Part shown: piece after piece, positions 1 to 64,000 of the stretch
How positions within the stretch are numbered: position 1 is the stretch's first letter
Layout of the letters: each line of letters opens with the position of its first letter
IMG/VR virus record: IMGVR_UViG_3300027985_000843
Location: 1-64,000 of that record
Source: a virus
Strand: one strand, 5' to 3'
DNA: 64,000 nucleotides
The notes under the pieces: model-generated
What the model saw: the letters and a program-made list of their open reading frames with translations, nothing else
What the model was told of the DNA's origin: nothing
Databases searched by the model: none
Program-made: the position numbers and the translations under genes

Positions 1-1
1 A

Positions 2-148
2 AAAGATTCCTCTTTGGGGTACACCCTCGAAAACTGTGTGCCGTGTTGTGGAACCTGTAACGTAGCGAAGTTGCACAGGCCCTACGATGATTTCATCAAC
101 GACATCAAGAGAAGATACGAGCATCTTAAAAACAAGGGTATCTTGTGA
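2..148 (+). CDS. C-terminal end of an HNH endonuclease (cut by window edge)
   Basis: An open frame runs in from the left edge and stops at TGA 146-148. The tail reads like the end of phage HNH nucleases: a Leu-Glu-Asn-Cys-Val-Pro-Cys-Cys stretch, then Cys-Asn-x-x-Lys, then a helix with Tyr-Asp-Asp-Phe-Ile and a final Tyr-Glu-His-Leu. The CxxCN-type knuckle and the following amphipathic helix are visible; the catalytic His lies upstream of the window. Local base composition is AT-richer than the genes to the right, as expected for a mobile nuclease gene. The end overlaps the next gene by 62 nt if that starts at 87. Confidence 0.7.
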   Translation, partial: KDSSLGYTLENCVPCCGTCNVAKLHRPYDDFINDIKRRYEHLKNKGIL

Positions 149-461
149 GAAACTTTACCTTGTCACTAGAAAAGACCTATTGCCTGGATACCAGGCGGTT
201 CAAGCATGCCACGCTATGGCCCAGTTTCAGGTAGACTTCCCCGAGGTTGCCAAGTTTTGGTACGAACAATCGAACTACCTCGCCCTCCTCGCGGCCCCTG
301 ACGAGGAGGCCCTCACGCAGCTCCTAGAACGGGCCTCGTGGCGAGGCATCCCCGCCGTGGGGTTCAGGGAGCCGGACCTCGACAACGCCCTCACAGCGGT
401 CGCTCTAGCTCCCGCAGGTAAGGGTTTGGTCCGGAGGCTCCCCCTGGCCCTGGCCGGCTGA
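87..461 (+). CDS. peptidyl-tRNA hydrolase 2 (PTH2) family protein
   Basis: This 124-aa protein matches the size of PTH2 enzymes, which cleave peptidyl-tRNA and recycle tRNA. Residues 23-43 carry the family signature: hydrophobic strand, Arg28-x-Asp30-Leu, Gly34, Ala37-x-Gln39 and His42-Ala. The rest gives the short alpha/beta domain with conserved-looking Glu-Pro-Asp near residues 94-97. ATG 87 is the only ATG in frame before the domain and overlaps the upstream HNH gene; the first ~18 residues are not part of the fold. PTH2 is typical of archaea and eukaryotes but also occurs in phages. Lying near a phage tRNA gene, a translation-support role is plausible. Confidence 0.75.
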   Translation: MISSTTSREDTSILKTRVSCEKLYLVTRKDLLPGYQAVQACHAMAQFQVDFPEVAKFWYEQSNYLALLAAPDEEALTQLLERASWRGIPAVGFREPDLDNALTAVALAPAGKGLVRRLPLALAG

Positions 462-465
462 CCTT

Positions 466-475
466 GGTGTATGCT
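466..475 (+). promoter_or_regulatory. class I extended -10 promoter
   Basis: GGTGTATGCT, with the -10 hexamer TATGCT 7 nt before ATG 483. Same arrangement as the other class I boxes. Confidence 0.6.
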
Positions 476-482
476 CCATGCC

Positions 483-536
483 ATGCGAGTAGACGAGCGT
501 TTTCTCAGGGCCGAAGCGGCCGCCCTGATCGGTTGA
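483..536 (+). CDS. 17-aa leaderless mini-ORF
   Basis: ATG 483 sits exactly 7 nt after a class I -10 box, the spacing used for leaderless genes in this window. The frame encodes 17 residues (begins MRVDERFLRAEA) and stops at TGA 534-536, 23 nt before the next gene. It could be a small protein, a leader peptide for the gene at 560, or merely the 5' part of that mRNA. Confidence 0.35.
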   Translation: MRVDERFLRAEAAALIG

Positions 537-559
537 TCTACCTATGCCGCCGTGATGGC

Positions 560-1309
560 ATGGAGTCGATCATCGCAAAAGCTGTCAATCGGTACCTCGT
601 GGCGAAAGTCATCAACCGCTACCTCGACCGAATTGGGAGGGCGCCCTTCCAGATGTCCATGGGCGGATGGGACGGAGTCGACCACTACTGGCCGACCTTC
701 AAGGACTTCGAGAACTGGTCCGAGAAGCGTGACCGTTGGGGCCACACCTACGAGGCCATGTACCAATACGACAGCACGAGCGAGAGCGGCTTCGGTCCCA
801 CGCTCAACCTGTTCGTCGACTTCGACGCCGCCAAGTACGTCGACACGAGCGGCAGCCAACCGATCAAGTGGGAAGCCACCTTCCACGGATCATCCAAGAA
901 GGGCACGGTTCGGAAGGTCGAGGACATCCGAGGGCTGATGGACAACCTGATCCGGGAAGCCAAGAAGGTCCGCGACAAGATCCAGGACCAGCTCAGCAGC
1001 GCAGGCGGCACCAACTGGGACACGCACTTCGATGGGTACGAGCTTTCGGCTCAGTTCCACAGCCCTCATCCTGAGAGCGAAGCCAGCATGACCGTGGTCT
1101 TCGACGAGCCCGACGAGGTCCTGTTCGGGACCAGCGGCGAGAAGGGGAATGCCCGCATCTGGTTCTCACTCGGATCCGATTACGAAGGACACTTTGGCAA
1201 GAAAGAAGTCACCAAGTCCTACAAGACCACAGGTGACGTCGAAAAGGTCCTCAAGGAAGCCGAAAAGCTCTTCGATAAGTGGTACCAGGAAGCCCAGCCG
1301 AAAGACTGA
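560..1309 (+). CDS. hypothetical protein with amphipathic N-terminal motif
   Basis: The 249-aa protein starts at ATG 560; the longer open frame from 464 has unlikely content. The first 23 residues contain two similar blocks, AVNRYLVAK and VINRYLDR, recalling the start of the protein at 9967-10842 (minus). The rest is a soluble alpha/beta protein with many Trp and Phe and a basic helical C-terminus. No family recognised. It is probably transcribed from the promoter at 466. Confidence 0.75.
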   Translation: MESIIAKAVNRYLVAKVINRYLDRIGRAPFQMSMGGWDGVDHYWPTFKDFENWSEKRDRWGHTYEAMYQYDSTSESGFGPTLNLFVDFDAAKYVDTSGSQPIKWEATFHGSSKKGTVRKVEDIRGLMDNLIREAKKVRDKIQDQLSSAGGTNWDTHFDGYELSAQFHSPHPESEASMTVVFDEPDEVLFGTSGEKGNARIWFSLGSDYEGHFGKKEVTKSYKTTGDVEKVLKEAEKLFDKWYQEAQPKD

Positions 1310-1337
1310 CTCGGCCTCCACCCCTTCCCAGCCAACC

Positions 1338-1347
1338 GGTGTATGTT
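1338..1347 (+). promoter_or_regulatory. class I promoter of the tRNA gene
   Basis: GGTGTATGTT. The hexamer TATGTT ends 7 nt before tRNA nucleotide 1, so transcription should start at the mature 5' end. This anchors the start-site position of the whole class. Confidence 0.75.
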
Positions 1348-1354
1348 CTGACCT

Positions 1355-1430
1355 GGGTCCGTCGTCCAGTGGTTAGGGCAGCGAATTTTAATCTCGCCTA
1401 TCGGGGGTTCGAATCCCCTCGGACCCGCCA
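1355..1430 (+). tRNA. tRNA with anticodon UUA (putative ochre suppressor)
   Basis: Full cloverleaf: acceptor GGGTCCG/CGGACCC (1355-1361 with 1421-1427 region), D stem GTCC/GGGC with loop AGTGGTTA, anticodon stem GCGAA/CTCGC, five-base variable loop, T arm with loop TTCGAAT, encoded CCA (1428-1430). The anticodon loop is TTTTAAT (1386-1392), giving U33, anticodon TTA at 1388-1390 and A37, which reads the UAA stop. Pair 31-39 is an A-C mismatch. Shifting the frame to a Lys or Leu anticodon breaks the stem, and the short variable loop argues against Leu. The D arm and body resemble bacterial tRNA-Glu/Gln, suggesting derivation from one of these. The charged amino acid is unknown. Confidence 0.85.
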
Positions 1431-1449
1431 GAGCGAAAGGGTGGTTACC

Positions 1450-2349
1450 ATGGCAACGTTCGAAGACAGGGCACGGCTCCTGGACAGTATCGACATACAG
1501 TACATCCAGGCGTCTAAGTGGAAAGACAAGCGACGTCAGGACCTGGAGCTGTTCGAATCGGTCGAGCTGCCCCTGGACCCCGACCACTGGTGTAGCCTGT
1601 GCATGAGCGAGGGAGCCTCCTACGTCGGAGGCTGCTGCGGGACCATGTCCCACGTCCAGGACCTGCTCGAACATGTCTTCCGCATGGGTAACGGATACAT
1701 CCGGATGAATCAGTTCGCCAATCTCGTCGAAGCCATCCTCGATCACGGCGACTTCGAAGGGAAGATCCGGTTCGACAAGTTGGATCGGTCCATCGAAGAC
1801 ATCGCGGCAGAAGCCAAGGACTGTAGCGTGTGGGAGAGCTACAGCCCCTGGGATCTCATCGCCCTCACCTGGCACCTGACCAAGGACTTCTACTCCCCCA
1901 AGACGCCTACTCCGTACAACCAAGACTTCTCCGAGGTCGAGAAGGCCATCCACACCCTGCATCACGGGGCGTCGACCCTGAGCTGGGCCCTTCTGTGTCA
2001 AAAAACCAGTACCCCCGACGGCGAGTTCGATCTGGCGAGCCAGAGCCGGGGCAACCGTTCCGTGCTGCTGTACCGGCTCATCCCCGCCCTCAGGACGCTG
2101 TTCAATCGAATCGACGAGCTTGACGCTGGCCCCTTCGATGGCGTGGCACTCGTGGACACAGAGATCGACCGCAACGCCATCGCCCACAACAACCTCGGGC
2201 TGTGCATCTTCGGTTCGGAAGAAGACGCTCGCAAGCTCGTTGCCTTGTTGGACGAGGACGAAGCCAAGAAGATCGAACTGCGCCCCGTACAGGTCTCGAA
2301 AGAAAACGGCGTCGTTTTCAAAGATTCTTCCGAACCTGCCAAGCTCTAG
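1450..2349 (+). CDS. hypothetical 299-aa protein with Cys-rich patch
   Basis: Starts at ATG 1450, 19 nt after the tRNA; the upstream open frame overlaps the tRNA and is not coding. Residues about 45-65 hold Cys-x-x-Cys, then Cys-Cys (CSLCMSEGA, GGCCGTM), a possible metal site. The remainder is helical. Ends in TAG. It may be co-transcribed with the tRNA. No family recognised. Confidence 0.75.
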   Translation: MATFEDRARLLDSIDIQYIQASKWKDKRRQDLELFESVELPLDPDHWCSLCMSEGASYVGGCCGTMSHVQDLLEHVFRMGNGYIRMNQFANLVEAILDHGDFEGKIRFDKLDRSIEDIAAEAKDCSVWESYSPWDLIALTWHLTKDFYSPKTPTPYNQDFSEVEKAIHTLHHGASTLSWALLCQKTSTPDGEFDLASQSRGNRSVLLYRLIPALRTLFNRIDELDAGPFDGVALVDTEIDRNAIAHNNLGLCIFGSEEDARKLVALLDEDEAKKIELRPVQVSKENGVVFKDSSEPAKL

Positions 2350-2360
2350 CCCCGTAGTAG
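2330..2360 (+). promoter_or_regulatory. class II (ECF-like) promoter
   Basis: CCGAAC at 2330, CGTAGTAG at 2353, spacer 17 (16 in all other copies), 5 nt from GTAGTA to ATG 2365. It overlaps the end of the preceding gene. Confidence 0.75.
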
Positions 2361-2364
2361 GGGC

Positions 2365-2877
2365 ATGACTACCTCAAACACCGAAATCAAGGTTGGCGAC
2401 TACGTCCGAAGCTTCGACTTTGCGAATCCTCGCGATGCTGAAGAAAACCGCGACCTGACCGGCCCGAACGCCTCCTACGTCGAGGGTACCGTCGTCGAAA
2501 TCGGCAAGGGCGACCCCGACGAGAACCCTGCGGGCTACACCTGCTACAAGATTCTCGTCCAAAAGTGGGTCTTGCATGGTAAGCCCATGAAGACCGGCGG
2601 CCACGTGTACCCGCCCGTCAACGGAACCCCCTCTTGGCTCGGTGGCTTCACTAATGGTGTCGAGAAGATCACCGTCACTCCGGTCACCGTCGAGCTGGGC
2701 GCCTACAATGGCAGCCCTTCCATCATCGCCAAAATGGAAGAAACCCTCAAATACATCGAGGATGGAGCCAAGTCGTGGGCCGGGACCCAAGAGGAATACG
2801 AAAAGTGGGCCCTGGACATCGCCAGCGGCATGCTCGTCTCAATCTCCACCAAGCTCGTGACGAAGGCAGCAAAATGA
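2365..2877 (+). CDS. hypothetical protein with small beta-barrel-like N-terminus
   Basis: 170 aa, first gene of a three-gene overlapping unit. Residues 9-60 (KVGDYVRSFDF ... VEGTVVEIGKG) look like a KOW/Hypervirulence-type small barrel that starts with Val-Gly-Asp-Tyr-Val. The C-terminal half is helical. Driven by the class II promoter with ATG at the predicted start site. Confidence 0.75.
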   Translation: MTTSNTEIKVGDYVRSFDFANPRDAEENRDLTGPNASYVEGTVVEIGKGDPDENPAGYTCYKILVQKWVLHGKPMKTGGHVYPPVNGTPSWLGGFTNGVEKITVTPVTVELGAYNGSPSIIAKMEETLKYIEDGAKSWAGTQEEYEKWALDIASGMLVSISTKLVTKAAK

Positions 2878-3044
2878 GCAGCAATCAGCAAGCTCTGAGG
2901 TCCTTTGACGCCTACTGCGACTCCCTTCCGTCCAAGAAGAGAGCCGCCGTCCGACAAGCCTACGAGAAGGCTCGGGAGACGCACAACATCGCGGAGTCCA
3001 TCCGCATTGCCCTCAACTCCCCAGAAGCACAGACCAAACGATGA
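2874..3044 (+). CDS. small basic helical protein
   Basis: 56 aa; ATG overlaps the previous stop (ATGA) and its own stop overlaps the next start the same way, so it is translationally coupled on both sides. Sequence is helical and Lys/Arg-rich (PSKKRAAVRQAYEKARE). Function unknown. Confidence 0.7.
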   Translation: MSSNQQALRSFDAYCDSLPSKKRAAVRQAYEKARETHNIAESIRIALNSPEAQTKR

Positions 3045-3262
3045 CCCAAGAAGAGCTGGAACAAGCCGCCAAGGAATTCTTGGCGGACAAGGACGGCTAT
3101 TCCCTGTGGTGTATAGCCACTGGGGGCCTTAGTTTCACGACGTACGAAGACGAGCTGGAGGCCAAGTACGGTGAGAGTGAACTTCAAGCCGTAAAGAACG
3201 CGATCTATCGAGAGGTGGATCGCATGAAGAATTCTCCGAACTCTTCTGAGCCGGGAGCGTAG
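3041..3262 (+). CDS. small hypothetical protein
   Basis: 73 aa, coupled by ATGA to the gene before. Acidic-basic helical sequence beginning MTQEELEQAAKEFLADK. The class II promoter of the next gene lies inside its last codons (region encoding NSPNSSEPGA), so that C-terminus is shaped by promoter sequence. Confidence 0.7.
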   Translation: MTQEELEQAAKEFLADKDGYSLWCIATGGLSFTTYEDELEAKYGESELQAVKNAIYREVDRMKNSPNSSEPGA

Positions 3263-3265
3263 TAG
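3236..3265 (+). promoter_or_regulatory. class II (ECF-like) promoter
   Basis: CCGAAC-N16-CGTAGTAG, 5 nt from GTAGTA to ATG 3270, embedded in the 3' end of the previous gene. Confidence 0.8.
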
Positions 3266-3269
3266 GGAC

Positions 3270-3629
3270 ATGGCTACCCTCCTCGTCACTGACAAAAGCG
3301 GACTGGTTATCGGGCGCGTGTCGGCGAAAGCCGGAATGGTCACCCGCCACTGCGGAACCGTCACCCGATCGACGGCCATGGCCGTGTGGACTGACAAGCC
3401 GTCCTCACGCCTTCATGGCATGCATCGGCCCATCGCGTGTACCGTGAACTACACCAAGGAAATCGCGAACGATTCCACATTCGTTCCGTGCGGCTTCCTC
3501 AGTCAGAGGTCGGCGGACGAGCTTCGCGGGCAGCTCGCCAAGGGGCTGAGTGTTCGCGAAATCGCACGCAATTACGCGACCTACGTCGATACCGTCAAGC
3601 TGGTGCTCAACAGCTACCCCGCCAACTGA
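3270..3629 (+). CDS. hypothetical protein with possible C-terminal helix-turn-helix
   Basis: 119 aa from a class II promoter. Residues about 85-115 (LRGQLAKGLSVREIARNYATY) have the spacing of a resolvase-like helix-turn-helix (Gly-Leu-Ser-x-x-Glu-Ile-Ala), suggesting DNA binding. The N-terminal part is beta-rich with two Cys. It could be a small regulator; not certain. Confidence 0.7.
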   Translation: MATLLVTDKSGLVIGRVSAKAGMVTRHCGTVTRSTAMAVWTDKPSSRLHGMHRPIACTVNYTKEIANDSTFVPCGFLSQRSADELRGQLAKGLSVREIARNYATYVDTVKLVLNSYPAN

Positions 3630-3682
3630 ATGAAGGGGGTGCGATCGTTCTCAGGGCCGACTCAACCAAGACACCGAAAATT

Positions 3683-3712
3683 CCGAACCTCTTCCGAGAT
3701 GGAGCGTAGTAG
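3683..3712 (+). promoter_or_regulatory. class II (ECF-like) promoter
   Basis: CCGAAC-N16-CGTAGTAG before ATG 3717, gap 5. Confidence 0.8.
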
Positions 3713-3716
3713 GGAC

Positions 3717-4259
3717 ATGAGCATCGAATTCACCTCTGACTGCCCCACCACCGAAACCACGAAGCCTGAGCCCTGCCTCTGTGCCCAGATGGCGGAACGG
3801 TGGATCGATGCCATGGATGGCGACTGGTCCGAGGCCGTCAAGGTCAACCTCAAGGCGGAAGCCAACCCCGCGTGCCCCTTCTGCAAGGGCACGGGTATTG
3901 AGGGATTCACCCGCGACGACCGCCCCCACATCAACTGGGCGAACGACAACGGTGTCCGCGTCCTCGCGACCCTGGGCATTGTTGGCGAAGATGCCCCCTA
4001 CGGCGAGATGACCATTGCGGAGGCCAGAAGGGCCGTCATGCGGGCCCGCTCTCGCTCCGACCTCTCTGCCTACACCCGGGAGGAAGAAGTTCGCCACGGG
4101 GCCCCCAGGGCCGACGAGAACGGTGTAGTAGAGCTGAAGCCCCTTCGGGTCTACAGCCCCTCCCTGGACGAGAACTCTATCCAGGATCGTATCGAGCAGT
4201 TCGCTCACTTCGTCGAGGAGTCTGCCGCCCGAGGAGCCACCCTCGTTCGTTGGGGTTAA
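3717..4259 (+). CDS. hypothetical zinc-knuckle protein
   Basis: 180 aa starting at the class II promoter's ATG. Cys-x-Cys near residue 17 and CPFCKGTG near residue 52 form a DnaJ-like zinc knuckle pattern. Ends in TAA (4257-4259), and the next gene at 4263 is in the same frame, so reading UAA with the suppressor tRNA would fuse the two. No family recognised. Confidence 0.75.
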   Translation: MSIEFTSDCPTTETTKPEPCLCAQMAERWIDAMDGDWSEAVKVNLKAEANPACPFCKGTGIEGFTRDDRPHINWANDNGVRVLATLGIVGEDAPYGEMTIAEARRAVMRARSRSDLSAYTREEEVRHGAPRADENGVVELKPLRVYSPSLDENSIQDRIEQFAHFVEESAARGATLVRWG

Positions 4260-4262
4260 GCC

Positions 4263-4484
4263 ATGAACAAGACACATCGAGCCGGAGTTCGGTACTCAGA
4301 CGGAAAGCAATGGTTCGCTCGCGGCAACTATCGGTCCTTCCTGACTGCGGAAGCTGCCGCAACCCGGTTGGCAAGGCCCACAGGGTCCCTGCCTCTCGTG
4401 AAGACCCCAGAGGGCAGCATCTTCTCTATCTGGGGCCCCGATCTGCCTTCGTACTGTTTCGGGTTGAAAGTTCCGAACCCTTGA
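4263..4484 (+). CDS. small hypothetical protein, in frame after a TAA
   Basis: 73 aa, separated from the upstream gene by TAA plus one codon in the same reading frame. It has an AP2-like look (GVRYSDGKQWFARGNYRSFLTAEAAA: strand-strand-helix). It could be made alone or as a readthrough extension. It has no class II box of its own and no clear ribosome site. Confidence 0.65.
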   Translation: MNKTHRAGVRYSDGKQWFARGNYRSFLTAEAAATRLARPTGSLPLVKTPEGSIFSIWGPDLPSYCFGLKVPNP

Positions 4485-4502
4485 CGGCCGGGAGCGTAGT
4501 AG
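4473..4502 (+). promoter_or_regulatory. class II (ECF-like) promoter
   Basis: CCGAAC-N16-CGTAGTAG before ATG 4507, gap 5; overlaps the end of the previous gene. Confidence 0.8.
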
Positions 4503-4506
4503 AAGC

Positions 4507-4788
4507 ATGAACACCAACAGCGAACTGCGGGCCATTGTCGAGAACCTCTGCACCAATCTCTCTACCAACAAGGTCCCCTGCAAGACCAACCACGTCGTTC
4601 TGAGCTTCGGCTGTGCCAATGGTGAATGGGCCTGGGGTATCGTGGTTGCAGCCGTCGGGAGCGTCGCCTCCAAGCATAAGGGCTACCGCCCTCGCCTCTG
4701 CGGAGAGGGTGAGACTCCTTCGGCAGCCATCGACGACATGCTGTCCGCACCGGCCTACGGTCGATGGCGTAAGGACCTCGCAAAATAA
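4507..4788 (+). CDS. small hypothetical protein
   Basis: 93 aa. N-terminal helix, then a hydrophobic beta-hairpin (HVVLSFGCANGEWAWGIVVAAVG). Ends in TAA; the frame stays open through the next promoter into the ORF at 4825, as at the previous TAA. Function unknown. Confidence 0.7.
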   Translation: MNTNSELRAIVENLCTNLSTNKVPCKTNHVVLSFGCANGEWAWGIVVAAVGSVASKHKGYRPRLCGEGETPSAAIDDMLSAPAYGRWRKDLAK

Positions 4789-4790
4789 TT

Positions 4791-4820
4791 CCGAACCCTT
4801 GACCTCCGGGAGCGTAGTAG
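4791..4820 (+). promoter_or_regulatory. class II (ECF-like) promoter
   Basis: CCGAAC-N16-CGTAGTAG before ATG 4825, gap 5. Lies just after the TAA of the previous gene. Confidence 0.8.
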
Positions 4821-4824
4821 AGAC

Positions 4825-4959
4825 ATGACGACCTCAACCAACCCCACCTACACCGCTGCCCAACGCCGCTTCTGGGCCCCCAAGGGACAGCGGAACTACT
4901 ACCAGCATGCTGTCGCCCGTTACCGCCGTCCTTCCGATGCGGCTGTCCTTCTTTCGTAA
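4825..4959 (+). CDS. 44-aa basic aromatic protein
   Basis: Short gene defined by a perfect class II promoter at its ATG. The product is Arg/Tyr-rich (AAQRRFWAPKGQRNYYQHAV) and may bind nucleic acid. Stops at TAA 4957-4959. The next gene's likely start at 4937 lies within it in another frame. Confidence 0.6.
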   Translation: MTTSTNPTYTAAQRRFWAPKGQRNYYQHAVARYRRPSDAAVLLS

Positions 4960-5257
4960 GCTGTTTCGTAACCCGTACCGAGTTCCGGCAGAGCAGGCCG
5001 TAACGCCCGAGCCCCCTCCCGTGGTTCACGCAAGGACAAGCAAGGATCGAGAACACGTTACCGAGTTCGAGATGACTCTCTTTCAGGCCAACAAGTGCCC
5101 AGACTGCGAGCAGGAAGGGTTCCTGGAAGGGCCTCACGGTGGGCTGTGCGTCAACTTCAAGTGTGCCAACCCTCAGTGCGGGAGCCGGTTCAACCACATG
5201 GGCCCCTTTGGGATCGATCGCATCTCCGATGCCAGCCCAGACAAGGTATCTCAGTGA
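4937..5257 (+). CDS. zinc-ribbon protein
   Basis: About 106 aa if ATG 4937 is used (4907 and 5072 are alternatives in frame). The C-terminal 60 residues form a zinc ribbon: CPDCEQEGF, then CVNFKCANPQCGSRF. The N-terminal part is basic and Pro-rich. The stop overlaps the next GTG start (GTGA). Confidence 0.65.
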   Translation: MRLSFFRKLFRNPYRVPAEQAVTPEPPPVVHARTSKDREHVTEFEMTLFQANKCPDCEQEGFLEGPHGGLCVNFKCANPQCGSRFNHMGPFGIDRISDASPDKVSQ

Positions 5258-5448
5258 ACTACTACGTCGCGTGCCGAGACGACCGCCGACCTGACGGCAC
5301 CAAAGGCCGTTATGTTATGTCCTCTCGCACATTCACTCAACTTCGAGACGCTGTTGAGTACAAGAAAAGCATTTCTCCCTCGCGGGAGCCCATGATCCTC
5401 GTCGAGGTCAAAGTGTCCGACGAGAATGTTCAGGAGTTCGTCGGATGA
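5254..5448 (+). CDS. small hypothetical protein, GTG start
   Basis: 64 aa beginning at GTG 5254, which overlaps the TGA before it. The protein (NYYVACRDDRRPDGTKGRYV) looks like a short beta-sheet domain. Its TGA overlaps the next ATG (ATGA). Unknown function. Confidence 0.65.
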   Translation: MNYYVACRDDRRPDGTKGRYVMSSRTFTQLRDAVEYKKSISPSREPMILVEVKVSDENVQEFVG

Positions 5449-5990
5449 CCACCCTCAAGCCTCCGTACCGATTCCGAGACATTCCATGCTTCACGCCCTT
5501 CACGGGCTATTCGGTGGACGTCTCGTGGCAGCATTTGGAGTCTCACATCAAGGCTGAGACGGAAGGGGCCAACGTCGACTTCAACCCCGACTTCCAGCGG
5601 GGCCATGTGTGGCCGATGAGCAAGCGGATCGCCTATGTCGAGTTCGTTCTGCGAGGTGGCAACTCAGCCAACAACCTGTACTTCAATTGCGGATCGTATC
5701 AGTTGGTGAGCGGGCCGCCCCGGGAGTACGTCCTTGTGGACGGCAAACAACGGCTGACCAGCGTCCGGATGTTCCTCAACGATGAGGTACCCATCTTCGG
5801 TGGCCTCGTCCGCAGTGACTTCGTGGACAGGCCCGACTTCCTCAAGGCCCGGTTCCGGTGGAACGTCAACAGTCTCCAGACGCGGGCAGAGATCCTCCAA
5901 TGGTACCTCGATCTCAACACCGGTGGTGTAGTCCATACGGACGCAGAGATCGAGCGGGTCCGCAAGCTGCTGGAAGCGGAGAAGGCGTGA
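5445..5990 (+). CDS. DUF262 (ParB-like fold) protein
   Basis: 181 aa covering the DUF262 core: NPDFQRGHVW at residues 47-56, DGKQRL at 99-104, and the end motif LQWYLDLNTGGVVHT-D-EI. DUF262 is the N-terminal, ParB-related nucleotide-handling domain of GmrSD-type enzymes; here it stands alone with no DUF1524 nuclease attached, as in other phages. A role in DNA modification or counter-defence is possible but unproven. One of four ParB-fold proteins in the window. Confidence 0.8.
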   Translation: MTTLKPPYRFRDIPCFTPFTGYSVDVSWQHLESHIKAETEGANVDFNPDFQRGHVWPMSKRIAYVEFVLRGGNSANNLYFNCGSYQLVSGPPREYVLVDGKQRLTSVRMFLNDEVPIFGGLVRSDFVDRPDFLKARFRWNVNSLQTRAEILQWYLDLNTGGVVHTDAEIERVRKLLEAEKA

Positions 5991-6046
5991 TGACCCCAAA
6001 GGTGGCCCACAACCTATTGAATGGTGGGACTACGAGGCAGCCATGA
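5990..6046 (+). CDS. possible 18-aa coupled ORF
   Basis: A tiny frame whose ATG overlaps the DUF262 stop (TGATG) and whose TGA overlaps the next start (ATGA). It may only serve to pass ribosomes to the next gene. Low confidence as a protein. Confidence 0.3.
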   Translation: MTPKVAHNLLNGGTTRQP

Positions 6047-6351
6047 GCACACCACACCACCCAACCTTCGTTGTGTTTGACGACCGCGAGCCCGATGGGC
6101 TCGGGCGCCGCGCCTTCACCCTCTTCTGGCTCTCGGACGGGATCTTCCGTCCGGAGCTGCATAAGGACGGCAAGCCCGTCGGGTACCGCCGAGCCCAGTG
6201 CTTCTGTACACAGCCTGATCGGTTCCTCAAGGATGGGGCCGAGGTCGTGACAGAACCAGAGGCCGAGTCGCAAATGGCTGAGCTACACGAGGAGCTGATT
6301 CATGCTCGTGACGCATACCGAGCCGCACGAGGAGATGATTCATGCCCGTGA
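6043..6351 (+). CDS. hypothetical 102-aa protein
   Basis: Soluble alpha/beta protein with two Cys (CFC). Its last codons span a 31-bp tandem duplication (6286-6316 and 6326-6356) that also supplies the ribosome site and start of the next gene; it overlaps that gene by 10 nt. Confidence 0.7.
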   Translation: MSTPHHPTFVVFDDREPDGLGRRAFTLFWLSDGIFRPELHKDGKPVGYRRAQCFCTQPDRFLKDGAEVVTEPEAESQMAELHEELIHARDAYRAARGDDSCP

Positions 6352-6356
6352 CACAT
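6286..6356 (+). repeat. imperfect tandem duplication carrying a ribosome binding site
   Basis: Two 31-nt copies (6286-6316 and 6326-6356, period 40, 28 of 31 identical), each with GGAG-N-TGATTC-ATG. The second copy provides the start of the gene at 6342; the first looks like a duplicated start signal now read inside the upstream gene. Confidence 0.8.
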
Positions 6357-7646
6357 CATGAGCTGAGGTGGCGTTGCTCAATCTCGACCTGTTGTCACGA
6401 AAACCGTGGTCGGGACAAGAATTGCCGGAACTGTGGCAAGCCAAAGGAAGGGGAGGTGTTCTACGACCCCGAAGAGGGCGAGGGCCCCGCCCTCACGGAT
6501 GCGGTCCTCATCCAGCAAGCAACAGCTGGAACTGACTGGCAGTGCACTTTCTGTGGCTCGCATCAACGACGCAGCAGCGGAGAGTGCGCCAACTGCGGAG
6601 CTGAGCAAGCCATGAGCCGCGACCAGGCGACCAAGTGGGACGATGGTCACGTGGGTGAGGGTGGCCTAAGCCCGGCAGAAGAGGAACGTGTCGAGGCCCT
6701 GCTGAAGGCTGCGAAGCGTGTCGAGGCCCTGCCCAAGCCCAAGCGTCGCCCCAAGCTGACAGATGAGGACGTCGAGGAGATCTGCTCGGAAGACCCCTCC
6801 CCATCTTCCACTGTCATTGCAACCCCGGTGCCCGTCTACCGGCGAAACTATCGGCCTTTGGCCCTTGGCAGTGCCTTGTTCTTCGGAATTCTACTTCTTG
6901 GGGCCCTGGTCTTCTTCTTAGTTCGGCCTGTGGAAGTGGATGCCCGTGTTCAGGGCGTCTCATGGAAATACACGGTCCAGGTGGAGCGGGAGAAGACTGT
7001 GCACGAGGAAGGGTTCGACGCTCCCATCGGGGCCTTCGATGTGCTTCCCATGGGGGAGAGGCATCACCACTACCGACAGGTGCCGGACGGCTTCAGGACG
7101 GTGAGCTACCTGGAGGAATACCAGTGTGGGACTATTCCTCGGACCTGTACGCGCACACCCAGGACCTGCACACGCACGCCTCGAACCTGCACGAACAACC
7201 AAAACGGTTTCAAGACGTGCATGGGTGGGGATGAAATATGCTCGGGAGGACAGGAGAGTTGCACCGGCGGCGGCCCAAGGTATTGCACTCGCCCGGCCAC
7301 AAGGCAGGAGCCCAAGTTCCGGGACGAGTCGGTCACGGCCATGTGGTACTCGTGGAACGTGTGGCGATGGGTCCTGGACCGGCAGGTGAAGGCAGAGGGC
7401 TCAACAGACAAGCCTCATTGGCCGTCAGCCGAGAAGATTGCCCTCAACAAGAATCTGCCCAATGGTGTCCGGGCGGAGAGGGAGGAAAGGGTCACGAGCT
7501 ATACGGTGACCTTCCGGGATGACGAAGGAGAGAGCTACACGTACCACCCGAAAGAGATTGGCGAGTTCGAGAGCTTCCACGCTGGTGAGCCCCAGCTCAT
7601 CAAGGTCAACAAGCTGGGCAGTGTCGAGATTGTGAGGGCCCAGTGA
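6342..7646 (+). CDS. zinc-ribbon membrane protein with Cys-rich extracytoplasmic part
   Basis: 434 aa. Residues 1-90 hold two RanBP2-like zinc ribbons (WRCSISTCCHENRGRDKNC.. and WQCTFCGSH..CANCGAEQ). A hydrophobic helix follows near 175-195, then a long outer part with repeats PRTCTRTPRTCTRTPRTC, a further eight or so Cys and a Trp/Tyr-rich segment. The outer part resembles a bacterial zinc-ribbon membrane family found on chromosomes, suggesting acquisition from a host. The Cys-rich repeat is not normal for that family, as I recall it. Could act in the envelope; function unknown. Confidence 0.75.
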   Translation: MPVTHHELRWRCSISTCCHENRGRDKNCRNCGKPKEGEVFYDPEEGEGPALTDAVLIQQATAGTDWQCTFCGSHQRRSSGECANCGAEQAMSRDQATKWDDGHVGEGGLSPAEEERVEALLKAAKRVEALPKPKRRPKLTDEDVEEICSEDPSPSSTVIATPVPVYRRNYRPLALGSALFFGILLLGALVFFLVRPVEVDARVQGVSWKYTVQVEREKTVHEEGFDAPIGAFDVLPMGERHHHYRQVPDGFRTVSYLEEYQCGTIPRTCTRTPRTCTRTPRTCTNNQNGFKTCMGGDEICSGGQESCTGGGPRYCTRPATRQEPKFRDESVTAMWYSWNVWRWVLDRQVKAEGSTDKPHWPSAEKIALNKNLPNGVRAEREERVTSYTVTFRDDEGESYTYHPKEIGEFESFHAGEPQLIKVNKLGSVEIVRAQ

Positions 7647-7954
7647 CTCCCGCTGAATTCTACGGTAAATGCTGGAACATCCTCGTGGAGCACGCAGGGG
7701 CAAACCCGAAGCCGATCGCTAAAAAGGACTTCGTTCTCAGCATGTTGGGATCTTGCCACGAGTATCGGTTTTGCGGCAGCCTCGGATTCGGAGGTAAATT
7801 TTATCGATTCAGCCCAGACTTCTACGTCCAGTGCTACCCTGAGGACGTGACCCCTGAGCGGCAGAAAGCGATCGACAAGGTCAACCATTTGCTCAAGGCA
7901 TTGGTGGGTGACCTGGTACACGAACAAGGCCCGAATGACCGCCAGCGTCTTTGA
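7643..7954 (+). CDS. hypothetical 103-aa protein
   Basis: GTG start overlaps the preceding TGA (GTGA). Compact alpha/beta sequence with three Cys and a C-terminal helix. It overlaps the next gene by 20 nt. No family recognised. Confidence 0.65.
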   Translation: MTPAEFYGKCWNILVEHAGANPKPIAKKDFVLSMLGSCHEYRFCGSLGFGGKFYRFSPDFYVQCYPEDVTPERQKAIDKVNHLLKALVGDLVHEQGPNDRQRL

Positions 7955-8270
7955 CGTCGCCCTCGCCATCCTCCAGAAGCATGGCCCCATGACGGCCATG
8001 AAGCTCCAAAAGCTCGTCTACTACTGCCAAGCCTGGCACCTCGTGTGGGAGGGTCGGCCCATGTTCCGCGAACGCATCGAGGCATGGGCAAGTGGCCCTG
8101 TTGTGCCTGAGCTGTACGAGGCTCATCGAGGCAAATTCATGGTGAGCTTCGATGACATCCTTCTGTATTGCGTCGATCACCACTGGGATGCCATCATCGA
8201 GGCTTACGACCGGTACCGCAGGGAGCTGACAGGTATCCCTTCCGGGACACAGATGCTCCTGTTCCCCTAG
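7935..8270 (+). CDS. Panacea/SocA-like (DUF4065) protein, shortened
   Basis: 111 aa from ATG 7935. Residues 1-60 match the start of Panacea (DUF4065) proteins: FDVALAILQ, MTAMKLQKLVYYCQAW, GRPMF.ERIEAW.SGPVVPELY. This domain is the antitoxin part of many toxin-antitoxin pairs (SocA, PanAT). The C-terminal part is shorter than the family and degenerate. No obvious toxin gene is adjacent, so it may be a captured antitoxin that protects the phage, or a remodelled domain. Confidence 0.7.
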   Translation: MTASVFDVALAILQKHGPMTAMKLQKLVYYCQAWHLVWEGRPMFRERIEAWASGPVVPELYEAHRGKFMVSFDDILLYCVDHHWDAIIEAYDRYRRELTGIPSGTQMLLFP

Positions 8271-8665
8271 CTCTTTTTTGGCAGGTCATCAACGGTCGGC
8301 GATTCCGGGGCCCACAGGGCCTTCTCAACACGCACGAAGCTTGGACGGGACCCGTGCTCCGATCCGTCTGAGAAGAGCCTCCAGGCCCCTTCCCGGGCTG
8401 TTATGACGGTGATCAGGTCGGGCTCGCCACCCTTGTCTCCCTCAAAGTCCAAAATGAGTCTGCGGATTCCCGACATCGTCAGGAACGTCACCACCTTGCC
8501 ACCTACTATGTACCGGTTCATGGTACCGGAGCGAGGGCATAAAAAGACTTGCACTCTATCCAAATTCGGATTCATACTACACCTGAAGCAGCAATCTCCG
8601 CGAGAAGGGCGGCACTTCGCACAACCTAGGAGATAGTCATGGTCATCAGTACAATTCCAGGCCAA
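8267..8665 (-). CDS. hypothetical protein with possible N-terminal zinc finger
   Basis: 132 aa from ATG 8665, or 102 aa from ATG 8575. The longer form adds CAKC...CCFRC, a credible zinc finger, but overlaps the divergent gene's start by 27 nt. A GGTGTAGTAT box lies at 8574-8583 on this strand, which would fit a shorter form. The body is beta-rich. Tail-to-tail overlap of 4 nt with the Panacea gene. Confidence 0.5.
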   Translation of the reverse strand: MAWNCTDDHDYLLGCAKCRPSRGDCCFRCSMNPNLDRVQVFLCPRSGTMNRYIVGGKVVTFLTMSGIRRLILDFEGDKGGEPDLITVITAREGAWRLFSDGSEHGSRPSFVRVEKALWAPESPTVDDLPKKS

Positions 8666-9043
8666 CCTTCCGTTCTACCCGACAACGCCGAGGTCCAGCT
8701 TATTCGTGGGGCCTATAATCCGGACGGCTTCCTTGACAGCACCCTCTTGGAGATTTGGGTGCAAGTGCCTAAGGGGTCTGTGCCTTCCTCGGCTTGTGGG
8801 GTGTACGGGCCCAAATACAACTACTGCCAGCTTCAAACGTTTGGAAGCCTCAGGGTTAAGGTTGTCGATCGTGAAGTGATCGTCCGCGCACGCAAGACTG
8901 GAGAGGTCCAGGTTGATGGCGTCACCGTGACGCATTGCCGAGCCGCTGTAAAAGGCGAGGCGAGTGCAGATTTTGCTGTCGCTCAATCTACTCGGCGTCC
9001 TGTCTTGCGCCCTGTGCGATCAGAGCCCATGGCTCAAGCATGA
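8639..9043 (+). CDS. hypothetical 134-aa protein
   Basis: AGGAG lies 8 nt before ATG 8639, one of the clearer ribosome sites in the window. Beta-rich sequence without known motifs. The last ~55 nt overlap the convergent endonuclease gene, so the C-terminus may be poorly conserved. Confidence 0.55.
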   Translation: MVISTIPGQPSVLPDNAEVQLIRGAYNPDGFLDSTLLEIWVQVPKGSVPSSACGVYGPKYNYCQLQTFGSLRVKVVDREVIVRARKTGEVQVDGVTVTHCRAAVKGEASADFAVAQSTRRPVLRPVRSEPMAQA

Positions 9044-9923
9044 AGGTAGGGTCGTCCAAAGCCTTCTTAATGACCTCCACGCAGTCGGCCACCCTCTCAC
9101 GAAGGTCGTGCTCCCAGAACCGAAAGATTCTCCACCCAGGAGCGTGGGCTAGGTTCCTCTCGTGTTTGGTTCTGGTGACGGCTCTCCGTTTCTTGTAGCG
9201 GCTGGCGTGCTCTGGGCAACCGTGCCAAAAGCACCCGTCTACCTCGATGGCAATCTGCTTTTCTGGATGAGCTTCATCCACGAAATACAAGAGCTGGTAC
9301 TCCGTCTGGAACCCGTCGTATAGGCGGGCTTCTTGAAGAGCTGCGATCAAGTCACGGTGTGGCTTGGTGAGGGTGTAGATCGGCTGTAGTCGTCCCTCTC
9401 GGTGCATCTTGGTCGTGGCTGCACTGATCTTGGCTCGAACCTCCAATCGACTCTGTGGGGCAACGTAGCCAGGTTGGGCTCGTAGTTGAGCGAGGGCTTC
9501 TTGTGAAGCTTGCACCATACAAGCCACATCCTCTCGGGCTTTCGGTGTCTTCTGGTACCCCTCTTTTCGGGTGGCTCCGCACTTCTGATGATCGATCTGC
9601 TGCCGTGCCGTGTCCAGTTGAGCACGCCCTTCTGGAGTCGAAGCTCTAGCTTTTGCCGATCGACTCAGTTTTGCCCGAACCTCGGGGCGTTTCATGTGGT
9701 GCTTGTCCCCCTTGGCCCGTTGTGCTCGGGAGACTCCAGCCCCCACCTTCTGGCGGATCTCCTCACTTCTCTCGATGGGGGCTAGGTAGTCCGGAGCCTT
9801 GAGGGATGACTTCCCGAACCTCTCAGCGTACTCCTCTCGGGTCAACCCGTGTTCCCGCTGGAGGTGTTTCCTGGTGATGTACTGGCCGAAGGGCTTACCG
9901 CATAGCTGACAGATTGCTGGCAT
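8988..9923 (-). CDS. Vsr-fold free-standing homing endonuclease
   Basis: 311 aa. Residues 1-37 form a zinc-finger plus helix (CQLCGKPF ... HLQREHGLTREEYAERFG) as in MucR/ROS-like DNA binders. The middle (residues 60-180) has repeated NUMOD-like basic helices. The C-terminus is a Vsr/DUF559-type nuclease: IAIEVDGCFWHGCPEH, then TKHERNLAHAPGWRIFRFWEHDL. The acidic Asp in VDG and His in FWH are the expected catalytic residues. This layout fits EDxHD-type homing endonucleases of phages. It probably cuts an allele lacking it at this locus. Confidence 0.8.
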   Translation of the reverse strand: MPAICQLCGKPFGQYITRKHLQREHGLTREEYAERFGKSSLKAPDYLAPIERSEEIRQKVGAGVSRAQRAKGDKHHMKRPEVRAKLSRSAKARASTPEGRAQLDTARQQIDHQKCGATRKEGYQKTPKAREDVACMVQASQEALAQLRAQPGYVAPQSRLEVRAKISAATTKMHREGRLQPIYTLTKPHRDLIAALQEARLYDGFQTEYQLLYFVDEAHPEKQIAIEVDGCFWHGCPEHASRYKKRRAVTRTKHERNLAHAPGWRIFRFWEHDLRERVADCVEVIKKALDDPTFMLEPWALIAQGARQDAE

Positions 9924-9966
9924 AACCTACCGTTACATGAGAAGATTCCCATGTCAAGTCGGCAAG

Positions 9967-10842
9967 TCAGACCGTCGCCACCAACTCATCAGGCTGTTGA
10001 ACACCCATCCTCTCCCATCGAACCCGAAGCCCTTTACCTGGAATCCATTCCAAGTAGTGGTTCGCCACGAGCCACATGATTCGGAGGATGATTGTGACGG
10101 GGAGAGCCCCATAGCCAAGCCCCATCATCGACAGTAGAAGGCCGATGCCTGACTCCGGCAGGGAGGTCAGAAGCTCCGTGAAACTGATGGCCCCTGTGAA
10201 GCCTTGTAACAAACTTTCAATGTCCCAGGAAATCTCTGCCACATTTGCCCACACAAAAATGAAGATGGCCGCGAGAAGGGGCCTCTTCAACGTCGGCAGG
10301 TACTTGTGAAGCCACGCGTCTACCTTCTGTGCCCCGCCCTTGATCTTCTGGACGGCGGCCCAGATGCGCGGCGACTGCTTGGCGATTCGCACCATGAGGT
10401 CTGTGAGGCTCGGAGCCTTATGCTTGGCGACGAAGTAGATGCTGAGGGGAAAGGTCTCCTGGATCTTCTTGCCGAGCCATTGAATACCCTGCAACCCTGT
10501 CTTGGCGAGTTCCTTGGCTCGGGTGGCGATGATCTTGGCCTTCTCCATCAGGGACATGTTGCTCATATCTGGCAGGCCCAGAGCACGACTCAAGACTTCC
10601 CATGCCCGCCCAGGGGCGGCCTTGAACAGGTCCAGGAGCCGCTTGACGCCCCGGAGGATACCGAGGGCCGCCTCACGGTCGGAGCTGCCCTCACGGGTTT
10701 GCCAGAAGCCTTGGGCGAGGGCTTCCACACACTCCATGGGCGGGGCCCAGGACGCAGTTCGAACGCCGTGATCGGTGTACTGTTCCTCAACTGCCAAACG
10801 GATGAGGTACCGGTCCCGGACTCGTAGGGCGAGATCGCTCAT
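9967..10842 (-). CDS. hypothetical membrane protein
   Basis: 291 aa from ATG 10842. Begins SDLALRVRDRYLIRLAVEEQ, similar to the start of the protein at 560. The centre is basic and helical; a hydrophobic helix lies near residues 205-225 and two more near 250-285. Could anchor to the membrane late in the chain, like some phage inner-head or injected proteins, but this is inference. Confidence 0.7.
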   Translation of the reverse strand: MSDLALRVRDRYLIRLAVEEQYTDHGVRTASWAPPMECVEALAQGFWQTREGSSDREAALGILRGVKRLLDLFKAAPGRAWEVLSRALGLPDMSNMSLMEKAKIIATRAKELAKTGLQGIQWLGKKIQETFPLSIYFVAKHKAPSLTDLMVRIAKQSPRIWAAVQKIKGGAQKVDAWLHKYLPTLKRPLLAAIFIFVWANVAEISWDIESLLQGFTGAISFTELLTSLPESGIGLLLSMMGLGYGALPVTIILRIMWLVANHYLEWIPGKGLRVRWERMGVQQPDELVATV

Positions 10843-10869
10843 ACTTTCCGCAACAGACAAGAGAAAAAG

Positions 10870-10899
10870 CCGAACTCTGCCGGCCGGCGACCGTAGTAG
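10870..10899 (+). promoter_or_regulatory. class II (ECF-like) promoter
   Basis: CCGAAC-N16-CGTAGTAG before ATG 10904, gap 5; sits between divergent genes. Confidence 0.8.
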
Positions 10900-10903
10900 A
10901 GGC

Positions 10904-11155
10904 ATGAGAACACGACTCGGAACCAAGCCTTTTCAGGCAGCAGCCGTGCTGTTGCTGAACCTTCGCGTATCTCGGAACACGTGTAACCCCTTTGTCAAGG
11001 CAGGCTTCACCTTGCTCGAAAAACGTGGCCTGGTTGAACTACGAAAAGGGGTGTACCGCCCAGCAGGGAACTTCTTTGATGTGTGCGAAGAAGTGGGGTT
11101 GACTTCCGACGGGTACGCCACTGATGAGGCCAAAAACGAGGCCAAGAAGAGCTAA
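10904..11155 (+). CDS. small winged-helix-like protein
   Basis: 83 aa, start set by the class II promoter. The middle (FVKAGFTLLEKRGLVELRKGVYRP) resembles helix plus wing of a small DNA-binding domain, and the C-terminus is charged. Ends in TAA. Confidence 0.65.
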   Translation: MRTRLGTKPFQAAAVLLLNLRVSRNTCNPFVKAGFTLLEKRGLVELRKGVYRPAGNFFDVCEEVGLTSDGYATDEAKNEAKKS

Positions 11156-11157
11156 AA

Positions 11158-11337
11158 ATGGGCAAAAAAGCTGCCGTGGACAAGTTGCTGCACCTGCTGC
11201 ACCTGTATACAGGGCACAAGGTCGACTCCCGTGGCCCTTATGGCCTCATCCTGGACACCATCGAGGAATTGAACCCGAAGGTCGCCAAGGGTCTTCGGAA
11301 CGGCGAACCCCCTGACAAGTTCATGAAGAAAGAGTGA
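11158..11337 (+). CDS. 59-aa basic helical protein
   Basis: Begins two bases after the previous stop. Sequence starts MGKKAAVDKLLHLLHLYTGH and ends Lys-rich. Its length is just under common ORF cut-offs. Function unknown. Confidence 0.6.
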   Translation: MGKKAAVDKLLHLLHLYTGHKVDSRGPYGLILDTIEELNPKVAKGLRNGEPPDKFMKKE

Positions 11338-11339
11338 GC

Positions 11340-11349
11340 GGTGTATGTT
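11340..11349 (+). promoter_or_regulatory. class I extended -10 promoter
   Basis: GGTGTATGTT, hexamer 6 nt before ATG 11356. Confidence 0.75.
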
Positions 11350-11355
11350 CTTCGG

Positions 11356-11457
11356 ATGAAGATTCGCATCCGAAGGGAAGACATCACCCGGGCGGGCTAC
11401 CAGCTCCCCGGCGGGGGAAGCGTCCTCAACACCGGAGACATCGAATGGACCTCTTGA
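11356..11457 (+). CDS. 33-aa leaderless small protein
   Basis: ATG lies exactly 6 nt after a class I box. The product starts MKIRIRREDITRAGYQLPGG and looks like one beta-hairpin. It overlaps the next gene's start (11445) by 13 nt, so it may also couple translation of that gene. Confidence 0.55.
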   Translation: MKIRIRREDITRAGYQLPGGGSVLNTGDIEWTS

Positions 11458-11903
11458 ACTGCTGCGAGTGCGGCAAGGACTACCCTCCCTACGTGTTGAG
11501 CAAGCGGACGAGCAAGCGAGTGGGAAACGCCGGACCTACGTGTCCATTCTGTCTGTCGGAGTTGCTCGGTCGATACCTCACCTCCGAGGATTTTGACCTT
11601 CAGAGTCCTGTCAACATGCTCATCACCGTCGGCACCTTCATAGGGATTTCGAACCGAAACCGTATCCCTACCTTCGCGGTCTGGGCAAACAACGACTCGT
11701 CTGTGAGCTATGACTATGACGAGAACGAGGTGTCGACCGCAACGCATGCTGCCCTGAAGTTCCACCAAACCCATGACCTCCGGGACGGGTCGGTCATCCG
11801 TGTGCAAGGCAGCGCAGAGGGAGGAATCATCCACCTCTACCACCTGTTGGACGGCCGATTGTCGGCCATCGGACACTCCACCAGCGGAGGCCGCAATGGC
11901 TGA
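11445..11903 (+). CDS. hypothetical zinc-binding protein
   Basis: 152 aa from ATG 11445. Residues 5-30 have CCECGKDY...CPFC, a zinc ribbon. The rest alternates strands and helices. Overlaps the ATP-grasp gene by 8 nt. Unknown function. Confidence 0.7.
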   Translation: MDLLNCCECGKDYPPYVLSKRTSKRVGNAGPTCPFCLSELLGRYLTSEDFDLQSPVNMLITVGTFIGISNRNRIPTFAVWANNDSSVSYDYDENEVSTATHAALKFHQTHDLRDGSVIRVQGSAEGGIIHLYHLLDGRLSAIGHSTSGGRNG

Positions 11904-12648
11904 CCGAACGAATCTCCGCAAGGTGTACATCCGCTATCGAGAGGATCTGCCCGAGAGCGAAATGATGTTTTCCGCCCTCGAAGGCTTTCAGTTACGTGGC
12001 GCCGAGACCGCCCCCTTCTTTGGGTTTGGCGACATTCAAGACATTCAAGACCTCGGTCCGGACGTCGGGATCGTGGGGTATATCGGCGACGTGTGGCGGG
12101 CCATGCGTAAGCTCGGCCTGCCCAAGCCCGAACCCCTCGACTACCCCGAACCCCTGCGCTATTTGCTCGGGCGGTACGTCGAGCGGGCCGTGTTGGAAGA
12201 CGTTCGCAACCGCGTCAACCCCGGGATCTTCGTCAAACCGGTCAACCACAAGGTGTTCACCGGCTTCGTGATGACCGGTTCGTTCGACGACGCCATCACT
12301 CTCGCCCCCTATCCACCAGATACGGAGGTGTGGCTCAGTCAGGCCGTGACGTTCATCTCCGAATACCGTTGCTTCGTCCTAGACAGGGGCATCCTGGACG
12401 TCAGACTCTACAAGGGGGACTGGTCCGTGGCCCCAGACCGAAAGGTCGTAGAAGGGGCCGTCAAGGCGTGGGAAGAGCAGCCCGTGGCCTGGACCCTCGA
12501 CGTCGGTATCACCCCCGAGGGCCAAACCCTCTTGGTCGAGGTGAACGACGGCTATTCGTTCGGGGGCTACGGTCTTCTGTCAACCTCTTACGCCCAGATG
12601 ATCGAAGCCCGATGGCAGGAACTGATTCGACCTCCCATGTTCGGATGA
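11896..12648 (+). CDS. ATP-grasp protein of the R2K/DUF4343 type
   Basis: 250 aa. The layout matches phage R2K-clade ATP-grasp proteins: early Arg-x-Arg-Glu-Asp, RNRVNPGIFVKPVNHKVFTGFV near residues 98-120 (the ATP-binding Lys strand), EYRCFVLDRGILDVRLY in the middle, and near the end TLDVGITPEG-TLLVEVNDGYSFGGYG, which carries the metal-binding Glu-x-Asn. ATP-grasp ligases join a carboxylate to an amine; R2K members are predicted to modify peptides or proteins. The substrate is unknown. Confidence 0.8.
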   Translation: MADRTNLRKVYIRYREDLPESEMMFSALEGFQLRGAETAPFFGFGDIQDIQDLGPDVGIVGYIGDVWRAMRKLGLPKPEPLDYPEPLRYLLGRYVERAVLEDVRNRVNPGIFVKPVNHKVFTGFVMTGSFDDAITLAPYPPDTEVWLSQAVTFISEYRCFVLDRGILDVRLYKGDWSVAPDRKVVEGAVKAWEEQPVAWTLDVGITPEGQTLLVEVNDGYSFGGYGLLSTSYAQMIEARWQELIRPPMFG

Positions 12649-12666
12649 TCGCAGGAGCTGATTCGA
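12614..12666 (+). repeat. short duplicated ribosome-site sequence
   Basis: GCAGGAACTGATTCGA (about 12615-12630) recurs as GCAGGAGCTGATTCGA (about 12651-12666) with one mismatch. The second copy is the ribosome site of the gene at 12666. The same GGAGCTGATTC core occurs at 6291. Confidence 0.65.
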
Positions 12667-13010
12667 TGAAAAAAGCAGTGTGGAAGGCATACGCGCAGAA
12701 GCTGGAGCACAAGCTCCACCAGACCAAGACGGAAAGCAAAGCGCAACTGTTCCGCCTGAGAGCTTCTCAGGAATCCGTCGATCAGGCAACATCCGCCATG
12801 ACTGCCATTCGGGCCGAGGTTGCTCACCAGGCTGTCGGCCTCGGAGGTGTCACCGGTTGCGGCGTGACCTTCCAAACCATCCTGGACATCGTCGACAAGT
12901 TCGAGGCGAACCTCGCCAAGAGGAAACAGGAGCCGCCCAGCTCCGACTCCGACAAGCCCTGCGCCTTCTGCGGCGAGCCAGGGTGCAACAAATTCCGGCA
13001 CCGCGTGTGA
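12666..13010 (+). CDS. coiled protein with C-terminal zinc knuckle
   Basis: 114 aa; AGGAG 8 nt before ATG. The N-terminal 50 residues are helical and basic (WKAYAQKLEHKLHQTKTES). The end has CAFCGEPGCNKFRH, a CxxCx4CxxxxH-type knuckle. Probably nucleic-acid or protein binding. Confidence 0.7.
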   Translation: MKKAVWKAYAQKLEHKLHQTKTESKAQLFRLRASQESVDQATSAMTAIRAEVAHQAVGLGGVTGCGVTFQTILDIVDKFEANLAKRKQEPPSSDSDKPCAFCGEPGCNKFRHRV

Positions 13011-13015
13011 TTCTT

Positions 13016-13045
13016 CCGAACCCGTTCGCTCGGGGAGCGTAGTAC
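13016..13045 (+). promoter_or_regulatory. class II (ECF-like) promoter
   Basis: CCGAAC-N16-CGTAGTAC before ATG 13050, gap 5. Confidence 0.8.
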
Positions 13046-13049
13046 AGGC

Positions 13050-13322
13050 ATGAGTATGGACGATTGGCTCGAAGAGCAGATCATGGATCGCTTCCCTGAC
13101 GACGTGCCGGACATCGGGGCTGGCCGCCTGAGGGTGCGTATCTTCAAGCTTTGCCACGACCTTCTGGCAAAGGCCCTCCCGAGCAAGCTGCCCAACCGCA
13201 GTGCCCGTTCCCGTCGTTGTGCCATAGCCTTGCGGCGTTCCCTTGCGATCCTTGCCATCTCTGGAAGGGACTCGGGCAGGGCGCGGATGAACTCAGGCGT
13301 CACCACGGTCATTCGACCTTGA
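13050..13322 (+). CDS. small Arg-rich protein
   Basis: 90 aa, start fixed by a class II promoter. Acidic N-terminus, then a strongly basic helical second half. A minus-strand frame coupled (ATGA) to the S24-like gene covers the same DNA and could be an alternative, but the promoter favours the plus strand. Ends 14 nt into the convergent gene. Confidence 0.55.
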   Translation: MSMDDWLEEQIMDRFPDDVPDIGAGRLRVRIFKLCHDLLAKALPSKLPNRSARSRRCAIALRRSLAILAISGRDSGRARMNSGVTTVIRP

Positions 13323-13605
13323 CCAACCTTCCAAACACCTGACGAGTCCATCCGTTCACATGACCATGTGCATTTGAGATCTGCACGGCTCCGTCCTCCC
13401 GCCTACCCGTGCACAGGTGCAAGTAGTAGCTGCCCCGAACTCGGCAGAAGACGGCATCACCCACCTTCACGTCCTCGATCTTGACGGGCTCCACCGTCAC
13501 CTTCTGCCCGCTGCGGACAATCGGAGTCATCGAGTTGCCGTGAGGGCGGTAGGACACCGTCTCCCCGCGACTCAGCTGTTCTGCTATCAGTGTATTGCGT
13601 CCCAT
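13309..13605 (-). CDS. S24/S26-like peptidase-fold protein
   Basis: 98 aa, only the peptidase fold, without a DNA-binding domain. GNSMTPIV (Ser25) is the LexA/signal-peptidase serine box; GDAVFCRVRGSYYLHL follows, where active enzymes normally carry the catalytic Lys. That Lys is not evident, so activity is doubtful. I recall similar short proteins in other phages. It is TAATG-coupled to the gene upstream. Confidence 0.75.
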   Translation of the reverse strand: MGRNTLIAEQLSRGETVSYRPHGNSMTPIVRSGQKVTVEPVKIEDVKVGDAVFCRVRGSYYLHLCTGRREDGAVQISNAHGHVNGWTRQVFGRLVKVE

Positions 13606-14102
13606 TAGAATGGTATGTCGTCGATGTCCTCGGAGGCGTAGACCACCTCACCGCCCATTTCGGTGTGTCGGCCCGGAGGCATACGATCCAGTTGGAGGTT
13701 GGCCCAGTTCAAGTCCTTGCGCAGGTCGGATAGATTACGATTGACACGATTCAGCTCTTGCTGGAGATCGTAGGCTTTCTGTACGAGCTTGACCTCTTCC
13801 TGGTTGAGGGCACCCCGGAAGGCCCAGAGGGCTTTCATGAAGTGTTCCTCAGCCTCTTCACAGGTCTTGAAGACTCCAGGCGTGTCTGGCTTCACGGTGT
13901 CCGGGGTGGAGTGGACCTCTCGGCCTCGAACGGAAGAGTGACTGGGGGTTATCCAGTTGCCATCGTTGTCGACTCCCTTGACGCCCATCTTGACGACAGC
14001 GATGTTACTGACACTGGAACCAATCACCAACCATACGTTCTCTGGAACGGGTTGGGGGCGGATCATCCTCCAGTCAGCTTCCAGGTCCCACTCGTCAGTC
14101 AT
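13605..14102 (-). CDS. coiled-coil protein with SSB-like acidic C-terminal tip
   Basis: 165 aa. Starts WDLEADWRMIRPQP, nearly the same as FDLESDWQLVRPQP in the unrelated protein at 46045. Residues ~95-140 form a coiled coil. It ends EDIDDIPF, which matches the acidic DDIPF tip that SSB uses to dock partners, although no OB fold is seen. Ends in TAA overlapping the S24-like start. Suggests a docking protein at the replisome or a mimic of SSB tails. Confidence 0.7.
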   Translation of the reverse strand: MTDEWDLEADWRMIRPQPVPENVWLVIGSSVSNIAVVKMGVKGVDNDGNWITPSHSSVRGREVHSTPDTVKPDTPGVFKTCEEAEEHFMKALWAFRGALNQEEVKLVQKAYDLQQELNRVNRNLSDLRKDLNWANLQLDRMPPGRHTEMGGEVVYASEDIDDIPF

Positions 14103-14111
14103 GCTGGACTC

Positions 14112-14306
14112 CTAGAGCCAGCCGCGTTGCTCGGCCAGCCAATCAGTGACGATCAAGGCTCCCTTGTCCCCCTTCTTCCAGACCTCGCTCTCATCCGTGA
14201 TCTGGGACTGAGGGATGAAGGTTCTCTCGCTCAGATCAGCGGCCTCCACCCAGATGCCCTTGTCCGTCTCGCTCACTGCCTCGGCACCTTCGATTTCGTA
14301 GCTCAT
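14112..14306 (-). CDS. 64-aa leaderless small protein
   Basis: Start ATG 14306 lies 6 nt from a class I box on this strand. Acidic sequence (MSYEIEGAEAVSETDKGIWV) with beta character. Overlaps the upstream gene's end by 4 nt. Unknown function. Confidence 0.65.
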   Translation of the reverse strand: MSYEIEGAEAVSETDKGIWVEAADLSERTFIPQSQITDESEVWKKGDKGALIVTDWLAEQRGWL

Positions 14307-14584
14307 CCTGCCACCATACACCGGGCGCCGTCGCGAACCTCACCTGTACAGTGTTGCCCCTTGGAAGAATCGAGCCGTTCGAAGTACACCTCTCCTGCGA
14401 GCCCATAGAAGTCGATCATGCCTTGGGCAACCTTCTCAGCCCCTTCCTTGAGACGAGGATCTTCGCTGGTGGCCCGCGATCCTTGAATGCTGTCGACCCA
14501 CAGGTCCACAAGCATCGAGGCCCGGTCCATCACCTCGTGAAACTCCCCGTCGTTCACAATGTCCTCGTCCCAGTGCGTCGTCAT
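14303..14584 (-). CDS. hypothetical 93-aa protein
   Basis: ATG 14584 overlaps the upstream stop (ATGA) and has GGAG upstream. Acidic helical protein beginning MTTHWDEDIVNDGEFHEVMD. Unknown. Confidence 0.65.
   Translation of the reverse strand: MTTHWDEDIVNDGEFHEVMDRASMLVDLWVDSIQGSRATSEDPRLKEGAEKVAQGMIDFYGLAGEVYFERLDSSKGQHCTGEVRDGARCMVAG
14313..14322 (-). promoter_or_regulatory. class I extended -10 promoter
   Basis: GGTGTATGGT on the minus strand, 6 nt before ATG 14306; inside the end of the upstream gene. Confidence 0.7.
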
Positions 14585-15192
14585 TCTCTCCAGCTCCGTT
14601 CTAGACAGAGGGTGCAAGAAACCTCGGCTATGTCTGTCGTCAGCAGAGGGAAGTCACTCCGAACCGTCGGGTTGTCCACACACAGTCGCTGCCCGTCGCA
14701 GTCCTGGTAGTGCACCTTTTTCGAAGTGTGCACGCCTATCAGGCGCATGTTCAGCAGACATCTGACGCAGGTAACCTCTTCGACAACGTTCGTGTACAGA
14801 GGCTCTTTCCCGTGAGAGATTCCGCAAGGCTTCTCCCGATAATGCACCTTCTGGGTGGGCATCACCGGGACCTCGAACAGAGGGCGGCTGTATCGAGGTT
14901 TGAGAAGGATAGGGGGAGGCTCTTTCCCGTTGGCCTTGAGATAGTCCAACGCGAGACGCCGCTTGCCCTCCAGCAAGGCTTCCTTGGCGTTGTCGATAGC
15001 GAGGACCTCGATGAGCCGCAACTCGGGGACTGCTTCCCTACGCTCCACGCCACACACAGGGCACTTGCGAAAGGTCGACTTGACCCACTTGTACCGCTGA
15101 TAAAGGGCGTGGTTGCATTCCAACACATCAAAGGTGCGCCCTTGATGGTCGTAAACCGTCTGTATGACCTTCCGAACAACTCCGGGTCGCAC
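14581..15192 (-). CDS. zinc-binding protein with two repeated modules
   Basis: 203 aa, GTG start at 15192. CPVCGVE near residue 45; then two similar modules, each starting KVHY and ending EVTCVRCLLN or EVSCTLCLE, with one or two further Cys or His between. Internal repetition suggests a duplicated treble-clef or ribbon unit. Probably nucleic-acid or protein binding. Confidence 0.7.
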   Translation of the reverse strand: MRPGVVRKVIQTVYDHQGRTFDVLECNHALYQRYKWVKSTFRKCPVCGVERREAVPELRLIEVLAIDNAKEALLEGKRRLALDYLKANGKEPPPILLKPRYSRPLFEVPVMPTQKVHYREKPCGISHGKEPLYTNVVEEVTCVRCLLNMRLIGVHTSKKVHYQDCDGQRLCVDNPTVRSDFPLLTTDIAEVSCTLCLERSWRE

Positions 15193-15193
15193 G

Positions 15194-15694
15194 TCAATCT
15201 TCCATGTCTATGTCGAGGAATGGTATTCGGCGAGCCCCGGGAGAAGCAGCAGGAGCAACGGGCTTCGCTCCGAGCTTCTGCCGGCCCGGCCGCAACGTCG
15301 CCCAAGCCTCCTCCAGGGTGCCACTCTCGTATTCGTAGAATGTGGGGAATTCCTTGAGGGCCTGCTCAGCTCGGCACCGTAGGCACACGACCCCTCCCGG
15401 GGCGCAATCACACCCGATCCGATCAGCTATCGCAGACAGCAGCATGTGTAGGTCCTGAAAGGTCTCCTCACGGCTCACGCGGACTTCAGTTCGGTCCCCC
15501 GCTCGAAGCTCCTCCCCCACCACGATCTTCCGCCCTGTTGGGTACAGTTCGTGATGGCATCGGGGACAGTCTTCGAATCCCACATCGTCGTCTCGAACCC
15601 ATACCCGACCGCAGCCCGGGCAGTGCACCACCTCGGCCGGTAGTGTCTTGGTGGGAGACTTGGAGCGGCGAGCAACCACTTTCATGTCAGGCAT
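15194..15694 (-). CDS. double zinc-ribbon protein with acidic C-terminal tip
   Basis: 166 aa from ATG 15694 (15685 possible). Ribbon 1: CPGCGRVW...CPRCHHELY; second Cys group CDCAPGGVVCLRC. Ends ARRIPFLDIDMED after an Ala/Pro linker, an acidic-hydrophobic tip in the spirit of the tags seen in its neighbours. Confidence 0.7.
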   Translation of the reverse strand: MPDMKVVARRSKSPTKTLPAEVVHCPGCGRVWVRDDDVGFEDCPRCHHELYPTGRKIVVGEELRAGDRTEVRVSREETFQDLHMLLSAIADRIGCDCAPGGVVCLRCRAEQALKEFPTFYEYESGTLEEAWATLRPGRQKLGAKPVAPAASPGARRIPFLDIDMED

Positions 15695-16082
15695 CTTCAA
15701 TGTCTACACCACCGAGCCGGCTCCAGAAGGAAGAAACTTTGGCCTTGTGCGCCTCTTCCAGCTGCTGCATCCACTCAGGCAGGTTAATCACCCCGAAAGA
15801 ACACAGGCTGCTATCCCGACTCCGAACGATTCCGAGTTGGATGCTGCCCACATCGTTTGGCGCCCACATGACCAGGACGTGCTGGCGTGGGTTGGAACGG
15901 GCGGCCGCCCGCACCCTCTCGCGGGCAATCGCGGGAGGGTCCCCCGACCCGAGCCACCCACCCCGCCGCCCTGTGTAGGATGGCAGGATCGTGCACCACT
16001 CGTCGCCCCGAGCACTCAGTCGCTCAGTGCCCGCAGGCAAGTCGTCGACGGTCCCCTCGTAGAACGACAGGCTCAGAGGCAT
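15687..16082 (-). CDS. hypothetical protein with C-terminal RL tag
   Basis: 131 aa. Beta-rich body. Ends SSFWSRLGGVDIEDA, one of the shared C-terminal tags (aromatic, x, RL, then Asp-Ile and acids). Overlaps its neighbours on both sides by 8-10 nt, so it is part of the leftward operon. Confidence 0.7.
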   Translation of the reverse strand: MPLSLSFYEGTVDDLPAGTERLSARGDEWCTILPSYTGRRGGWLGSGDPPAIARERVRAAARSNPRQHVLVMWAPNDVGSIQLGIVRSRDSSLCSFGVINLPEWMQQLEEAHKAKVSSFWSRLGGVDIEDA

Positions 16083-16549
16083 GGCAGCCTCTCAGGCAGG
16101 CTTCGCTGAATTCGATGGCGAATATCAGGGGTCGTGTGCATCAGCCAGGGAATTCGCTCGGGGATGTCCTTCCACGAAGGGAACTCCACGAGAGGTGAGG
16201 TCGGTCCCCTATGCCGGTAGTGGGCCAGCCCCAAGTTGAAGGTCAGTTCGTTGTAGAACACTTCGATCTTGACCAGCGCGAGATACTCGCCGCCCGAACG
16301 GGGAAGCTGAAGGGCCCGCCGTCGGAGGAATGCTTTCGCTCCGCCCTCCTTGATGAGGGCGTAGCTCGCGTAGGGGAAGCTGAGGTGCCCCGCACCCTTC
16401 CTCAGGTGCGGAACCCACCCCTTGGGCGGGTCGTTCGGGAAATACTTGTCCGGACCCGGTCGCCAAAACATGAAGTTGGAGGAGTTGAGGAGGTCGGCCA
16501 AGGGCAAATCCCCCGCCGTTGTCAACCAATACCGTACTGGGATCATCAT
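16073..16549 (-). CDS. hypothetical protein, DarT-like appearance
   Basis: 158 aa from ATG 16549. RYWLTTAGDLPLADLL..SNFMFW.PGPD and later YALIKEGGAKAF and FYNELTFN give the look of a small ADP-ribosyltransferase-like or structural alpha/beta domain, but I cannot confirm any family. Function left open. Confidence 0.65.
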   Translation of the reverse strand: MMIPVRYWLTTAGDLPLADLLNSSNFMFWRPGPDKYFPNDPPKGWVPHLRKGAGHLSFPYASYALIKEGGAKAFLRRRALQLPRSGGEYLALVKIEVFYNELTFNLGLAHYRHRGPTSPLVEFPSWKDIPERIPWLMHTTPDIRHRIQRSLPERLPCL

Positions 16550-16965
16550 GGCACCACCCGATAGCGAGAGGACCCTCCACACACTCGATTGCGGACGCTA
16601 GGGCGCCCGCCAAGCCCCCTTTTGGATTCCAGGGGTGTCCGAGGTCGTAGAGGGCTGTCGTCGCCCCTGAGGGCCGCCTGAGCGTCGAGAGTGTCGAACA
16701 GACTTCGGAGCTTCAGAATCTCTCGGTCATGATCATGGGAGGGCCGTTCACCTTTGAGCCAGAAGATCTGTTCGGGAGGGCTGCATCGGGAACACGGGCA
16801 GGGACGGCCGCCCCTTCTCTCGTGCCACCTGCCGTCAACCGTCTGCCAGATCTCATCCCCCGTCACGTCGTGTCTGATGGTGACGATGACGGGGTCGGTG
16901 ATGGTGGCCGACGTCGTGCTGGTGATGACGGTCGACGTTGTGTTCGTGGCGCTGTAGGGAATCAT
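16546..16965 (-). CDS. hypothetical protein with CPCSRC motif
   Basis: 139 aa, overlapping the next start by 4 nt. Thr/Ser-rich N-terminus, then CPCSRCSPPEQIFWLKGE, helical stretch and basic C-terminus. No family recognised; a long plus-strand frame opposite is judged a shadow. Confidence 0.55.
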   Translation of the reverse strand: MIPYSATNTTSTVITSTTSATITDPVIVTIRHDVTGDEIWQTVDGRWHERRGGRPCPCSRCSPPEQIFWLKGERPSHDHDREILKLRSLFDTLDAQAALRGDDSPLRPRTPLESKRGLGGRPSVRNRVCGGSSRYRVVP

Positions 16966-16986
16966 TCGCGTTCTTCCAGAGCTAGG

Positions 16987-17343
16987 TCAGCCATACTTCC
17001 CCACAGGGTAGCAGCCGGTGACGTAGTGGTACGCGCGGAACAGCTTGCCGTTTTGCTCGTTGCTGTTGAGGTACTCTCGCAACCTCTCTTCGGTCACGCC
17101 GGCATACTCGGCCACGTCTTTGATGGCACGATCGGACATGGACACGAAGCTCAGCGAGACGAGTTTGAAGTCAGAGATTTCCTTAACCCTTTCCTTGACT
17201 TCTTCCGGCACAGGGGTGCCACCAGATTCGGAGCATCGAGGACAGAGGGCGTGCTGGATTTGGCAGCCCATGCTCAACCTGGCGAAAAAGGGGCTGTCCG
17301 GATCGAATGGGGCTAGGTCTAGAGGAAGATGCTTCTTGGGCAT
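16987..17343 (-). CDS. leaderless hypothetical protein with Cys-x-x-Cys
   Basis: 118 aa; ATG 17343 is 7 nt from a class I box, which rules out the longer frame from 17571. CPRCSES near residue 33; the C-terminal half (IKDVAEYAGVTEERLREYL) looks like a helix-turn-helix, so DNA binding is possible. Confidence 0.7.
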   Translation of the reverse strand: MPKKHLPLDLAPFDPDSPFFARLSMGCQIQHALCPRCSESGGTPVPEEVKERVKEISDFKLVSLSFVSMSDRAIKDVAEYAGVTEERLREYLNSNEQNGKLFRAYHYVTGCYPVGKYG

Positions 17344-17348
17344 GCCCC

Positions 17349-17645
17349 CTATTCTACACCGTATCGCTCGCGTTGTCGGGCTCGACGTTCCTGGAGGCTC
17401 GTTCCATGGTGGCGTCGGGTGCGACTGCACATCATGCAGGAGCACGGACAGCAGTGGGTCGATGCGAAGAGGCCAACCAGCTTCTTTGAGGGGTCGTACC
17501 ACTTCCCGAGGCCCACACCGTTGCGGGACTGGTTGGGGCCAGACCCGTTCGTGCTGGCAGCCGTGAGCCACACCTTGCCAAGGAATTGGTGGGCCTTGAC
17601 CTTCATGCGCCTGGCATGGTGTCGTCTGAACGCTCGGCTCCTCAT
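17349..17645 (-). CDS. basic Cys-rich small protein
   Basis: 98 aa (or 84 aa from ATG 17603). CCPCSCMMC in the second half suggests a metal site; termini are strongly Arg-rich. ATG 17645 follows the preceding stop by 1 nt (TGACATG). Nucleic-acid binding is plausible. Confidence 0.5.
   Translation of the reverse strand: MRSRAFRRHHARRMKVKAHQFLGKVWLTAASTNGSGPNQSRNGVGLGKWYDPSKKLVGLFASTHCCPCSCMMCSRTRRHHGTSLQERRARQRERYGVE
17351..17360 (-). promoter_or_regulatory. class I extended -10 promoter
   Basis: GGTGTAGAAT on the minus strand, 7 nt before ATG 17343; within the 3' end of the gene upstream. Confidence 0.75.
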
Positions 17646-17646
17646 G

Positions 17647-17808
17647 TCACGCCTGGAGTTCGGCCTTCTTGGGCTTCTCGAACTTCACGCCACGCTGACT
17701 GTCCTTGGCCTTGGCCGCACACGTCGAGCACAAGGGTAGGGTTCCGTTGGAGGTGGTTGCTGGGCGCTGCCCGCAACCGAAACACATCTGTCTGTCCTTC
17801 GTCGCCAT
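17647..17808 (-). CDS. 53-aa zinc-ribbon protein
   Basis: Short gene between two coupled genes. CFGCGQRP and then LCSTCAAK give a four-Cys ribbon followed by a Lys-rich tail. Begins 12 nt after the upstream stop. Confidence 0.65.
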   Translation of the reverse strand: MATKDRQMCFGCGQRPATTSNGTLPLCSTCAAKAKDSQRGVKFEKPKKAELQA

Positions 17809-17820
17809 ACCACAGAGTCC

Positions 17821-18393
17821 TCACAAGAAGATGGACGGATCTTCGCACAGTTGCTTGAGTTGTTCAACCTTCCACGGGTCCACGTCTTCCGCCGCCGGCA
17901 ATGGGGGCATCAGGAAGGGGCCCGCCGCCCGAGCGACAACGACCTCTTGAGCTGCGGCGCCTTGGTCCGATGTGGGAAACACCAGGGTATTCTTGAGCCC
18001 GGACACCTCCAGCATGTACTTGAGGTGCTCCTCGTCCTGTTCGCTGCCCGTCGGCCACCCCTCGTCGCGAGGCCACACACGGCCGTCCCACCCGTAGCGG
18101 TCCAGGGCGGCCACGATGTTGTTGAGCGTCTCCTCGAAGACGGGCAGCTCGACTTGCAAGGTACCCCCCGGCTTCGAATCGACGGGATTTTTGGGCAGGA
18201 GCAAGACGGACAGCATCACGAGAGGTGTTTCCGTGGCCTCTCTGACCCCAATCCACCCAAAGAGGGGGAGCGACAGGAATGTTCCCTTGACCGGCTCGGA
18301 CAGAACTTTGCCCACGGGCAGCATTCGGTGATCGACGCCGGTCGCACCCGTGGGACGGGCCATCTTGTTTTTTCGCTTGTCACTGATCTTCAT
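17821..18393 (-). CDS. leaderless hypothetical protein
   Basis: 190 aa; ATG 18393 lies 7 nt from a class I box. Basic N-terminus, then a beta-rich core (LVMLSVLLLP) and an acidic Pro-rich end. No known family; first gene of a leftward unit with the three genes after it. Confidence 0.7.
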   Translation of the reverse strand: MKISDKRKNKMARPTGATGVDHRMLPVGKVLSEPVKGTFLSLPLFGWIGVREATETPLVMLSVLLLPKNPVDSKPGGTLQVELPVFEETLNNIVAALDRYGWDGRVWPRDEGWPTGSEQDEEHLKYMLEVSGLKNTLVFPTSDQGAAAQEVVVARAAGPFLMPPLPAAEDVDPWKVEQLKQLCEDPSIFL

Positions 18394-18400
18394 GGGGCCT

Positions 18401-18410
18401 TCTATACACC
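18401..18410 (-). promoter_or_regulatory. class I extended -10 promoter
   Basis: GGTGTATAGA on the minus strand, 7 nt before ATG 18393. Confidence 0.75.
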
Positions 18411-18414
18411 GGTC

Positions 18415-19011
18415 TCAGTCGAAGTCGAAGTCGTCTTTACCCAACCGGTTCCAAGCTGTTTTAGGTTCGGGATTGACGCTCTGGTAAGTCGGGCGAGAAG
18501 CCAGACCGTTCAATGGAACCGAACCCCTGGGAGGTATCATTACCCCTCCGATGTACAAGGTCTGACCTGTCAGATTCTGAAGGTTCAGACCGTCGAAGCT
18601 TGTGGCCGCCGTGCCGTTGGCGATAGCCATCTGGGCTTCTGATATGTGCACCACGACTGGAGTGCTGTCGTTGGAGGCGGGAGTATCGCGATAGGGGTGG
18701 GATGAAGATACGTGAAAGACAGTGTCAGGCTCAGGGTCCCTGTCGTAGATGGGGCGAGCCCCATCAGGCAGCGAAGGGATGCCACCGGGTACGGGCCTGG
18801 GCCTGGGCCTGGGCTGGGTCTGACGACTATTTTCGACCTCGACAACGTGCCTCATGTGCTGTTGGCAGGCGAAACAGAAGTCGCCTCCAAACCTTCCGGT
18901 GGCATGAAGCGCCAGCGCTTCGGTGCCGTGTGTGCTCAGCCTGCTCCGGCATATGTCGCAGACGACATAGTACCTAACCGTGCCGTCTAGTGTCGCAGTC
19001 TCGATCGCCAT
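18415..19011 (-). CDS. zinc-finger protein with C-terminal RL tag
   Basis: 198 aa. CDICRSRL...CFACQQH near residues 18-50 is a zinc ribbon. A Pro/Arg linker (RPRPRPVPGG) follows, then a beta domain (TGQTLYIGGVMIPPRGSV) and the tag TAWNRLGKDDFDFD at the very end. ATG 19011 is 8 nt from a class I box shared with a divergent gene. Confidence 0.75.
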   Translation of the reverse strand: MAIETATLDGTVRYYVVCDICRSRLSTHGTEALALHATGRFGGDFCFACQQHMRHVVEVENSRQTQPRPRPRPVPGGIPSLPDGARPIYDRDPEPDTVFHVSSSHPYRDTPASNDSTPVVVHISEAQMAIANGTAATSFDGLNLQNLTGQTLYIGGVMIPPRGSVPLNGLASRPTYQSVNPEPKTAWNRLGKDDFDFD

Positions 19012-19019
19012 TTGATCTG

Positions 19020-19044
19020 AGCATACACCAAATCGGTGTAGAAT
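19020..19044. promoter_or_regulatory. divergent pair of class I promoters
   Basis: Back-to-back boxes: GGTGTATGCT on minus (19020-19029, for ATG 19011) and GGTGTAGAAT on plus (19035-19044, for ATG 19051, gap 6), with 5 bp between them. Confidence 0.8.
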
Positions 19045-19050
19045 CTAAGC

Positions 19051-19479
19051 ATGACGCAACACGTACAAGCGAGGCTCATCGATGATGCCCGGCGTGCTTT
19101 TCTTAATTCTCCTGCTCGTGGTGGACGACATCTACAACAACCAACGACACAAGTGAGCAACATGACCATCGAATGTGTCTTCAGCGGGCACAGCCTTCGA
19201 GAAGGCTTGTGCGACGGCAAGGCGACATCGTTCTTTCGCAGTGCCAAGGGGACCGTTTGGGCGCTGTGTACCTCCTGCGCTGATCAACACAAGCGGGTGA
19301 GCATCGGTCTGGCGAAGCAAGGCCGGTTGGCGATCAAGCCCCTCGCGGGAGCCACCTTCGACATACCCTTGGACGACCCCGAGACCCTCGCCATCTGGGA
19401 GAGTCAGGGACCGGAGACCGTCCAGGGTATCATCCAAGCTGTGGACTACGTGACCAAGCGGTCGGTGACCAAAGGCTAG
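19051..19479 (+). CDS. leaderless hypothetical protein with Cys motifs
   Basis: 142 aa from the leaderless ATG 19051; ATG at about 19162 (MTIECVFSGH) is an alternative start. The core has CVFSGH...LCDGK and LCTSCADQH, resembling a treble clef. The first 37 residues overlap a tiny membrane ORF in another frame. Confidence 0.65.
   Translation: MTQHVQARLIDDARRAFLNSPARGGRHLQQPTTQVSNMTIECVFSGHSLREGLCDGKATSFFRSAKGTVWALCTSCADQHKRVSIGLAKQGRLAIKPLAGATFDIPLDDPETLAIWESQGPETVQGIIQAVDYVTKRSVTKG
19082..19156 (+). CDS. possible 24-aa membrane peptide
   Basis: Overlaps the gene at 19051 in another frame. It encodes a single hydrophobic helix (GVLFLILLLVV) with charged tail, and its stop is 5 nt before the internal ATG of the larger gene. 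Such an overlap could be real or chance. Confidence 0.3.
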   Translation: MMPGVLFLILLLVVDDIYNNQRHK

Positions 19480-19790
19480 CGGTCAGCCGCTGCCGCCGCG
19501 ACCAACAGCATCGCCTTGTTCTCGGCGATCTCTCGATCTACCTTCTCAATCTCGTCCCGAAGTGCCCGACCCGTCTTGCCGATGGCAGCCAGCTCGTTGC
19601 CGGCCACTCCCCGGGCCCGCCCCCGAAGCGCCTTGTTGGCTTCCTTCTTCAGGGCGTACGCCTTGCGAAGCGCGTCTAGCTCGACCTTGGCCTGCTCCAG
19701 GACCTTGGCACTCACAGTAGTGCCCCAGCAATGAGGGCACAGCACCATCTTGATTCTGCCGGCCTCACAATGTCCGCAAGTGTTCCGCAT
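19476..19790 (-). CDS. zinc-ribbon plus coiled-coil protein
   Basis: 104 aa from a class II promoter. CGHCEAG...CPHCWG at the start (zinc ribbon) followed by ~75 residues of Ala/Leu/Glu-rich coiled coil. Probably an adaptor protein. Overlaps the convergent gene end by 4 nt. Confidence 0.75.
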   Translation of the reverse strand: MRNTCGHCEAGRIKMVLCPHCWGTTVSAKVLEQAKVELDALRKAYALKKEANKALRGRARGVAGNELAAIGKTGRALRDEIEKVDREIAENKAMLLVAAAAADR

Positions 19791-19794
19791 GTCC

Positions 19795-19824
19795 CTACTA
19801 CGATCGTTCTGGACGATAGTTCGG
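19795..19824 (-). promoter_or_regulatory. class II (ECF-like) promoter
   Basis: CCGAAC-N16-CGTAGTAG on the minus strand, gap 5 to ATG 19790. Confidence 0.8.
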
Positions 19825-19831
19825 AAAAATC

Positions 19832-19841
19832 GGTGTACCTA
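19832..19841 (+). promoter_or_regulatory. class I promoter
   Basis: GGTGTACCTA, 6 nt before ATG 19848. It lies 8 bp from the divergent class II promoter, so the two classes face away from each other here. Confidence 0.65.
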
Positions 19842-19847
19842 GCCAAC

Positions 19848-20108
19848 ATGAGGGAAGACATCATCATCGCCCAAGAACTTGAGGCCATGCGGAACGTGCA
19901 CGGAATGGACACTGCCCAGGCACTTCTCAAGGCCAATGGCTTCATCCTGCTTGCTTTCGGTCCCCGAAAGGTCACCTTCTACCCCGAGGACACGAAGATG
20001 ACCGACCGAGGCAGAATTCCACGAGAGGCCATCATCACCCAGACAGGCGTTCAATACCAAGAGTTCGCCAAAACTCTGAAAAAACCGGCCAAGAAGACGA
20101 GCAAATGA
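19848..20108 (+). CDS. leaderless hypothetical protein
   Basis: 86 aa from ATG 19848. Helical N-terminus (MREDIIIAQELEAMRNVHG) and Lys-rich C-terminus (AKTLKKPAKKTSK). The end overlaps the next start (ATGA). Unknown. Confidence 0.7.
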   Translation: MREDIIIAQELEAMRNVHGMDTAQALLKANGFILLAFGPRKVTFYPEDTKMTDRGRIPREAIITQTGVQYQEFAKTLKKPAKKTSK

Positions 20109-20614
20109 TCTATTTCGCTGGGGGATTCAATAACCAGGGCAAGATGCTTGCCGTCGCCATTGGATCCAGCGACGACCCTGAACGCGCAGTTGAGAGACTC
20201 CGAGAGACGGCCCCATTCAAGACGCGCCTGCTTGCTGTCGAGGACGGCTCCGGAGAGGCTCTTGAGCGGCTCAGGAATCGATTCCGCACGGCCAGGCTAC
20301 AAGGACCCTGGTTCAAAGGCACGGAGGCCCTCACGGCCTACCTGGACGCCCTGCCACCCCTCTCTGTGTCGGGGAAGACCACCCGCATCTCCCTCGACGT
20401 AACAGCTCGGGAGTTCCAGCAGATCGAATCGGCCAGGTTGATGCTAGGAGTCAAGACCAAGGCCAAGTTCATCCGCCGAGCCATACGCTTCTTCGTCAGG
20501 GTTGTCACTCTCCAGAGCCAGGGCTTCTTGATTCAGGCAATCAAGGACGGGACCCTCTACCAGTTCCAGGACCTCGACCACGACCCCACACGCCCCGACG
20601 CACACCCCAAATAG
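20105..20614 (+). CDS. GIY-YIG-like (MUG113/T5orf172) domain fused to ribbon-helix-helix
   Basis: 169 aa. Residues 1-80 follow the pattern of T5orf172/MUG113 domains: YFAGG strand, VAIGSSDDPERAVERLR, a Glu in the next helix, and RLQGPWF. Residues ~95-132 (TRISLDVTAREFQQIESARL) look like a ribbon-helix-helix DNA-binding domain. A nuclease-like module joined to a dimeric DNA-binding domain could be a site-specific nuclease or repressor. The usual catalytic Tyr and Arg are only partly recognisable. Confidence 0.6.
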   Translation: MIYFAGGFNNQGKMLAVAIGSSDDPERAVERLRETAPFKTRLLAVEDGSGEALERLRNRFRTARLQGPWFKGTEALTAYLDALPPLSVSGKTTRISLDVTAREFQQIESARLMLGVKTKAKFIRRAIRFFVRVVTLQSQGFLIQAIKDGTLYQFQDLDHDPTRPDAHPK

Positions 20615-20619
20615 GACGA

Positions 20620-20644
20620 CCCCGTGGGGAAGGAACCCACGGGG
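20620..20644. terminator. hairpin between convergent genes
   Basis: Perfect 9-bp stem CCCCGTGGG / CCCACGGGG with a 7-nt loop, 6 nt after the plus-strand stop and facing the end of a minus-strand gene. No U-tract, so termination strength is uncertain; it could act in both directions. Confidence 0.65.
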
Positions 20645-20695
20645 CCATGGAGGAAACGGGACCTACCTAAACCATTCCACAGTTAGGGTGGATGG

Positions 20696-21154
20696 TCAAG
20701 GGGTCATATCAAAGGGGTCATTGTCCAAGAGACGGCCCCAAGCTGTGCGGTCCCCTTGGAAGTCGTACTTGGGGTTGTAGTCCGACAGGACGGCCGCGAA
20801 CTTCGTACTGTGTCCGTCTTCTGTCAGGTGAACGGTGACTTCCCACAACCCTCGGTCCTGTCGGTGGAAAAGGGACACGCCCCCTTCGCGCCTTGTGACC
20901 AACTTGACCCGCTGGTTATGGTCGAGGGCCACTGTGGATCCCACCTGGAAAGACGCGACCCTTCGATCGTCGAATGGTCGAAGCAAGTACAGTTGCCAGT
21001 CCCGGTGCATGTCCAGCTTCTCGACCAGCCCCTCTGTCTCGTCCGTCGGACGTACGAGGTCCTTCGAGTCTCGATGAAGGATGACCACCCCAAGGGCACA
21101 CCTCAGGGAGGTGCTGTCCAAGCGGACGTACGCGGGCGATAGCTCAATCAGCAT
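20696..21154 (-). CDS. hypothetical protein with C-terminal RL tag
   Basis: 152 aa; ATG 21154 overlaps the end of pyrE by 11 nt. Beta-rich body with no known motif. Ends TAWGRLLDNDPFDMTP, one of the clearest tags. Co-transcribed with pyrE. Confidence 0.7.
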   Translation of the reverse strand: MLIELSPAYVRLDSTSLRCALGVVILHRDSKDLVRPTDETEGLVEKLDMHRDWQLYLLRPFDDRRVASFQVGSTVALDHNQRVKLVTRREGGVSLFHRQDRGLWEVTVHLTEDGHSTKFAAVLSDYNPKYDFQGDRTAWGRLLDNDPFDMTP

Positions 21155-21767
21155 CAGGACTCCGAATGAAGTCAGATCGTGTGAAGAGGGACCGAACAGT
21201 AAGCCCCGTCTCCGTTGTGATGCGGCCCACGCCGCCCTCCTTGCGGTCGACCACAACGCACACCCCCACGACATTGTGGCCGGCCTCACGCAGAGCTTGA
21301 ATGGCCCGAATGGTCGAGCCTCCCGTGGTGACCACATCCTCCAGGAGCACGACACGTGCACACGTGACATTTCCTTCCTCGTCCGCTCCGTACGGGAAAG
21401 GAGCTTCCACGATTTTACCCATGCCGTGCCCCTTTGGAGCTTTCCGGATGTAGAAGGCGGGTAGCAGCGGGATGTTCTGGGGGCCCCCGAGTTCACCCGT
21501 CAGAACACGATCGAGAGCTGACGTGTAGGATACAGCACTCGCGAGCGGGCACCCTCCCAGCTCCACGCCCGCAATAGCTTGAACGTTGTCGAACGTCTTG
21601 ACCATCTCGTACAGCAGACGCCCCAGCTTCCAGTGCCCATCAGCAGACAGGGCCACCGGCCGAACGTCGATGTAGAAGTCACTGGTCTTGCCAGAGGCAA
21701 GAGTGAACTCCCCTCGCTTGAACCCCCACAGCTTGAGCATCCCCAGAAGCGATTGTTTCATCTTCAT
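21144..21767 (-). CDS. pyrE: orotate phosphoribosyltransferase
   Basis: 207 aa from ATG 21767 (AAGGAG just upstream). It converts orotate and PRPP to OMP in pyrimidine synthesis. The order of motifs is typical: GEFTLASGKTSDFYIDVRP near residues 15-33, a Gly-rich loop, and the PRPP loop VVLLEDVVTTGGST near residues 132-145. Length fits the family. A phage copy would boost UTP/CTP supply during infection. A weak class I box (GGTGTACCAG) lies 12 nt upstream. Confidence 0.9.
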   Translation of the reverse strand: MKMKQSLLGMLKLWGFKRGEFTLASGKTSDFYIDVRPVALSADGHWKLGRLLYEMVKTFDNVQAIAGVELGGCPLASAVSYTSALDRVLTGELGGPQNIPLLPAFYIRKAPKGHGMGKIVEAPFPYGADEEGNVTCARVVLLEDVVTTGGSTIRAIQALREAGHNVVGVCVVVDRKEGGVGRITTETGLTVRSLFTRSDFIRSPDAD

Positions 21768-21779
21768 CTCCTTGCCTAT

Positions 21780-21789
21780 CTGGTACACC
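21780..21789 (-). promoter_or_regulatory. class I-like promoter, weak
   Basis: GGTGTACCAG on the minus strand, 12 nt before ATG 21767; poor hexamer and longer gap than normal. Confidence 0.4.
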
Positions 21790-21832
21790 GGGTCGGGTGC
21801 CGTGGGCAATCTTCTTGTGACTTTCCCCAAGC

Positions 21833-22489
21833 ATGGATTCCGTTGGACGCGTCATCCGCATTTTTCTGGCTACGAGAACTCACTACAAGGTGGACTTTCG
21901 CAAGCTCAGGGAAATGAACAGCCCCGCCTTCCGCCAAGAGCAGATGCGGATGGAGGGGGGCTACAACAAGTGGCGCGTTGAACTCGTCCCCATCCGAGAC
22001 ATCCGGGTGCCCAAGGTCTGGAACCCCGGCCGGTTCGACCAAGCCAAGAAGCTCATCGACAAGGGCACGCCCCTCGACCCCATCCGAGCCACGAAGGTCG
22101 GGGGTAAGTGGGAGATCGATGACGGCATCCACCGAACCAACGTGAGCATCGCCAAAGGATACACGCACGTTCCGGTTTTGGTGCCCGAGTGGGTCGCAAC
22201 CCCCGAAGCATACGAAGCTCCCGAACCAGAAAAGAAGCAACTTACCAAGGGCACATGGATCAAGCTGCGCGAGCCCTTCGACGGCCGGTCCGTCGGATGG
22301 GTGGACGAACAGCTTGGAAGCAACCAACCACGAGGCGTCCGCCGATGGCGCTATGGGCTCGCCCTCATCGGCCCCGGCGAAGACTGGCCCGACACAGGGG
22401 ACTTCTCTGATGATGAGCTGGACGTCAGATCCCCGCCTCCGTGGGCCATCGAAGCTCGTCTAAAGGCCGAAGCGGCGGGCTGGGCTTAG
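21833..22489 (+). CDS. ParB/sulfiredoxin-like domain protein
   Basis: 218 aa. Residues ~48-115 match a ParB-N fold: VELVPIRDIRVP, then LDPIRATKVGGKWEIDDGIHRTNVSIAKGY, including the Asp-Gly-x-His-Arg signature at 97-101. The C-terminal third is unknown. The N-terminus (SVGRVIRIFLATR) faintly resembles the RYL motif of other genes. ParB-N domains bind or hydrolyse nucleotides or cut DNA; the exact role here is unknown. Confidence 0.7.
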   Translation: MDSVGRVIRIFLATRTHYKVDFRKLREMNSPAFRQEQMRMEGGYNKWRVELVPIRDIRVPKVWNPGRFDQAKKLIDKGTPLDPIRATKVGGKWEIDDGIHRTNVSIAKGYTHVPVLVPEWVATPEAYEAPEPEKKQLTKGTWIKLREPFDGRSVGWVDEQLGSNQPRGVRRWRYGLALIGPGEDWPDTGDFSDDELDVRSPPPWAIEARLKAEAAGWA

Positions 22490-22647
22490 TTCCAGCAGGG
22501 CTTCGAAGGCTTGGTTGCGTTCAGATCGAACAGAGGGAGCAGACGCCCCAGCTCCTGCAACCGGTCCACCACCATCTCGGTGTTCTCGACGATCTGAAGG
22601 GTCGGGAGGTCTTCGATGCTGGGGGGCGGGTTGCTCTTGGTGCTCAT
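22486..22647 (-). CDS. 53-aa small protein with class II promoter
   Basis: Begins at the promoter's ATG and starts MSTKSNPPPSIEDLPTLQIV; a helix (MVVDRLQELGRLLPLF) follows. Ends in TAA overlapping the convergent gene stop. Missed by common length cut-offs. Confidence 0.65.
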   Translation of the reverse strand: MSTKSNPPPSIEDLPTLQIVENTEMVVDRLQELGRLLPLFDLNATKPSKPCWN

Positions 22648-22651
22648 GGCT

Positions 22652-22681
22652 CTACTACGTCAGGAACTAGGAGGAGTTCGG
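22652..22681 (-). promoter_or_regulatory. class II (ECF-like) promoter
   Basis: CCGAAC-N16-CGTAGTAG on the minus strand, gap 5 to ATG 22647; it overlaps the end of the gene upstream. Confidence 0.8.
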
Positions 22682-22978
22682 AAAGAGTTGCTTCTGGTAG
22701 GAGTGGAACACTTCGAGGACTTCCCGGGCCGATAGCGACTCGTCCACCTCGAAGCTCACCGACTTGGTTGCTACGACCACCGCGTAGCCCCTGCCGATCC
22801 ATACACCGGAAGTGACCTCCGGCCCAAGACGAACACGATGCAGCTCCTGAGCTGACAGGCCCATCCTGTACAGCTCAAGCTCGAACTTCACCCGGAACGC
22901 ATGGTGCTCCTGGATCCACTCGACGAGGGGTAGGCGATTCGAGATAGGTATTGTAGCCATTATCAATTCTTTGGTCAT
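22667..22978 (-). CDS. hypothetical 103-aa protein
   Basis: ATG 22978 overlaps the upstream stop (ATGA); ATG 22960 is an alternative. Alpha/beta protein ending in a helix. Unknown. Confidence 0.65.
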   Translation of the reverse strand: MTKELIMATIPISNRLPLVEWIQEHHAFRVKFELELYRMGLSAQELHRVRLGPEVTSGVWIGRGYAVVVATKSVSFEVDESLSAREVLEVFHSYQKQLFPNSS

Positions 22979-23472
22979 GGTTCATCTGGCTCCCCCTCAA
23001 TAATGTCCTCGGTTAAGCGTTCGAACGCCGTCGGGACGTGGTCGGGGATGTCGATGGGCTCCCACAGGATGTCCATCTGATCGGCGGCACACACGTACTG
23101 ACCTTCCAGGCCCGGCCGGCGAACGTTCTGGATGGTGATCTGCCCCCTGTGGGACTGCACCACCCGACCCTCTACATCTCGGTTGTCGTCTCCGACACCA
23201 ATGACCCATGAGCCTACGCTGAAAGGATCCTGTCCAGCCTCCAGAGTACCGTGAGATGCGAACCGCCTCAGGATCGGCAAAAGCTCCTGAGCATGGTCCC
23301 GCGTCAAGTGCATCCGGCCGTGCTGAATCTCCTCGCCCTCAAAGCTCACATCTACGCCAAGCCACACACAATCTTCCCCAGGAATGGAGGACTCCTGAAG
23401 ACTGCACAGGGCGCCATAGCGGTCTTGAAACTCAGCTCGCAGGAGCCCCTTCTTCGTCGGCTTGAACAACAT
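22975..23472 (-). CDS. hypothetical protein with C-terminal RL tag
   Basis: 165 aa. Beta-rich, with a segment DVEGRVVQSHRGQITIQNV like a small SH3/KOW barrel. Ends TAFERLTEDIIEGEPDEP, a member of the tag family. A 9-bp inverted repeat sits 7 nt before its ATG. Confidence 0.7.
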   Translation of the reverse strand: MLFKPTKKGLLRAEFQDRYGALCSLQESSIPGEDCVWLGVDVSFEGEEIQHGRMHLTRDHAQELLPILRRFASHGTLEAGQDPFSVGSWVIGVGDDNRDVEGRVVQSHRGQITIQNVRRPGLEGQYVCAADQMDILWEPIDIPDHVPTAFERLTEDIIEGEPDEP

Positions 23473-23478
23473 CTGCCA

Positions 23479-23501
23479 AAGATGTTCAAGAAGAACATCT
23501 T
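23479..23501. promoter_or_regulatory. 9-bp perfect inverted repeat before a start codon
   Basis: AAGATGTTC-5 nt-GAACATCTT, ending 7 nt before ATG 23472 (minus). It may be an operator or an mRNA hairpin controlling that gene. Confidence 0.6.
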
Positions 23502-23526
23502 CGATAGAGAATTCGGGAAAGTACGA

Positions 23527-23934
23527 CTATCCCGACAGGGATTGTTTCGGCGCCGGCAATCGCCACACCATTGGCGTGACGTTCAGGCTTCGACAGGCTA
23601 CGAGGCACAGATTGCCCGTCATGAGGTAGGGCCTGCCAGGCTCCGCCCTGTCGAGGACCACGGGAGCTGGCAAAGTAGCTTCCCTGGACAGTGCTAGCGT
23701 TACAACACTCAGGTCCTCCCCGAGTCGTGCCGCGACCCTCTCGGCCTCTACCAAGCTGAACGTGTCGTTGGAGTCCGTGTTATCCAGCCGGCACCAAGTG
23801 TATCCGTCGAGGCGTTCCAGCTTGCCTCTGTCCAGATAAGAGTTCAGCTCGTCCAGAGACATCCGGAAGTCGAAGGCTGCTCTCTCGAACGACTTTCGGT
23901 CGTCGGCCACATTCGGACGTCGCCACTTTGCCAT
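23527..23934 (-). CDS. ParB/sulfiredoxin-like small protein
   Basis: 135 aa, GGGAGG before ATG. The end (PAPVVLDRAEPGRPYLMTGNLCLVACRSLNVTPMV) follows the Gly-Asn-x-x-Leu-x-x-Ala pattern of ParB-like domains, though the usual Arg/His is replaced. The N-terminal 50 residues are helical. Function unknown. Confidence 0.6.
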   Translation of the reverse strand: MAKWRRPNVADDRKSFERAAFDFRMSLDELNSYLDRGKLERLDGYTWCRLDNTDSNDTFSLVEAERVAARLGEDLSVVTLALSREATLPAPVVLDRAEPGRPYLMTGNLCLVACRSLNVTPMVWRLPAPKQSLSG

Positions 23935-23967
23935 GATACCCTCCCCCTGATAAGTTGGTATGTTGGA

Positions 23968-26175
23968 TCAATCGATGATGAGGGACCACACCGCCGTCGG
24001 GTTGGCCTCCCAACTCTTGCATCGACGAACCTCGTATACACCGGCGGGCATGTCTTGGATTGGATCATGCTCCGGATGGTCGACCATGAAACTGCTCTCG
24101 CACCGAATGAATCCGAGGCGGTTCTTCACGCTCTTGGCCGTGTTCTGGACGAGCTTGATGGGGGCACCCCCAGTAGGCACGAACGCGTGGCTCTCGAAGT
24201 CCTTCACGCTCTGACCTTCCGCGTCCCAGTCGAAGGTCTGCGTCGTGTTCTGAATGAAGATGAGATCACCCTGCTGAGCAAAGATCTCCTCCGCTCGGAT
24301 GTTGCCCGCCATGTAGCGGTACCCCTCTTGGATGAGTCGGTTGGCCGGAGTGGGAACGCCGTTCTTGCTTCGGCACGGATGCACACGGTGGAAGTGCACG
24401 CGGGTGCGATAGCTCCCCAGCCGCTCGAAGATGATCAGGAACGCCGGGTACCCTTGGTTCATGGCCGAACCCGTGAGGGTGTAGTACATCATTCCGTAAT
24501 CGTCCCGACCGTTGAGCCCCTTCTCCAGTTCGTTGACGACGGGGCTGCTCGACTGAAGATCGATCGTGTTCGCCTCGAACACCTGGTACAGGTGTGAGTA
24601 GCAATAGGTCGTGGAGTACCCCTGCACGGCCATCGACACATAGGGGACCTCGACGGTCCGCGTCTCATTGTCCACGATAGGCGTCAGCGCACTTCGACGC
24701 TTCGAGGTCCCCTCTTCCGTCGCCTCGTCCATCTCCAGTTCCCACTGTGACTGCACGAACTTCGGCACGCACTTCCACTGGGGAAGCTTCGAGCCTTTCG
24801 GCCCGCGCTTCGGCGTGTTGCGGTTGAGGTACTCTTCCAGTCGGGGGAGGAAAGAGATGAAAGGCGTCACGGCCCGGCTGTACTGTTTGCGGCCCCCTGC
24901 CGACTGAGCGATCTCGCAAAGCGTGTCGCCCCATCCACGAGCGAACGCGTCTTCCCACAGGTCGAACTCGGTGTTGATCAGGTGCGTCTTCTCTGCTGAG
25001 TCGTGGAACACCGAGAAGGGGATCTTGCCCTCTTCGATGGCGGCGAACAGCTTCTTGTGCTTGCTGGGGTCGATACCCAGGCCCTCGGCCTTCGCCTTGT
25101 TGCCTTTGCGATAGCTCCAGTCCTTCTTGGCCTTCTTCTCGTTGAACTGCTCAACCGCTTCGGGCAGCTTGTAGCACAGGTTCCGGTGGTGCAGGCCCCA
25201 GTCGGCCTCGTGGTAGTAGCCCCCTGGCTCGTCGGACTTATCGACGAGCATAGCTGCCCGAAGACCTGCAACCAGCTTGTCGTAGTCGACACCGTCCTTC
25301 TTGAGGAAGGCTGCGACGAGTTGGTTGTTGCTCACGCCTTCGCGTACCTTGTCGTCTTGGAGCCAAGAGAGGAAGCGGAACAAGAGCGGCTCTTCCTTCT
25401 CCAGACGATCGAGGTTGGGCTTGATGTCCTTGCGGTTCTTGACGCTCTTGATGCCCTTTTCACCGCCTGTGGGCTGATCGTCGAAGAACGCGTTCCACAG
25501 AGCGTCGACGTCGTCGATCTCGTAGTGCGTGAGAAGGTTCCACAGGTTGTGCCAACCGTCCTGCTCGTGGCCGCTGCCGTGCCTGTCAATGAGGGGGACG
25601 TCCCACTCGTACGCCATGCCGAACACTTCGGCCTCGACATGAGGAGTACCGTGCCTCAACGTCACCTTCCCCGCGTTGGGGCGACAGAACCGCAGCTCCG
25701 CGTCCTCGGACTTGCCACCACACTTCACACGGACCTTGAGGTAGGCATATGGAACCAGGATCGTGTCCACGTTCCGATAGTGATAGTAGTTGTAGTAGCG
25801 AGGATCGTACGAGTCGATTTCCTGGTAGGTCCGTACCCTTCCCCCGCCTTGCCAGTAATACTGCCTGTCCTCGCGGGTGACCTTTTTCGTACGAGCCACC
25901 TCGCCCTCGATGGGCTCGACTTCGAAGAAGGGCTCGTCGACCTCTTCCGTAGTCGCCTGTCGGGAGTAGATGTAGGAGTTGGTGTGATCTTCGCCAATGA
26001 CGATGAGGTTGTCACCCCACAGCCAACCGTGGACAACGAGCCCTTTCAACTCGACGGAGCACTTCAGAACAGCCGTCTCGGCAGGCGGGTGCCTGTCCTC
26101 AGGTACGATGTTGTTGATGTAGTTTAGGGTGTTGCCGTTCTCGTCAAGGGCTCTGTAGAAATGGATATCCTGCAT
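23968..26175 (-). CDS. large hypothetical protein (735 aa)
   Basis: Start ATG 26175 lies 6 nt from a class I box. The chain is soluble, rich in Tyr, Trp and charged residues. N-terminal beta domain (to ~200) with several strands; a middle Lys-rich helical part (~270-400); a C-terminal beta domain (~470-735) with HFHRVHP near 620. No family recognised. A continuous antisense frame is present but has shadow composition. One of the four largest genes, so probably important. Confidence 0.8.
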   Translation of the reverse strand: MQDIHFYRALDENGNTLNYINNIVPEDRHPPAETAVLKCSVELKGLVVHGWLWGDNLIVIGEDHTNSYIYSRQATTEEVDEPFFEVEPIEGEVARTKKVTREDRQYYWQGGGRVRTYQEIDSYDPRYYNYYHYRNVDTILVPYAYLKVRVKCGGKSEDAELRFCRPNAGKVTLRHGTPHVEAEVFGMAYEWDVPLIDRHGSGHEQDGWHNLWNLLTHYEIDDVDALWNAFFDDQPTGGEKGIKSVKNRKDIKPNLDRLEKEEPLLFRFLSWLQDDKVREGVSNNQLVAAFLKKDGVDYDKLVAGLRAAMLVDKSDEPGGYYHEADWGLHHRNLCYKLPEAVEQFNEKKAKKDWSYRKGNKAKAEGLGIDPSKHKKLFAAIEEGKIPFSVFHDSAEKTHLINTEFDLWEDAFARGWGDTLCEIAQSAGGRKQYSRAVTPFISFLPRLEEYLNRNTPKRGPKGSKLPQWKCVPKFVQSQWELEMDEATEEGTSKRRSALTPIVDNETRTVEVPYVSMAVQGYSTTYCYSHLYQVFEANTIDLQSSSPVVNELEKGLNGRDDYGMMYYTLTGSAMNQGYPAFLIIFERLGSYRTRVHFHRVHPCRSKNGVPTPANRLIQEGYRYMAGNIRAEEIFAQQGDLIFIQNTTQTFDWDAEGQSVKDFESHAFVPTGGAPIKLVQNTAKSVKNRLGFIRCESSFMVDHPEHDPIQDMPAGVYEVRRCKSWEANPTAVWSLIID

Positions 26176-26181
26176 GCCATG

Positions 26182-26211
26182 AACCTACACCGGAGACCCC
26201 CGGTGTATGAT
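26182..26211. promoter_or_regulatory. divergent pair of class I promoters
   Basis: GGTGTAGGTT on minus (26182-26191; gap 6 to ATG 26175) and GGTGTATGAT on plus (26202-26211; gap 7 to GTG 26219). Confidence 0.8.
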
Positions 26212-26218
26212 CGATTTC

Positions 26219-26701
26219 GTGCCTCTCACTTCCAATCAGATCACGGCCATCTATGCCCTAGATTGGCTGCTCGACGTGAGCGAAGACCGTCGCCGTTCGG
26301 GTCGCTCACTTGCGTGGGGCGCGGCCCTCATCAGACAAGCCCTGCGCCACCCAGGCAGACGTATCGCCTACTGTGACCACATCACCTCGATGGGCGGGGA
26401 GGAAGGGTACGAAAACCAACGCCGTATCATGTACCATGTCGTGCGCAACCTCATAGCCAGACACCCGGAACTCGACAGGCTCCAATGGGAGTTCCCCAAC
26501 ATGCGGTATTTTTGGCTGGCGTCTGATCAACTTGTGGACACCGACTGGATGCCGATGCCCCACGGCACAATGGACCCTGTCGTGTTGGGTCCCGAACCCG
26601 AGCCCCCACCTGAACCCGAGCTATCCGAACCGGCGTTCCCGGCCCCTACCTGCTGGGAGAGACTACTCGCGGAGAAAAAGGGCGACAACCCGTTCGATTG
26701 A
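26219..26701 (+). CDS. leaderless (GTG) hypothetical protein with C-terminal RL tag
   Basis: 160 aa if GTG 26219 is used; the upstream ATG 26207 lies within the -10 box and is unlikely. Helical body, then a Pro/Glu linker (EPEPPPEPELSEP) and the tag TCWERLLAEKKGDNPFD. No family recognised. Confidence 0.7.
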   Translation: MPLTSNQITAIYALDWLLDVSEDRRRSGRSLAWGAALIRQALRHPGRRIAYCDHITSMGGEEGYENQRRIMYHVVRNLIARHPELDRLQWEFPNMRYFWLASDQLVDTDWMPMPHGTMDPVVLGPEPEPPPEPELSEPAFPAPTCWERLLAEKKGDNPFD

Positions 26702-26863
26702 TGCCTTCTTGGGCTTGCCGTTCTCCGTCTTGAACTCGTAATCCGGCTTCATTTTCTTGTAGATCCCCATGATGAAGTCGTATTCCTCAGCACGACCCTG
26801 CTCCTTGGCGATCTCCTTGGCCTTCTGCCACTTCTCTTCGTCTCGCTTGGTCTTCGTCGGCAT
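26663..26863 (-). CDS. small basic helical phage protein
   Basis: 66 aa from ATG 26863. Starts MPTKTKRDEEKWQKAKEIAK, with a YDFIMGIYKKMKPDY segment. I recall short phage proteins with the same pattern; function unknown. Overlaps the convergent gene end by 39 nt. Confidence 0.65.
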   Translation of the reverse strand: MPTKTKRDEEKWQKAKEIAKEQGRAEEYDFIMGIYKKMKPDYEFKTENGKPKKASIERVVALFLRE

Positions 26864-26873
26864 ATCTCTGGCG

Positions 26874-27215
26874 TCACACAAGAGAACTAGGCGGCATGGC
26901 CTCCAGCTGTACTACGTGGATACCCTCCCGACCCTCCCGCCAAGCTCGAATCAACCGATGACACCCGTCGCCAATGAATCCCTCTGGTGTCAGAATGATG
27001 GGGTAGCTCAAGTCCGCATTCTCGATGCGGTTCAAGTGATCAAGGATCTCACGCACAGACAGAGGACCTGCCGACCAGGTGTGGCTGTCTAGCAGCTCCT
27101 CGATGTCGACCACTTCGTCAAGCGACAACCATACGGGCTCGATACCCTCAGCAGCCGCCCACAGGTCTTTCACATCCCACGTCTCTTCGCCGTTGCTGTA
27201 GGTGTGGGGTTCCAT
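26874..27215 (-). CDS. ParB/sulfiredoxin-like small protein
   Basis: 113 aa. Residues 70-92 (YPIILTPEGFIGDGCHRLIR) carry the ParB-type strand and Asp-Gly-x-His-Arg signature. Stop of the upstream gene abuts its start. Third of three short ParB-like proteins; the compact size suggests a nucleotide-binding or regulatory role. Confidence 0.75.
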   Translation of the reverse strand: MEPHTYSNGEETWDVKDLWAAAEGIEPVWLSLDEVVDIEELLDSHTWSAGPLSVREILDHLNRIENADLSYPIILTPEGFIGDGCHRLIRAWREGREGIHVVQLEAMPPSSLV

Positions 27216-27505
27216 CAGAACGACCCTCGCAGAACGATCTTGGCTATCGCAGCCCTGGCTTCCTCAGGACAGACTCCGATGATGACAGTCACAAGGCACA
27301 CGCACCGACCGAAGTTGTCGACCTCCTCCAGTAGCTTCGGTGGCATGAGCACGCACTCGGGCAAGAGGCCCGTCAAGTGCGAGCCCAGCTCCTCTGCCCT
27401 GTCGAGAACCGACGCCTCCGTGGGGGCCGCGACCTTGATATTGGCCCGCTGAAGGGCCGTCTGGTACGTCACGCCCAGGACCGTCTTGCGCATCTCTGCT
27501 CGCAT
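27215..27505 (-). CDS. leaderless hypothetical protein
   Basis: 96 aa, ATG 27505 is 7 nt from a class I box. Alternating helices and a hydrophobic strand (CVCLVTVIIGVC). First gene of a three-gene leftward unit with the ParB-like protein. Confidence 0.7.
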   Translation of the reverse strand: MRAEMRKTVLGVTYQTALQRANIKVAAPTEASVLDRAEELGSHLTGLLPECVLMPPKLLEEVDNFGRCVCLVTVIIGVCPEEARAAIAKIVLRGSF

Positions 27506-27512
27506 GTCATTT

Positions 27513-27544
27513 ACCCTACACCTGCCGGCCCGCCGGTGTAAGGA
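27513..27544. promoter_or_regulatory. divergent pair of class I promoters
   Basis: GGTGTAGGGT on minus (27513-27522; gap 7) and GGTGTAAGGA on plus (27535-27544; gap 5 to ATG 27550). The plus box also contains AGGAGG, so it can serve as promoter element or ribosome site. Confidence 0.75.
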
Positions 27545-27549
27545 GGAAC

Positions 27550-27912
27550 ATGGACAAGAAATGCGACGGCAAGGATTACTTGGTCCTCGGCAGTGTCGAT
27601 GAGACCGGCGGCCGCCGGTGCGTCATTCATCGGGCCGACCATCGGATAGAACAGGGCCGCGTCTTTCCGCTCCGAGATGGACAGCCCGTCCAACACGCCC
27701 TGGTGGTCAACGCGCCCGATGAGCACGGGCGGTTGGAAGTAGTGGCTGAGATCATCACCAATGGCCCTCCCAAGGTCGTATCCAACAAGTACCGCGAAGG
27801 CTGGGATCGAATCTTCGGCGCACCCGAGGAACCTTCCGACGACATCACCTCGATGATGATCAATCCCTGCTGCCATTACGGTCCCGACCTCGATCCGAAG
27901 GACATGAACTGA
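27550..27912 (+). CDS. hypothetical 120-aa protein
   Basis: Starts close to a class I box with an AGGAGG overlap. Beta-rich, with Cys near both ends. Its stop overlaps the next start. Unknown. Confidence 0.7.
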   Translation: MDKKCDGKDYLVLGSVDETGGRRCVIHRADHRIEQGRVFPLRDGQPVQHALVVNAPDEHGRLEVVAEIITNGPPKVVSNKYREGWDRIFGAPEEPSDDITSMMINPCCHYGPDLDPKDMN

Positions 27913-28442
27913 TGAAATGGCGAAAGGGCGACCTCGGACGGTTCGAATCCGAAGACAGGAACCTGCCTCGATTCGAAGTCATTCGAGCTGTGAAGGATGA
28001 GCACGTCGAGGTGTGGTACGGTGGGACCGATAAGACCACGCTCGTGCCGTGGAGCATCTTTTTCAAGGAGTGCACCAACCTGTGGAATTGGAAGCTCGAT
28101 GTGACCATCCCCCCATGGTTGGCCCCTGGTAGGGAGTTCACGGCCATGGGAAGCTTCAAGCAGGCGCTCATCAAATACAGTGTCGGACACCACATCGGGC
28201 ACAAGGTGTTCTACGGTACGTCGGAGCACGAGCACCTGTACGAGGCGGACAACGCCCGCCTCCTGGTTCGGAACATCCGGCACGACCATGCATCATGCCT
28301 CGTGCTCCCTGAGGGTCCTCTCGTGCTCGTGAGTATCGAAGATGCTGTTCGGTTTCGTCGAACCACTGCATGGTCCCGCCTGCTGGATACCAACGACATC
28401 TTCGAAGAGGAAGTTGACGATCTGGCGGAGATCTTTGGCTAG
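27912..28442 (+). CDS. hypothetical protein with near-C-terminal RL tag
   Basis: 176 aa. N-terminal Trp-Arg-Lys-Gly-Asp barrel-like start, then mixed alpha/beta. The tag TAWSRLLDTNDIFEE lies 27 residues before the end and is followed by a further acidic stretch (VDDLAEIFG). The only tag that is not at the extreme end. Confidence 0.7.
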   Translation: MKWRKGDLGRFESEDRNLPRFEVIRAVKDEHVEVWYGGTDKTTLVPWSIFFKECTNLWNWKLDVTIPPWLAPGREFTAMGSFKQALIKYSVGHHIGHKVFYGTSEHEHLYEADNARLLVRNIRHDHASCLVLPEGPLVLVSIEDAVRFRRTTAWSRLLDTNDIFEEEVDDLAEIFG

Positions 28443-28633
28443 GCGTCCTTCAGTCTCTGAGCCCACGTCATGGGCTTCTTGCTCTCCTCCAGCTCAGCTT
28501 TCAACGACTGGTTTTCTTCTCGCAGGGCGCGGTTCTCCGCTTCCAAGGCGCGAACCCTGGTACGCAGGGCTTCGATCTGAGGTTGGAGATCCCTGCCGTC
28601 TTGCGGCCACAGGTCTAGGTCAACACAGGTCAT
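28439..28633 (-). CDS. leaderless coiled-coil protein, short tag
   Basis: 64 aa from ATG 28633. Residues 15-50 form a heptad coiled coil (ALEAENRALREENQSLKAEL). Ends TWAQRLKDA, which looks like the first half of the C-terminal tag without the acidic end. Confidence 0.7.
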   Translation of the reverse strand: MTCVDLDLWPQDGRDLQPQIEALRTRVRALEAENRALREENQSLKAELEESKKPMTWAQRLKDA

Positions 28634-28639
28634 GTTGTG

Positions 28640-28664
28640 AAAATACACCGACTCGGTGTATGCT
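28640..28664. promoter_or_regulatory. divergent pair of class I promoters
   Basis: GGTGTATTTT on minus (28640-28649; gap 6 to ATG 28633) and GGTGTATGCT on plus (28655-28664), where the gene starts further downstream. Confidence 0.75.
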
Positions 28665-28710
28665 TAGGGGAGGGAGACTCAGTATCGAGCCCCGCATCAG
28701 GAGAAGAGAG

Positions 28711-28869
28711 TTGGATCTAGACTTCGGAAAGCTGACATCGCAAGACCTCAAGGCACTGTCCAAGGCTGTGGACACAGAACGCAAGAGGCGCGGGAAGCGC
28801 AGTCCGGACAACCATGAACCACCCCGGTGGGCCGTCCCGAAGGCAGTCCTGGTGAACCCCAAGGACTGA
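28711..28869 (+). CDS. 52-aa small basic protein, TTG start
   Basis: AGGAGA lies 7 nt before TTG 28711, which decides the start. The product begins (M)DLDFGKLTSQDLKALSKAVD and is then Arg/Lys-rich. It has a leader of ~40 nt, unlike most class I genes, and a real ribosome site. Confidence 0.6.
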   Translation: MDLDFGKLTSQDLKALSKAVDTERKRRGKRSPDNHEPPRWAVPKAVLVNPKD

Positions 28870-28870
28870 C

Positions 28871-29728
28871 TCAGCTTTTCTGGAATCGACTGTAGTTCGC
28901 TTGGATCTCGCTCGGTGTGAGGATCTTGGCGACCTCGAAGTGCATACCGTCGAGGCGGTCGTACTTCGGAGGCCACCCCCAACCTCCCCACCAGAAGCCC
29001 CAGCGAGCTGCAATGGGGACGATCTCTCGGACGCTGTTATCTGCCCCCACGAGGGCGGGACGCTGCCCGAGATAGTTGCCGTGCGTGTTGATGTCGAACG
29101 CCGTCCCCCACGCGTGGTTGCTCAGAGTCGTTCGAGACCCTCGAACGAAACGAGGAGCCCAGCTGCCACCCCACTGGTGGATGAGGACGGTTAGGTTCTC
29201 GTGTTCAATCTCCTCGAAGAGACCCAGGAGCTGGTCCTTGACCTTCGCGTTCCAGTAGATACGGCCGCTGGCCGGGAACCCGTTGATCATCGTACCTTTG
29301 AGAGTCGGAAGAACCATCTGGGTCAGGTTCTGACGCTTCCACTCAGCAGAGATGCTCACGCCCTCGGGGTTTGCCTTCGTTGGTGTCGGCGTGTGGGGGA
29401 TGTCGCCGAAAAGGGTGATACGACGCTGCCAGGTGGCCGGCTTCATGTCCGTGGGCATCGGGGGCCATGCAGGACCTTCCTTGTCGTTGTTCCCGGGCCC
29501 GACAATGACGAGGCCGTCAGCCATGGCCGAGCCCCACGTCTGGTTGCCCACGATCCCGTCCACGGGCTCCAGGTACGACTGTCTCTGGTAGGACATGGTC
29601 GCTTGGCGGGTCTTGTCTCCGAAGCTACCGTCGACGGCTCCGGCATAATAGCCAAGCCCCAGCAGGAAATTCTGCCACTTGCGTACGAGGGGGCCTCTGG
29701 ACCCCTTCATGATGGGTTCTAGTGTCAT
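28871..29728 (-). CDS. endolysin: peptidoglycan-binding domain plus M15 (VanY/D,D- or L,D-) peptidase
   Basis: 285 aa. Residues 1-75 are a PG_binding_1 repeat (GPLVRKWQNFLLGLGYYAG.VDG.FG.KT). The catalytic part has SNHAWGTAFDIN near residues 202-213 (zinc His and Asp) and DGMHFEV near 258-264 (second His): the M15 zinc site. It cleaves peptide cross-links or stems of peptidoglycan during lysis. AAGGAAAG precedes ATG. No signal peptide, so it would need a holin. Confidence 0.9.
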   Translation of the reverse strand: MTLEPIMKGSRGPLVRKWQNFLLGLGYYAGAVDGSFGDKTRQATMSYQRQSYLEPVDGIVGNQTWGSAMADGLVIVGPGNNDKEGPAWPPMPTDMKPATWQRRITLFGDIPHTPTPTKANPEGVSISAEWKRQNLTQMVLPTLKGTMINGFPASGRIYWNAKVKDQLLGLFEEIEHENLTVLIHQWGGSWAPRFVRGSRTTLSNHAWGTAFDINTHGNYLGQRPALVGADNSVREIVPIAARWGFWWGGWGWPPKYDRLDGMHFEVAKILTPSEIQANYSRFQKS

Positions 29729-29790
29729 TTCACTTTCCTTCGTTGATTTGTGCCACCTGAAGCCGCTGGCCGGTGTCTTTTACTACATCG

Positions 29791-29800
29791 ACTATACACC
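29791..29800 (-). promoter_or_regulatory. class I promoter of the endolysin
   Basis: GGTGTATAGT on the minus strand, about 62 nt before ATG 29728; gives a leader of roughly 55 nt containing a ribosome site, unlike the leaderless genes. Confidence 0.6.
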
Positions 29801-29809
29801 ACGGGAACC

Positions 29810-30136
29810 ATGACAACAGACGACCACAAACCAGAAGCACCCCTGAGTAGTCCACCTGTGTCCCAGACGATTTTGAGGCTACGGCAGCAAATCGAAGAAG
29901 CTCGAACCCCAGAGGAGAAGATGGCGTTGATGCTGACCCTCGCGGCTCAGTTCGACCTTGAGCACAGCCTTCTCGACGACGGCTACAACGAGAACTACCA
30001 CAGCTACTTCGAAGAATACGAAGAAGCCCGCATGCACTTCCAGCATACGGCCCTTCGCCTCGCACGCCTGGCCCTCAGCGTGATCGATGACGAAGTGCCG
30101 AACACCTCGCCGCCTCCCCCCAAGAACGTCAACTAG
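29810..30136 (+). CDS. hypothetical helical protein
   Basis: 108 aa from ATG 29810. Acidic N-terminus, helical body (ILRLRQQIEEARTPEEKMAL) and Pro-rich end. Divergent from the endolysin. Unknown. Confidence 0.65.
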   Translation: MTTDDHKPEAPLSSPPVSQTILRLRQQIEEARTPEEKMALMLTLAAQFDLEHSLLDDGYNENYHSYFEEYEEARMHFQHTALRLARLALSVIDDEVPNTSPPPPKNVN

Positions 30137-31014
30137 AAGTCATCGAAATCTCGACCGAGACGAGAGAAAGCCGTCGGTGCCGGCCCTCTGGGGGGCTCTG
30201 GCGGGGCCGGGCGCCTCGCAGGGGGCTCTGGCCGTCTCGGAGTCGAAGCGGGCCGTGTAGGGGGCTCTACGGCTCGAATAGGCCGAACAGCAGCGACCCT
30301 GGTCCCAGTGGCGTGGAACCTTCCGTCCTCACCCCTTTGACTGACCACGGTACCCCCGCCCCCGAAGCTCCCGCCGTATCGGCGGCCGTAATTCGGAGAG
30401 TCGTCGATGTCGATGTCCGGCATCGGCAGTTGGAATGGGCTGCCGGCACCCAGGGCTTCTTGGGCCTGCAAAGCTTCCCGGTTCATGAACAGGGACGACA
30501 GATCGGGGCTGGGAACAGAAGCAAGGTCATCAGCAAAGTTCGCATCCCCTCCAAGTTCCCAATCATCGTCGGTCGAGGTCGAGGTCGAAACCCCCGCTTG
30601 CTGCAACCGGGCGGCCCGATTCGCTATCGCAATGGCACGGGCGTCATGCTGCTCTACAATGGCAGCCGTGACCCGTTGTGTCGCCTGCGACAGAGCGTTG
30701 GCAACACTCTCGATGTTCGGTGTAAAGTCAATGTTGATGTCATCGGCGGCGAACGTAGTGAACTCCACCTCGAAGGGGACCTGCGCTTGTGATGCCTCAA
30801 CCTCGGCCAAAGGTTCGTAGGTGGGCATCTTGGGCCTGCCAAAGGTGGACGCGAATTGGGAGGACTGGACAGCCCTCATTTCCCTCACTGCGCCCGCAGA
30901 CAAGAGCATCTCCGGAGTGAGATCAGGGAGGACAGCTTCTCTGGCAGCACTGCCGTTCCGCTGACGCTCTGCCTCGACAAGTTCTTGGAGTCGTTTTTCG
31001 AGTTCGGAAGCCAT
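30133..31014 (-). CDS. disordered Pro-rich protein with C-terminal RL tag
   Basis: 293 aa from ATG 31014. Helical N-terminus (ASELEKRLQELVEAERQR), Ala-rich middle, Gly-rich stretch, then a long Pro/Arg linker (RRPAPPEPPRGPAP) ending in the tag TAFSRLGRDFDDF. The layout of a globular part, long flexible tether and short tip is typical of a docking protein. Confidence 0.7.
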   Translation of the reverse strand: MASELEKRLQELVEAERQRNGSAAREAVLPDLTPEMLLSAGAVREMRAVQSSQFASTFGRPKMPTYEPLAEVEASQAQVPFEVEFTTFAADDINIDFTPNIESVANALSQATQRVTAAIVEQHDARAIAIANRAARLQQAGVSTSTSTDDDWELGGDANFADDLASVPSPDLSSLFMNREALQAQEALGAGSPFQLPMPDIDIDDSPNYGRRYGGSFGGGGTVVSQRGEDGRFHATGTRVAAVRPIRAVEPPTRPASTPRRPEPPARRPAPPEPPRGPAPTAFSRLGRDFDDF

Positions 31015-31049
31015 GGTCACACAGTAGAGATCTAATCAGAGGATTTTCG

Positions 31050-31493
31050 ATGGGTTACCTGATAGACGATCAGTCAGTACCTCCCGTGAGAGATCGGAAA
31101 TGGCGGATATGGTCCGCCCCGGTGTACCGGTTTCTGAGCAAACCCAGATCCTGGTCTGAACTCAAGCAGTGGTCACGACAGATGAAGGTCATGAGCATCC
31201 CACGGATGACTCAGTGCCTGGCTTGGCTGGACCACATGAAGGTGGCCTACACGACCGGCCACGAGGTGAGGGACATTCGGTGGGTGTCAGTCGTCACGGA
31301 CATGTTTGACAGTGTTCCGGACGTCCTCTCCCACGAAAAAGCCGAGGATGATGGTGAAGGCGCCGGTGGTGAGAGCGACGCCCAAGGGCCCCTTGATGAA
31401 GAGGTAGATGGTGGCGGAGAAGAAGAGGACGAGCAGGATGACGGTGATGATCTTGGCGACGACTTTCACGATCTGCTCTCCAGGAACCGTTGA
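31050..31493 (+). CDS. hypothetical protein with acidic tail, antisense overlap
   Basis: 147 aa. The first ~95 residues (RDRKWRIWSAPVYRFLSKPRS, SWSELKQWSRQMKVM) look like a small helical domain, perhaps winged-helix. The last ~50 are almost all acidic and Gly and lie opposite a membrane-protein gene; that tail may not be under selection. Confidence 0.5.
   Translation: MGYLIDDQSVPPVRDRKWRIWSAPVYRFLSKPRSWSELKQWSRQMKVMSIPRMTQCLAWLDHMKVAYTTGHEVRDIRWVSVVTDMFDSVPDVLSHEKAEDDGEGAGGESDAQGPLDEEVDGGGEEEDEQDDGDDLGDDFHDLLSRNR
31287..31469 (-). CDS. 60-aa two-helix membrane protein
   Basis: GTG start overlaps the upstream stop (GTGA) with GGAG 8 nt before. Two hydrophobic helices: ITVILLVLFFSATIYLFI and LTTGAFTIILGFF. 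It might be a holin-like or accessory envelope protein. Overlaps the gene at 31050 on the other strand. Confidence 0.6.
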   Translation of the reverse strand: MKVVAKIITVILLVLFFSATIYLFIKGPLGVALTTGAFTIILGFFVGEDVRNTVKHVRDD

Positions 31494-32014
31494 ACCACTC
31501 GGGCAGCCTTCGTTGTCAGCACGAACGGGAAGGACACCACGAGCTTGTCATCCCCTGAGTTGCCTCCCCACAGCACCAGCTCGTGGGCGCCCCACTCGAC
31601 AGTGGGAATGCTCCGGTCCGAGAAATCCTCACCGCTGTCATCGTAGGCCAACGTCACGTGCGGCTTGAACTCGGGGTGGCGCTGGCTGTATTCGACGCCC
31701 TCTTCGTCGAACACCTTGCGGATGCGTTCCCGCAGAGCATGCAGCTCATCGGATTCCACCCGGCAGATGATGGGCTTGTTGCCGTCACTGGGGAAGCTCG
31801 TAACCAACGAGGTACCCACGGTGAATGGCTTCGTCTGTGAGGTCACTCCGAACGCCACCCGAATAATCTCGGCCAACTCGTTGATGTCCAAGTCGTCGCC
31901 GAAGAAAAACAGGGTCACATGGAAGTGTGACGTGGGCTCTCTGTCACCCGGTACATCGATCCCGCCGAGCAGACGGGCCGTTTCGTGCGGCACAGCCAAA
32001 CCAAGAAATGCCAT
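31466..32014 (-). CDS. 2H phosphoesterase (LigT/2'-5' RNA ligase-like)
   Basis: 182 aa with both catalytic His-x-Thr motifs: FHVTLFFF (H32, T34) and KPHVTLAY (H120, T122). 2H enzymes hydrolyse cyclic phosphodiester bonds in RNA or cyclic nucleotides. In phages, members such as T4 Acb1 degrade the signal nucleotides of CBASS defence. Which substrate applies here is unknown. It is in an operon with an ABC ATPase and a zincin-like protein. Confidence 0.85.
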   Translation of the reverse strand: MAFLGLAVPHETARLLGGIDVPGDREPTSHFHVTLFFFGDDLDINELAEIIRVAFGVTSQTKPFTVGTSLVTSFPSDGNKPIICRVESDELHALRERIRKVFDEEGVEYSQRHPEFKPHVTLAYDDSGEDFSDRSIPTVEWGAHELVLWGGNSGDDKLVVSFPFVLTTKAARVVQRFLESRS

Positions 32015-32021
32015 CAGTTCC

Positions 32022-33278
32022 TCACTTCCACATGATCTCGGGCTGGTAGCTCAAGAGCATCGCCTGAAGGGCTCGCTCGTAGTTGCCAGCGATCCTGTGG
32101 TTCTCGTAGATCTTGCGCTTGATGCCCATGGCCGGACTCTTGGCGTAGGCCACCAGGTCCACGCCCTTCGAGGGGTCGTACTTGAAGACGAGCTGCAAGG
32201 ACGACAACACAGGCTTCTTGCCCTCTTGGACAGGAATGGCCTTCGGGAACTCGTAGCCGATCCAAGCTTCGGCATCCCACTCCCCGTCACGACCGGCTCG
32301 GGCCCGGAAGCTTTCGAGATGCACGGGGAAGTCCTTCACCTTGCGCTTGGTCAGGGTCTTGAGGATGTCCCTGAGCGTGGCCGGGTCGAGTCCGGTGCTC
32401 ACATCTCGGCCGCCTGCCCCCATCATTGTCTCGAACGTGCTCACGATGGCGGAGTCCCAGCTGCCCTCTTGGCCCATGTGCCCGATGGCGAACAGTTCTG
32501 CGAACACTCTTCGAGGATCCTGGGCCCGGTCGGAGGCGTACTTGGTCACCTGCCACTTGGGGTCACTGAAGTCAGCTCGGCAGCCATGCAGGACGTCGTA
32601 CCGTCGACCCAGCTCTCGCAGCACCTGGTAGGTGGCGGACCCGTACTTGTCCGGGGCCAGAAGGCTGATGCTGGCCTTGACGTAAATGGTGTCGTCTGAC
32701 TCTCGATAGATGGCCGTCAGAGGGGCCTCTTGTGGGCGCACTAGGGCAATCTTCAGGCTTCCTGACAGAGCCTTGGTCCTCCACCCCTGAAGGCTGTCGA
32801 GCAGCGTGTTGAGGCGGGCAGCGTACCGGTCCAGGGTGTACTGTGAGAACCCTGCCTCGTTGAGGTAGGTCCTCGTGCACACGTCTTCTTGGAGCTTCGG
32901 GCCGCCCACCCACAGCTGGTAGCCTCCAGAGGTGCCGGCCTTGCGTGCCAACCCCTGGGCTTCGAGCTTTGCCATGCCCTCGTGTTCGGCGTCGGTCTTC
33001 GTTGAAGCGACTCCGCCGGCCCGGAGAATCTGAAGTTGTTGATCCATTCCCGTACGTCTCCAATTGCCGCCGAACCCGTTGTATTGCTTGACTGCCCAAG
33101 CAGACGCAGGTGGCGACGGCCATATGTACTTGTCCGCCGGCCTGTGGATGGTCCTTCCACCAACGGTCAGTTCCTCGACATCCCCCCGCGCGACTTCCTT
33201 GACCCTCTCCCAAAGAGCAGGGTTCGTCGGCTCGTACTCATCCGTCAGATGAGGGTAGGACGGGGCGTTCTTGGTCAT
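32022..33278 (-). CDS. zincin-like protein with degenerate active site
   Basis: 418 aa. The N-terminal part (LWERVKEVARG.EELTVGGRTIHRP and SAWAVKQYNGFGGNWR) matches a phage protein type I recall without known function. The centre has TYQVLRELGRRYDVLHG near residue 220, then WQVTKYASDRAQDPRRVFAELFA: the layout of a metallopeptidase whose HELGHR helix has become RELGRR. The two His ligands are gone, so peptidase activity is unlikely. Confidence 0.7.
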   Translation of the reverse strand: MTKNAPSYPHLTDEYEPTNPALWERVKEVARGDVEELTVGGRTIHRPADKYIWPSPPASAWAVKQYNGFGGNWRRTGMDQQLQILRAGGVASTKTDAEHEGMAKLEAQGLARKAGTSGGYQLWVGGPKLQEDVCTRTYLNEAGFSQYTLDRYAARLNTLLDSLQGWRTKALSGSLKIALVRPQEAPLTAIYRESDDTIYVKASISLLAPDKYGSATYQVLRELGRRYDVLHGCRADFSDPKWQVTKYASDRAQDPRRVFAELFAIGHMGQEGSWDSAIVSTFETMMGAGGRDVSTGLDPATLRDILKTLTKRKVKDFPVHLESFRARAGRDGEWDAEAWIGYEFPKAIPVQEGKKPVLSSLQLVFKYDPSKGVDLVAYAKSPAMGIKRKIYENHRIAGNYERALQAMLLSYQPEIMWK

Positions 33279-33281
33279 GAC

Positions 33282-33485
33282 CTAGTCCTTCCCGCGATTC
33301 CTGGACTTGGTGAGGTCCAGGAACAACTTGGGGACACAGACCTTCTCCCCGGTCTTCTTGCGCACGACCACGCCTCCGTCGGGCAGCTCATGCGTGACCT
33401 CCAGAGGTTCTCCCCCGAGGGCTCCTGTACGCAACCACTTGTCGGCTTCAAGATCGCTTGTGCTCACACAGGAGCCGAAATTCAA
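33282..33485 (-). CDS. small hypothetical protein
   Basis: 67 aa, between the ABC ATPase and the zincin-like gene. A beta-hairpin (LEVTHELPDGGVVVRKKTGEK) suggests a small barrel. Unknown. Confidence 0.65.
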   Translation of the reverse strand: MNFGSCVSTSDLEADKWLRTGALGGEPLEVTHELPDGGVVVRKKTGEKVCVPKLFLDLTKSRNRGKD

Positions 33486-33490
33486 GAAGA

Positions 33491-34174
33491 TTAGCTCTTT
33501 AGAATGGCGTGAATTCGTCGGAAGCGGCTGCGAGAGACGTTCCGGAGCTTCGTAAGGTCCAAGGGCCGAACTGGTTGGTCAAGCCACTCCTGAACTGTGT
33601 TCGGAGCCTTCACCCTCCCGAGATGCAGGTAGTGCGGCTTGGCCGGGAGAAGCTCCCGCACGAGGGCCTTGTTGTGGGTCACCACGAAGATGCCCATCGT
33701 CTTCTTGGGCGGATCGAGAGCGAAGTCTCGAATGTACTGGCCCATCCCAGCTGCCCAGCTGTCGGACAGCCCAAGGTCGGGCTCATCCCAGAAAATGGCG
33801 TGCTTGTGCTCACGTCCCCGACACGTGCGAACCCCTGCTATCACCGTGACGGTGGAGTTCTCCCCCGTCGCCTGCCATTGCTCGTTGCCGTAGACCATGC
33901 TCCGCAGCGCGTTGTACCCGTCAACCCGGCCTTGCATGCTCGGGTCCATGCATTCGATCTTGCTGTTCCTGTATGCCTGGCCGACGATCCGACGAAAGAA
34001 AGACTTGCCCCCAGCGTTGTCACCAACCACGATCACGAGCTTGCCCTTGCCAGGGGTCCAGACAGCTGGAATGGCCGGGAGGCCGCCGTCCTCCGGGTTG
34101 AAGTATTCGAGACCGTCCAGCAGATCTTCTACGAGAGCCTGGGGGCTGGAACAATCGAATTTGATGTTCGACAT
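33491..34174 (-). CDS. ABC/SMC-type ATPase domain protein
   Basis: 227 aa. Walker A GDNAGGKS (51-58), signature-like LGLSDSWAAGM (134-144), Walker B AIFWDEPD (126-133) and H-loop VVTHNKA (H167). A single, minimal ATPase lobe without coiled coil or partner, more like RecF/OLD-family heads than transporters. Leaderless: ATG 34174 is 6 nt from its class I box. It could act on DNA; role unknown. Confidence 0.8.
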   Translation of the reverse strand: MSNIKFDCSSPQALVEDLLDGLEYFNPEDGGLPAIPAVWTPGKGKLVIVVGDNAGGKSFFRRIVGQAYRNSKIECMDPSMQGRVDGYNALRSMVYGNEQWQATGENSTVTVIAGVRTCRGREHKHAIFWDEPDLGLSDSWAAGMGQYIRDFALDPPKKTMGIFVVTHNKALVRELLPAKPHYLHLGRVKAPNTVQEWLDQPVRPLDLTKLRNVSRSRFRRIHAILKS

Positions 34175-34180
34175 GCTCTA

Positions 34181-34214
34181 GAACTACACCGGGGAGGCCG
34201 CTTCGGTGTAGAGT
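34181..34214. promoter_or_regulatory. divergent pair of class I promoters
   Basis: GGTGTAGTTC on minus (34181-34190; gap 6 to ATG 34174) and GGTGTAGAGT on plus (34205-34214; gap 6 to ATG 34221). Confidence 0.8.
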
Positions 34215-34220
34215 TTTCGC

Positions 34221-35021
34221 ATGACTCCGGAGACTGCTGCTCTAGCGACCCTTGCCGTCATCATAGGCCCTGCGCTGCTCCTGCCCGCCTATCGTATGAT
34301 CAAGCGTCGACAAAAGGCACGTCGGGCAGCTCAGAAGGTCGAACCCCCGAAAGAGGTTCCCAAGAAATCACCCGAGGTGTCGCTTGAGCCTATCGGGGGT
34401 ATCTACTACACCCGCCAGCAGATTTCTTTGGCCCACAGGGTCGTACCCTCGGCATGCATCGTCGGGATCGAAGGGCTGTCCCTTTATCTATCGGAGGGCC
34501 CTGGAACTATGGAAGTCACCCCCACAGACATCAATCTTCTCCGAACGGCCGTGTCGAACGGGTGGCTCACCAAGATCGACTCGGATTTGCCTCCACAACA
34601 AGTACCTGGAATTCGAGCCAGGCTGTCTGAAATAGGCGAAACCTTCCGACGTCGAATTGACGCCTTCCAGCGTCAATTCGATAGCGGATTGGATGCATTG
34701 CGTCGGGCTGAATCTCTGTCGGACGTGGAGCACATTGTCTACACTCCTGGAGAGGCACGCATCTACCGGGCAACCCGGGACTTCGCGCTTCGATCCGTGG
34801 AAGGCGCTACAGTGCACATTCAGAAGGGCGAGCTTCTCCGGTTCGACGGTATGACGGTCACCACTCAACACCATCAGCAAGACGCTCCGGGCCTTCGAGG
34901 GGCCGTACGCAATGGGTGGATCCGGCTTGAACCCGAAGCTGTGTCGATTCGTCAGCCGGCTCAGCCATCTCGAACAGCGACCCAGCGACTCCTCGATGAC
35001 GACGTGTGGGAGGATGCATGA
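34221..35021 (+). CDS. membrane-anchored protein with C-terminal RL tag
   Basis: 266 aa, leaderless. One N-terminal hydrophobic helix (ALATLAVIIGPALLLPAY) followed by Arg/Lys, so N-out/C-in anchoring is likely. Pro/Lys linker, two similar segments about DINLLRTAVSNGWLTKI and PGLRGAVRNGWIRLEP, and a helical middle. Ends TATQRLLDDDVWEDA. First gene of a four-gene operon ending in a peptidoglycan glycosyltransferase. Confidence 0.8.
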   Translation: MTPETAALATLAVIIGPALLLPAYRMIKRRQKARRAAQKVEPPKEVPKKSPEVSLEPIGGIYYTRQQISLAHRVVPSACIVGIEGLSLYLSEGPGTMEVTPTDINLLRTAVSNGWLTKIDSDLPPQQVPGIRARLSEIGETFRRRIDAFQRQFDSGLDALRRAESLSDVEHIVYTPGEARIYRATRDFALRSVEGATVHIQKGELLRFDGMTVTTQHHQQDAPGLRGAVRNGWIRLEPEAVSIRQPAQPSRTATQRLLDDDVWEDA

Positions 35022-35371
35022 GCGACCTGATTTTTGGCTTCTTGATCGCAGTCATGGGCTTCCTATTCCTCGCAGCCGTGGTCAGGTGCGTTCTGCTGAC
35101 CCGGCAAAACCTGCTACAAGCGCAGCAGATGGATAAGCTTCGGGATGAAAACCAGCGGCTTCAAGAGTCAGCTGAGCAGCTACGAGACTCAAACGATCGG
35201 CTGAGGAGTCGCATGTTCGATCTTCGCCGCCGAAGTCGTGATCTGGCAACCAAACCGTGTACAGGGGGCGACGCGATGAAGTATCCGTCCGTCGAGACGG
35301 TCCAGCTGAAGCCGAAGCCCATCAAAACAGCCACTGCCCGCCTCCTAGATGGTGATGTGTGGGCGAAATGA
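35018..35371 (+). CDS. membrane-anchored coiled-coil protein with C-terminal RL tag
   Basis: 117 aa; ATGA overlap with the gene before. N-terminal helix LIFGFLIAVMGFLFLAAVV, then a coiled coil of ~45 residues (LRDENQRLQESAEQLRDSND), a Pro/Lys linker and the tag TATARLLDGDVWAK. Same plan as its two neighbours, which suggests they form a membrane complex. Confidence 0.8.
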   Translation: MSDLIFGFLIAVMGFLFLAAVVRCVLLTRQNLLQAQQMDKLRDENQRLQESAEQLRDSNDRLRSRMFDLRRRSRDLATKPCTGGDAMKYPSVETVQLKPKPIKTATARLLDGDVWAK

Positions 35372-35826
35372 ACCCTGATATCCTCGTGGATGCCCTGGCT
35401 GTGTTCGTCCTTTTGGCGGCCTTTGCCGTAGTGAAGTGGTCTCGCAAGTGGCTCAATCAAATCACCAGCCTTAATAACCAAGTCGGCGGTCTTGAGAGCC
35501 AGATTAGGATCCTCAAGGAAACGGTCCGCAGCAGGGAACAAGATCTCAACATCCTCAAAGAGGTCTCTGAGCATCGATGCTCCGAGTTCGAAGCCCGGCG
35601 GGCCGATCAAGCAGTGGAAAACGATCGACTGCGAAGGTACATTGCGTCTTTGCAGCGAGAAATTCAATCATTAAAGCGAGTCGACCAACACCAGATGAAT
35701 GTGCGGCACGACGCAAACGTGCCTCGCGAACCCCAACCACCCTCCGAACCACCACCGTCAGTCTTTCAACGTCTCGAACGCGATGATATATGGGACGCTG
35801 GCCCATGGGACACCGATCCGTCATGA
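35368..35826 (+). CDS. membrane-anchored coiled-coil protein with C-terminal RL tag
   Basis: 152 aa; ATGA overlap. N-terminal helix (ALAVFVLLAAFAVV), long coiled coil to ~residue 105, Pro-rich linker (REPQPPSEPPP) and the tag SVFQRLERDDIWDAGPWD. Third member of the same plan. Its stop overlaps the next start (ATGA). Confidence 0.8.
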   Translation: MNPDILVDALAVFVLLAAFAVVKWSRKWLNQITSLNNQVGGLESQIRILKETVRSREQDLNILKEVSEHRCSEFEARRADQAVENDRLRRYIASLQREIQSLKRVDQHQMNVRHDANVPREPQPPSEPPPSVFQRLERDDIWDAGPWDTDPS

Positions 35827-37514
35827 AAAAGCGTATTCTTGCTGCCGTAGCAGTCTTTGCTTCTATCTCAGCTGCTGTCGTCTATGCACCCGACGCCGTT
35901 CGCTGGTACATCGAGGACACCTATCCCGACGTCGACCTTCATGGGGACGTTCACCTCGTGTGGGGCGGCGTGGAACTGACCAATGTCGCGGTCCATCGGC
36001 CGGGGCTCGACGCCACGCTGGACCGCGTGCACGTCAGTGCCGAGAAACGGGTCACTGTGCGTGGTGGAAGGGTCGCCCTGAACCTGGACACCCTTGAGGG
36101 CGGAGAAGGCCAGGAAGGGGTACCAGGGGGCGGGCATGAGGGCGTTTCAATCACCGCCTCCGAACTCAATGTCGAAGCGAAGCGAGGGGACATCCACGCC
36201 CGGCTCACAGACGTCGACGTGAATCCCTCTCGCGTGTGCTTTCGCGTCGGTGCTGTGTTCCGAGGCGACCTTCTTGCGAACGTGTGGCAAGGGTGCATGC
36301 CTCGGGACAGGTCGAAGCTGACAGCATGGCGGGTAGAAGTCCCGGTGAAGCTGCCCTTTGATGTTCCCCGAGTCGACACTCAACAGGTCGTTCGCGTGTC
36401 GAATGCGGAAGTCGTCTTGGCGGACAAGCTCGTGAGGTTCGCTTCCGCCTCCATGGGGCCATTCACAGTGATCGGGCCCGCCACGGTCAAGCTGTCGGAC
36501 GACACCGTGTTCTTCGATGCCCCACAGATTTCTGTCGATCACCCGTGGGTGTCCCCCACCCTCGCCACGTTCGACCACGCGTCTCTCACAGCACCCCTCA
36601 GCCTGTTCCAAACGGGGAAGGGGGCCTTCCGAGTTCGGATTGGGAACGCCACCATCCATCTCGACCCGGAGACTCATTCCGTGCGAGGCGACGAGGCTTG
36701 CGGAGATTGGCTGGACATCCTACCGCACCCCCTGCCCGAGGCCATGGACGACATGCAAGAGCACTTCCACGGCCGTCTGAGGTTCGAGGTGGGGGCCAAG
36801 CCCACGCCCTACCTCAACATCAAGCACAACTGCACTTACGATTGCAGTGCCCAGCCGATTGCGGACATTCGAAAAGGGTCCACAAGCTACATGGCCTACG
36901 GCTCGGACGGATCGCTCTTTGAGCGGCGTGTCGGGCGAAACACCCCAGGATGGGTTCGGATAGCGGACCTACCCCCTCATGTGCCCCGCGCGTTCATTCT
37001 GCTGGAGGACCCCGGGTTCCAAAGCCATCACGGGATTCACGTCATGGCCCTCCAGAACAGCCTGATCGCTAACCTTGAGAAGGGCGAGTTCGTAAAGGGC
37101 GGGTCCACCATCTCGATGCAGCTCTCGAAGAACCTGTGGCTTCGCCGGCACAAGACCGTCGGCCGCAAGGCTCATGAAGCCCTGCTCACAGTCGCTCTGG
37201 AATCGTGTCTCAGCAAGGCAGACATCCTGGAGTGGTACGTCAACGTGGTCGAATACGGTCCGGACCTGTACGGGCTAGGGCCCGCCGCGAAGCATTACTT
37301 CGACAAGTCTGCGCAGAACCTCGAACCCGACGAGGCATTCTACCTCGCCAGTCTTCTGCCCCGGCCTTCTCGGGCAGTCCCTCCGAAGCAAGGTGGGCTC
37401 GCCCGAGCCCACCGCCTCATGAGGATGCTCGCTCGCAGTGGCTTCATTTCTGAACATCTCATCCCAATTGAGCCCGGCGAAGTCAACGCTACTGGCTGGG
37501 AGGTGAATGAGTAA
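35823..37514 (+). CDS. AsmA-like plus GT51 peptidoglycan glycosyltransferase
   Basis: 563 aa. N-terminal signal-anchor (ILAAVAVFASISAAVVY). Residues ~30-330 are a beta-rich AsmA/TamB-like region (WGGVELTNVAVHRPGL, DATLDRVHVSAEKRVTV). Residues ~380-545 are a complete GT51 domain: LEDPGFQSHHG (catalytic Glu ~395), KGGSTISMQLSKNLWLRR (~423), RKAHEALLTVALESCLSKADILEWYVN, and the final EAFYLASLLPRPSRAVP. GT51 polymerises lipid II into glycan strands. No transpeptidase domain follows. I recall this AsmA-plus-GT51 layout from Myxococcota chromosomes; it is highly unusual in a phage. Confidence 0.88.
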   Translation: MKKRILAAVAVFASISAAVVYAPDAVRWYIEDTYPDVDLHGDVHLVWGGVELTNVAVHRPGLDATLDRVHVSAEKRVTVRGGRVALNLDTLEGGEGQEGVPGGGHEGVSITASELNVEAKRGDIHARLTDVDVNPSRVCFRVGAVFRGDLLANVWQGCMPRDRSKLTAWRVEVPVKLPFDVPRVDTQQVVRVSNAEVVLADKLVRFASASMGPFTVIGPATVKLSDDTVFFDAPQISVDHPWVSPTLATFDHASLTAPLSLFQTGKGAFRVRIGNATIHLDPETHSVRGDEACGDWLDILPHPLPEAMDDMQEHFHGRLRFEVGAKPTPYLNIKHNCTYDCSAQPIADIRKGSTSYMAYGSDGSLFERRVGRNTPGWVRIADLPPHVPRAFILLEDPGFQSHHGIHVMALQNSLIANLEKGEFVKGGSTISMQLSKNLWLRRHKTVGRKAHEALLTVALESCLSKADILEWYVNVVEYGPDLYGLGPAAKHYFDKSAQNLEPDEAFYLASLLPRPSRAVPPKQGGLARAHRLMRMLARSGFISEHLIPIEPGEVNATGWEVNE

Positions 37515-37878
37515 CTGGATAGATCTCACCGGTCAGAGATTCGGGCACCTTCGAGTGATCCGGCACCTAGACCAAAGGAACGGCCAGACCCTGTGGGTTT
37601 GCTGCTGTGACTGCGGAAGGATTGTGCACCGAGCCTCTCACAGTTTGCAGATAGGCAACGAGAACACGGCCTGCGAACACTGCCATCGGTCAGAGGGTCG
37701 CCTCGTCGGATGGCAGCTCCTGTACCGAAAGCAGAAAGGGCAGACAATACAGGCTCTAGAGGTGCAAGCTTTCCTGGAAGCCCTCGAAAACGAGAGCTTC
37801 GACAATGAGCAGGTCGACCCTTCTTGGACAGAACAGCCGGATCTGATCTTTCAGATGATCTGGGAAATGGACGACTAG
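37507..37878 (+). CDS. homing-endonuclease-type zinc ribbon without nuclease domain
   Basis: 123 aa, overlapping the GT51 stop by 8 nt. IDLTGQRFGHLRVIRHL then WVCCCDCGRIVHRASHSLQ..ACEHCH is the DNA-binding zinc module found in front of phage HNH/AP2 nucleases. No HNH follows, only an acidic helical tail ending LIFQMIWEMDD. Possibly a remnant now used as a regulator. Confidence 0.7.
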   Translation: MSNWIDLTGQRFGHLRVIRHLDQRNGQTLWVCCCDCGRIVHRASHSLQIGNENTACEHCHRSEGRLVGWQLLYRKQKGQTIQALEVQAFLEALENESFDNEQVDPSWTEQPDLIFQMIWEMDD

Positions 37879-38273
37879 GTCGAGGACGTGATCTGCGTAG
37901 CGGCTTCGTAGAGCTGTTCGACGACTTCTCGCGTTCGGTGTGCGTCACACAGGTTGAGGACCTTGTACTGCACGGAAGCCGTCCCTCCCGTGAACTCCTC
38001 ACAGTCAGGGTGCTCACACACCCGGAGCACCCGCGCACCTTCCCCGGCATCGAATCTCAGGTGATTGTCGAGCTGGTACTGCCTGTAGCACTCGGCAGCT
38101 TCCTCGGCGGTCGCATGCCCGCCGTCGTGGTACTTGTCGGCGTGCTCCCCCTTGGCTTGACACCATACTTGGCCGCCCGCGCAGTAGCCCACAGGAAAGA
38201 TTCGACCGTCGTTTTTGCAGGTAAAATCCCATCGAAGGGAGTCCTTGCGTTGTCGCGCCATGTAGTAGTTCAT
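37875..38273 (-). CDS. conserved phage protein with DKYH-GHAT motif
   Basis: 132 aa from ATG 38273. Core: VGYCAGGQVWCQAKG, ADKYHDGGHATAEEAAECYRQY, then a Cys/His pair (VCEHPDCEEF) and LCDAHRTRE. I recall the same motif in other phage proteins of unknown function. Probably zinc-binding. Convergent with the previous gene, stops overlapping. Confidence 0.7.
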   Translation of the reverse strand: MNYYMARQRKDSLRWDFTCKNDGRIFPVGYCAGGQVWCQAKGEHADKYHDGGHATAEEAAECYRQYQLDNHLRFDAGEGARVLRVCEHPDCEEFTGGTASVQYKVLNLCDAHRTREVVEQLYEAATQITSST

Positions 38274-38291
38274 CGTTAGACCTCGGTCTGT

Positions 38292-39143
38292 ATGATTGAT
38301 GTCGTACAACTAGTCAGGGATGGGCACGGGTACTTCGAGTGGGTTGAGGTGGTGAGCGAGTACCAGGGCTATCAGCTGCACATCAGCGTCATGCGGGACG
38401 CGTTGAAGTTCGACACCATACCTGCCCTGAATTACAAAAGGGTTCCTATTTCAGGGGACTCTCGCGTGTTCAATGGCGTGCGCCTCCCAGCCACGGCTCA
38501 CGAGATGCAACAGATCGCCGACCTCCTCGGGTGCCTGCTGATGACCCCCAAGGTCATCGACCTCGTGTGGCTCAATGCGGGCCTGCGGTTCGACTCTATC
38601 GTCAACGTGAAGGGGCAGATCGTCGCCACCAGCAACATCCACGACGTGCACGAGGCCATCGAAGCCGCCATTGCCAAGATGGGCGGGGACGACGGCACCA
38701 AGCTCGTGTCATGCGTCGGCAAATACTGGTGCCTCATGGAGCTGCTGGCCCTCAAGGGCATGGTTCAGGGGGACTACGCCGCGTGCAACTACGGGTGGTT
38801 CGCCGTGAAGGCGAGCGGGCCCGGCCTCACCCCAGGGACCCAGTGCTGGCAGAGACCAGGCTACGCCCACAACAAGCAACACGTCGACCCTTCCCAGACG
38901 ATCCGGCTCATGAGCCGGTACGCCGTGCTGACCCACCCCGACGGGTCAGAGGAGAATGTCGACCTGCTGGACATCCTCCAGAGCGACCAGCTCTGTCCGC
39001 TGCTCACCCACGATGGCAAGCCCATGACCTATCTGCGTCAAGCGGGAGTCCCCGAGGAATCGCCCATCGAATACAGTGCCCCCATCGTGTTGCCCGAGAT
39101 TGTGGTCAACGGCTACCGACAGGCAAAGCTCCCCTACGTCTAA
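38292..39143 (+). CDS. hypothetical 283-aa protein
   Basis: No ribosome site; ATG 38292 lies in a TATGAT that may be a -10, so the start is uncertain. Clear alpha/beta content: VRDGHGYFEWVEVVSEYQGY, ATAHEMQQIADLLGCLLMTPKV, and YLRQAGVPEESPIEYSAPIVLPEIVVNGYR at the end. It resembles conserved bacterial/phage proteins but I cannot name a family. Ends in TAA. Confidence 0.75.
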   Translation: MIDVVQLVRDGHGYFEWVEVVSEYQGYQLHISVMRDALKFDTIPALNYKRVPISGDSRVFNGVRLPATAHEMQQIADLLGCLLMTPKVIDLVWLNAGLRFDSIVNVKGQIVATSNIHDVHEAIEAAIAKMGGDDGTKLVSCVGKYWCLMELLALKGMVQGDYAACNYGWFAVKASGPGLTPGTQCWQRPGYAHNKQHVDPSQTIRLMSRYAVLTHPDGSEENVDLLDILQSDQLCPLLTHDGKPMTYLRQAGVPEESPIEYSAPIVLPEIVVNGYRQAKLPYV

Positions 39144-39154
39144 CGGAGAATCAC

Positions 39155-39397
39155 ATGAACAAGAGCACCATCGTCTACATCGTCATCGCCACTGTCATAT
39201 CAACCGTCCTCGGGCTGGTCGCGTGGACCATCTTCAAGACCGACCCCTACGCCGAGACGGTGGAGGCCGCTTGCTACCCGGACCTCGTCAAGACTTGGCG
39301 GAAGGAACAGCCGGGCAACCACCTGTACGTGACGTGCATGGATTCCAAGGGCAACGTCACCAAAGAGGTCGAGGTCGAGCACAAGTCCGGCATGTAA
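39155..39397 (+). CDS. small membrane protein
   Basis: 80 aa; GGAG 8 nt before ATG 39155. One N-terminal hydrophobic helix (VYIVIATVISTVLGLVAW), then a short extracytoplasmic part with two Cys. Ends in TAA. Next to two endolysin-region genes, an envelope role is possible. Confidence 0.7.
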   Translation: MNKSTIVYIVIATVISTVLGLVAWTIFKTDPYAETVEAACYPDLVKTWRKEQPGNHLYVTCMDSKGNVTKEVEVEHKSGM

Positions 39398-39400
39398 CCT

Positions 39401-39410
39401 GGTGTATGGT
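39401..39410 (+). promoter_or_regulatory. class I extended -10 promoter
   Basis: GGTGTATGGT, 7 nt before ATG 39418. Confidence 0.8.
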
Positions 39411-39417
39411 ACGGGGC

Positions 39418-39663
39418 ATGATCAACAGCCATACTGAAGAAGAAATGGTCGAGAAGGTCGTCGTCGATGACATCGTCTGCAACAAGTGCGGCGGTACCTG
39501 CAAAGACGAGTCCGACATGAACTTCGAGGGTCTCCTGGAAGTCACCGTGTGCGGTGGCTACGCGTCCCTTCTCGGAGACGGGAAGGCCCACACGTTCTCG
39601 ATCTGCGAATACTGCCTCCGGGACATGTTCAAGACCTTCAAGTTTCCTCCGAAAATAGGATGA
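39418..39663 (+). CDS. leaderless zinc-binding protein
   Basis: 81 aa. VCNKCGGTCKDE then, after ~30 residues, ICEYCLRDMF: two Cys pairs on the plan of a small bacterial/phage zinc protein. Its stop overlaps the next ATG. Confidence 0.7.
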   Translation: MINSHTEEEMVEKVVVDDIVCNKCGGTCKDESDMNFEGLLEVTVCGGYASLLGDGKAHTFSICEYCLRDMFKTFKFPPKIG

Positions 39664-39800
39664 AAGCACAGCTGCGAAGAGACTACATCCCCGTCGCGAC
39701 ATACAAGCTCCGCAACCCATGCAGAGTGGGGGCGCGATCCAAGAAGTGGTGGAAGCGACACCACCGACGAAAATGGAGACATCACCATGGTGACACCTAG
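39660..39800 (+). CDS. 46-aa strongly basic protein
   Basis: ATGA-coupled to the gene before. Contains KKWWKRHHRRKWRHHH, a cluster of Arg, His and Trp. Could bind nucleic acid or membranes. Overlaps the next gene's start by 14 nt. Confidence 0.55.
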   Translation: MKAQLRRDYIPVATYKLRNPCRVGARSKKWWKRHHRRKWRHHHGDT

Positions 39801-40923
39801 CGATATCGGCTGGGGCAAGTACAGCCAGTATGAAGGCCCCTACTTCAGAGGTACCCGCAAGTTCCAGCTCCCGGCCAAGCCCTCCGAGGAGCACAGACTG
39901 CTGGCGGTCATCACGAGCACCGAAGGCGGCTCCTTCGACGCCATCAACATGTACGATCGATGCATCTTGAGCACCGGCTTGCTTCAGTGGTGCGAGGCGA
40001 AATACTTCCTCACGTCGAACCTGCTCGGCGCCATTGCGGCCGCAGACCCCTCCCTTCTTCAGCCATTGCAGGCAGCCCTCCAGGCCGCCGATGCCCAGTT
40101 CGTCGAGAAGAGCCCAGGCAAGTGGCGGTTCTTCTGGCGGGAACCCCGCAATGAGGTCGACGATGCGGTAGAGCAGGCGAAGCTTTTCCTTCTCGACTCG
40201 TCCGGCCACCAAGGGAGCTGGAACGAGACGTCGAAGCACTACGCCAACCTGTGGGCCGCCAAAATTGCCAGCGTGCTCGCCCAGGATGCCGCGATCGAGA
40301 TCCAGACTCAGTACACGGCCAACCGAGTCAAGATGTTCGCCACCCCGGCCGCCTCCAGAATCCTCTTCGATGGTACCCCGTCCACGGGCTGGACGGGGGC
40401 CACACGGGCCATCTACCTGTCCTTTGCTGCCAACCTCCCTGCCGCCGCCTCGACGCAATTGCAGGCCGCTGTAGCCGAGACAGGAGCCGCCAAGTGGAGC
40501 AAGGAGTGGTGCATCCACATCTCCCGCCGCCTGACCTTCGGCCCGAACATCTCCATCTACCCTCACCGGTACAACGCCATCCGGCCCGTCGTCGAGAAGC
40601 TCTACGGCGTCGATCTGCCGGACATGGCCGGGGAGCTTCAGGTGTGGAAGGGCGAGCAGGGACTCGGGGACGTGTCCGACGAAGATATCCTGAGCGAGGA
40701 ACTGCACGAGCCGACCTTCACGACCGTCAAGGAGGTCCAGCGGCTCCTCGTCGACATGGGCTACGACCTCGGGCCCGCCGGGGCCGACGGGGTCATGGGT
40801 CGCAAGACGAAGGAAGCCCTCCTGGTCTTTCAGGGGAACGCAGGGCTGAAGGCTGACGGATTGATTGGGCCCAAGACGCGGGCCGCGATGGTCACGGCGT
40901 GGCGGGACAAGGTGTGCGCCTAG
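39787..40923 (+). CDS. endolysin-like protein with C-terminal peptidoglycan-binding domain
   Basis: 378 aa; GGAG 8 nt before ATG. Residues ~310-375 are a PG_binding_1 repeat (KEVQRLLVDMGYDLGPAGADGVMG.KTKEALLVFQ). The N-terminal ~280 residues (LLAVITSTEGGSFDAINMYD, with an early Glu in STEGG) are likely a lysozyme-like catalytic domain. Second wall-binding enzyme in the window; may be a lysin or virion-associated hydrolase. Confidence 0.75.
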   Translation: MVTPSDIGWGKYSQYEGPYFRGTRKFQLPAKPSEEHRLLAVITSTEGGSFDAINMYDRCILSTGLLQWCEAKYFLTSNLLGAIAAADPSLLQPLQAALQAADAQFVEKSPGKWRFFWREPRNEVDDAVEQAKLFLLDSSGHQGSWNETSKHYANLWAAKIASVLAQDAAIEIQTQYTANRVKMFATPAASRILFDGTPSTGWTGATRAIYLSFAANLPAAASTQLQAAVAETGAAKWSKEWCIHISRRLTFGPNISIYPHRYNAIRPVVEKLYGVDLPDMAGELQVWKGEQGLGDVSDEDILSEELHEPTFTTVKEVQRLLVDMGYDLGPAGADGVMGRKTKEALLVFQGNAGLKADGLIGPKTRAAMVTAWRDKVCA

Positions 40924-40929
40924 CAGGGC

Positions 40930-43506
40930 TCAGACGGAGACGGGGACGTCTGCCTTGGCTTTCTCGATGTCGCGGTGCTTGAGTGCGAGCCCTCGTGCGG
41001 CTCGCACGACGTATTGCAGTGTGGCTGCGTACTTCTTGTGCACCTGCTGTTTCAACGTCTTGCTGGCTTCCGCGTCGTCGATGTATTCCTCTTCGATTTG
41101 CCCGCGAGCCATATCACAGGCGGCACAGAAAGTGATCTCTTGGTCGAAGATCTTCTGGAACACTTCGTGCAAGCCCTTGTTCCGCATCTCGTTCAAGGTG
41201 TCAGCAAACGCCTTGATGTCGCTGTTGTAGCGGACCCAGAACTTATTGCGAGTCCGGTCTGTCACGAGAAAGTAACCCTCGCTCTCGGTATCCTGGCCCC
41301 AATCCATCATCGACCAGTTCTCGTCGTTCAAACGGACAGCCTCCGGAGCGTCAGGCCGCATACCCGACAAGACCGTGGTGACGGTGGTCTCAACCGTGCG
41401 CCCACCATTGATCTTCTTTCCCTTCGGGCATGGAGTCCGTTCTCGCTGGGCCTCCACTTCCACCGTCAACGTGGCCGTGCTGATGATATCGCCATCATCC
41501 GAGTAGAGAGTCAAGAAGACCTCTCGGTACTCCCCCACCACCGCATCCTCGGGACACAGAATCCGACACTTCACCCGCTGATTCTGCATCTCTTCCCGGC
41601 TCTTCACAACGAGCCCGTTCGTGGAGACCACGATCTTGCTCTTCGGACGCATACCGCTGATGTCCCAGTATCGAGGAGTGGCGTCCGTTTCGAAGAACCA
41701 CGTGTACGACTGTCCCGGATACAGACGGACCCTGGCATTAAAGGGGTCCTTCGTCATCTCGTTGTGGATGGCCCACCTGATGAAGGTGGGCACGTCCGAA
41801 GCCTTGATCTTGTCCAGCTTCTCGGGGCCCCTCGGAATCATTCGGTGCGTGGCCACCTCGACCAGGTTGTCCGAGAGGATGCCCGCCTTCATCAGCTGGT
41901 CAGTCATCTCTTTCTCGAAACCCTTGTCCTCCTTGGTTCGAGGCGGTCGGTTGTACTCGCTATCCCACTTTGCGAGGATAGTGTCCTGCTTGAGGCAGTG
42001 TACGATCGCATTGAAGATCTCCTTCTGCACAGGAGTCGCCTTCATCCGATCTCGGGTCGACGTGAACAGCTCGTGACGCGCCATCGGATGCAGGTCATCA
42101 CAGATAACCTGCACCATCATCCACCCACCAACAGCGTAGAGACCCGCGCCTTCAGTCTGGTTGGTCAGCCAGGCCCTGGGCCCTTCGGCGTGGTTCTGCC
42201 CATCCAGGTTGAAGTGGATGGGGAGTTCCTGGTGCATGTAATTCTTCACGGCATCCTTCACGGCAGCCCGTTCAGTATCCTTGAGTTCGTTCTTTCGATC
42301 CCTCTGATCTCGTCCGATGACCCAGACCTTGATCTTGATGGTCCCCATCTTGTCAACCATGTCGTCCGGGTTGGGACCGAACCTGTGCGGGTCCAGCGTG
42401 TACTCATAGCCGTGCGAATACACGACGGTGATGCCTTCGTCGGGAGCCAACCGACTCCGGTCGAGCTGCACGAAGGCCCCCTTGACGGTGTGCGGTGTCG
42501 GATGATACGCGGCGTACTTCTTATCGGAATTCTTCTTGCCGCCGGACTGGAAACAAGCCTCCGTCCGGAAAGGCATCACGCATTCCCCGAGCATACGGTT
42601 GCCGAGAGCATAGGTGCTCTTCCGGCCGTTCCACTCCTTCGCATAGGAGTTGTCGTAGCCGATATGCCGGATGAACGTTCCGTGGGTGAAGCCCTTCGGC
42701 GCCTTCATGCGAGGGATCTTGCCATCGACCGTCATGTACAAGAAGACAGGAAGGGTCTTCGTGCTCCCGTCGGGGTTTTTCTCCCAGACCTTCTTCACGA
42801 CAGTGAACCCCACCTCATCAGAGTCGACGTGCCGAGTGGCAATGACCGTGAGTTTACTGTAGTTGAAGGTGGCAGAAGCCCCGTACCCGTGTTTACCGAT
42901 GAGATAGGGCTTCTGGGCCTTATTCCCCTTATGCAAAGAGAGAATGGTCTTAGCCATGTTGTCCGGGAGAATTCCGATTCCGTGGTCGCGGATGTCGTAG
43001 ATGCCAACATCCCATGACCGGACCAACAGATTCTTCGACACTTCCAGAAGGTGGTCATCGCAAGCCTTGTCCCGCATGGCTTCCGGAGTGACCCCGAAGT
43101 ATCGTTTGACGGCCTCAGCAGGAGACGCCGGGACAGGGTCACCCGACTTGTCCTGGTACACCTTCAGCTCGATATTGGCATCCATGCCATTCGTAAACCT
43201 CTCGGCCAGTGCTCGCCCGGCGCAAGCGTTTGAGGCAACGGCTGACTCGTTGTTGGGGTTGTCGTCGAGAGGAACCCACTTGACATTGGGATGGTGGTTG
43301 ATGAAGTAGTCCAGTCGATTGGACCCGACCTCCCATGCCGCCGCGAGTTCCTTTTCGGTGGGCTTTTTAGGCGGGGTGGTCCACTGCGGGAAAGGGTGGA
43401 TAGCGTCCACCACTGTCTTCCCCCTCGTGTTCTTCTTGGTGATCACGTGAGGGGTGGCGATGGCAGCAAACAGATCTTCGATAGTGGTGGGGTGAGTTAC
43501 GCTCAT
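40930..43506 (-). CDS. GHKL-type ATPase (HSP90/MutL/MORC-like), 858 aa
   Basis: Residues ~100-112 (ERFTNGMDANIE) are the N-box with Asn and Glu; DIRDHGIGILPDNM near 168 is the DxGxG motif; GKHGYGASATFNYS near 204 is the GxxGxG ATP-lid. Beyond ~450 comes a C-terminal region without recognised domains, ending with CAACDMARGQIEEEYI and a basic helix. No CTD of MutL or topoisomerase is visible. GHKL ATPases of this size occur in DNA repair, chaperones and several anti-phage systems. Coupled (ATGA) to a 30-aa leader ORF with two hairpins. Confidence 0.85.
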   Translation of the reverse strand: MSVTHPTTIEDLFAAIATPHVITKKNTRGKTVVDAIHPFPQWTTPPKKPTEKELAAAWEVGSNRLDYFINHHPNVKWVPLDDNPNNESAVASNACAGRALAERFTNGMDANIELKVYQDKSGDPVPASPAEAVKRYFGVTPEAMRDKACDDHLLEVSKNLLVRSWDVGIYDIRDHGIGILPDNMAKTILSLHKGNKAQKPYLIGKHGYGASATFNYSKLTVIATRHVDSDEVGFTVVKKVWEKNPDGSTKTLPVFLYMTVDGKIPRMKAPKGFTHGTFIRHIGYDNSYAKEWNGRKSTYALGNRMLGECVMPFRTEACFQSGGKKNSDKKYAAYHPTPHTVKGAFVQLDRSRLAPDEGITVVYSHGYEYTLDPHRFGPNPDDMVDKMGTIKIKVWVIGRDQRDRKNELKDTERAAVKDAVKNYMHQELPIHFNLDGQNHAEGPRAWLTNQTEGAGLYAVGGWMMVQVICDDLHPMARHELFTSTRDRMKATPVQKEIFNAIVHCLKQDTILAKWDSEYNRPPRTKEDKGFEKEMTDQLMKAGILSDNLVEVATHRMIPRGPEKLDKIKASDVPTFIRWAIHNEMTKDPFNARVRLYPGQSYTWFFETDATPRYWDISGMRPKSKIVVSTNGLVVKSREEMQNQRVKCRILCPEDAVVGEYREVFLTLYSDDGDIISTATLTVEVEAQRERTPCPKGKKINGGRTVETTVTTVLSGMRPDAPEAVRLNDENWSMMDWGQDTESEGYFLVTDRTRNKFWVRYNSDIKAFADTLNEMRNKGLHEVFQKIFDQEITFCAACDMARGQIEEEYIDDAEASKTLKQQVHKKYAATLQYVVRAARGLALKHRDIEKAKADVPVSV

Positions 43507-43595
43507 GGTATGTGCCTCTCTGGGCGTGCCAGCCCAGTAAAGGGGCCGCCGGACAGGCGGCCATCCTCAGTTACTGCCGCCGGACAGGCGGCCAT
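43503..43595 (-). CDS. 30-aa leader peptide of the GHKL ATPase gene
   Basis: ATG 43595 is 3 nt after a class I box; the frame stops at TGA 43503-43505, overlapping ATG 43506 (ATGA). It contains both hairpin repeats. Translating it would unwind the hairpins and hand ribosomes to the ATPase gene, so an attenuation or coupling role is plausible. Confidence 0.5.
   Translation of the reverse strand: MAACPAAVTEDGRLSGGPFTGLARPERHIP
43545..43595 (-). repeat. two 20-bp direct repeats, each a hairpin
   Basis: ATGGCCGCCTGTCCGGCGGC (minus strand) occurs at 43576-43595 and 43545-43564, spaced 31 bp. Each contains the stem GCCGCC/GGCGGC with a 5-nt loop. Confidence 0.85.
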
Positions 43596-43598
43596 CTC

Positions 43599-43639
43599 TC
43601 TATACACCGGTACTACGTCCGTCCGGTCAACAAGTTCGG
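43599..43639 (-). promoter_or_regulatory. tandem class II and class I promoters
   Basis: CCGAAC (43639-43634), N16, CGTAGTAC (43617-43610), followed at once by GGTGTATAGA (43608-43599). The only place where both classes drive one gene, the GHKL ATPase and its leader. Confidence 0.75.
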
Positions 43640-43644
43640 AAAAA

Positions 43645-44199
43645 TTATGTCTTGGTCTTCCACAGGACTTCTCTGACCCGCTCCTCCACGTCGCCGCAGT
43701 CCAGCGGCAGCGTCAGGAAGCTTCTGGGGCAAAATCTGTCCAGCAGCCCCGTCAGGACGATCTCGTAGATGTCGTGGTAGGTCCGCTCCTGGATACGGTG
43801 CGAGTCCCCGCTCGTGTCACAGAAGCTGTTGACGGAGAAGAAGAAGACGTGTGTGTACCGACCCATGCCGACCTCCACCTGACTGAGGAGGTCTTCATCC
43901 ACGGCCGAGATGTCATGGAGGACCGTGTAGCACAGGTTGTCGACGGTAGTTCGGTCCGAGACGAAGGCTTCGCGGGTGGTCTCCCAAGCCATCTTCTCGG
44001 TCACCAGACGTTTTTGGAACTCAGCCCGCTTACCCGCCTTGTCGACGTCGTACGGGTTCTCGAAGCCCATGCTACGGGCCACGGTTCTGCTGCCCACTGG
44101 ATTGAGGGGGAGCCCGAGGATGTCTGAGATACGTTTGGCGACGGTGGTTTTGCCGGTACCGGAGGCTCCGGCGAATGCGATTCTGACAGGGGTTTTCAT
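43645..44199 (-). CDS. P-loop ATPase/kinase of the NadR-like AAA_28 type
   Basis: 184 aa from the leaderless ATG 44199. P-loop GASGTGKTT near residues 10-18, then VTEKMAWE and VSDRTTVDNLCYTV (the Asp of the DRT motif), THVFFFS, and a C-terminal helix. Matches small nucleoside/nucleotide-kinase-like proteins (NadR kinase, Ttd14). The substrate is unknown; NAD salvage or defence-related nucleotide metabolism are options. Confidence 0.75.
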   Translation of the reverse strand: MKTPVRIAFAGASGTGKTTVAKRISDILGLPLNPVGSRTVARSMGFENPYDVDKAGKRAEFQKRLVTEKMAWETTREAFVSDRTTVDNLCYTVLHDISAVDEDLLSQVEVGMGRYTHVFFFSVNSFCDTSGDSHRIQERTYHDIYEIVLTGLLDRFCPRSFLTLPLDCGDVEERVREVLWKTKT

Positions 44200-44205
44200 G
44201 CCCCC

Positions 44206-44215
44206 AACATACACC
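44206..44215 (-). promoter_or_regulatory. class I extended -10 promoter
   Basis: GGTGTATGTT on the minus strand, 6 nt before ATG 44199. Confidence 0.8.
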
Positions 44216-44226
44216 GGACAGCTAGA

Positions 44227-44712
44227 TCAGCTGTGCTCTTCGTCGTAGTTGTACAAGGCGGCGATCAGCTCGTCCTTGCTCATGTTCGACCGGCCAGAGA
44301 TGCTGCGAGCCCTCGCTTCGGCGTACAGTTCCTTGGTGTCCCACTCTTCGTAGGGGGGCAGCTCTGGTTCGGGTTCAGGTTCTGGCTCCGTGACCTCGGG
44401 CTCCACAACTTCTGGTTCGGGCTCAGGCACCACCACGGGCTCGACGACCACGACCGGTTCCACAACCACGACGGGCTCGGGAGCAGGGCCGGGGGGCGCC
44501 TTGCCCGCTCGTTGGGCGAGAGCTTCCTCTACGAGATACAAGAGGTGCTGCGTCGAGCCCTTCCGAACACCGTCAGGGGCCTTGTTGGTCCGCGTCTCCG
44601 CCATGAGCTGAACGATCATGGTGGCTTCGTGGGCGATGATGTGCCCATACCCGACGGCCCGGATGCAGCGGCTCCGCAAGGTCTTGAGGTCGGCGTCGGT
44701 GTAGTTATCCAT
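44227..44712 (-). CDS. Rho_N/SAP-like domain protein with Pro-Glu-Val repeats
   Basis: 161 aa from ATG 44712. Helical N-terminal 70 residues; a low-complexity linker of EPVVVV and EPEPE repeats (~80-120); and a C-terminal WDTKELYAEARARSISGRSNMSKDELIAAL module like a Rho_N or SAP domain, which binds nucleic acid. AGGAG precedes ATG but lies in a hairpin (44711-44749). Confidence 0.75.
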   Translation of the reverse strand: MDNYTDADLKTLRSRCIRAVGYGHIIAHEATMIVQLMAETRTNKAPDGVRKGSTQHLLYLVEEALAQRAGKAPPGPAPEPVVVVEPVVVVEPVVVPEPEPEVVEPEVTEPEPEPEPELPPYEEWDTKELYAEARARSISGRSNMSKDELIAALYNYDEEHS

Positions 44713-44749
44713 GGTGGTCTCCTGTTGTCTGCTACCAGAAGACCACCAT
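44711..44749 (-). promoter_or_regulatory. 10-bp hairpin covering a start codon
   Basis: ATGGTGGTCT (44740-44749 as read on minus) pairs with AGACCACCAT (44711-44720), 19-nt loop. The downstream arm contains the ATG of the gene ending at 44227, and its AGGAG lies at the arm's edge, so an mRNA fold would block translation. Could alternatively be a DNA operator. Confidence 0.6.
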
Positions 44750-44759
44750 AAGTAGATGA

Positions 44760-45515
44760 TCAATCCACGGATTCAGCCTTGCCGGCTGGAACCAAGGCAG
44801 ACCGCTCGTCGGCCTTGACAACAGGTTGGGAGGGCGGCCCGTTCTGAAGGGCTGCCTGGACGAGCTTCGAGATGCCAGCGTCCGTGAACGTCCGCTGAGG
44901 GGCCGAGTTGTGGAACCATCTGATAGCAGTGCCCATCCTCGCGGTGCTCCCCTCGGCTCCGGCTGTGCACTTGCCCGACGCGTAGACGCGCAACCGTTGA
45001 TCCAAAGGAAGGCCCATCCCATTGCAGGAAGAGAACGAGACCCTCAGCACCTTGAGCCCCTCGGCGATGCACTTCTTGCGGTCGTCCACCAACTCTTGGC
45101 CTGTGTACCCATCGGAGATGTCCGCCGGGTCATCCCCCCATCTGGGCAGACGATCGTGAGCGGTGTTCCATTTGAGGGTCCGACCACTTCCCACGTTGAT
45201 CTGCATCAGGCACCACGAGTTGCCCTTGTCGCCCCTCGCGTACTTGCCCACACCATAGTCGACGTTCTTCATGAACCCCGACTCGTGCAGCATGATCGAC
45301 AGAATGACAGAGACTGTCCGACTCCGACCATTGTCGCCTCGGAACAAGGGTTTGACCGACGGGTCGTAGACAACCTCGACGACGTCTTCTGCAATGCTCT
45401 TGTAGCGGGCTGTGGCCTCTACCTCTGTCTCTTGGGCTTCCTCATAGAAGGTCGTGCGGCCCGGCGGGGCTACGGCCACCATGAAGGCTAGAATCCAAGC
45501 AATAACAGGTTCCAT
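44760..45515 (-). CDS. secreted lytic transglycosylase/lysozyme-like protein
   Basis: 251 aa from ATG 45515 (AAGGAG before it). Signal peptide VIAWILAFMVAVAPP. VILSIMLHESGFMKNVDYG (Glu ~85) is the catalytic Glu segment of SLT-like lysozymes, followed by GNSWCLMQIN (the QIN motif) and NGMGLPLDQRLRVYASGK. Cleaves glycan strands; with its own export signal it could work without a holin. Third wall hydrolase in the window. Confidence 0.8.
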   Translation of the reverse strand: MEPVIAWILAFMVAVAPPGRTTFYEEAQETEVEATARYKSIAEDVVEVVYDPSVKPLFRGDNGRSRTVSVILSIMLHESGFMKNVDYGVGKYARGDKGNSWCLMQINVGSGRTLKWNTAHDRLPRWGDDPADISDGYTGQELVDDRKKCIAEGLKVLRVSFSSCNGMGLPLDQRLRVYASGKCTAGAEGSTARMGTAIRWFHNSAPQRTFTDAGISKLVQAALQNGPPSQPVVKADERSALVPAGKAESVD

Positions 45516-45577
45516 GACTTTCTCCTTGGAAGGGGACGTTACTAGAGGCCCGCTCAGCGTGCAAGTTTTTGAGCCTT

Positions 45578-45587
45578 GGTGTATGTA
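45578..45587 (+). promoter_or_regulatory. class I extended -10 promoter
   Basis: GGTGTATGTA, 6 nt before ATG 45594. Confidence 0.75.
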
Positions 45588-45593
45588 GCAGGT

Positions 45594-46055
45594 ATGCACC
45601 CACTTTCGTTGCACCATGGCCTTCTAGGTCGTGACCCCAAACATACACCGGAGAGTTATCAAGTCACTCCCCGCCAAAATAAGCTGTATTCTCTCTATCC
45701 CAAGGTCCATGGCATCGCCCAAACAGAGCAGAGCCACGAGGACTTTCTCGCAACCCTCATTCTGCTTCTGGTTCAGACTGACTACCAGAAAGCTCGGCAT
45801 GTTCTGCTATTCACCCCAAAGGCCATGCGGCCGTGGGTCGTGCAGCAAGTGGCAGAGGTGTTTCGGTATACCGTCCGGTGCCGAAAGGGCGACAAGGCCA
45901 ACCTGAAGATTCTCAAGGACGTGTTCGAGCAGATCTCCCTCAGCCACCAATTCCTCCAGGTGCCCAAAGAGCCTGACTACTGGGTGGCCTTCGGCCTAGG
46001 GCGCAACGCCGCCCTCCCCCAATGGCTCAACGCAGGACTGACAGATGACCTCTGA
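45594..46055 (+). CDS. leaderless hypothetical protein
   Basis: 153 aa. Helical (FLATLILLLVQTDYQKARHVLLF), no membrane helix certain. First of four overlapping rightward genes. A leftward promoter lies inside its 5' end. Confidence 0.7.
   Translation: MHPLSLHHGLLGRDPKHTPESYQVTPRQNKLYSLYPKVHGIAQTEQSHEDFLATLILLLVQTDYQKARHVLLFTPKAMRPWVVQQVAEVFRYTVRCRKGDKANLKILKDVFEQISLSHQFLQVPKEPDYWVAFGLGRNAALPQWLNAGLTDDL
45640..45649 (-). promoter_or_regulatory. class I promoter, leftward, inside a rightward gene
   Basis: GGTGTATGTT on the minus strand, antisense within the gene at 45594 and upstream of the lytic transglycosylase. An ATG at 45617 would give an N-terminal extension; ATG 45515 has the ribosome site, giving a leader of ~120 nt. 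Confidence 0.55.
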
Positions 46056-46593
46056 CGACGGGTTCGACCTGGAGTCCGATTGGCAGCTGGTTCGGCCCCA
46101 GCCCCAAGCCACACCCCGGCCGGACATCTTCCAACGGACTCTCGCGGAGGCCCAGCAACGGGCCTTGGCCCGTATCAGCGAAAAGTACCAGGGGAAGGCA
46201 GCCACCGACGGATACCTCGTCGACAGCGTCCAGATCTTCATGGATGAGTGGTTCCAGTGCCTCCGCAGTCAGGACAGGGCGGGCCTCGTGGAAGCCATCA
46301 TCGAGGGGCAGAACATGTCATCCTCGGAGATACGAGGATTCGTCCGAGCCCTGCCCATGACCTTTCTCGTCAGGGTGTCTGAGGCGGCCCTCTCCGGGGC
46401 CAAGGGCATTCACGCTCTGCTTTCGGTGGAGTGCAACCGGCGGACAGGAGTGGTTCGGGACTACGAAATCAAGAGGATCGGTGATCGCATTCGCGTAGAT
46501 GTCTTCACGGGCGACCAAAAGACGTTTCACTTTTTCCTCGATGATGACTTTCAAGTAGACAACACCGACACAGATGATTCAGCCAACCCCTGA
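46045..46593 (+). CDS. hypothetical protein with DLESDW-RPQP N-terminus
   Basis: 182 aa; overlaps the previous gene by 11 nt. Starts FDLESDWQLVRPQP, matching the start of the unrelated protein at 13605 (minus). Alpha/beta core and acidic end. The shared start suggests a common docking signal. Confidence 0.75.
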   Translation: MTSDDGFDLESDWQLVRPQPQATPRPDIFQRTLAEAQQRALARISEKYQGKAATDGYLVDSVQIFMDEWFQCLRSQDRAGLVEAIIEGQNMSSSEIRGFVRALPMTFLVRVSEAALSGAKGIHALLSVECNRRTGVVRDYEIKRIGDRIRVDVFTGDQKTFHFFLDDDFQVDNTDTDDSANP

Positions 46594-47248
46594 CAACCCT
46601 GTGCTGGTTTTCCAGCATGCCCACGCGGAAGTCCTGGACCACTTCCAAGCCCAAGGCGCCTACGGTCGCGAGGGCTGGCTCAGCATCGGAGCTGTCGAGA
46701 ACTTCGTTTTCCACGCCAGTCGGCTGAACGGTAACTGGGGTGTCGTATGGGGGCTCCTCGACACGGAGTACCTCGTGCTCGATGAGCCCCTTCGATCCAT
46801 GGTCGATTCGGGCAAGTACATCGACCTCTTCAGAGCCATATGGGAAGTCCGCTTCCAGCTCAGTGAGGGCGCCGACGTGCGACGTCTCGTCGATGATATC
46901 GCCCAGTGGCTCAACACAGGGGACCCCTGCCCACAACTCGGACTCGGGCAGCTCACCCAACAGCAACAACTCGACAACCTCCTGTTCCTACTCACCCTCG
47001 CTGCTCAGAACGAGCTGGTTCGGCCAGCCATGTTCGTCTACGCACGTATTGACCGGGCCGCTGAACAAGAAGACAAGGTGTTCAAAAAACGCCTTCTAAA
47101 CGGCTTACTTACCCTCATTAAGCTTATTGAACGCTGGGCCCCTTTGGGGAGTCCAGCATCTTTGCTGCTGAGCCTCTCTGACACGCACAAGCTCGATAGC
47201 CGCCTGCGAGCCAAGATCGAGTCTCTTCTTGTGCCCCCGGAAGTGTGA
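46574..47248 (+). CDS. hypothetical helical protein
   Basis: 224 aa; overlaps the gene before by 20 nt. Mostly helical (LDNLLFLLTLAAQNELVRPAM), some Trp/Phe-rich strands near 50-70. No family recognised. Confidence 0.7.
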   Translation: MIQPTPDNPVLVFQHAHAEVLDHFQAQGAYGREGWLSIGAVENFVFHASRLNGNWGVVWGLLDTEYLVLDEPLRSMVDSGKYIDLFRAIWEVRFQLSEGADVRRLVDDIAQWLNTGDPCPQLGLGQLTQQQQLDNLLFLLTLAAQNELVRPAMFVYARIDRAAEQEDKVFKKRLLNGLLTLIKLIERWAPLGSPASLLLSLSDTHKLDSRLRAKIESLLVPPEV

Positions 47249-47249
47249 C

Positions 47250-47771
47250 ATGCCGGAGATTCTACGAACCAGGGACGTCGTGCTCTTTACGAAGGGTGCG
47301 ACGATGACCGTTGCTGCCAGCTCTGCCATGATCTCTCAAGGATGGGCTGGAGGACAAGGGGTCGCGTGGGCCGATTCGCCAAGCGACGAATTCATGGTGA
47401 CATTCGCCGATGGCGGGCGCGGGGCCGGGTACGTCCTGTGGGGCCACGATGAGGTGTCCGACCGGTACACGGCCATCACCGGACAGCAGGTGGCCTACGG
47501 CTATGTGACCATCGTGGCAGGCTCCAGCATCATGTCCACCGTGACCTACGAGAGGTACACCTATGCCAGCAGGCTGGCCGGCCCCCTTGTCGAGATCGAC
47601 TACACGCCCCCCGTCAAGCTTTACTGGTCCCTCCGAGGCTACTTCACGACCGAGGACGAGTGGACCTTGTCGGGCGACCCCCGCGCACCAAACGTGGATC
47701 CTGTTGGCTTCGTGACGCAGAAGCCCACGGCCTTGACCAATTACTTCCTCACCTTGCAGACGACACTATGA
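47250..47771 (+). CDS. hypothetical beta-rich protein
   Basis: 173 aa from ATG 47250, 1 nt after the preceding stop. Many Gly, Thr and Tyr residues (VTYERYTYASRLAGPLVEID) suggest a beta-sandwich, possibly a structural protein. Overlaps the next gene by 4 nt (ATGA). Confidence 0.65.
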   Translation: MPEILRTRDVVLFTKGATMTVAASSAMISQGWAGGQGVAWADSPSDEFMVTFADGGRGAGYVLWGHDEVSDRYTAITGQQVAYGYVTIVAGSSIMSTVTYERYTYASRLAGPLVEIDYTPPVKLYWSLRGYFTTEDEWTLSGDPRAPNVDPVGFVTQKPTALTNYFLTLQTTL

Positions 47772-48412
47772 ATCAAGACACCCGCTTCGTGTTGGCAATC
47801 TGGATCGCCGCCCTCCCCATCCTCATTCCGAGCCTCGTTCTGTCGGCCTGTGGTGCCCCTCAGACGCCCTCAGATGCTCCCTATGGGGTCGAGGCCCCTC
47901 CGGAGTATGACCGGGCTTCCTGGGGCCGCTGGGTCGACCAGGACGGGGATTGCCAAGACACCCGACAGGAGGTTCTCATTCGAGACAGTCAAATTCCAGT
48001 CACTTTGGACGAAAGTGGTTGCAAAGTCTTGACAGGGAAGTGGATCTGCCCATACACTGGTGTTGAATTTTCTGAGCCAGACGATTTGGATATCGACCAC
48101 ACAGTAGCTTTGAAGGAAGCCCATGAGAGCGGTGGGTATGCTTGGGACACCTCCGAAAAGAAGGTGTACTTCAACGATCTTGGAGAGCTGCATCTTCAAG
48201 CGGTGTCACGATCAGCCAACCGTTCCAAAGGATCGAGGAACCCAAGTGCTTGGCTCCCACCTCGAAAAGCTGCCCGATGTGCGTACATTCACACTTGGGT
48301 TAGGCTAAAGGACCGGTGGCACCTTGAGACGGACCTCATCGAAGATGCTGTCATCACATACATGCTCAAGATCTGCGAAAAAGGGGGGATCCCAGTCACG
48401 CCGCAAGACTGA
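47768..48412 (+). CDS. secreted/lipoprotein HNH nuclease
   Basis: 214 aa. N-terminal helix with lipobox-like LSAC (Cys28). Nuclease: DLDIDHTVALKEAHESGG (Asp-x-Asp-His, His111), then LQAVSRSANRSKGSRNPSAWLPP (Asn151) - the GmrSD-C/DUF1524-type secreted HNH pattern of bacterial extracellular nucleases. Exported nuclease in a phage is uncommon. The 3' half is AT-richer than its neighbours. Confidence 0.8.
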   Translation: MNQDTRFVLAIWIAALPILIPSLVLSACGAPQTPSDAPYGVEAPPEYDRASWGRWVDQDGDCQDTRQEVLIRDSQIPVTLDESGCKVLTGKWICPYTGVEFSEPDDLDIDHTVALKEAHESGGYAWDTSEKKVYFNDLGELHLQAVSRSANRSKGSRNPSAWLPPRKAARCAYIHTWVRLKDRWHLETDLIEDAVITYMLKICEKGGIPVTPQD

Positions 48413-49157
48413 GCCCATTTCCAGCCACCCTGTATTTGCAGAGTGGGACCACGCCAAAAACCAATTGGCTGGCCTTGATCCTGAAAAGATCACCAAAGCG
48501 TCGCAGACCCCTTGTTTTTGGGTCTGTTCTGTATGCGACCATAGGTGGAAGACAGCTCCCCACGCCCGTACCCGACAAACAAAAACAGCAGGCTGCCCCG
48601 AGTGTGCCAGGATAGCTAGAATCAAGGATATTCCTCCCGGGGCAAAGTTTGGGTCTTGGACAGTGCTATCACGAGATGATTCGAAGAAGGGTCTCGTGGG
48701 TATGGTCTACTGGCAGGTACAATGTGAGTGTGGGACGGTTTCCTCTATCCCTGGCACGCACTTGAGGGGCGGCCAGTCCACACGGTGTCGAATCTGTGCT
48801 GGCAAAGCTCAAAGAGTCACACAACAGATCACGGGTCTTCAGTGGCGATCAATGATAAACGGGGCTAAAGAAAGAGGTCTGGACTTCGAAGTCACCAAAG
48901 AAGAAGTGTTCCAGCTTTTTGAGGCTCAAGGAAGACGATGCTCTCTGTCAGGAGTTTCTATCACTCTGGCCTCGACTTACGAGGACCACCGTAATGGGGG
49001 GACAACCGCATCATTGGATCGGATTGACAGCTCCAAGGGCTACATCCTGGGCAATGTGCAGTGGGTGCACGTCGCCATCAACATGATGAAGGGACCGTTG
49101 ACGGACGAAGACTTTGTACGGTGGTGCCGAAAGGTTGTGCTGCACGCACCAGACTAG
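48345..49157 (+). CDS. zinc-ribbon plus HNH homing-type endonuclease
   Basis: About 270 aa; ATG 48345 (or 48324) overlaps the upstream gene by ~70 nt. Residues ~28-90: HPVFAEWDHAKNQL...CFWVCSVCDHRWKTAP...GCPECA, a PF14311-type zinc ribbon. A second Cys module (CECGTVSSI..CRICAG) follows, then an HNH: RRCSLSGVSI...TASLDRIDSSKGY..GNVQWVHVAINMMKG. AT-richer DNA than neighbours. Likely a homing endonuclease inserted after the secreted nuclease. Confidence 0.8.
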   Translation: MLSSHTCSRSAKKGGSQSRRKTEPISSHPVFAEWDHAKNQLAGLDPEKITKASQTPCFWVCSVCDHRWKTAPHARTRQTKTAGCPECARIARIKDIPPGAKFGSWTVLSRDDSKKGLVGMVYWQVQCECGTVSSIPGTHLRGGQSTRCRICAGKAQRVTQQITGLQWRSMINGAKERGLDFEVTKEEVFQLFEAQGRRCSLSGVSITLASTYEDHRNGGTTASLDRIDSSKGYILGNVQWVHVAINMMKGPLTDEDFVRWCRKVVLHAPD

Positions 49158-49348
49158 AGGAGCAGTGCCTCATCCCACGCTTCGTCAGTTCCCTTGAAAG
49201 CGTCGAAGTCGAACTCAACCCCTCGCTCACTCAAGTGCCGCATGAGTTCCCCGTAGAACAAGATCCTGTCCGGGATGCCCGGAACCTGTTCGGCTACCGT
49301 ATCCATGAGGGCCAGGATGGTATCGTTCACGTCTTTCGAGTTGCTCAC
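49154..49348 (-). CDS. small hypothetical protein
   Basis: 64 aa, coupled to the gene upstream (ATGA). Acidic helical (VNDTILALMDTVAEQVPGI). Unknown. Confidence 0.65.
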   Translation of the reverse strand: MSNSKDVNDTILALMDTVAEQVPGIPDRILFYGELMRHLSERGVEFDFDAFKGTDEAWDEALLL

Positions 49349-49635
49349 GGTTTCACCTCGTAGTGGCTCTCGTCCTCAAGGGGCTGGCCGCATCGGTCAC
49401 ATTGGAAATGGTGAGCCCCTGCCTCCCAGTCTTCCCTCTCGACCCAGGTAGTGCCCCCGCCGGGGCACTCATCTGACTCGTAGGTGTCGACGTTCTGCCA
49501 ATAGGGCTGGCCCACAGCGAGCCCACAGGACCACTCGACCTTTACCGGGTCGACCAGCTCGTTGGGGTCTGCACAGAGGGGCTCGGGGAGGTAAGGCGGG
49601 TCCTCAGGTTCTTCGAACGCTGTGAATTCGGTCAT
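49345..49635 (-). CDS. acidic zinc-ribbon protein
   Basis: 96 aa. Very acidic, with CGLAVGQ, CPGGG and a final HFQCDRCGQPL ribbon half. Probably one zinc site. Unknown. Confidence 0.65.
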   Translation of the reverse strand: MTEFTAFEEPEDPPYLPEPLCADPNELVDPVKVEWSCGLAVGQPYWQNVDTYESDECPGGGTTWVEREDWEAGAHHFQCDRCGQPLEDESHYEVKP

Positions 49636-49636
49636 G

Positions 49637-49996
49637 TCAGGTCAATCCTAGCTCGGCACGAATACGCCGAAGAAGGTCGATTTCCGTGTCGGAAGCACTG
49701 ACTTTCCTGCCCAACAGGTCGGCAACCTCCGTCAGCAGACTTCGTCGAGTGCTCTCTCGCTTGTTCCTGGCGCAGTCGCTGCACATGTCGCTGTCGTCGC
49801 CAGCGTAGATGTCCTCCATGAAGTCGCCACAGCCAGGGCAGGGATAGTGCCCGAACTCCCCGGGCTGCAACTTCTTGAAGGCTTTGATCTCGTCAACCGA
49901 CGCCTGCATGCAGAATTCCGAACAGAAGCCGAAGGTGTCTACCTTGAACCCGCAGTCAGGGCAATTTCCCTCGTCAGTTTTTCCCTTGATCGCCAT
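49637..49996 (-). CDS. double zinc-finger protein
   Basis: 119 aa from ATG 49996, overlapping the upstream gene by 23 nt. CPDCGFKVDTFGFCSEFC then YPCPGCGDFM...MCSDCARNK: two zinc modules, followed by a helical end. Similar to small phage zinc proteins; function unknown. Confidence 0.7.
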   Translation of the reverse strand: MAIKGKTDEGNCPDCGFKVDTFGFCSEFCMQASVDEIKAFKKLQPGEFGHYPCPGCGDFMEDIYAGDDSDMCSDCARNKRESTRRSLLTEVADLLGRKVSASDTEIDLLRRIRAELGLT

Positions 49997-50591
49997 CCTC
50001 GTCCTCGTCTTCCGGCAAGGGCTCATCGACGTCCTCTCCGACGCCTTCCTGCCCCTTGTAGTCGCTGTGCTCCGCTTCTTGGACCGACGTGGGTATCTCG
50101 CCCGGGAAGGCCGGCATGGGCACGCCTGGCCGGCGTATCAGGGCACGACCCAGCTCGATGGCCTCGTTCGCCACACGAGTCACTCGATTCACCGCCTCGA
50201 TAGCTCGGCGTTCGGCCTCCATGTCCGTCGGGCTGTTGGCTGCGATACGACGCGCACTCTCAGCTCGAATGTCTGCATCTCCAAGACGTGTGAGGACGGC
50301 TTCCATGTGATGGATCAACAACAGACGGTCCTCCATCTGAAGCCGGCGGCGGCCCATCTCCTCCCAGAACACCACGGCCGCCTCATTGGGTCGATACTCC
50401 GGCCCGTACTCCAGCGTACCGTCCGCGTGCACGATCACAAGAATGCGCTCTTTCGAGGTCCCGATGACCAGGTCCCCGGGGCGCACTCGGTCCCGCATGC
50501 TCATCTCGTGCGTGATGAATCGCCTGTGAGGCGCCACGCGGGCGTCATCCCAGAACAGCTTCATCACGTCGTCTTTCTTGTCGTCTGCCAT
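49974..50591 (-). CDS. leaderless hypothetical protein with acidic tail
   Basis: 205 aa; ATG 50591 is 6 nt from its class I box. N-terminal beta part (RVRPGDLVIGTSKERILVIV), a long helix with Arg/Glu pairs, and an acidic C-terminus (EDVDEPLPEDEDEDGDQ). First gene of a four-gene leftward unit. Confidence 0.7.
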   Translation of the reverse strand: MADDKKDDVMKLFWDDARVAPHRRFITHEMSMRDRVRPGDLVIGTSKERILVIVHADGTLEYGPEYRPNEAAVVFWEEMGRRRLQMEDRLLLIHHMEAVLTRLGDADIRAESARRIAANSPTDMEAERRAIEAVNRVTRVANEAIELGRALIRRPGVPMPAFPGEIPTSVQEAEHSDYKGQEGVGEDVDEPLPEDEDEDGDQGKN

Positions 50592-50597
50592 GCGAGG

Positions 50598-50622
50598 AAC
50601 TTACACCAGACCGGTGTAGGAT
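50598..50622. promoter_or_regulatory. divergent pair of class I promoters
   Basis: GGTGTAAGTT on minus (50598-50607; gap 6) and GGTGTAGGAT on plus (50613-50622; gap 6 to ATG 50629), 5 bp apart. Confidence 0.8.
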
Positions 50623-50628
50623 CCCACC

Positions 50629-50802
50629 ATGCATATCGCTCACGTGGACGAAGTAAACAAGCGTCTCCTCTTGGTCGACGAATTCGAGACGGAGACAGAC
50701 GACGGCGGAACCGTGCTGGCGGAGCACCATATGGAGGTGGATCTCAAGGACTTGGAAGGGTGGGCCAACGCTCTAGGGTACCGTCTGGTAGGTAACCCGT
50801 GA
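50629..50802 (+). CDS. 57-aa leaderless small protein
   Basis: Starts at the predicted transcript end. Acidic beta-hairpin plus helix (HIAHVDEVNKRLLLVDEFET). Its stop overlaps the GTG of the next gene. Confidence 0.65.
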   Translation: MHIAHVDEVNKRLLLVDEFETETDDGGTVLAEHHMEVDLKDLEGWANALGYRLVGNP

Positions 50803-51083
50803 GGCCCTCCAAACCAAACGACCTCATAGAGGCCGCCGAACACTGGGAAAAACAGGCCGAAGAGGCCGAATGTATGGCAAAGTGGGACCGCGACCACGGA
50901 ATCGACATGTCTCAGCCGGGCCAGTCTGCTGGGGATCACAAGGCCGCAACATACCGCAAGGTCGCTCGAACACTTCGCCTTGAGGCCGCCACCGGCGAAC
51001 CTCATTGCCACTGCCACGAAAAACCAGTTCGCCAGTGCCCTTCCTCCGGGATGGGGGCTCGGATACCAGGAGTCAACGCGTGA
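50799..51083 (+). CDS. small hypothetical protein, GTG start
   Basis: 94 aa. Helical (LIEAAEHWEKQAEEAECMAK) with HCHCHEK near the end, a possible metal site. I recall a similar small helical phage protein. GTGA overlaps on both sides. Confidence 0.65.
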   Translation: MRPSKPNDLIEAAEHWEKQAEEAECMAKWDRDHGIDMSQPGQSAGDHKAATYRKVARTLRLEAATGEPHCHCHEKPVRQCPSSGMGARIPGVNA

Positions 51084-51427
51084 AACGTCGAGCTTTTCTT
51101 CAGGTGCTTGCTGTCACAGCAGTGCCGCTGGTGGGGTCTTTCCAAGGCGACACTGAGGACGCCTACATTCAGCTCTACGACGGCGACAAGGCGGTGACCA
51201 AGCCGCTACCCACCAAGTTCAGGTGGAACAGCAAGATGACGGTCACGGTCCAACCCTCACAACCTATCCGAGTGACCCGTGCTGTCCTGTACTCCCCCAA
51301 GGTGGGCCGAAGGAATCACGACATCGACCCCCTCATCATCAAGCCTTCGACTGAATTAACGGTGACTTGGGAGATCGGCGCGGTTTCCTCAAAAGATTTT
51401 CCGAACTCCTCCCGACGGCGAGCGTAG
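51080..51427 (+). CDS. Tat-type exported small protein
   Basis: 115 aa from GTG 51080. KRRAFLQVLAVTAVPLVGS is a short twin-arginine-like signal. The mature part is a beta domain of ~90 residues. Its last codons contain the class II promoter of the next gene, so the C-terminal NSSRRRA is dictated by promoter sequence. Confidence 0.65.
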   Translation: MKRRAFLQVLAVTAVPLVGSFQGDTEDAYIQLYDGDKAVTKPLPTKFRWNSKMTVTVQPSQPIRVTRAVLYSPKVGRRNHDIDPLIIKPSTELTVTWEIGAVSSKDFPNSSRRRA

Positions 51428-51430
51428 TAG
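51401..51430 (+). promoter_or_regulatory. class II (ECF-like) promoter
   Basis: CCGAAC-N16-CGTAGTAG before ATG 51435, gap 5. Confidence 0.8.
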
Positions 51431-51434
51431 GGAC

Positions 51435-51812
51435 ATGGCGTGGATTGATACACTCAAGGTTGGGGACAAGGTGATCGTTGACCATGGCGGGTGGCCTAGC
51501 ACTTCACACCTGCGCACGGTTACGCGTCTGACGAAGACGCAGATCATCTTGAACAACGACGCGAAGTACAACCGAAAAACCGGTCATAAGGTCGGGACGG
51601 GGATCTACTACTCCTCATCCCTCCGGGAAGCCACGCCGGAAGCCCTCAAGGAAATGCAGCAGCTCAGGGCTCTCACGAAGGCCAAGCGAGAGCTTTGGGA
51701 CTTCGCGGAGAAGATCAACAGGATGTCAGTGCATGAGATCCATCGAGACGAGGCCCTGTCGAGCAAGCTGCAACAGATCACCGACAGCATCAGGGAAGGA
51801 TCGGAATCATGA
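51435..51812 (+). CDS. hypothetical protein with small barrel N-terminus
   Basis: 125 aa from a class II promoter. Starts with a KOW/SH3-like barrel (LKVGDKVIVDHGGWPSTS), then a basic helix pair. Coupled (ATGA) to the DUF932 gene. Possibly its partner. Confidence 0.7.
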   Translation: MAWIDTLKVGDKVIVDHGGWPSTSHLRTVTRLTKTQIILNNDAKYNRKTGHKVGTGIYYSSSLREATPEALKEMQQLRALTKAKRELWDFAEKINRMSVHEIHRDEALSSKLQQITDSIREGSES

Positions 51813-52774
51813 CAGCCGAAGTCGAAACCATGTTCAGCGTTCGAGACGTCCCGTGGCACGGTATGGGGGTCATCCTCGACAACCCGCCGACCCCCGCTGA
51901 AGCCATCCGCCTCGCCGGCCTCGACTGGGAAGTTGCCAAGCAGCCCCTCTACTGCAAGCTGGAGGGACAGGAGAAGTCCGCCCCCGCTTACGCAACCGTG
52001 CGCCTGACGGATCAAAGCATTCTCGGGATCGTCGGGCCCTCCTACACAGTGGTCCAGAACGCCAAGGCGTTCGACTTCTTCCAACCCTTCATCGACTCCG
52101 GTGCCGTCACCATCGAAACGGCCGGAAGCCTCAAAGAAGGTCGCCGGGTCTGGATTCTCGCCCGGATCAAGGAAGATCCCGTTGAAATCCTGAAGAACGA
52201 CCCCGTCAAGCGCTACATGCTCCTGAGCAACAGCCACGACGGGACGCTCGCAGTACGTGCCGGATTCACCGGGATTCGAGTGGTGTGCTCGAACACCCTA
52301 CAGTGGGCCCACAAGGAAGGCGCAATCCTGCGCATCCGGCACAGCCGCAACGTGCACGACGCTCTCAGCCTCGTGCAGAACGTGATGGACGTCGCCAACC
52401 GCGAGTTTGCCGGGACCGTCGAGCAGATGAAGGCCATGGTCCGCAAGGGTGTCGTCGACGTGGACATCGCTAAGTACGTCCGCGAGGTCTTCCGCCCCAA
52501 GGTCTTCGTCACCAAGGGGGAGGAAGAGCGGTACGACAAGGAAGGCGCCGGCCAGATCATCGCCAAGGTGCTCCCTCTCTTCCAAGAGGAGAATGAGCGG
52601 ATGCCGGCGGCGAGTGGTACCGCCTGGACGATGTACAACGCCGTGACGGCCTTCCTTACCCACCAGCGGGGCCGAGATCAGTCCTCGCGGCTCGACTCCC
52701 AGTGGTACGGAGACTCGGCTGTCAAGAGCCGCAAGGCCCTCACGGTCGCCACCAAGTTCGCCGCTTTCGGGTGA
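51809..52774 (+). CDS. DUF932 (TIGR03299-type) phage/plasmid protein
   Basis: 321 aa, full length. Family hallmarks: WHGMGVILDNPPTPAEAIRLAGLDWEV at the start, GIVGPSYTVVQNAKAFDFF, ILARI, LLSNSHDGTLAVRAGFTGIRVVCSNTL, and the Lys/Asp helical end. It is common on phages and plasmids; the function is unknown, though a DNA-related early role is usually assumed. Ends TGA, 18 nt before the next gene. Confidence 0.9.
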   Translation: MTAEVETMFSVRDVPWHGMGVILDNPPTPAEAIRLAGLDWEVAKQPLYCKLEGQEKSAPAYATVRLTDQSILGIVGPSYTVVQNAKAFDFFQPFIDSGAVTIETAGSLKEGRRVWILARIKEDPVEILKNDPVKRYMLLSNSHDGTLAVRAGFTGIRVVCSNTLQWAHKEGAILRIRHSRNVHDALSLVQNVMDVANREFAGTVEQMKAMVRKGVVDVDIAKYVREVFRPKVFVTKGEEERYDKEGAGQIIAKVLPLFQEENERMPAASGTAWTMYNAVTAFLTHQRGRDQSSRLDSQWYGDSAVKSRKALTVATKFAAFG

Positions 52775-52792
52775 TTCGCCTCGGGGGAAACG

Positions 52793-53014
52793 ATGCGCGG
52801 TATCCTGCTTCTCCTCGCCATCAGCCTGTCGGCCCTGCCGACGGGCTCCCCCAAGGCCCACTGCCATTCCGCTTGCTACCAGTGCAGGGTTCGCTGCAAG
52901 CAACGTGCTCCGGACCCCACCACGTGTGTCCACGCCTGCCTGGAGGCCAAGCGTAGCTGCTGCGCCTCCTGCGGGCTTGGCCCCGGACCCCTAACCACCT
53001 GCGATTGCACATGA
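52793..53014 (+). CDS. secreted Cys-rich peptide
   Basis: 73 aa. Signal peptide MRGILLLLAISLSALPTGS, then about 13 Cys in 50 residues (HSACYQCRVRC, CVHACLEAKRSCCASCG, CDCT). Such dense Cys suggests disulfide-knotted or metal-binding secreted peptide. GGGGG-AAACG precedes ATG. Its stop overlaps the next ATG (ATGA). Nothing similar is known to me in phages. Confidence 0.65.
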   Translation: MRGILLLLAISLSALPTGSPKAHCHSACYQCRVRCKQRAPDPTTCVHACLEAKRSCCASCGLGPGPLTTCDCT

Positions 53015-55188
53015 GCAAGAAAAACAAGAAGAAGCAGCCGAAGAGGGCCGGCCTCGATCCTGAGACGGAACGGCGTCTCAGCTTCCTCCGGGGCTTGCCC
53101 AACGGACTCATGGACCGCAGCACCTCCAAGGCGATCCGGCTGCGTCTGTGCGAGCTGAAGCTGGCCGGCACAACGGACACCCAAGAAGAAGCCGTCAGGT
53201 ACCTAGAGGACCATGGCGAGTTCACTCCGACCCAGATCAACATGTTCCACCGGGAGGACGTCGAAAGCCTGACCCTCCGGGACATCCGAGCCGAGGTCAG
53301 GCAGAAGATCATCGAGGGGCAGGCCATCGAGACCGTGACTCAGTGGGCCCTCAAGCAACCCCACCCCCTCATGACCAGCAAACAGCGGCAGGAGCATCAC
53401 TACCGCATCCTCAGGCTGGTCGCTCTGGAGAACACTCGCATCCAGGACTACGAGGGAGAAGTGCTGCTCGACATCCGGCGGGTTGCGTCATACGAAGACG
53501 ACGCAACCCCCGAGAAGGTCGAGCAACGTGTCGTGGATGCTCGACGCAAGCACTTCCTGGTCCTTGGAACCGTCGAAGAGGCCCCGTCCTTGAACCTGGT
53601 CCAGCGGTTTTTCAAGGAGGACGTGGGGGCTCTCGACATCGAAGAAGCTATCGAGAAGGCCATTCTCTACCTTCGCGACCAAACCAGGCAAGGCACCCCG
53701 GAGGTGGAAGCTCTCAAGGAGGCTATTGAGACCTTCGCGGATGACGTACAGGTCCGAATCTTCGACAAGGCCCTGGCAAAGCCGGACGTGTTCAAGAACT
53801 CCAAGCACACGGAGCTTCGGCAGATGCGGTTCCAGGACCCCGACGTCCAGAACCGACTCAAGGCCATCAGCTCGACCCTGCCCCTCGAAGAGCGCCTGCG
53901 CTACCTCTTGCACCTGAACATGACGGTAGATTCCTCTGTCGACGACAGCATCGACATGGACATGTTGGAGGACCGCTATCGGTCGAGGAATCGATCGGGC
54001 ACCTCTTGGGTCGTGGACTTCGCCAACATCCGTCGAAACCCCAAGGCGACCGATGAAGAGAAGACTGTCGAAATCTACATGACAGCCATGTCGATAGTCT
54101 TCTTCCTGTCGCGGCACGGGGAGAACAAGAAGGGGACCATCCACCTGTGGCGCCTTCTCCAAGAAGCTAAGATCTTTCACTTCGACCCCCAGACCTACCT
54201 CGGAATCCACAGGGAAGCTGATCGCTACACCACCGAGTCGCTGGCCGGCCTCAACTATCTGTCATCTGGTGTGGGGCACCCCACCGAGGACGAGACAAGC
54301 CACCTACTTGACACGATCTACTACGGGGCGAAGAAGGTACCCTTCCCCGAGAAGCTCCCCTTCCCCGTTGTGTTCTTCGGTTACGGAGACGGGCTAGATC
54401 TGTCCCAAGAGGCGCTTTCAATGAAGGCCCCTCCCGAACTCAAGGCCAAGGTGGTGCGAGGGAGTTTCGTCGGCCATCTGCTGTCCGACACAGGGCATGC
54501 ATTTGTGTTTCATATCGTCACTATTCACGATGAACGCGGGGCGCGGGAATCGTTCTGGGTCGAGAGCTGCCGGACGGACGACAGCCGCTTCTGGGTACCC
54601 TCTGACGTCGCACTGGAACCCTGGATCCTGACGTCCCTAGTCGACATCATCAACGATCACCGTACCTTTATGCTGGAATCCTATGTCACCGGACAGCAGC
54701 GGGCTCGGTACAAGGACGAGCGCAAGACGATGGGGCTCAAACCAAACTCCCCTGCCTACACGCCCCCGCCCTTCTATAAGCTCAAGCTGACCTCGAAGGT
54801 GATTCAGGAAAAGGTCCGCCTGGGATTCAGTCGCCCCCGCCTGCCCGTCTCCTATCGAACCGACGTGCGAGCCCACGAGCGGTGCCGGATTCGTCGGGGC
54901 ATCCTGCCAATCGATCCGGAAGTGGCCGCTGACCTCACCAAGCGGGGCTACCGCATCTTCGGGAACAACCCCCTGGACGCGGACACCCTCCGGCGTCTCT
55001 ACGAGCGTGGCGTGCCCTTCAAGCGGTCGGACGAGTGGCTCGCCATCAAGGTGTCGTGGGTCAGGGAACACTTCACGAGCAATGACCCGAACCTGCCCTA
55101 CGTCCCCGCTACTCGGGTATGTGGAAAAGTCCGGGTCAAAGCGAAGAACATCGACAGCAGTTGGCGGTTCGATCCCGCCTCAACATGA
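53011..55188 (+). CDS. large hypothetical protein (725 aa)
   Basis: From ATG 53011. Lys-rich start, helical N-terminal 290 residues (LRDIRAEVRQKIIEGQAIETV), a middle with acidic Asp/Ser stretch, a beta-rich part (~430-540: LPFPVVFFGYGDGLDLS, GHAFVFHIVTIHD), and a basic C-terminus. No family recognised. The late gene position and size suggest a virion or replication-associated protein; this is only inference. Confidence 0.75.
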   Translation: MSKKNKKKQPKRAGLDPETERRLSFLRGLPNGLMDRSTSKAIRLRLCELKLAGTTDTQEEAVRYLEDHGEFTPTQINMFHREDVESLTLRDIRAEVRQKIIEGQAIETVTQWALKQPHPLMTSKQRQEHHYRILRLVALENTRIQDYEGEVLLDIRRVASYEDDATPEKVEQRVVDARRKHFLVLGTVEEAPSLNLVQRFFKEDVGALDIEEAIEKAILYLRDQTRQGTPEVEALKEAIETFADDVQVRIFDKALAKPDVFKNSKHTELRQMRFQDPDVQNRLKAISSTLPLEERLRYLLHLNMTVDSSVDDSIDMDMLEDRYRSRNRSGTSWVVDFANIRRNPKATDEEKTVEIYMTAMSIVFFLSRHGENKKGTIHLWRLLQEAKIFHFDPQTYLGIHREADRYTTESLAGLNYLSSGVGHPTEDETSHLLDTIYYGAKKVPFPEKLPFPVVFFGYGDGLDLSQEALSMKAPPELKAKVVRGSFVGHLLSDTGHAFVFHIVTIHDERGARESFWVESCRTDDSRFWVPSDVALEPWILTSLVDIINDHRTFMLESYVTGQQRARYKDERKTMGLKPNSPAYTPPPFYKLKLTSKVIQEKVRLGFSRPRLPVSYRTDVRAHERCRIRRGILPIDPEVAADLTKRGYRIFGNNPLDADTLRRLYERGVPFKRSDEWLAIKVSWVREHFTSNDPNLPYVPATRVCGKVRVKAKNIDSSWRFDPAST

Positions 55189-55195
55189 GGACATT

Positions 55196-55603
55196 ATGAA
55201 CGAACAAGACATCCGCCGAGAAGCCGCTGAGAAGGCTCTGCCGAAGTTTGAGCGAGCCCTGGATAAGCTACGTGATGAAGAACATGTCCTGGTGGACTAT
55301 CGCCTCTTCAAGCTGATTCCCCAAGACGAAGTCATCGAATCCGTCGACAAGCAAGCCGCCGAACTGGGAAAGAGCTTCCAAGGAGCCATCTACTTCTGCA
55401 AGGAGAACTTCGACGCTCTTCGGGAAGGGCAGACCGCGCACCTGTCCTTCTATGGGTTGGGCGTACGGGACTCGGCCTCCCTCGGCCACCTTATCGTCAA
55501 GTATCTCTACGAGGAGGGTTTGAACGTCAAGTGGCCGGGAGACCCCTGCTTCACGATCAACGTGGACCCGTGCCCACAGCTCAACCAGACGGACGAGAAC
55601 TAG
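55196..55603 (+). CDS. DUF6891-like protein
   Basis: 135 aa from ATG 55196. The last 50 residues (LIVKYLYEEGLNVKWPGDPCFTINVDP) fit the DUF6891 end: helix, Gly-Leu-x-Val-x-Trp-x-Gly-Asp, strand. The middle has FYGLGVRDS. DUF6891 is of unknown function. Convergent with the next gene (4-nt overlap). Confidence 0.6.
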   Translation: MNEQDIRREAAEKALPKFERALDKLRDEEHVLVDYRLFKLIPQDEVIESVDKQAAELGKSFQGAIYFCKENFDALREGQTAHLSFYGLGVRDSASLGHLIVKYLYEEGLNVKWPGDPCFTINVDPCPQLNQTDEN

Positions 55604-56208
55604 TCTTCCTCGCCCTCGTCCATCAGCTCAAAGGCTGCGTCTTGAAGAGCTTCGTCCAGCTTCCTCGCCGCTGGGCCAGTCTTGCTCGCCACGTACTTCG
55701 ACAGGTCGCGAATGGTGAATCGAGGATCCACGAACAGCACGTCCCAGTCACCATCCCATGTGCCCACGCCCGCTCCCTGGTGTTCCATGTAGTACAGGAA
55801 GCCGGCGCCGCCGCGCAGGTCCATCATCACCTCGACCACGTGCTCTGGCTTCTTGGCACTGCGGAGAGGGCCGACGCCCATCTTGAACAGGCCGATGTTC
55901 TTCTTCACCCAGTCGAGGAGCGCCTTCTCCACGGTCTTCTCGTAGGCTTCGGCGGCGGCCTCCACCTCATGAGGGACATCGGGGCTCCGAGCATCGCCGC
56001 CAACGGACATGACCTCTGTCTCCAGCAGACCCGTGAGCGTAGCGTTGTCAGACAGCTTGGCCGTTCGATCCAACTTGCCTTCGACCATGTAGGCGAGACG
56101 GATGAGGTTGCGGGCGACAGCTTTCCGGCTCGTGGGCTGACTGCGCTGGAAGGCGAGCATGCGAGCAAGTTGGCCCTGAACCTCGTCGATAGAAGCGACT
56201 TTGTGCAT
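55600..56208 (-). CDS. hypothetical protein with ASIDEVQ N-terminal motif
   Basis: 202 aa from ATG 56208. The first 45 residues (KVASIDEVQGQLARMLAF then SRKAVARNL) match the start of the protein at 63363 (minus): ASPQELQAELRSLMAF. The rest is a helical protein with YYMEHQGAGVGTW. A common N-terminal module in two otherwise different proteins. Confidence 0.7.
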   Translation of the reverse strand: MHKVASIDEVQGQLARMLAFQRSQPTSRKAVARNLIRLAYMVEGKLDRTAKLSDNATLTGLLETEVMSVGGDARSPDVPHEVEAAAEAYEKTVEKALLDWVKKNIGLFKMGVGPLRSAKKPEHVVEVMMDLRGGAGFLYYMEHQGAGVGTWDGDWDVLFVDPRFTIRDLSKYVASKTGPAARKLDEALQDAAFELMDEGEED

Positions 56209-56280
56209 GAGGGTTCCTCTCCGACCACGAACCATAAACAGAAAGTTGGCCGTCTCGTCTCAGGAGCCTATCGTGGCGGC

Positions 56281-56481
56281 ATGATGATCCAAATCACACT
56301 GCCCGCCGACGCCACCGCGCTCGAAGTCATGTACCTCAAAAATTCCCTGCCGCTTGGTTGGCGACTCCGGTGTATCCCTGAGGTATGTGGGACCAAGGCA
56401 CCCTGGAACGAACAACCAAAGCAGCTGACTTCAGGGCTTCCTTGTGGGCCAACGCCACAGGGTGCAAACCCGTCCGGTTGA
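56281..56481 (+). CDS. possible 66-aa protein overlapping the next gene
   Basis: ATG 56281 opens a frame (MMIQITLPADATALEVMYLK) that looks protein-like for ~35 residues; the last part overlaps the leaderless gene at 56385. Its start lacks a clear promoter or ribosome site. Confidence 0.35.
   Translation: MMIQITLPADATALEVMYLKNSLPLGWRLRCIPEVCGTKAPWNEQPKQLTSGLPCGPTPQGANPSG
56369..56378 (+). promoter_or_regulatory. class I promoter
   Basis: GGTGTATCCC, 6 nt before ATG 56385; weak hexamer but exact spacing. Confidence 0.6.
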
Positions 56482-56756
56482 GGTTCCGTAGCAGTTTCCT
56501 CGCCTTTGTGCACGGCTACGGAGGCACCTTCAACCCACCAGAGGAAAACGTCATTGTCATCGACAGCCTCGACAGCCAGTCGATGAAGGTGGGCAGGAAG
56601 GCGGGCATGTCGACCTTGGAGGCGTCCAAGATGGCTTTCGCGGTGTTCGGCGACAAGCTCGGGCGCACCAAAGCGATAAACGAAGCGTTCAAGCTCATCT
56701 ACGGCACACCGCGAGAACACCCTCTGCACCTCATCGAGAACCCCCATGGCACTTGA
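56385..56756 (+). CDS. leaderless hypothetical protein
   Basis: 123 aa, helical-beta mix, with MKVGRKAGMSTLEASKMAF. Overlaps the next gene by 11 nt. Unknown. Confidence 0.65.
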   Translation: MWDQGTLERTTKAADFRASLWANATGCKPVRLRFRSSFLAFVHGYGGTFNPPEENVIVIDSLDSQSMKVGRKAGMSTLEASKMAFAVFGDKLGRTKAINEAFKLIYGTPREHPLHLIENPHGT

Positions 56757-57156
56757 AGACACTGCGAAAGAATACACCTCCGTTCAGACCGTGAAGGCCG
56801 TCCACATCGAGAAGAAGGGGACTTGCGCCATCTACGGGACCAAGATCGAGATCACTGCCGACGACATGTTCGTCTTTCAGCTGGATGGGCAGGTCTACGT
56901 CATGCCAGGGGAGCGGTTCCGGAGGCGATTCCAAAGCTCTCCCCAAGAACGACCGCAGGATTTCCGAGCCCTCCGAGACTGCGTGTCCGTCATCAAAGGG
57001 GATTCGGAGATCAACGAGTGCTACTACGAGGTCCACGTGGCAAACCGCCGGATTTGGGACAAGGGTGGCCTCCGGAGTGTCGTGCCCGACGAGGCCCAAG
57101 CAGTTGCTGAGAACATCCGCAACGACCTGGTGAGGGCTGCCATGAGGCAATCATGA
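56746..57156 (+). CDS. hypothetical protein
   Basis: 136 aa. Beta-rich N-terminal 60 residues (CAIYGTKIEITADDMFVFQL), then helical. Coupled (ATGA) to the RNase HII gene. Confidence 0.65.
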   Translation: MALEDTAKEYTSVQTVKAVHIEKKGTCAIYGTKIEITADDMFVFQLDGQVYVMPGERFRRRFQSSPQERPQDFRALRDCVSVIKGDSEINECYYEVHVANRRIWDKGGLRSVVPDEAQAVAENIRNDLVRAAMRQS

Positions 57157-57869
57157 AGCCGCAGAACATCAAGGACGCGGACAAGACCATCCAGTCCGTC
57201 AACGCGTACATCCAAGAGCACGAGATCAAGTTCGTCCTCGGCGTCGACGAGGCAGGCCGAGGAACGTGGGCCGGCCCCCTCGTGGCGGCCGCCGTCGCAG
57301 TGCAGCCGAACTGGACCCCGCCGGCCGGCCTCGGAGACTCCAAGGGACTCACCCGCGCCACCATCAGCAAGCTGTGGCAGAAATACTACCGCACCACGCG
57401 GCATGGTATTGGGGTGGTGCACGCCCCCGAAGTCGATTCCATGGGCCTCAACCCTGCCCAGGCACACGCGCAGGGACAAGCTATCCAAGAGGCTCTCAAG
57501 CACACACCCTCTTGGGTGCTGACCCGGGAGATCCTCGTGGTGGTCGACGGCAATCTACCGCCCGTTCTCGACAAGAGCCGAATTGGCAAGCTCATGCTCA
57601 TCCCCAAGGCAGACGCCCTCATCCCAGCCGTCTCTCTTGCGTCGGTCTTCGCCAAGATGACGCAGCTCAACTTCATGACGGAGTATGACGACAAATACCC
57701 GCAATACGGCTTCGGCCAGCATGCGGGCTACGGAGGCAGTCAGAAACATCGAGATGCCCTTGAGCAGTTCGGTGTATGTGACATTCATCGCCGAAGCTTT
57801 GGCCCGATCAAGAAGATCCTCGCCAAGGCTCAAAACCCCGAAAGGTCGTGGGAGCTGCTAGACGACTAA
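57153..57869 (+). CDS. rnhB: ribonuclease HII
   Basis: 238 aa. VDEAGRGTWAGPLVAAAV at residues 31-48 (catalytic Asp32-Glu33) with DSKGLT soon after; VVVDGNLP (third Asp ~131) and PKADALIPAVSLASVFAK (fourth Asp ~154) complete the site, and the C-terminal YGFGQHAGYGGSQKHRDAL and HRRSF are present. It removes RNA from RNA/DNA hybrids, e.g. primers or single ribonucleotides. A phage copy may aid its own replication. Ends TAA. Confidence 0.9.
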   Translation: MKPQNIKDADKTIQSVNAYIQEHEIKFVLGVDEAGRGTWAGPLVAAAVAVQPNWTPPAGLGDSKGLTRATISKLWQKYYRTTRHGIGVVHAPEVDSMGLNPAQAHAQGQAIQEALKHTPSWVLTREILVVVDGNLPPVLDKSRIGKLMLIPKADALIPAVSLASVFAKMTQLNFMTEYDDKYPQYGFGQHAGYGGSQKHRDALEQFGVCDIHRRSFGPIKKILAKAQNPERSWELLDD

Positions 57870-57903
57870 CCAAGCCCTTCTCGCCACGATCTAGGAGACA
57901 CAC

Positions 57904-59031
57904 ATGGTTGCTTTCGAGCTATCCCAGAGTTTCGAGATGCCGGACGTCCTGCAAGCCGGGCGCCCCGACACCCGGCCCATCAGACGGGCGATCGACTTGT
58001 TCCGCCACCACTCCTCCAAGGATGAGTGGGACAAGCTATGCCAGTACACCGTCGAGGCCCTTTCCCGGAGCACGTCCCAAAAGGACGACCGCAAAATCAT
58101 GAGCATCCAAGCGATGCTCCTCGGAGACTGGGACAACATCAAGTCCACCGAAGGGAACAAGCGGATACAGGAGGGACGGTACAAGGTCTGGGTCGTCTGG
58201 GTGCAGACCGTCGCCCCGCACTGGTACAAGAACCTGCTCCGGTGCCACCTGGAGATGTGGAGCCTCCAGGTGCCCGAAGGGCCGGACCAAAACAACATCC
58301 GCAAGCTGTATCAGACGTTCGCCGTCGACTGCGGGTCCCTGCTGTGGGGATGGGACAACCACAACAACGCGGAGAGTCGGATCGCCGAACTCCAAAACCT
58401 CATCCTCCAAATCGAAACCCCTCAGCAGAGCTGGATAATGGAAGAACGCCACGTCTTCCAGTACAACTACGAAGTTTCCTTCATTTCTCGCTTGACAGAG
58501 GTTCCCCCCACCCCTGTCAACTCCACCAATACCCCCTACGCCGCTGAGCCGCCCTCTCGGCGAGAAGCTCGCAACGCCATCGAAGAAGCTGCCTACGACT
58601 ACGTCCTGAACCTGTTCCCCAACATCGACAACGCCGACGTGACAGCGTGGCCGATCGAACCCTGTTGGGTCTTGCTCCGGGCAGACGGGCAGATCCAGCG
58701 GCTTCTCATGGTGTTTCGCTACAACCAGGCATTCTCGCGAATCCCTAGGGTCGTGACGGCCTTCGGGGGCATGAACGTCATGGGACTCGTCAACGAGGAG
58801 GAATGCGATTCTAGCCACCCTCTGTTCGCCGGAGAGCTGCAATTCGCTGGCACCCGCCGAGTCGTGCTATTCAACCTCAAGGGAGCGAATACCACACTCG
58901 TTCGTACGTGGGTGAGTCGGTCGGTCCCCGCGAAAGAAGACATCGTCAAAGAGTTCTACCTTGCCAATGGCGATGGTATGCGTAAGGTCCGGCCCGACGT
59001 GTACGCGAAGGCGAAGAGTCTCAAGAAATGA
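57904..59031 (+). CDS. hypothetical 375-aa protein
   Basis: No recognised domains. Helical N-terminal half; Trp-rich patch (SLLWGWDNHNNAES); C-terminal beta part (AFGGMNVMGLVNEEE) with Arg-rich end. ATG 57904 follows AGGAGA by 6 nt. Its stop overlaps the methylase start (ATGA), so the two are co-translated. Confidence 0.7.
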   Translation: MVAFELSQSFEMPDVLQAGRPDTRPIRRAIDLFRHHSSKDEWDKLCQYTVEALSRSTSQKDDRKIMSIQAMLLGDWDNIKSTEGNKRIQEGRYKVWVVWVQTVAPHWYKNLLRCHLEMWSLQVPEGPDQNNIRKLYQTFAVDCGSLLWGWDNHNNAESRIAELQNLILQIETPQQSWIMEERHVFQYNYEVSFISRLTEVPPTPVNSTNTPYAAEPPSRREARNAIEEAAYDYVLNLFPNIDNADVTAWPIEPCWVLLRADGQIQRLLMVFRYNQAFSRIPRVVTAFGGMNVMGLVNEEECDSSHPLFAGELQFAGTRRVVLFNLKGANTTLVRTWVSRSVPAKEDIVKEFYLANGDGMRKVRPDVYAKAKSLKK

Positions 59032-60011
59032 CCACAGCCCGTCCCTTTCTCAAGTGGGCCGGCGGCAAGCACCAGCTCTTGCCGCAACTCCTGAATATCT
59101 TCCCCAGACAATGCGGGACCTACTACGAGCCCTTTGTCGGGGGAGGGTCAGTGTTCTTCGAGGTAGCGTCCCGCAAGAGAATCAATTTCGGCCGGGCTGT
59201 CCTCAATGATGCCAACCAGGAGCTGATCGACTGCTATCAGGCGGTCAGAAGCTTCCCTCGCGATCTGATCCTCCAGCTCAAGAGGTGGGAAGTCAACAAG
59301 GAAACGTTCCATCGCGTCAGATCCATGCAACCTGAAGACCTGAGCCCAGCTCGCCGGGCCGCTCGCATGATCTATCTCAACAAGGTGTGCTTCAACGGGC
59401 TGTACCGCGTCAACAAGCAGGGGCAGTTCAACTCCCCCTTCGGTAGGTGGCCCCGGCCGCCCCGGCCCCTTGATGCCCCCAACCTACTGAGCTGCTCCGC
59501 TGTCCTCAATCGATACGCGGCCTTGTACAACCAGGACTTCGCACAGGCCGTGCTGGACGCCCAAGAGGACGACCTCGTCTACTTCGACCCGCCGTACGTC
59601 CCCCTCAACCCAACCTCGAACTTCACCAGCTACACCAAGGACGGGTTCTATCAGCAGGACCAGGAGCGCCTCGCGCTGCTCTTCCGGCAACTCGTGGCCC
59701 GAGGGGTGAAGGTGATACTCTCGAACTCCGATACGCCTCTAGTTCGAGAGCTGTACCACGGGTTCGAGATGCACGAGGTTCTGGTTCGGAGAAGCATCAA
59801 CTCCAAAGGGACGCAACGGGGAGGAGTTCCCGAGCTTATCGTTGTGGGCCGGCCCGAACTGTTGGTCGACCCCTACCCCGAATGGCTCGGCGGCCGCCCG
59901 CCCTCGCACGAACAAGTCGACTACGCCGCCTACATGGCCTCCCTCGAAGAGGCGGGCGAGCTGCGGGACGGCGACGAGTTCACCCTGAGCGACTTGGACG
60001 CACTTTTCTGA
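59028..60011 (+). CDS. Dam-type DNA adenine N6-methyltransferase (D12 class)
   Basis: 327 aa. Motif I FLKWAGGK at residues 7-14, FVGGGSVFFEV (FxGxG) at ~37, motif IV DPPYVPL near 188, and the target-recognition helix region between. The layout is that of Dam/D12 class methylases with AdoMet-binding Lys/Gly loops. Methylation of phage DNA could block restriction or guide repair. No cognate nuclease is adjacent. Confidence 0.88.
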   Translation: MTTARPFLKWAGGKHQLLPQLLNIFPRQCGTYYEPFVGGGSVFFEVASRKRINFGRAVLNDANQELIDCYQAVRSFPRDLILQLKRWEVNKETFHRVRSMQPEDLSPARRAARMIYLNKVCFNGLYRVNKQGQFNSPFGRWPRPPRPLDAPNLLSCSAVLNRYAALYNQDFAQAVLDAQEDDLVYFDPPYVPLNPTSNFTSYTKDGFYQQDQERLALLFRQLVARGVKVILSNSDTPLVRELYHGFEMHEVLVRRSINSKGTQRGGVPELIVVGRPELLVDPYPEWLGGRPPSHEQVDYAAYMASLEEAGELRDGDEFTLSDLDALF

Positions 60012-60019
60012 GAGAATCC

Positions 60020-60049
60020 CCGAACTTCTTCCGTCGGCGGTCGTAGTAC
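60020..60049 (+). promoter_or_regulatory. class II (ECF-like) promoter
   Basis: CCGAAC-N16-CGTAGTAC before ATG 60054, gap 5. Confidence 0.8.
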
Positions 60050-60053
60050 GACC

Positions 60054-60617
60054 ATGCAGACCCCTCAAGATGCTCTTCAGCACGCCTGGATCAGCACCAC
60101 GCAAATCGTGCTCATCGCCGAGAAAGGCACGCGTTCGTTCCCAGCAAAGGCGTTCGACGCCTCCGGCAACTTCCATGATGCCGAAGTGATGAAGCGAGCC
60201 ACCAAGGAAGCGCTTGAAGCCCTGGAGGGGCCCGACGAGTTGGTGGGCCGGCTCCTCGGATACGCCACCTTCGGCACCCGTGGAATGACCTCGTACATGT
60301 TCACGGTGTATACCATCGTGAACGGCAGGGTCGTGGAGACCGGCCATGCACGGTACATCGACGAGGTTGAGCAGATGGTCGAGAGCCAGCACGCCCAGCT
60401 CCAGGGCACTGAGGATGAGCTGGCCGCCCGCCTCGACACAGAGCTGGGCCGCCACGACTGGTACGCCCACATGGCTGAGGGCTCCGCTTGGGCGGGGGCC
60501 GACAGCCACCTGATAGGGGTCATCAGGCCCCTGCTCGCAGCCCTGCCCGAAGAGCGCGGCTTGGCTATCTGGCAGAAGCACGCCCCCGAAGGCTACTCAA
60601 GGAACCCCTACGCATGA
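60054..60617 (+). CDS. hypothetical 187-aa protein
   Basis: From a class II promoter. Mixed alpha/beta (HARYIDEVEQMVESQ), beta core with TRGMTSYMFTVYTIV. Coupled (ATGA) to the next gene. Unknown. Confidence 0.7.
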   Translation: MQTPQDALQHAWISTTQIVLIAEKGTRSFPAKAFDASGNFHDAEVMKRATKEALEALEGPDELVGRLLGYATFGTRGMTSYMFTVYTIVNGRVVETGHARYIDEVEQMVESQHAQLQGTEDELAARLDTELGRHDWYAHMAEGSAWAGADSHLIGVIRPLLAALPEERGLAIWQKHAPEGYSRNPYA

Positions 60618-62911
60618 GCATCATCCGCCGAAGCGACATCCTGGACTCCTCCGATGAGGTCCTCGTCGGACAATGGTACTGGGTCAATAGCGAGGACGGC
60701 CGATGGCTCGGATGCGTCATCCGTCTGGGCTCGAACTTTGTTGCATTGGAAGGTCCGGGCACTTGGAGCGTCCGGATCCTCAACGATGACTTCTGGAAGT
60801 GTTGTGAACGGGAATACGACCCCGACAAGGTCATCCACAGCGAGATCAACAAATACCGCAACCAAGTAGCCGAACTCACCGGCCAGGTGCGCGAGCTGAC
60901 AGCCCAGCTTTCCGTCGCTCCCTCCGACATGCTCCCTGAGAACGGAGGGGAGACCTGCGCCCTCGCCAAGATCGGCATGGGGCAGGACATCCACCAGTAC
61001 AAGGCAGACCTCATCAAAGCCAAAAACGAGACTCTGCCCGACCTGTTTTCGAAGATCAAGAAGGCCACTGAAGGGATGGCCCATTGGATGGAGGCCAAGC
61101 TCATCCCCCTCAAGGCGGAGACGTCCGCCATGCAGTCGAGCATCGACCACATCAAAGAGCGAATCTTCCATGTCCAGCTCTATGCCGGCCTCACCGAAGA
61201 CATCGCCCTGATTCAGGACGGAAACCCTGCACCGACCGAGACCCCGATCCACCTCATGCAGCGGCGCTGCTACATGGATGAGGAATGCCTGCTGGACTAC
61301 AAGGCGGGCGGCATGGAGTTCAAAAATATCGGCGAGTTCGATGCGTGGCTCACCAAGCCCGGCAACCTCAACCGTATCTTGCCGTTCCCTCGCACCGTCG
61401 TGTCCTTTCGCGTCCGTCGAATACGCAAAGAGCACGAGATCAACGCAATCAGCGACATCATCCGGGTAGGCGACCTCATCCAAGCCGACTGCGCAACGTT
61501 CCTGTACATCCGGAACGGCGAGCAGGTCTTTCGGATGAACACAAGCATCGACTTTGGGCCGAGGCTCTTCCCGGACCTCAACGACCGGCAGCTCAAGGGA
61601 GACAAACTGTGGGCCAAGATGTGGAGTGAGGGTAACGTCGACCGTCTGATCACGGATCGCGAGTACCAGGCCATCTACGAGAGTGACCACAAGGAATTGG
61701 CCGAATGGGAGGTCCTCCGGAAAGAAGACGCACGCAATAGGGCCCAGTGGGAGGCCGACAAGGCCGCCGGCAAAAACGTGCCCAAACGGTTCGAGGGTAA
61801 TCATCGGGCATGGTTCGCCCCACACACGTCATACCAGGACTACAAGCCCTTCAACAAGTCGCACGTCTACTACGATGACATCTGCGAGAAGGTTGCTAGC
61901 GACATCAAAGAGCACAACCGGATCGTGCTCATCCTCCAGGGGCTGCTCGACCGTTCCCCCGTCTTCCAACCCCACCCCAAGTGGGAGCTGTGGACTGCCA
62001 GCGGATTCGAGGCAGCCTTCACCCTCGTTCTAGATGACACCCGCACACTGCCTGCTGGCGAGAAGCCCGACTTCGAAGCCTACCGCCGCAAGTGCAATGC
62101 CTCCCTTAAGGACGGATCGATCACCGTAGGGCAGGAATACATGTGGGAAAAGGAAGAGGCGAGGAAGGAAAACGACAAGATGGCTGGCCGAGGTTATCGT
62201 GACCGGAGCATCGGCTACCACCGGTACCGCCCCTACGGCAACCCCGGGCCGGGCCTCGTTGCCCGCGTTGCCAAGCACACTCGGTCAGGCAAGTGCACCT
62301 ACGCTTGGATGAAGGAGAAGAGTACCAGGGAGGGCACGATTCGTTGCACCTTCACGTGCAGCCAGAAGCATGTGCTCAACGTCGAAGCCTACAAGCCGGG
62401 GGACTACCACATCTTCTTCGACGATCCCCGCACACGGCAGGAATACCTCCAGTGGGCCCCTTTGCTTCTGACCGCAGAGGACTATCACGCGGAACTCCTG
62501 AAGGTGAAGGACGTCCCCGATCCCCAACCAAAGAAGCAAAGTTCCTGGGAGGGCAAGGAACGCTACCGCTACCGGAAGCTTCACAAGGAACTCAGCGGTA
62601 AGGTGGTGCAGCTTGTAAACGACATCGAGATGAAGAACGGCCGCGTTTACAAGGCCGGAACCGTTTGGCGGGTCAGGGAGGGTGGGAGCGGGCGAGACTT
62701 CAGCCTCTCAGGCATCGATACAGACGGCGAGCATCTCGCACGTTGGATCAACGGTGCCCAGGTGTACGACTTCAAGGTCGTCGACGATCTACAGAAAGCC
62801 CTCGGAGAGATTCCGGAGTGCCAAGTAGAGGATCCCCCCGAAGGGGAGGAGACTGAGGAAAAGGTATACGATGACGATGAGGAGGACGACATTGGTCTTC
62901 ACCTGCCGTAG
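60614..62911 (+). CDS. large hypothetical coiled-coil protein (765 aa)
   Basis: ATG 60614. N-terminal ~50 residues are a beta barrel; ~80-220 include a coiled coil (NQVAELTGQVRELTAQLSV and later helices). The middle has Tyr/Trp-rich strands; the end is an acidic tail (YDDDEEDDIGLHLP) whose DNA is opposite a membrane protein gene. No known domain. Possibly structural. Confidence 0.75.
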   Translation: MSIIRRSDILDSSDEVLVGQWYWVNSEDGRWLGCVIRLGSNFVALEGPGTWSVRILNDDFWKCCEREYDPDKVIHSEINKYRNQVAELTGQVRELTAQLSVAPSDMLPENGGETCALAKIGMGQDIHQYKADLIKAKNETLPDLFSKIKKATEGMAHWMEAKLIPLKAETSAMQSSIDHIKERIFHVQLYAGLTEDIALIQDGNPAPTETPIHLMQRRCYMDEECLLDYKAGGMEFKNIGEFDAWLTKPGNLNRILPFPRTVVSFRVRRIRKEHEINAISDIIRVGDLIQADCATFLYIRNGEQVFRMNTSIDFGPRLFPDLNDRQLKGDKLWAKMWSEGNVDRLITDREYQAIYESDHKELAEWEVLRKEDARNRAQWEADKAAGKNVPKRFEGNHRAWFAPHTSYQDYKPFNKSHVYYDDICEKVASDIKEHNRIVLILQGLLDRSPVFQPHPKWELWTASGFEAAFTLVLDDTRTLPAGEKPDFEAYRRKCNASLKDGSITVGQEYMWEKEEARKENDKMAGRGYRDRSIGYHRYRPYGNPGPGLVARVAKHTRSGKCTYAWMKEKSTREGTIRCTFTCSQKHVLNVEAYKPGDYHIFFDDPRTRQEYLQWAPLLLTAEDYHAELLKVKDVPDPQPKKQSSWEGKERYRYRKLHKELSGKVVQLVNDIEMKNGRVYKAGTVWRVREGGSGRDFSLSGIDTDGEHLARWINGAQVYDFKVVDDLQKALGEIPECQVEDPPEGEETEEKVYDDDEEDDIGLHLP

Positions 62912-63013
62912 GGGCAGGGGGTAGCCGTGGCACTGAACCCACATGACCGCTAGGTCCCGCCGGTACTGTTCAAGGCTTACTCCTTCGGGTCTTCGTGGTG
63001 GCCTAAATCCCAT
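62789..63013 (-). CDS. 74-aa leaderless membrane protein
   Basis: ATG 63013 lies 8 nt from a class I box. Arg-rich N-terminus, then a hydrophobic double helix (VVLLIVIVYLFLSLLPF, GGILYLALRNL). It lies inside the 3' end of the plus-strand gene by 123 nt. Holin-like size; function unknown. Confidence 0.6.
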   Translation of the reverse strand: MGFRPPRRPEGVSLEQYRRDLAVMWVQCHGYPLPLRQVKTNVVLLIVIVYLFLSLLPFGGILYLALRNLSEGFL

Positions 63014-63360
63014 GACTCGACATCATACACCGAACCGCCCTCCCGCACGCCCAGCTCTTCCTCACTGAGGTATTCGGGGTGCCACCCGGCATGCACCTCT
63101 TGGTGGCAGTTGGAGCACAGCAGCACGCACTTGCTCAGCTCGGGCTCGATGGCCTGCCACGACAGCCGAGAGCTGATTTCGAAGTCCTTCTCCCGTGGGT
63201 CCATGTGATGGAACACCATGGCTGCCGGGCACTTGTCGTAGCCGCAGATACGGCACTTGCCACCGAGGTGAGCGATGGCCCTGTCTTTGACCTCTCGACG
63301 CCGCTGGGCTGCCTCGAAGTTTCGCTGCCAGCGGGCGTCAAGTTTCTCTGCGATCGTCAC
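62977..63360 (-). CDS. HNH endonuclease
   Basis: 127 aa. Helical basic start, CRICGYDKC at residues ~37-45, MVFHHMDPREK (metal His pair) at ~48-58, and LLCSNCHQEVH near 80: a full ββα-metal HNH core of the small phage type. Near the Dam-type gene; it could cut unmethylated DNA or act alone. Confidence 0.85.
   Translation of the reverse strand: MTIAEKLDARWQRNFEAAQRRREVKDRAIAHLGGKCRICGYDKCPAAMVFHHMDPREKDFEISSRLSWQAIEPELSKCVLLCSNCHQEVHAGWHPEYLSEEELGVREGGSVYDVESWDLGHHEDPKE
63022..63031 (-). promoter_or_regulatory. class I extended -10 promoter
   Basis: GGTGTATGAT on the minus strand, 8 nt before ATG 63013, inside the HNH gene upstream. Confidence 0.65.
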
Positions 63361-63362
63361 TG

Positions 63363-63767
63363 CTAGCGAGCTGCCTTGTCGATTCGCTCTTCGGCTCCCT
63401 TGCTAGGAGCTTGCGGCATTGTCGTGCGGAGACGCTCGCCTGCCCACTTGGCTAGGAGCTGGAAGTCCGTGTAACCATCGAGACCATGCTTATCAGCAGC
63501 CCGACCGAGCCAGTAGTCTGCCGGCTTCTCCCGGTCGTCGCCCATCATCTTGATAGCTTCCGATCGAATCTTCTGGAACAGCTGCTTGTACTTCGCCTTG
63601 GGAAGTTGACCCCCGGCACCTGCAACCCGATCGGCGATGTCCCGCAGCTTACCTGCTAGGACGTCGCGGTCGGGCTTGCCGCCGGGGCCGTGGCCCTGGA
63701 TGAAGGCCATCAGGGAGCGGAGTTCCGCTTGCAGCTCCTGGGGAGACGCGATCTTCTGCATAGCCAT
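63363..63767 (-). CDS. hypothetical protein with ASPQELQ N-terminal motif
   Basis: 134 aa from ATG 63767. Starts MAMQKIASPQELQAELRSLM, matching the protein at 55600 (minus), then a basic helical middle and an acidic/basic end. Possibly packaged or targeted by the shared N-terminal segment. Confidence 0.7.
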   Translation of the reverse strand: MAMQKIASPQELQAELRSLMAFIQGHGPGGKPDRDVLAGKLRDIADRVAGAGGQLPKAKYKQLFQKIRSEAIKMMGDDREKPADYWLGRAADKHGLDGYTDFQLLAKWAGERLRTTMPQAPSKGAEERIDKAAR

Positions 63768-63789
63768 GGTACGGCATAGGAAGATCCTC

Positions 63790-63799
63790 GGTGTATGAT
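63790..63799 (+). promoter_or_regulatory. class I extended -10 promoter
   Basis: GGTGTATGAT, 6 nt before ATG 63806. Confidence 0.8.
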
Positions 63800-63805
63800 C
63801 TCCCC

Positions 63806-64000
63806 ATGGACCCAAACGAATGCCTTGCTCAGTTGCGGGAACTGGCCGCTAAGACGGTCGGCGAGCAACACCCCAACCTGGACGCTGAGGCCGCGTCAGC
63901 TTACCGCATGGCCGAACTGTTCGAAGGGCTCGACCAGTGGATCAAGCGGGGCGGTTTCCTCCCCGACGATTGGAAGCAGAAGCCCGACCAAGACGTGTCC
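63806..64000 (+). CDS. leaderless small protein, cut by window edge
   Basis: 65 residues present, frame open to the edge. MDPNECLAQLRELAAKTVGE then LFEGLDQWIKRGGFLPDDW: I recall short phage proteins with this ALDEWLxxGGFLP pattern, of unknown function. Confidence 0.65.
   Translation, partial: MDPNECLAQLRELAAKTVGEQHPNLDAEAASAYRMAELFEGLDQWIKRGGFLPDDWKQKPDQDVS

Follow-up and report, generated by a model that had tools for sequence, protein, structure and literature searches.

A short C-terminal tag on unrelated proteins of a huge tailed phage clade is probably a docking motif for one receptor

Tagged proteins in the window

We analyzed a stretch of viral DNA of 64,000 nucleotides (the window), which forms positions 1 to 64,000 of the 371,739-base IMG/VR record IMGVR_UViG_3300027985_000843. 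According to an earlier note on this DNA, ten unrelated proteins encoded here share a C-terminal tag. All ten tag sequences were found at the genes concerned, each ended by an in-frame stop (Table 1); the probable gene starts of 20696-21154(-) and 26207-26701(+) differ from those first given. The note had also listed TWAQRLKDA as a half-copy, but no profile recovered it and we did not count it. An SSB-like tip is encoded elsewhere in the window, at 13605-14102.

Table 1. Genes with the C-terminal tag in the window (tag positions approximate)
Feature	Coordinates	Strand	Length (aa)	C-terminus	Tag
Tagged protein	15687..16082	-	131	SSFWSRLGGVDIEDA	~15693-15740
Tagged protein	18415..19011	-	198	PKTAWNRLGKDDFDFD	~18418-18468
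Tagged protein	20696..21154	-	152 from likely ATG	RTAWGRLLDNDPFDMTP	~20708-20758
Tagged protein, phrog_3849 domain (1-78) then linker	22975..23472	-	165	PTAFERLTEDIIEGEPDEP	~22996-23043
Tagged protein, Pro-rich linker	26207..26701	+	164	PTCWERLLAEKKGDNPFD	~26636-26686
Tagged protein	27912..28442	+	176	TTAWSRLLDTNDIFEEEVDDLAEIFG	~28353-28403
Coiled-coil ORF (half-copy of the earlier note; not a member)	28439..28633	-		MTWAQRLKDA	
Tagged protein, Pro-rich linker	30133..31014	-	293	PTAFSRLGRDFDDF	~30136-30183
Tagged protein, N-terminal TM helix	34221..35021	+	266	RTATQRLLDDDVWEDA	~34962-35012
Tagged protein, TM + coiled coil + linker	35018..35371	+	117	KTATARLLDGDVWAK	~35315-35362
Tagged protein, TM + coiled coil + Pro-rich linker	35368..35826	+	152	PSVFQRLERDDIWDAGPWDTDPS	~35746-35796

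The tag is genome-wide

We built a profile from the ten tags and searched the whole 371.7-kb record with it in six frames. The ten were recovered together with four previously unseen matches at about 72.8, 82.4, 246.4, and 305.0 kb, and all 14 lie at C-termini. The tag is thus genome-wide and not confined to 20 kb as first thought, and the 14 proteins that carry it have 14 mutually unrelated bodies. Because a profile of ten gave four held-out matches, each of them C-terminal, a chance origin is excluded. When about 190 kb was scanned with a position-specific scoring matrix (PSSM), scores of 20.3-29.9 were obtained for the 14 tags and 14.6 for the best other peptide; this matrix contains the tags themselves, and the fair test is the held-out matches. 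None of the 14 tagged genes stops at TAA, and therefore the TTA-anticodon tRNA in the window is irrelevant to them. Scans for promoters and upstream motifs were uninformative about early or late timing.

Conservation and lineage-specific forms

Huge-phage relatives were found via the DNA polymerase. A 437-kb phage has about 32 tagged proteins of the form TxWERLL, and a 512-kb phage with the TRFERIL form (G003) has about 40 in the 107 kb read. Other clade members have smaller sets; few or post hoc matches stand behind those of G018 and G016. In the relative G004, a profile made only from the present record gave 19 matches, of which 17 are no more than 35 residues from the stop. Blind pattern counting in the same genome ranked TxxERL first, with 15 C-terminal and 0 internal occurrences. 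The pattern first proposed, TAxxRLLxDD(I/V)(W/F) followed by acidic residues, proved too narrow, as the clade-wide core is approximately [ST]-x-[WFYL]-[EDQ]-R-[LI]-[LM]-x-[DE], and one lineage varies even the R.

The tag forms track the DNA-polymerase tree, changing in concert within each genome. Orthologues that diverge fast retain the tag, each in the form of its own lineage. For example, the 164-residue protein of the window has tagged orthologues in G018 and, twice, in G004, and the 293-residue protein has tagged relatives in G004 and G013. The earlier note had reasoned that well-conserved homologues lacking the tag would speak against it. When this was examined, clade orthologues were found to keep the tag and the homologues read from outside the clade to lack it, including those of the phrog_3849 protein.

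Nor were matches equally common elsewhere, as phiKZ, T4, phage G, and S19cd gave none. Neither of the two checks suggested by the earlier note thus refuted the tag. The first relative found (G001/L004) also has no tag, and HRDY3 has a single C-terminal match (E 0.007). We dismissed two other matches, one in Tunturi_5 whose reading frame is not that of the gene annotated at this place and one in CcrColossus that lies 168 residues from the protein end. Neither the phage collection nor IMG/VR yielded close relatives by nucleotide or single-protein comparison. A tag DNA pattern, which was too narrow, found no match across IMG/VR, and a search of bacterial genome contigs for the phage family, meant to reveal the host, returned nothing. 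We could assign the tag to no described family.

Could the pattern be an artefact of base composition or of recent duplication of one tag-bearing segment? Some adjoining tagged genes in G003 are indeed paralogues. However, the constant tag peptide is encoded by completely diversified synonymous codons, which shows that the peptide is what selection maintains. The bodies are unrelated as well: the tagged proteins that were compared fall into 14 families in the present record, 29 in G003, and 31 in G004, and the reversed motif has no C-terminal excess in G003 or G004. We therefore consider an artefact extremely improbable.

Anatomy of the tag

The tag is mostly terminal, with occasional internal or doubled copies. 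It is preceded by linkers rich in P and K and followed by short, variable, acidic tails rich in D; 2-39 residues stand after the core. In isolated-chain models the tags are disordered or of low confidence, as in the single-sequence model of 35018..35371(+); the single-sequence structure of 27912-28442 was of too low confidence to be used. Its S/T-x-x-E pattern is reminiscent of a helix capping box, and an amphipathic helix would have a spacing like that of W..L-L. On these grounds, the tag probably becomes a short helix once bound.

Tagged proteins with TM anchors occur in four genomes, and the flanking charge places the tag on the positive side, whereby the tag of several such proteins is predicted to face the cytosol. 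Membrane anchoring thus applies to some members, but most tagged proteins look soluble. One tagged body contains a Tad2-like anti-Thoeris domain, and recognizable replication proteins are not among the tagged set.

A probable docking motif for a single receptor

Only the tag is common to these unrelated bodies, their fast-diverging orthologues keep it, and it changes in concert along the phylogeny. For these reasons, the idea that the tag serves docking or sorting and is recognized by a single receptor is well supported. We propose that the tag is probably a C-terminal docking motif of this clade, by which one receptor gathers accessory proteins. Since each lineage shows concerted drift of the motif, this receptor would most likely be encoded by the phage. 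The motif would hang on a probably disordered Pro/Lys-rich linker and become a short helix when bound, with its hydrophobic residues in a groove and the acidic tail close to a rim of basic residues. In each phage, the putative receptor would bind 14 to about 40 accessory proteins, gathering them at one place in the infected cell, and through the membrane-anchored members part of the assembly would sit on the cytoplasmic side of the membrane. The candidates for this receptor are an intracellular hub, the prohead scaffold, and the phage's own ClpX.

One short motif shared by many partners of one hub is also the principle of the PIP box of PCNA partners, the clamp-binding motifs, and the SSB C-terminal tip. 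Their sequences differ from the tag, however, and a sliding-clamp motif would be expected on the replicative DNA polymerase and replication proteins, which was not the case. As the DNA polymerase of this phage carries no tag, the suggested clamp or polymerase receptor is unsupported.

The reader might instead be a host protein, with the tag mimicking a host short linear motif and the lineage forms mirroring different hosts. The forms could follow hosts in this way; a host-encoded reader differing between hosts could likewise yield lineage-specific forms. Against this, a tag-profile search of solved structures found no related peptide, and the very different forms within one clade, concerted over tens of proteins, would be explained more simply by a co-evolving phage receptor. 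We regard a host receptor as quite unlikely.

Prohead or ClpX as possible readers

A capsid-targeting role, in which the tag binds the scaffold or the inner prohead surface and loads a varied set of accessory and anti-defence proteins that the virion would then inject, seems unlikely. The corresponding targeting sequence of the T4 internal proteins is N-terminal and carried by a handful of proteins, whereas the motif here lies at or near the C-termini of 14 to about 40, membrane-anchored ones included, and T4 itself gives no match. Proteins of the T4 type are also packaged in the virion and cut by the prohead protease. The T4 system is nevertheless a precedent, since its internal proteins are diverse defence proteins that have only a short terminal targeting sequence and one destination in common (PMC3012670). 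The tagged bodies are similarly diverse, small, and fast-evolving, the Tad2-like domain among them. On the other hand, the TM-anchored members are improbable cargo, and in the alignments read we saw no conserved protease-like site before the tag. A tie to known head genes is also missing: PHROG matches to head families are short and partial, and those to phrog_2522 ('major head protein') cover only 35-60 residues and were rejected as evidence of head proteins.

Alternatively, the phage's own ClpX may be the reader. The tagged proteins would then be adaptors or substrates, whose variable body holds a target and whose terminal motif docks through the linker, passing targets to host ClpP or to remodelling. 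A ClpX with a zinc finger, as zinc-domain docking requires, and a kept ClpP-contact GF loop is encoded in 15 of 15 clade records tested. It is absent from three outgroup records, which also lack verified tags, and ClpP was not found in any of the 18 records. The tag motif is unlike the SspB XB peptide, and that system has few adaptors as against tens of tagged proteins here. Its layout of substrate-binding body, flexible linker, and docking peptide is nonetheless alike, and the XB peptide docks on the zinc domain of ClpX wherever it is placed (PMC12373786), as internal tag copies would need. Yet the association holds only at clade level, where any clade-specific gene fits equally. The tag-poor genomes G019 and G022 have ClpX too, and phage G, which has no tag, is reported to encode ClpX (PMC7824862). 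This reading is therefore unlikely in our estimation.

A self-degron that shortens the lifetime of the accessory proteins would suit the terminal position and the presence of a phage ClpX. However, ssrA-type ClpX degrons must be C-terminal (PMC12373786), while here the residues after the core are Asp-rich and variable in number and internal copies occur. Long upkeep on 14-40 proteins is also hard to explain by self-removal alone, making this role very improbable.

Comparison with other sorting systems and significance

A docking motif of the proposed kind would resemble microcompartment encapsulation peptides, in which a short helical segment is joined via a disordered linker to unrelated cargo (PMC12339742), if the tag is helical as predicted. 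Those peptides differ in sequence and serve bacterial cargo instead of phage proteins. Import into the phage nucleus of chimalliviruses is likewise a sorting process that the phage encodes and that acts on many proteins during infection, but it recognizes a surface and no conserved linear signal (PMC11087766), in contrast to the linear tag. No multisubunit RNA polymerase was found in this phage, with no match to an RNA polymerase beta domain.

More broadly, and more tentatively, the tag may represent proteome-scale addressing, in which many accessory proteins, membrane anchors included, carry a lineage-specific C-terminal address for a receptor that the phage encodes. Such a receptor could build a takeover platform or, if it is ClpX, make interchangeable adaptors that remove host proteins. 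As an address readable from sequence, the tag groups dozens of uncharacterized phage proteins into one functional set, and finding one receptor would explain many uncharacterized genes together. For huge phages that do not belong to the nucleus-forming group, it offers a testable way into how infected cells are organized, virions loaded, or host proteins eliminated. If each lineage form has its own receptor, as is presumable, nature would have supplied a set of orthogonal docking peptides.

Conservation of the tag across the phage record

G000, the record that opens with the 64-kb window, is a jumbo tailed phage of 371,739 bases, in which a multisubunit RNA polymerase beta domain was searched for and not found. 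The earlier note listed ten proteins sharing a C-terminal motif, hereafter the tag; all ten peptides lie where it placed them, each followed by an in-frame stop. A profile from these peptides, searched against the whole record in six frames, recovered the ten and four unseen matches, all C-terminal and the latter confirmed in DNA (Table). A second profile round added no members. The 14 tags had matrix scores of 20.3-29.9, versus 14.6 for the next best of 286,350 scoring windows (about 190 kb of G000).

According to BLAST, the 14 tagged bodies are mutually unrelated. Homologues of the N-terminal domain of one of them, phrog_3849, occur in Felixounavirus, Caulobacter phage CcrColossus and Pseudomonas phage HRDY3. 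None of the three homologues that we read bears the tag, which, judged by sequence, is an added module.

Table. Coordinates of tagged genes, landmark genes and neighboring features
Feature	Position	Strand	Remark
tRNA, anticodon TTA	Window 1355-1430	+	Confirmed by Rfam
165-aa protein	Window 13605-14102	-	C-terminus SEDIDDIPF resembles SSB C-terminal tip; no Pfam or PHROG family match
phrog_3849-domain protein	Window 22975-23472		Tagged
Membrane-anchored protein	Window 35018-35371		Tagged
Peptidoglycan transglycosylase	Window 35805-37514	+	Untagged; immediately follows three TM-anchored tagged genes, overlapping the last
NUDIX domain fused to eukaryote-type topoisomerase I core	G000 65.2-68.7 kb (L006:1150-4665)	-	1171 aa
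RPKTAYGRLSSDDDFDFDMED	G000 72.8 kb		Held-out tag
Zinc-finger ClpX	G000 77.1-78.5 kb		
KTDAWSRLLHDDPKLDDFEDMLNG	G000 82.4 kb		Held-out tag
DNA polymerase	G000 87.3-90.3 kb		
Terminase large subunit	G000 210.6-212.6 kb		
GroEL	G000 244.3-246.0 kb (L005:4321-6015)	-	Directly follows the tagged 246.4-kb gene, same strand
SPTCWSRLLDDPGWNDSEDEE	G000 246.4 kb		Held-out tag
KSAMARLLDEDLFEPV	G000 305.0 kb		Held-out tag
Putative Tad2-like protein	G003 about 10.1 kb (L177:1103-1579)	-	Tagged; N-terminus resembles the Tad2-like domain, judged by eye
81-aa protein	G003 about 243.8 kb (L184:1302-1547)	-	Two tandem tags
ClpX	G003 275.5-279.5 kb (L195)		Intein-like insertion
DVWERLMEKLNEEQT	HRDY3 295195-295227 (L130)	+	C-terminal match, E 0.007

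Spread and forms of the tag among relatives

No close relative of G000 was found in the phage collection searched. Aligning its DNA polymerase with two homologues led to 25 IMG/VR relatives, whose contigs range from 5 to 513 kb. In the 437-kb relative G004, the 14-tag profile made from G000 alone matched 19 times, and 17 of these matches fell no more than 35 residues from the stop. In a profile-free count of four-residue patterns in G004, TxxERL came out on top, with 15 C-terminal and 0 internal occurrences, followed by WERL with 13 and 0. With broader profiles, the matches, which are lower bounds from records of uncertain completeness read in part, numbered 32 in G004, 35 in G003 (512 kb), five each in G005 and G018, four in G015 and one to three in several other relatives; no match came from phiKZ, T4, phage G, Salmonella phage S19cd or LR745208. 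Read in DNA, most matches in related phages were C-terminal. The forms were extended iteratively, and the strongest evidence comes from the held-out and blind tests rather than the later broad profiles. The single match in the jumbo phage HRDY3, whose clade membership is not established here, may reflect chance or wider spread.

The tag reads TAWxRLLDDD in G000, T[ACV]W[ED]R[LI]L in G004, (P)TRFERIL in G003 (about 40 proteins within the 107 kb examined), TRFDRI in G025, xRLMxDD in G005, G013 and G015, and TxLDR[LIV][LM]xDD in G018, a distribution that matches the DNA-polymerase tree. A loose pattern was not enriched in G018, whose set therefore rests on profile matches and orthologues. G016 seemed tagless at first; about a dozen of its ORFs have C-terminal variants like PTKWELLLEDDQ, PTQWEHLLADT, PTIWELLSDSSNL and SAWDHLTEDP, and a pattern chosen post hoc was found 15 times C-terminally versus 8 internally (p about 1e-5; reversed control, 6 versus 8). 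The synonymous codons beneath the motif are fully diversified in G003 and G004, indicating that the peptide rather than the DNA is conserved and that the tags are old.

Four tagged families, named by G000 coordinates, recur across lineages, the tag taking each lineage's own form: 72836 (G000, G004, G018 and G016, where it ends in QQSVYDQLMDDSLFRLK), 26207 (G000, G018 and twice in G004), 305013 (G000, G004, G005 and G018) and 30133 (G000, G004 and, more weakly, G013). Sequence identity among the bodies is only about 20-40%, yet every member ends in the tag. Retention of the tag on diverged orthologues and on unrelated bodies is as predicted by selection for a common reader.

Anatomy and identity of the tagged proteins

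Across 96 proteins, the stretch beyond the RL or RI is 2-39 residues long, mostly 3-10. Pro and Lys are enriched about 2.5-fold in the 15 residues upstream, and Asp 4-fold downstream. A few proteins carry the motif away from the C-terminal end, and the 81-aa G003 protein bears two tags, RPTRFDRILDTDE and STRFDRILRDDED, and could bridge two receptor sites. G000 has three membrane-anchored members and G004 at least three; G018 and G025 encode such proteins too. In most of them the TM helix is followed by positive charge, predicting a cytosolic tag. A single-sequence model of 35018-35371 gave one long helix across the TM segment and coiled coil, then low-confidence coil at the linker and tag. From its residues, we infer helix capping and amphipathicity for the tag, and microcompartment encapsulation peptides follow the same plan of linker and short helix (PMC12339742), the helix being putative in the tag.

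Most tagged proteins matched no family. The recognizable ones are single cases: a Pfam scan of the tagged set identified a Tad2-like (anti-Thoeris) domain, and the others are a radical SAM protein, helix-turn-helix and zinc-ribbon proteins, DUF3268, DUF6794 and DUF2793. Since the DNA polymerase, GroEL and ClpX of G000 lack the tag and its bearers are mostly matchless, the tag marks accessory, fast-evolving proteins. TAA, which the tRNA in the window would read, ends 12 of the 105 predicted window genes, fewer than any other stop, and none of the tagged G000 genes. The G003 ClpX gene has its insertion in frame within the ATP-binding loop, and the G003 DNA polymerase likewise has a large in-frame insertion.

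Candidate readers of the tag

We found no description of such a tag in the limited literature collection searched, and phage-nucleus import uses no conserved linear signal (PMC11087766). One candidate reader is the phage ClpX, with the tagged proteins as putative adaptors on the SspB plan (PMC12373786). A ClpX-type ATPase is encoded in 15 of 15 clade records tested and absent from all three outgroup records; its ClpP-contact loop is retained and none of the records tested encodes ClpP, so the tagged proteins could be adaptors. However, ClpX and the tag are associated only at the level of the clade, and the tag is missing from phage G, which is reported to encode ClpX (PMC7824862). Another candidate, by analogy with T4 internal proteins (PMC3012670), would be a prohead scaffold. 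An intracellular hub, also a candidate, would accommodate membrane-anchored and soluble members alike. As the data support one reader and the ClpX link stays at clade level, we treat these three receptors as sub-hypotheses and favor, with moderate confidence, the reading of the tag as a docking motif for one receptor, probably phage-encoded.
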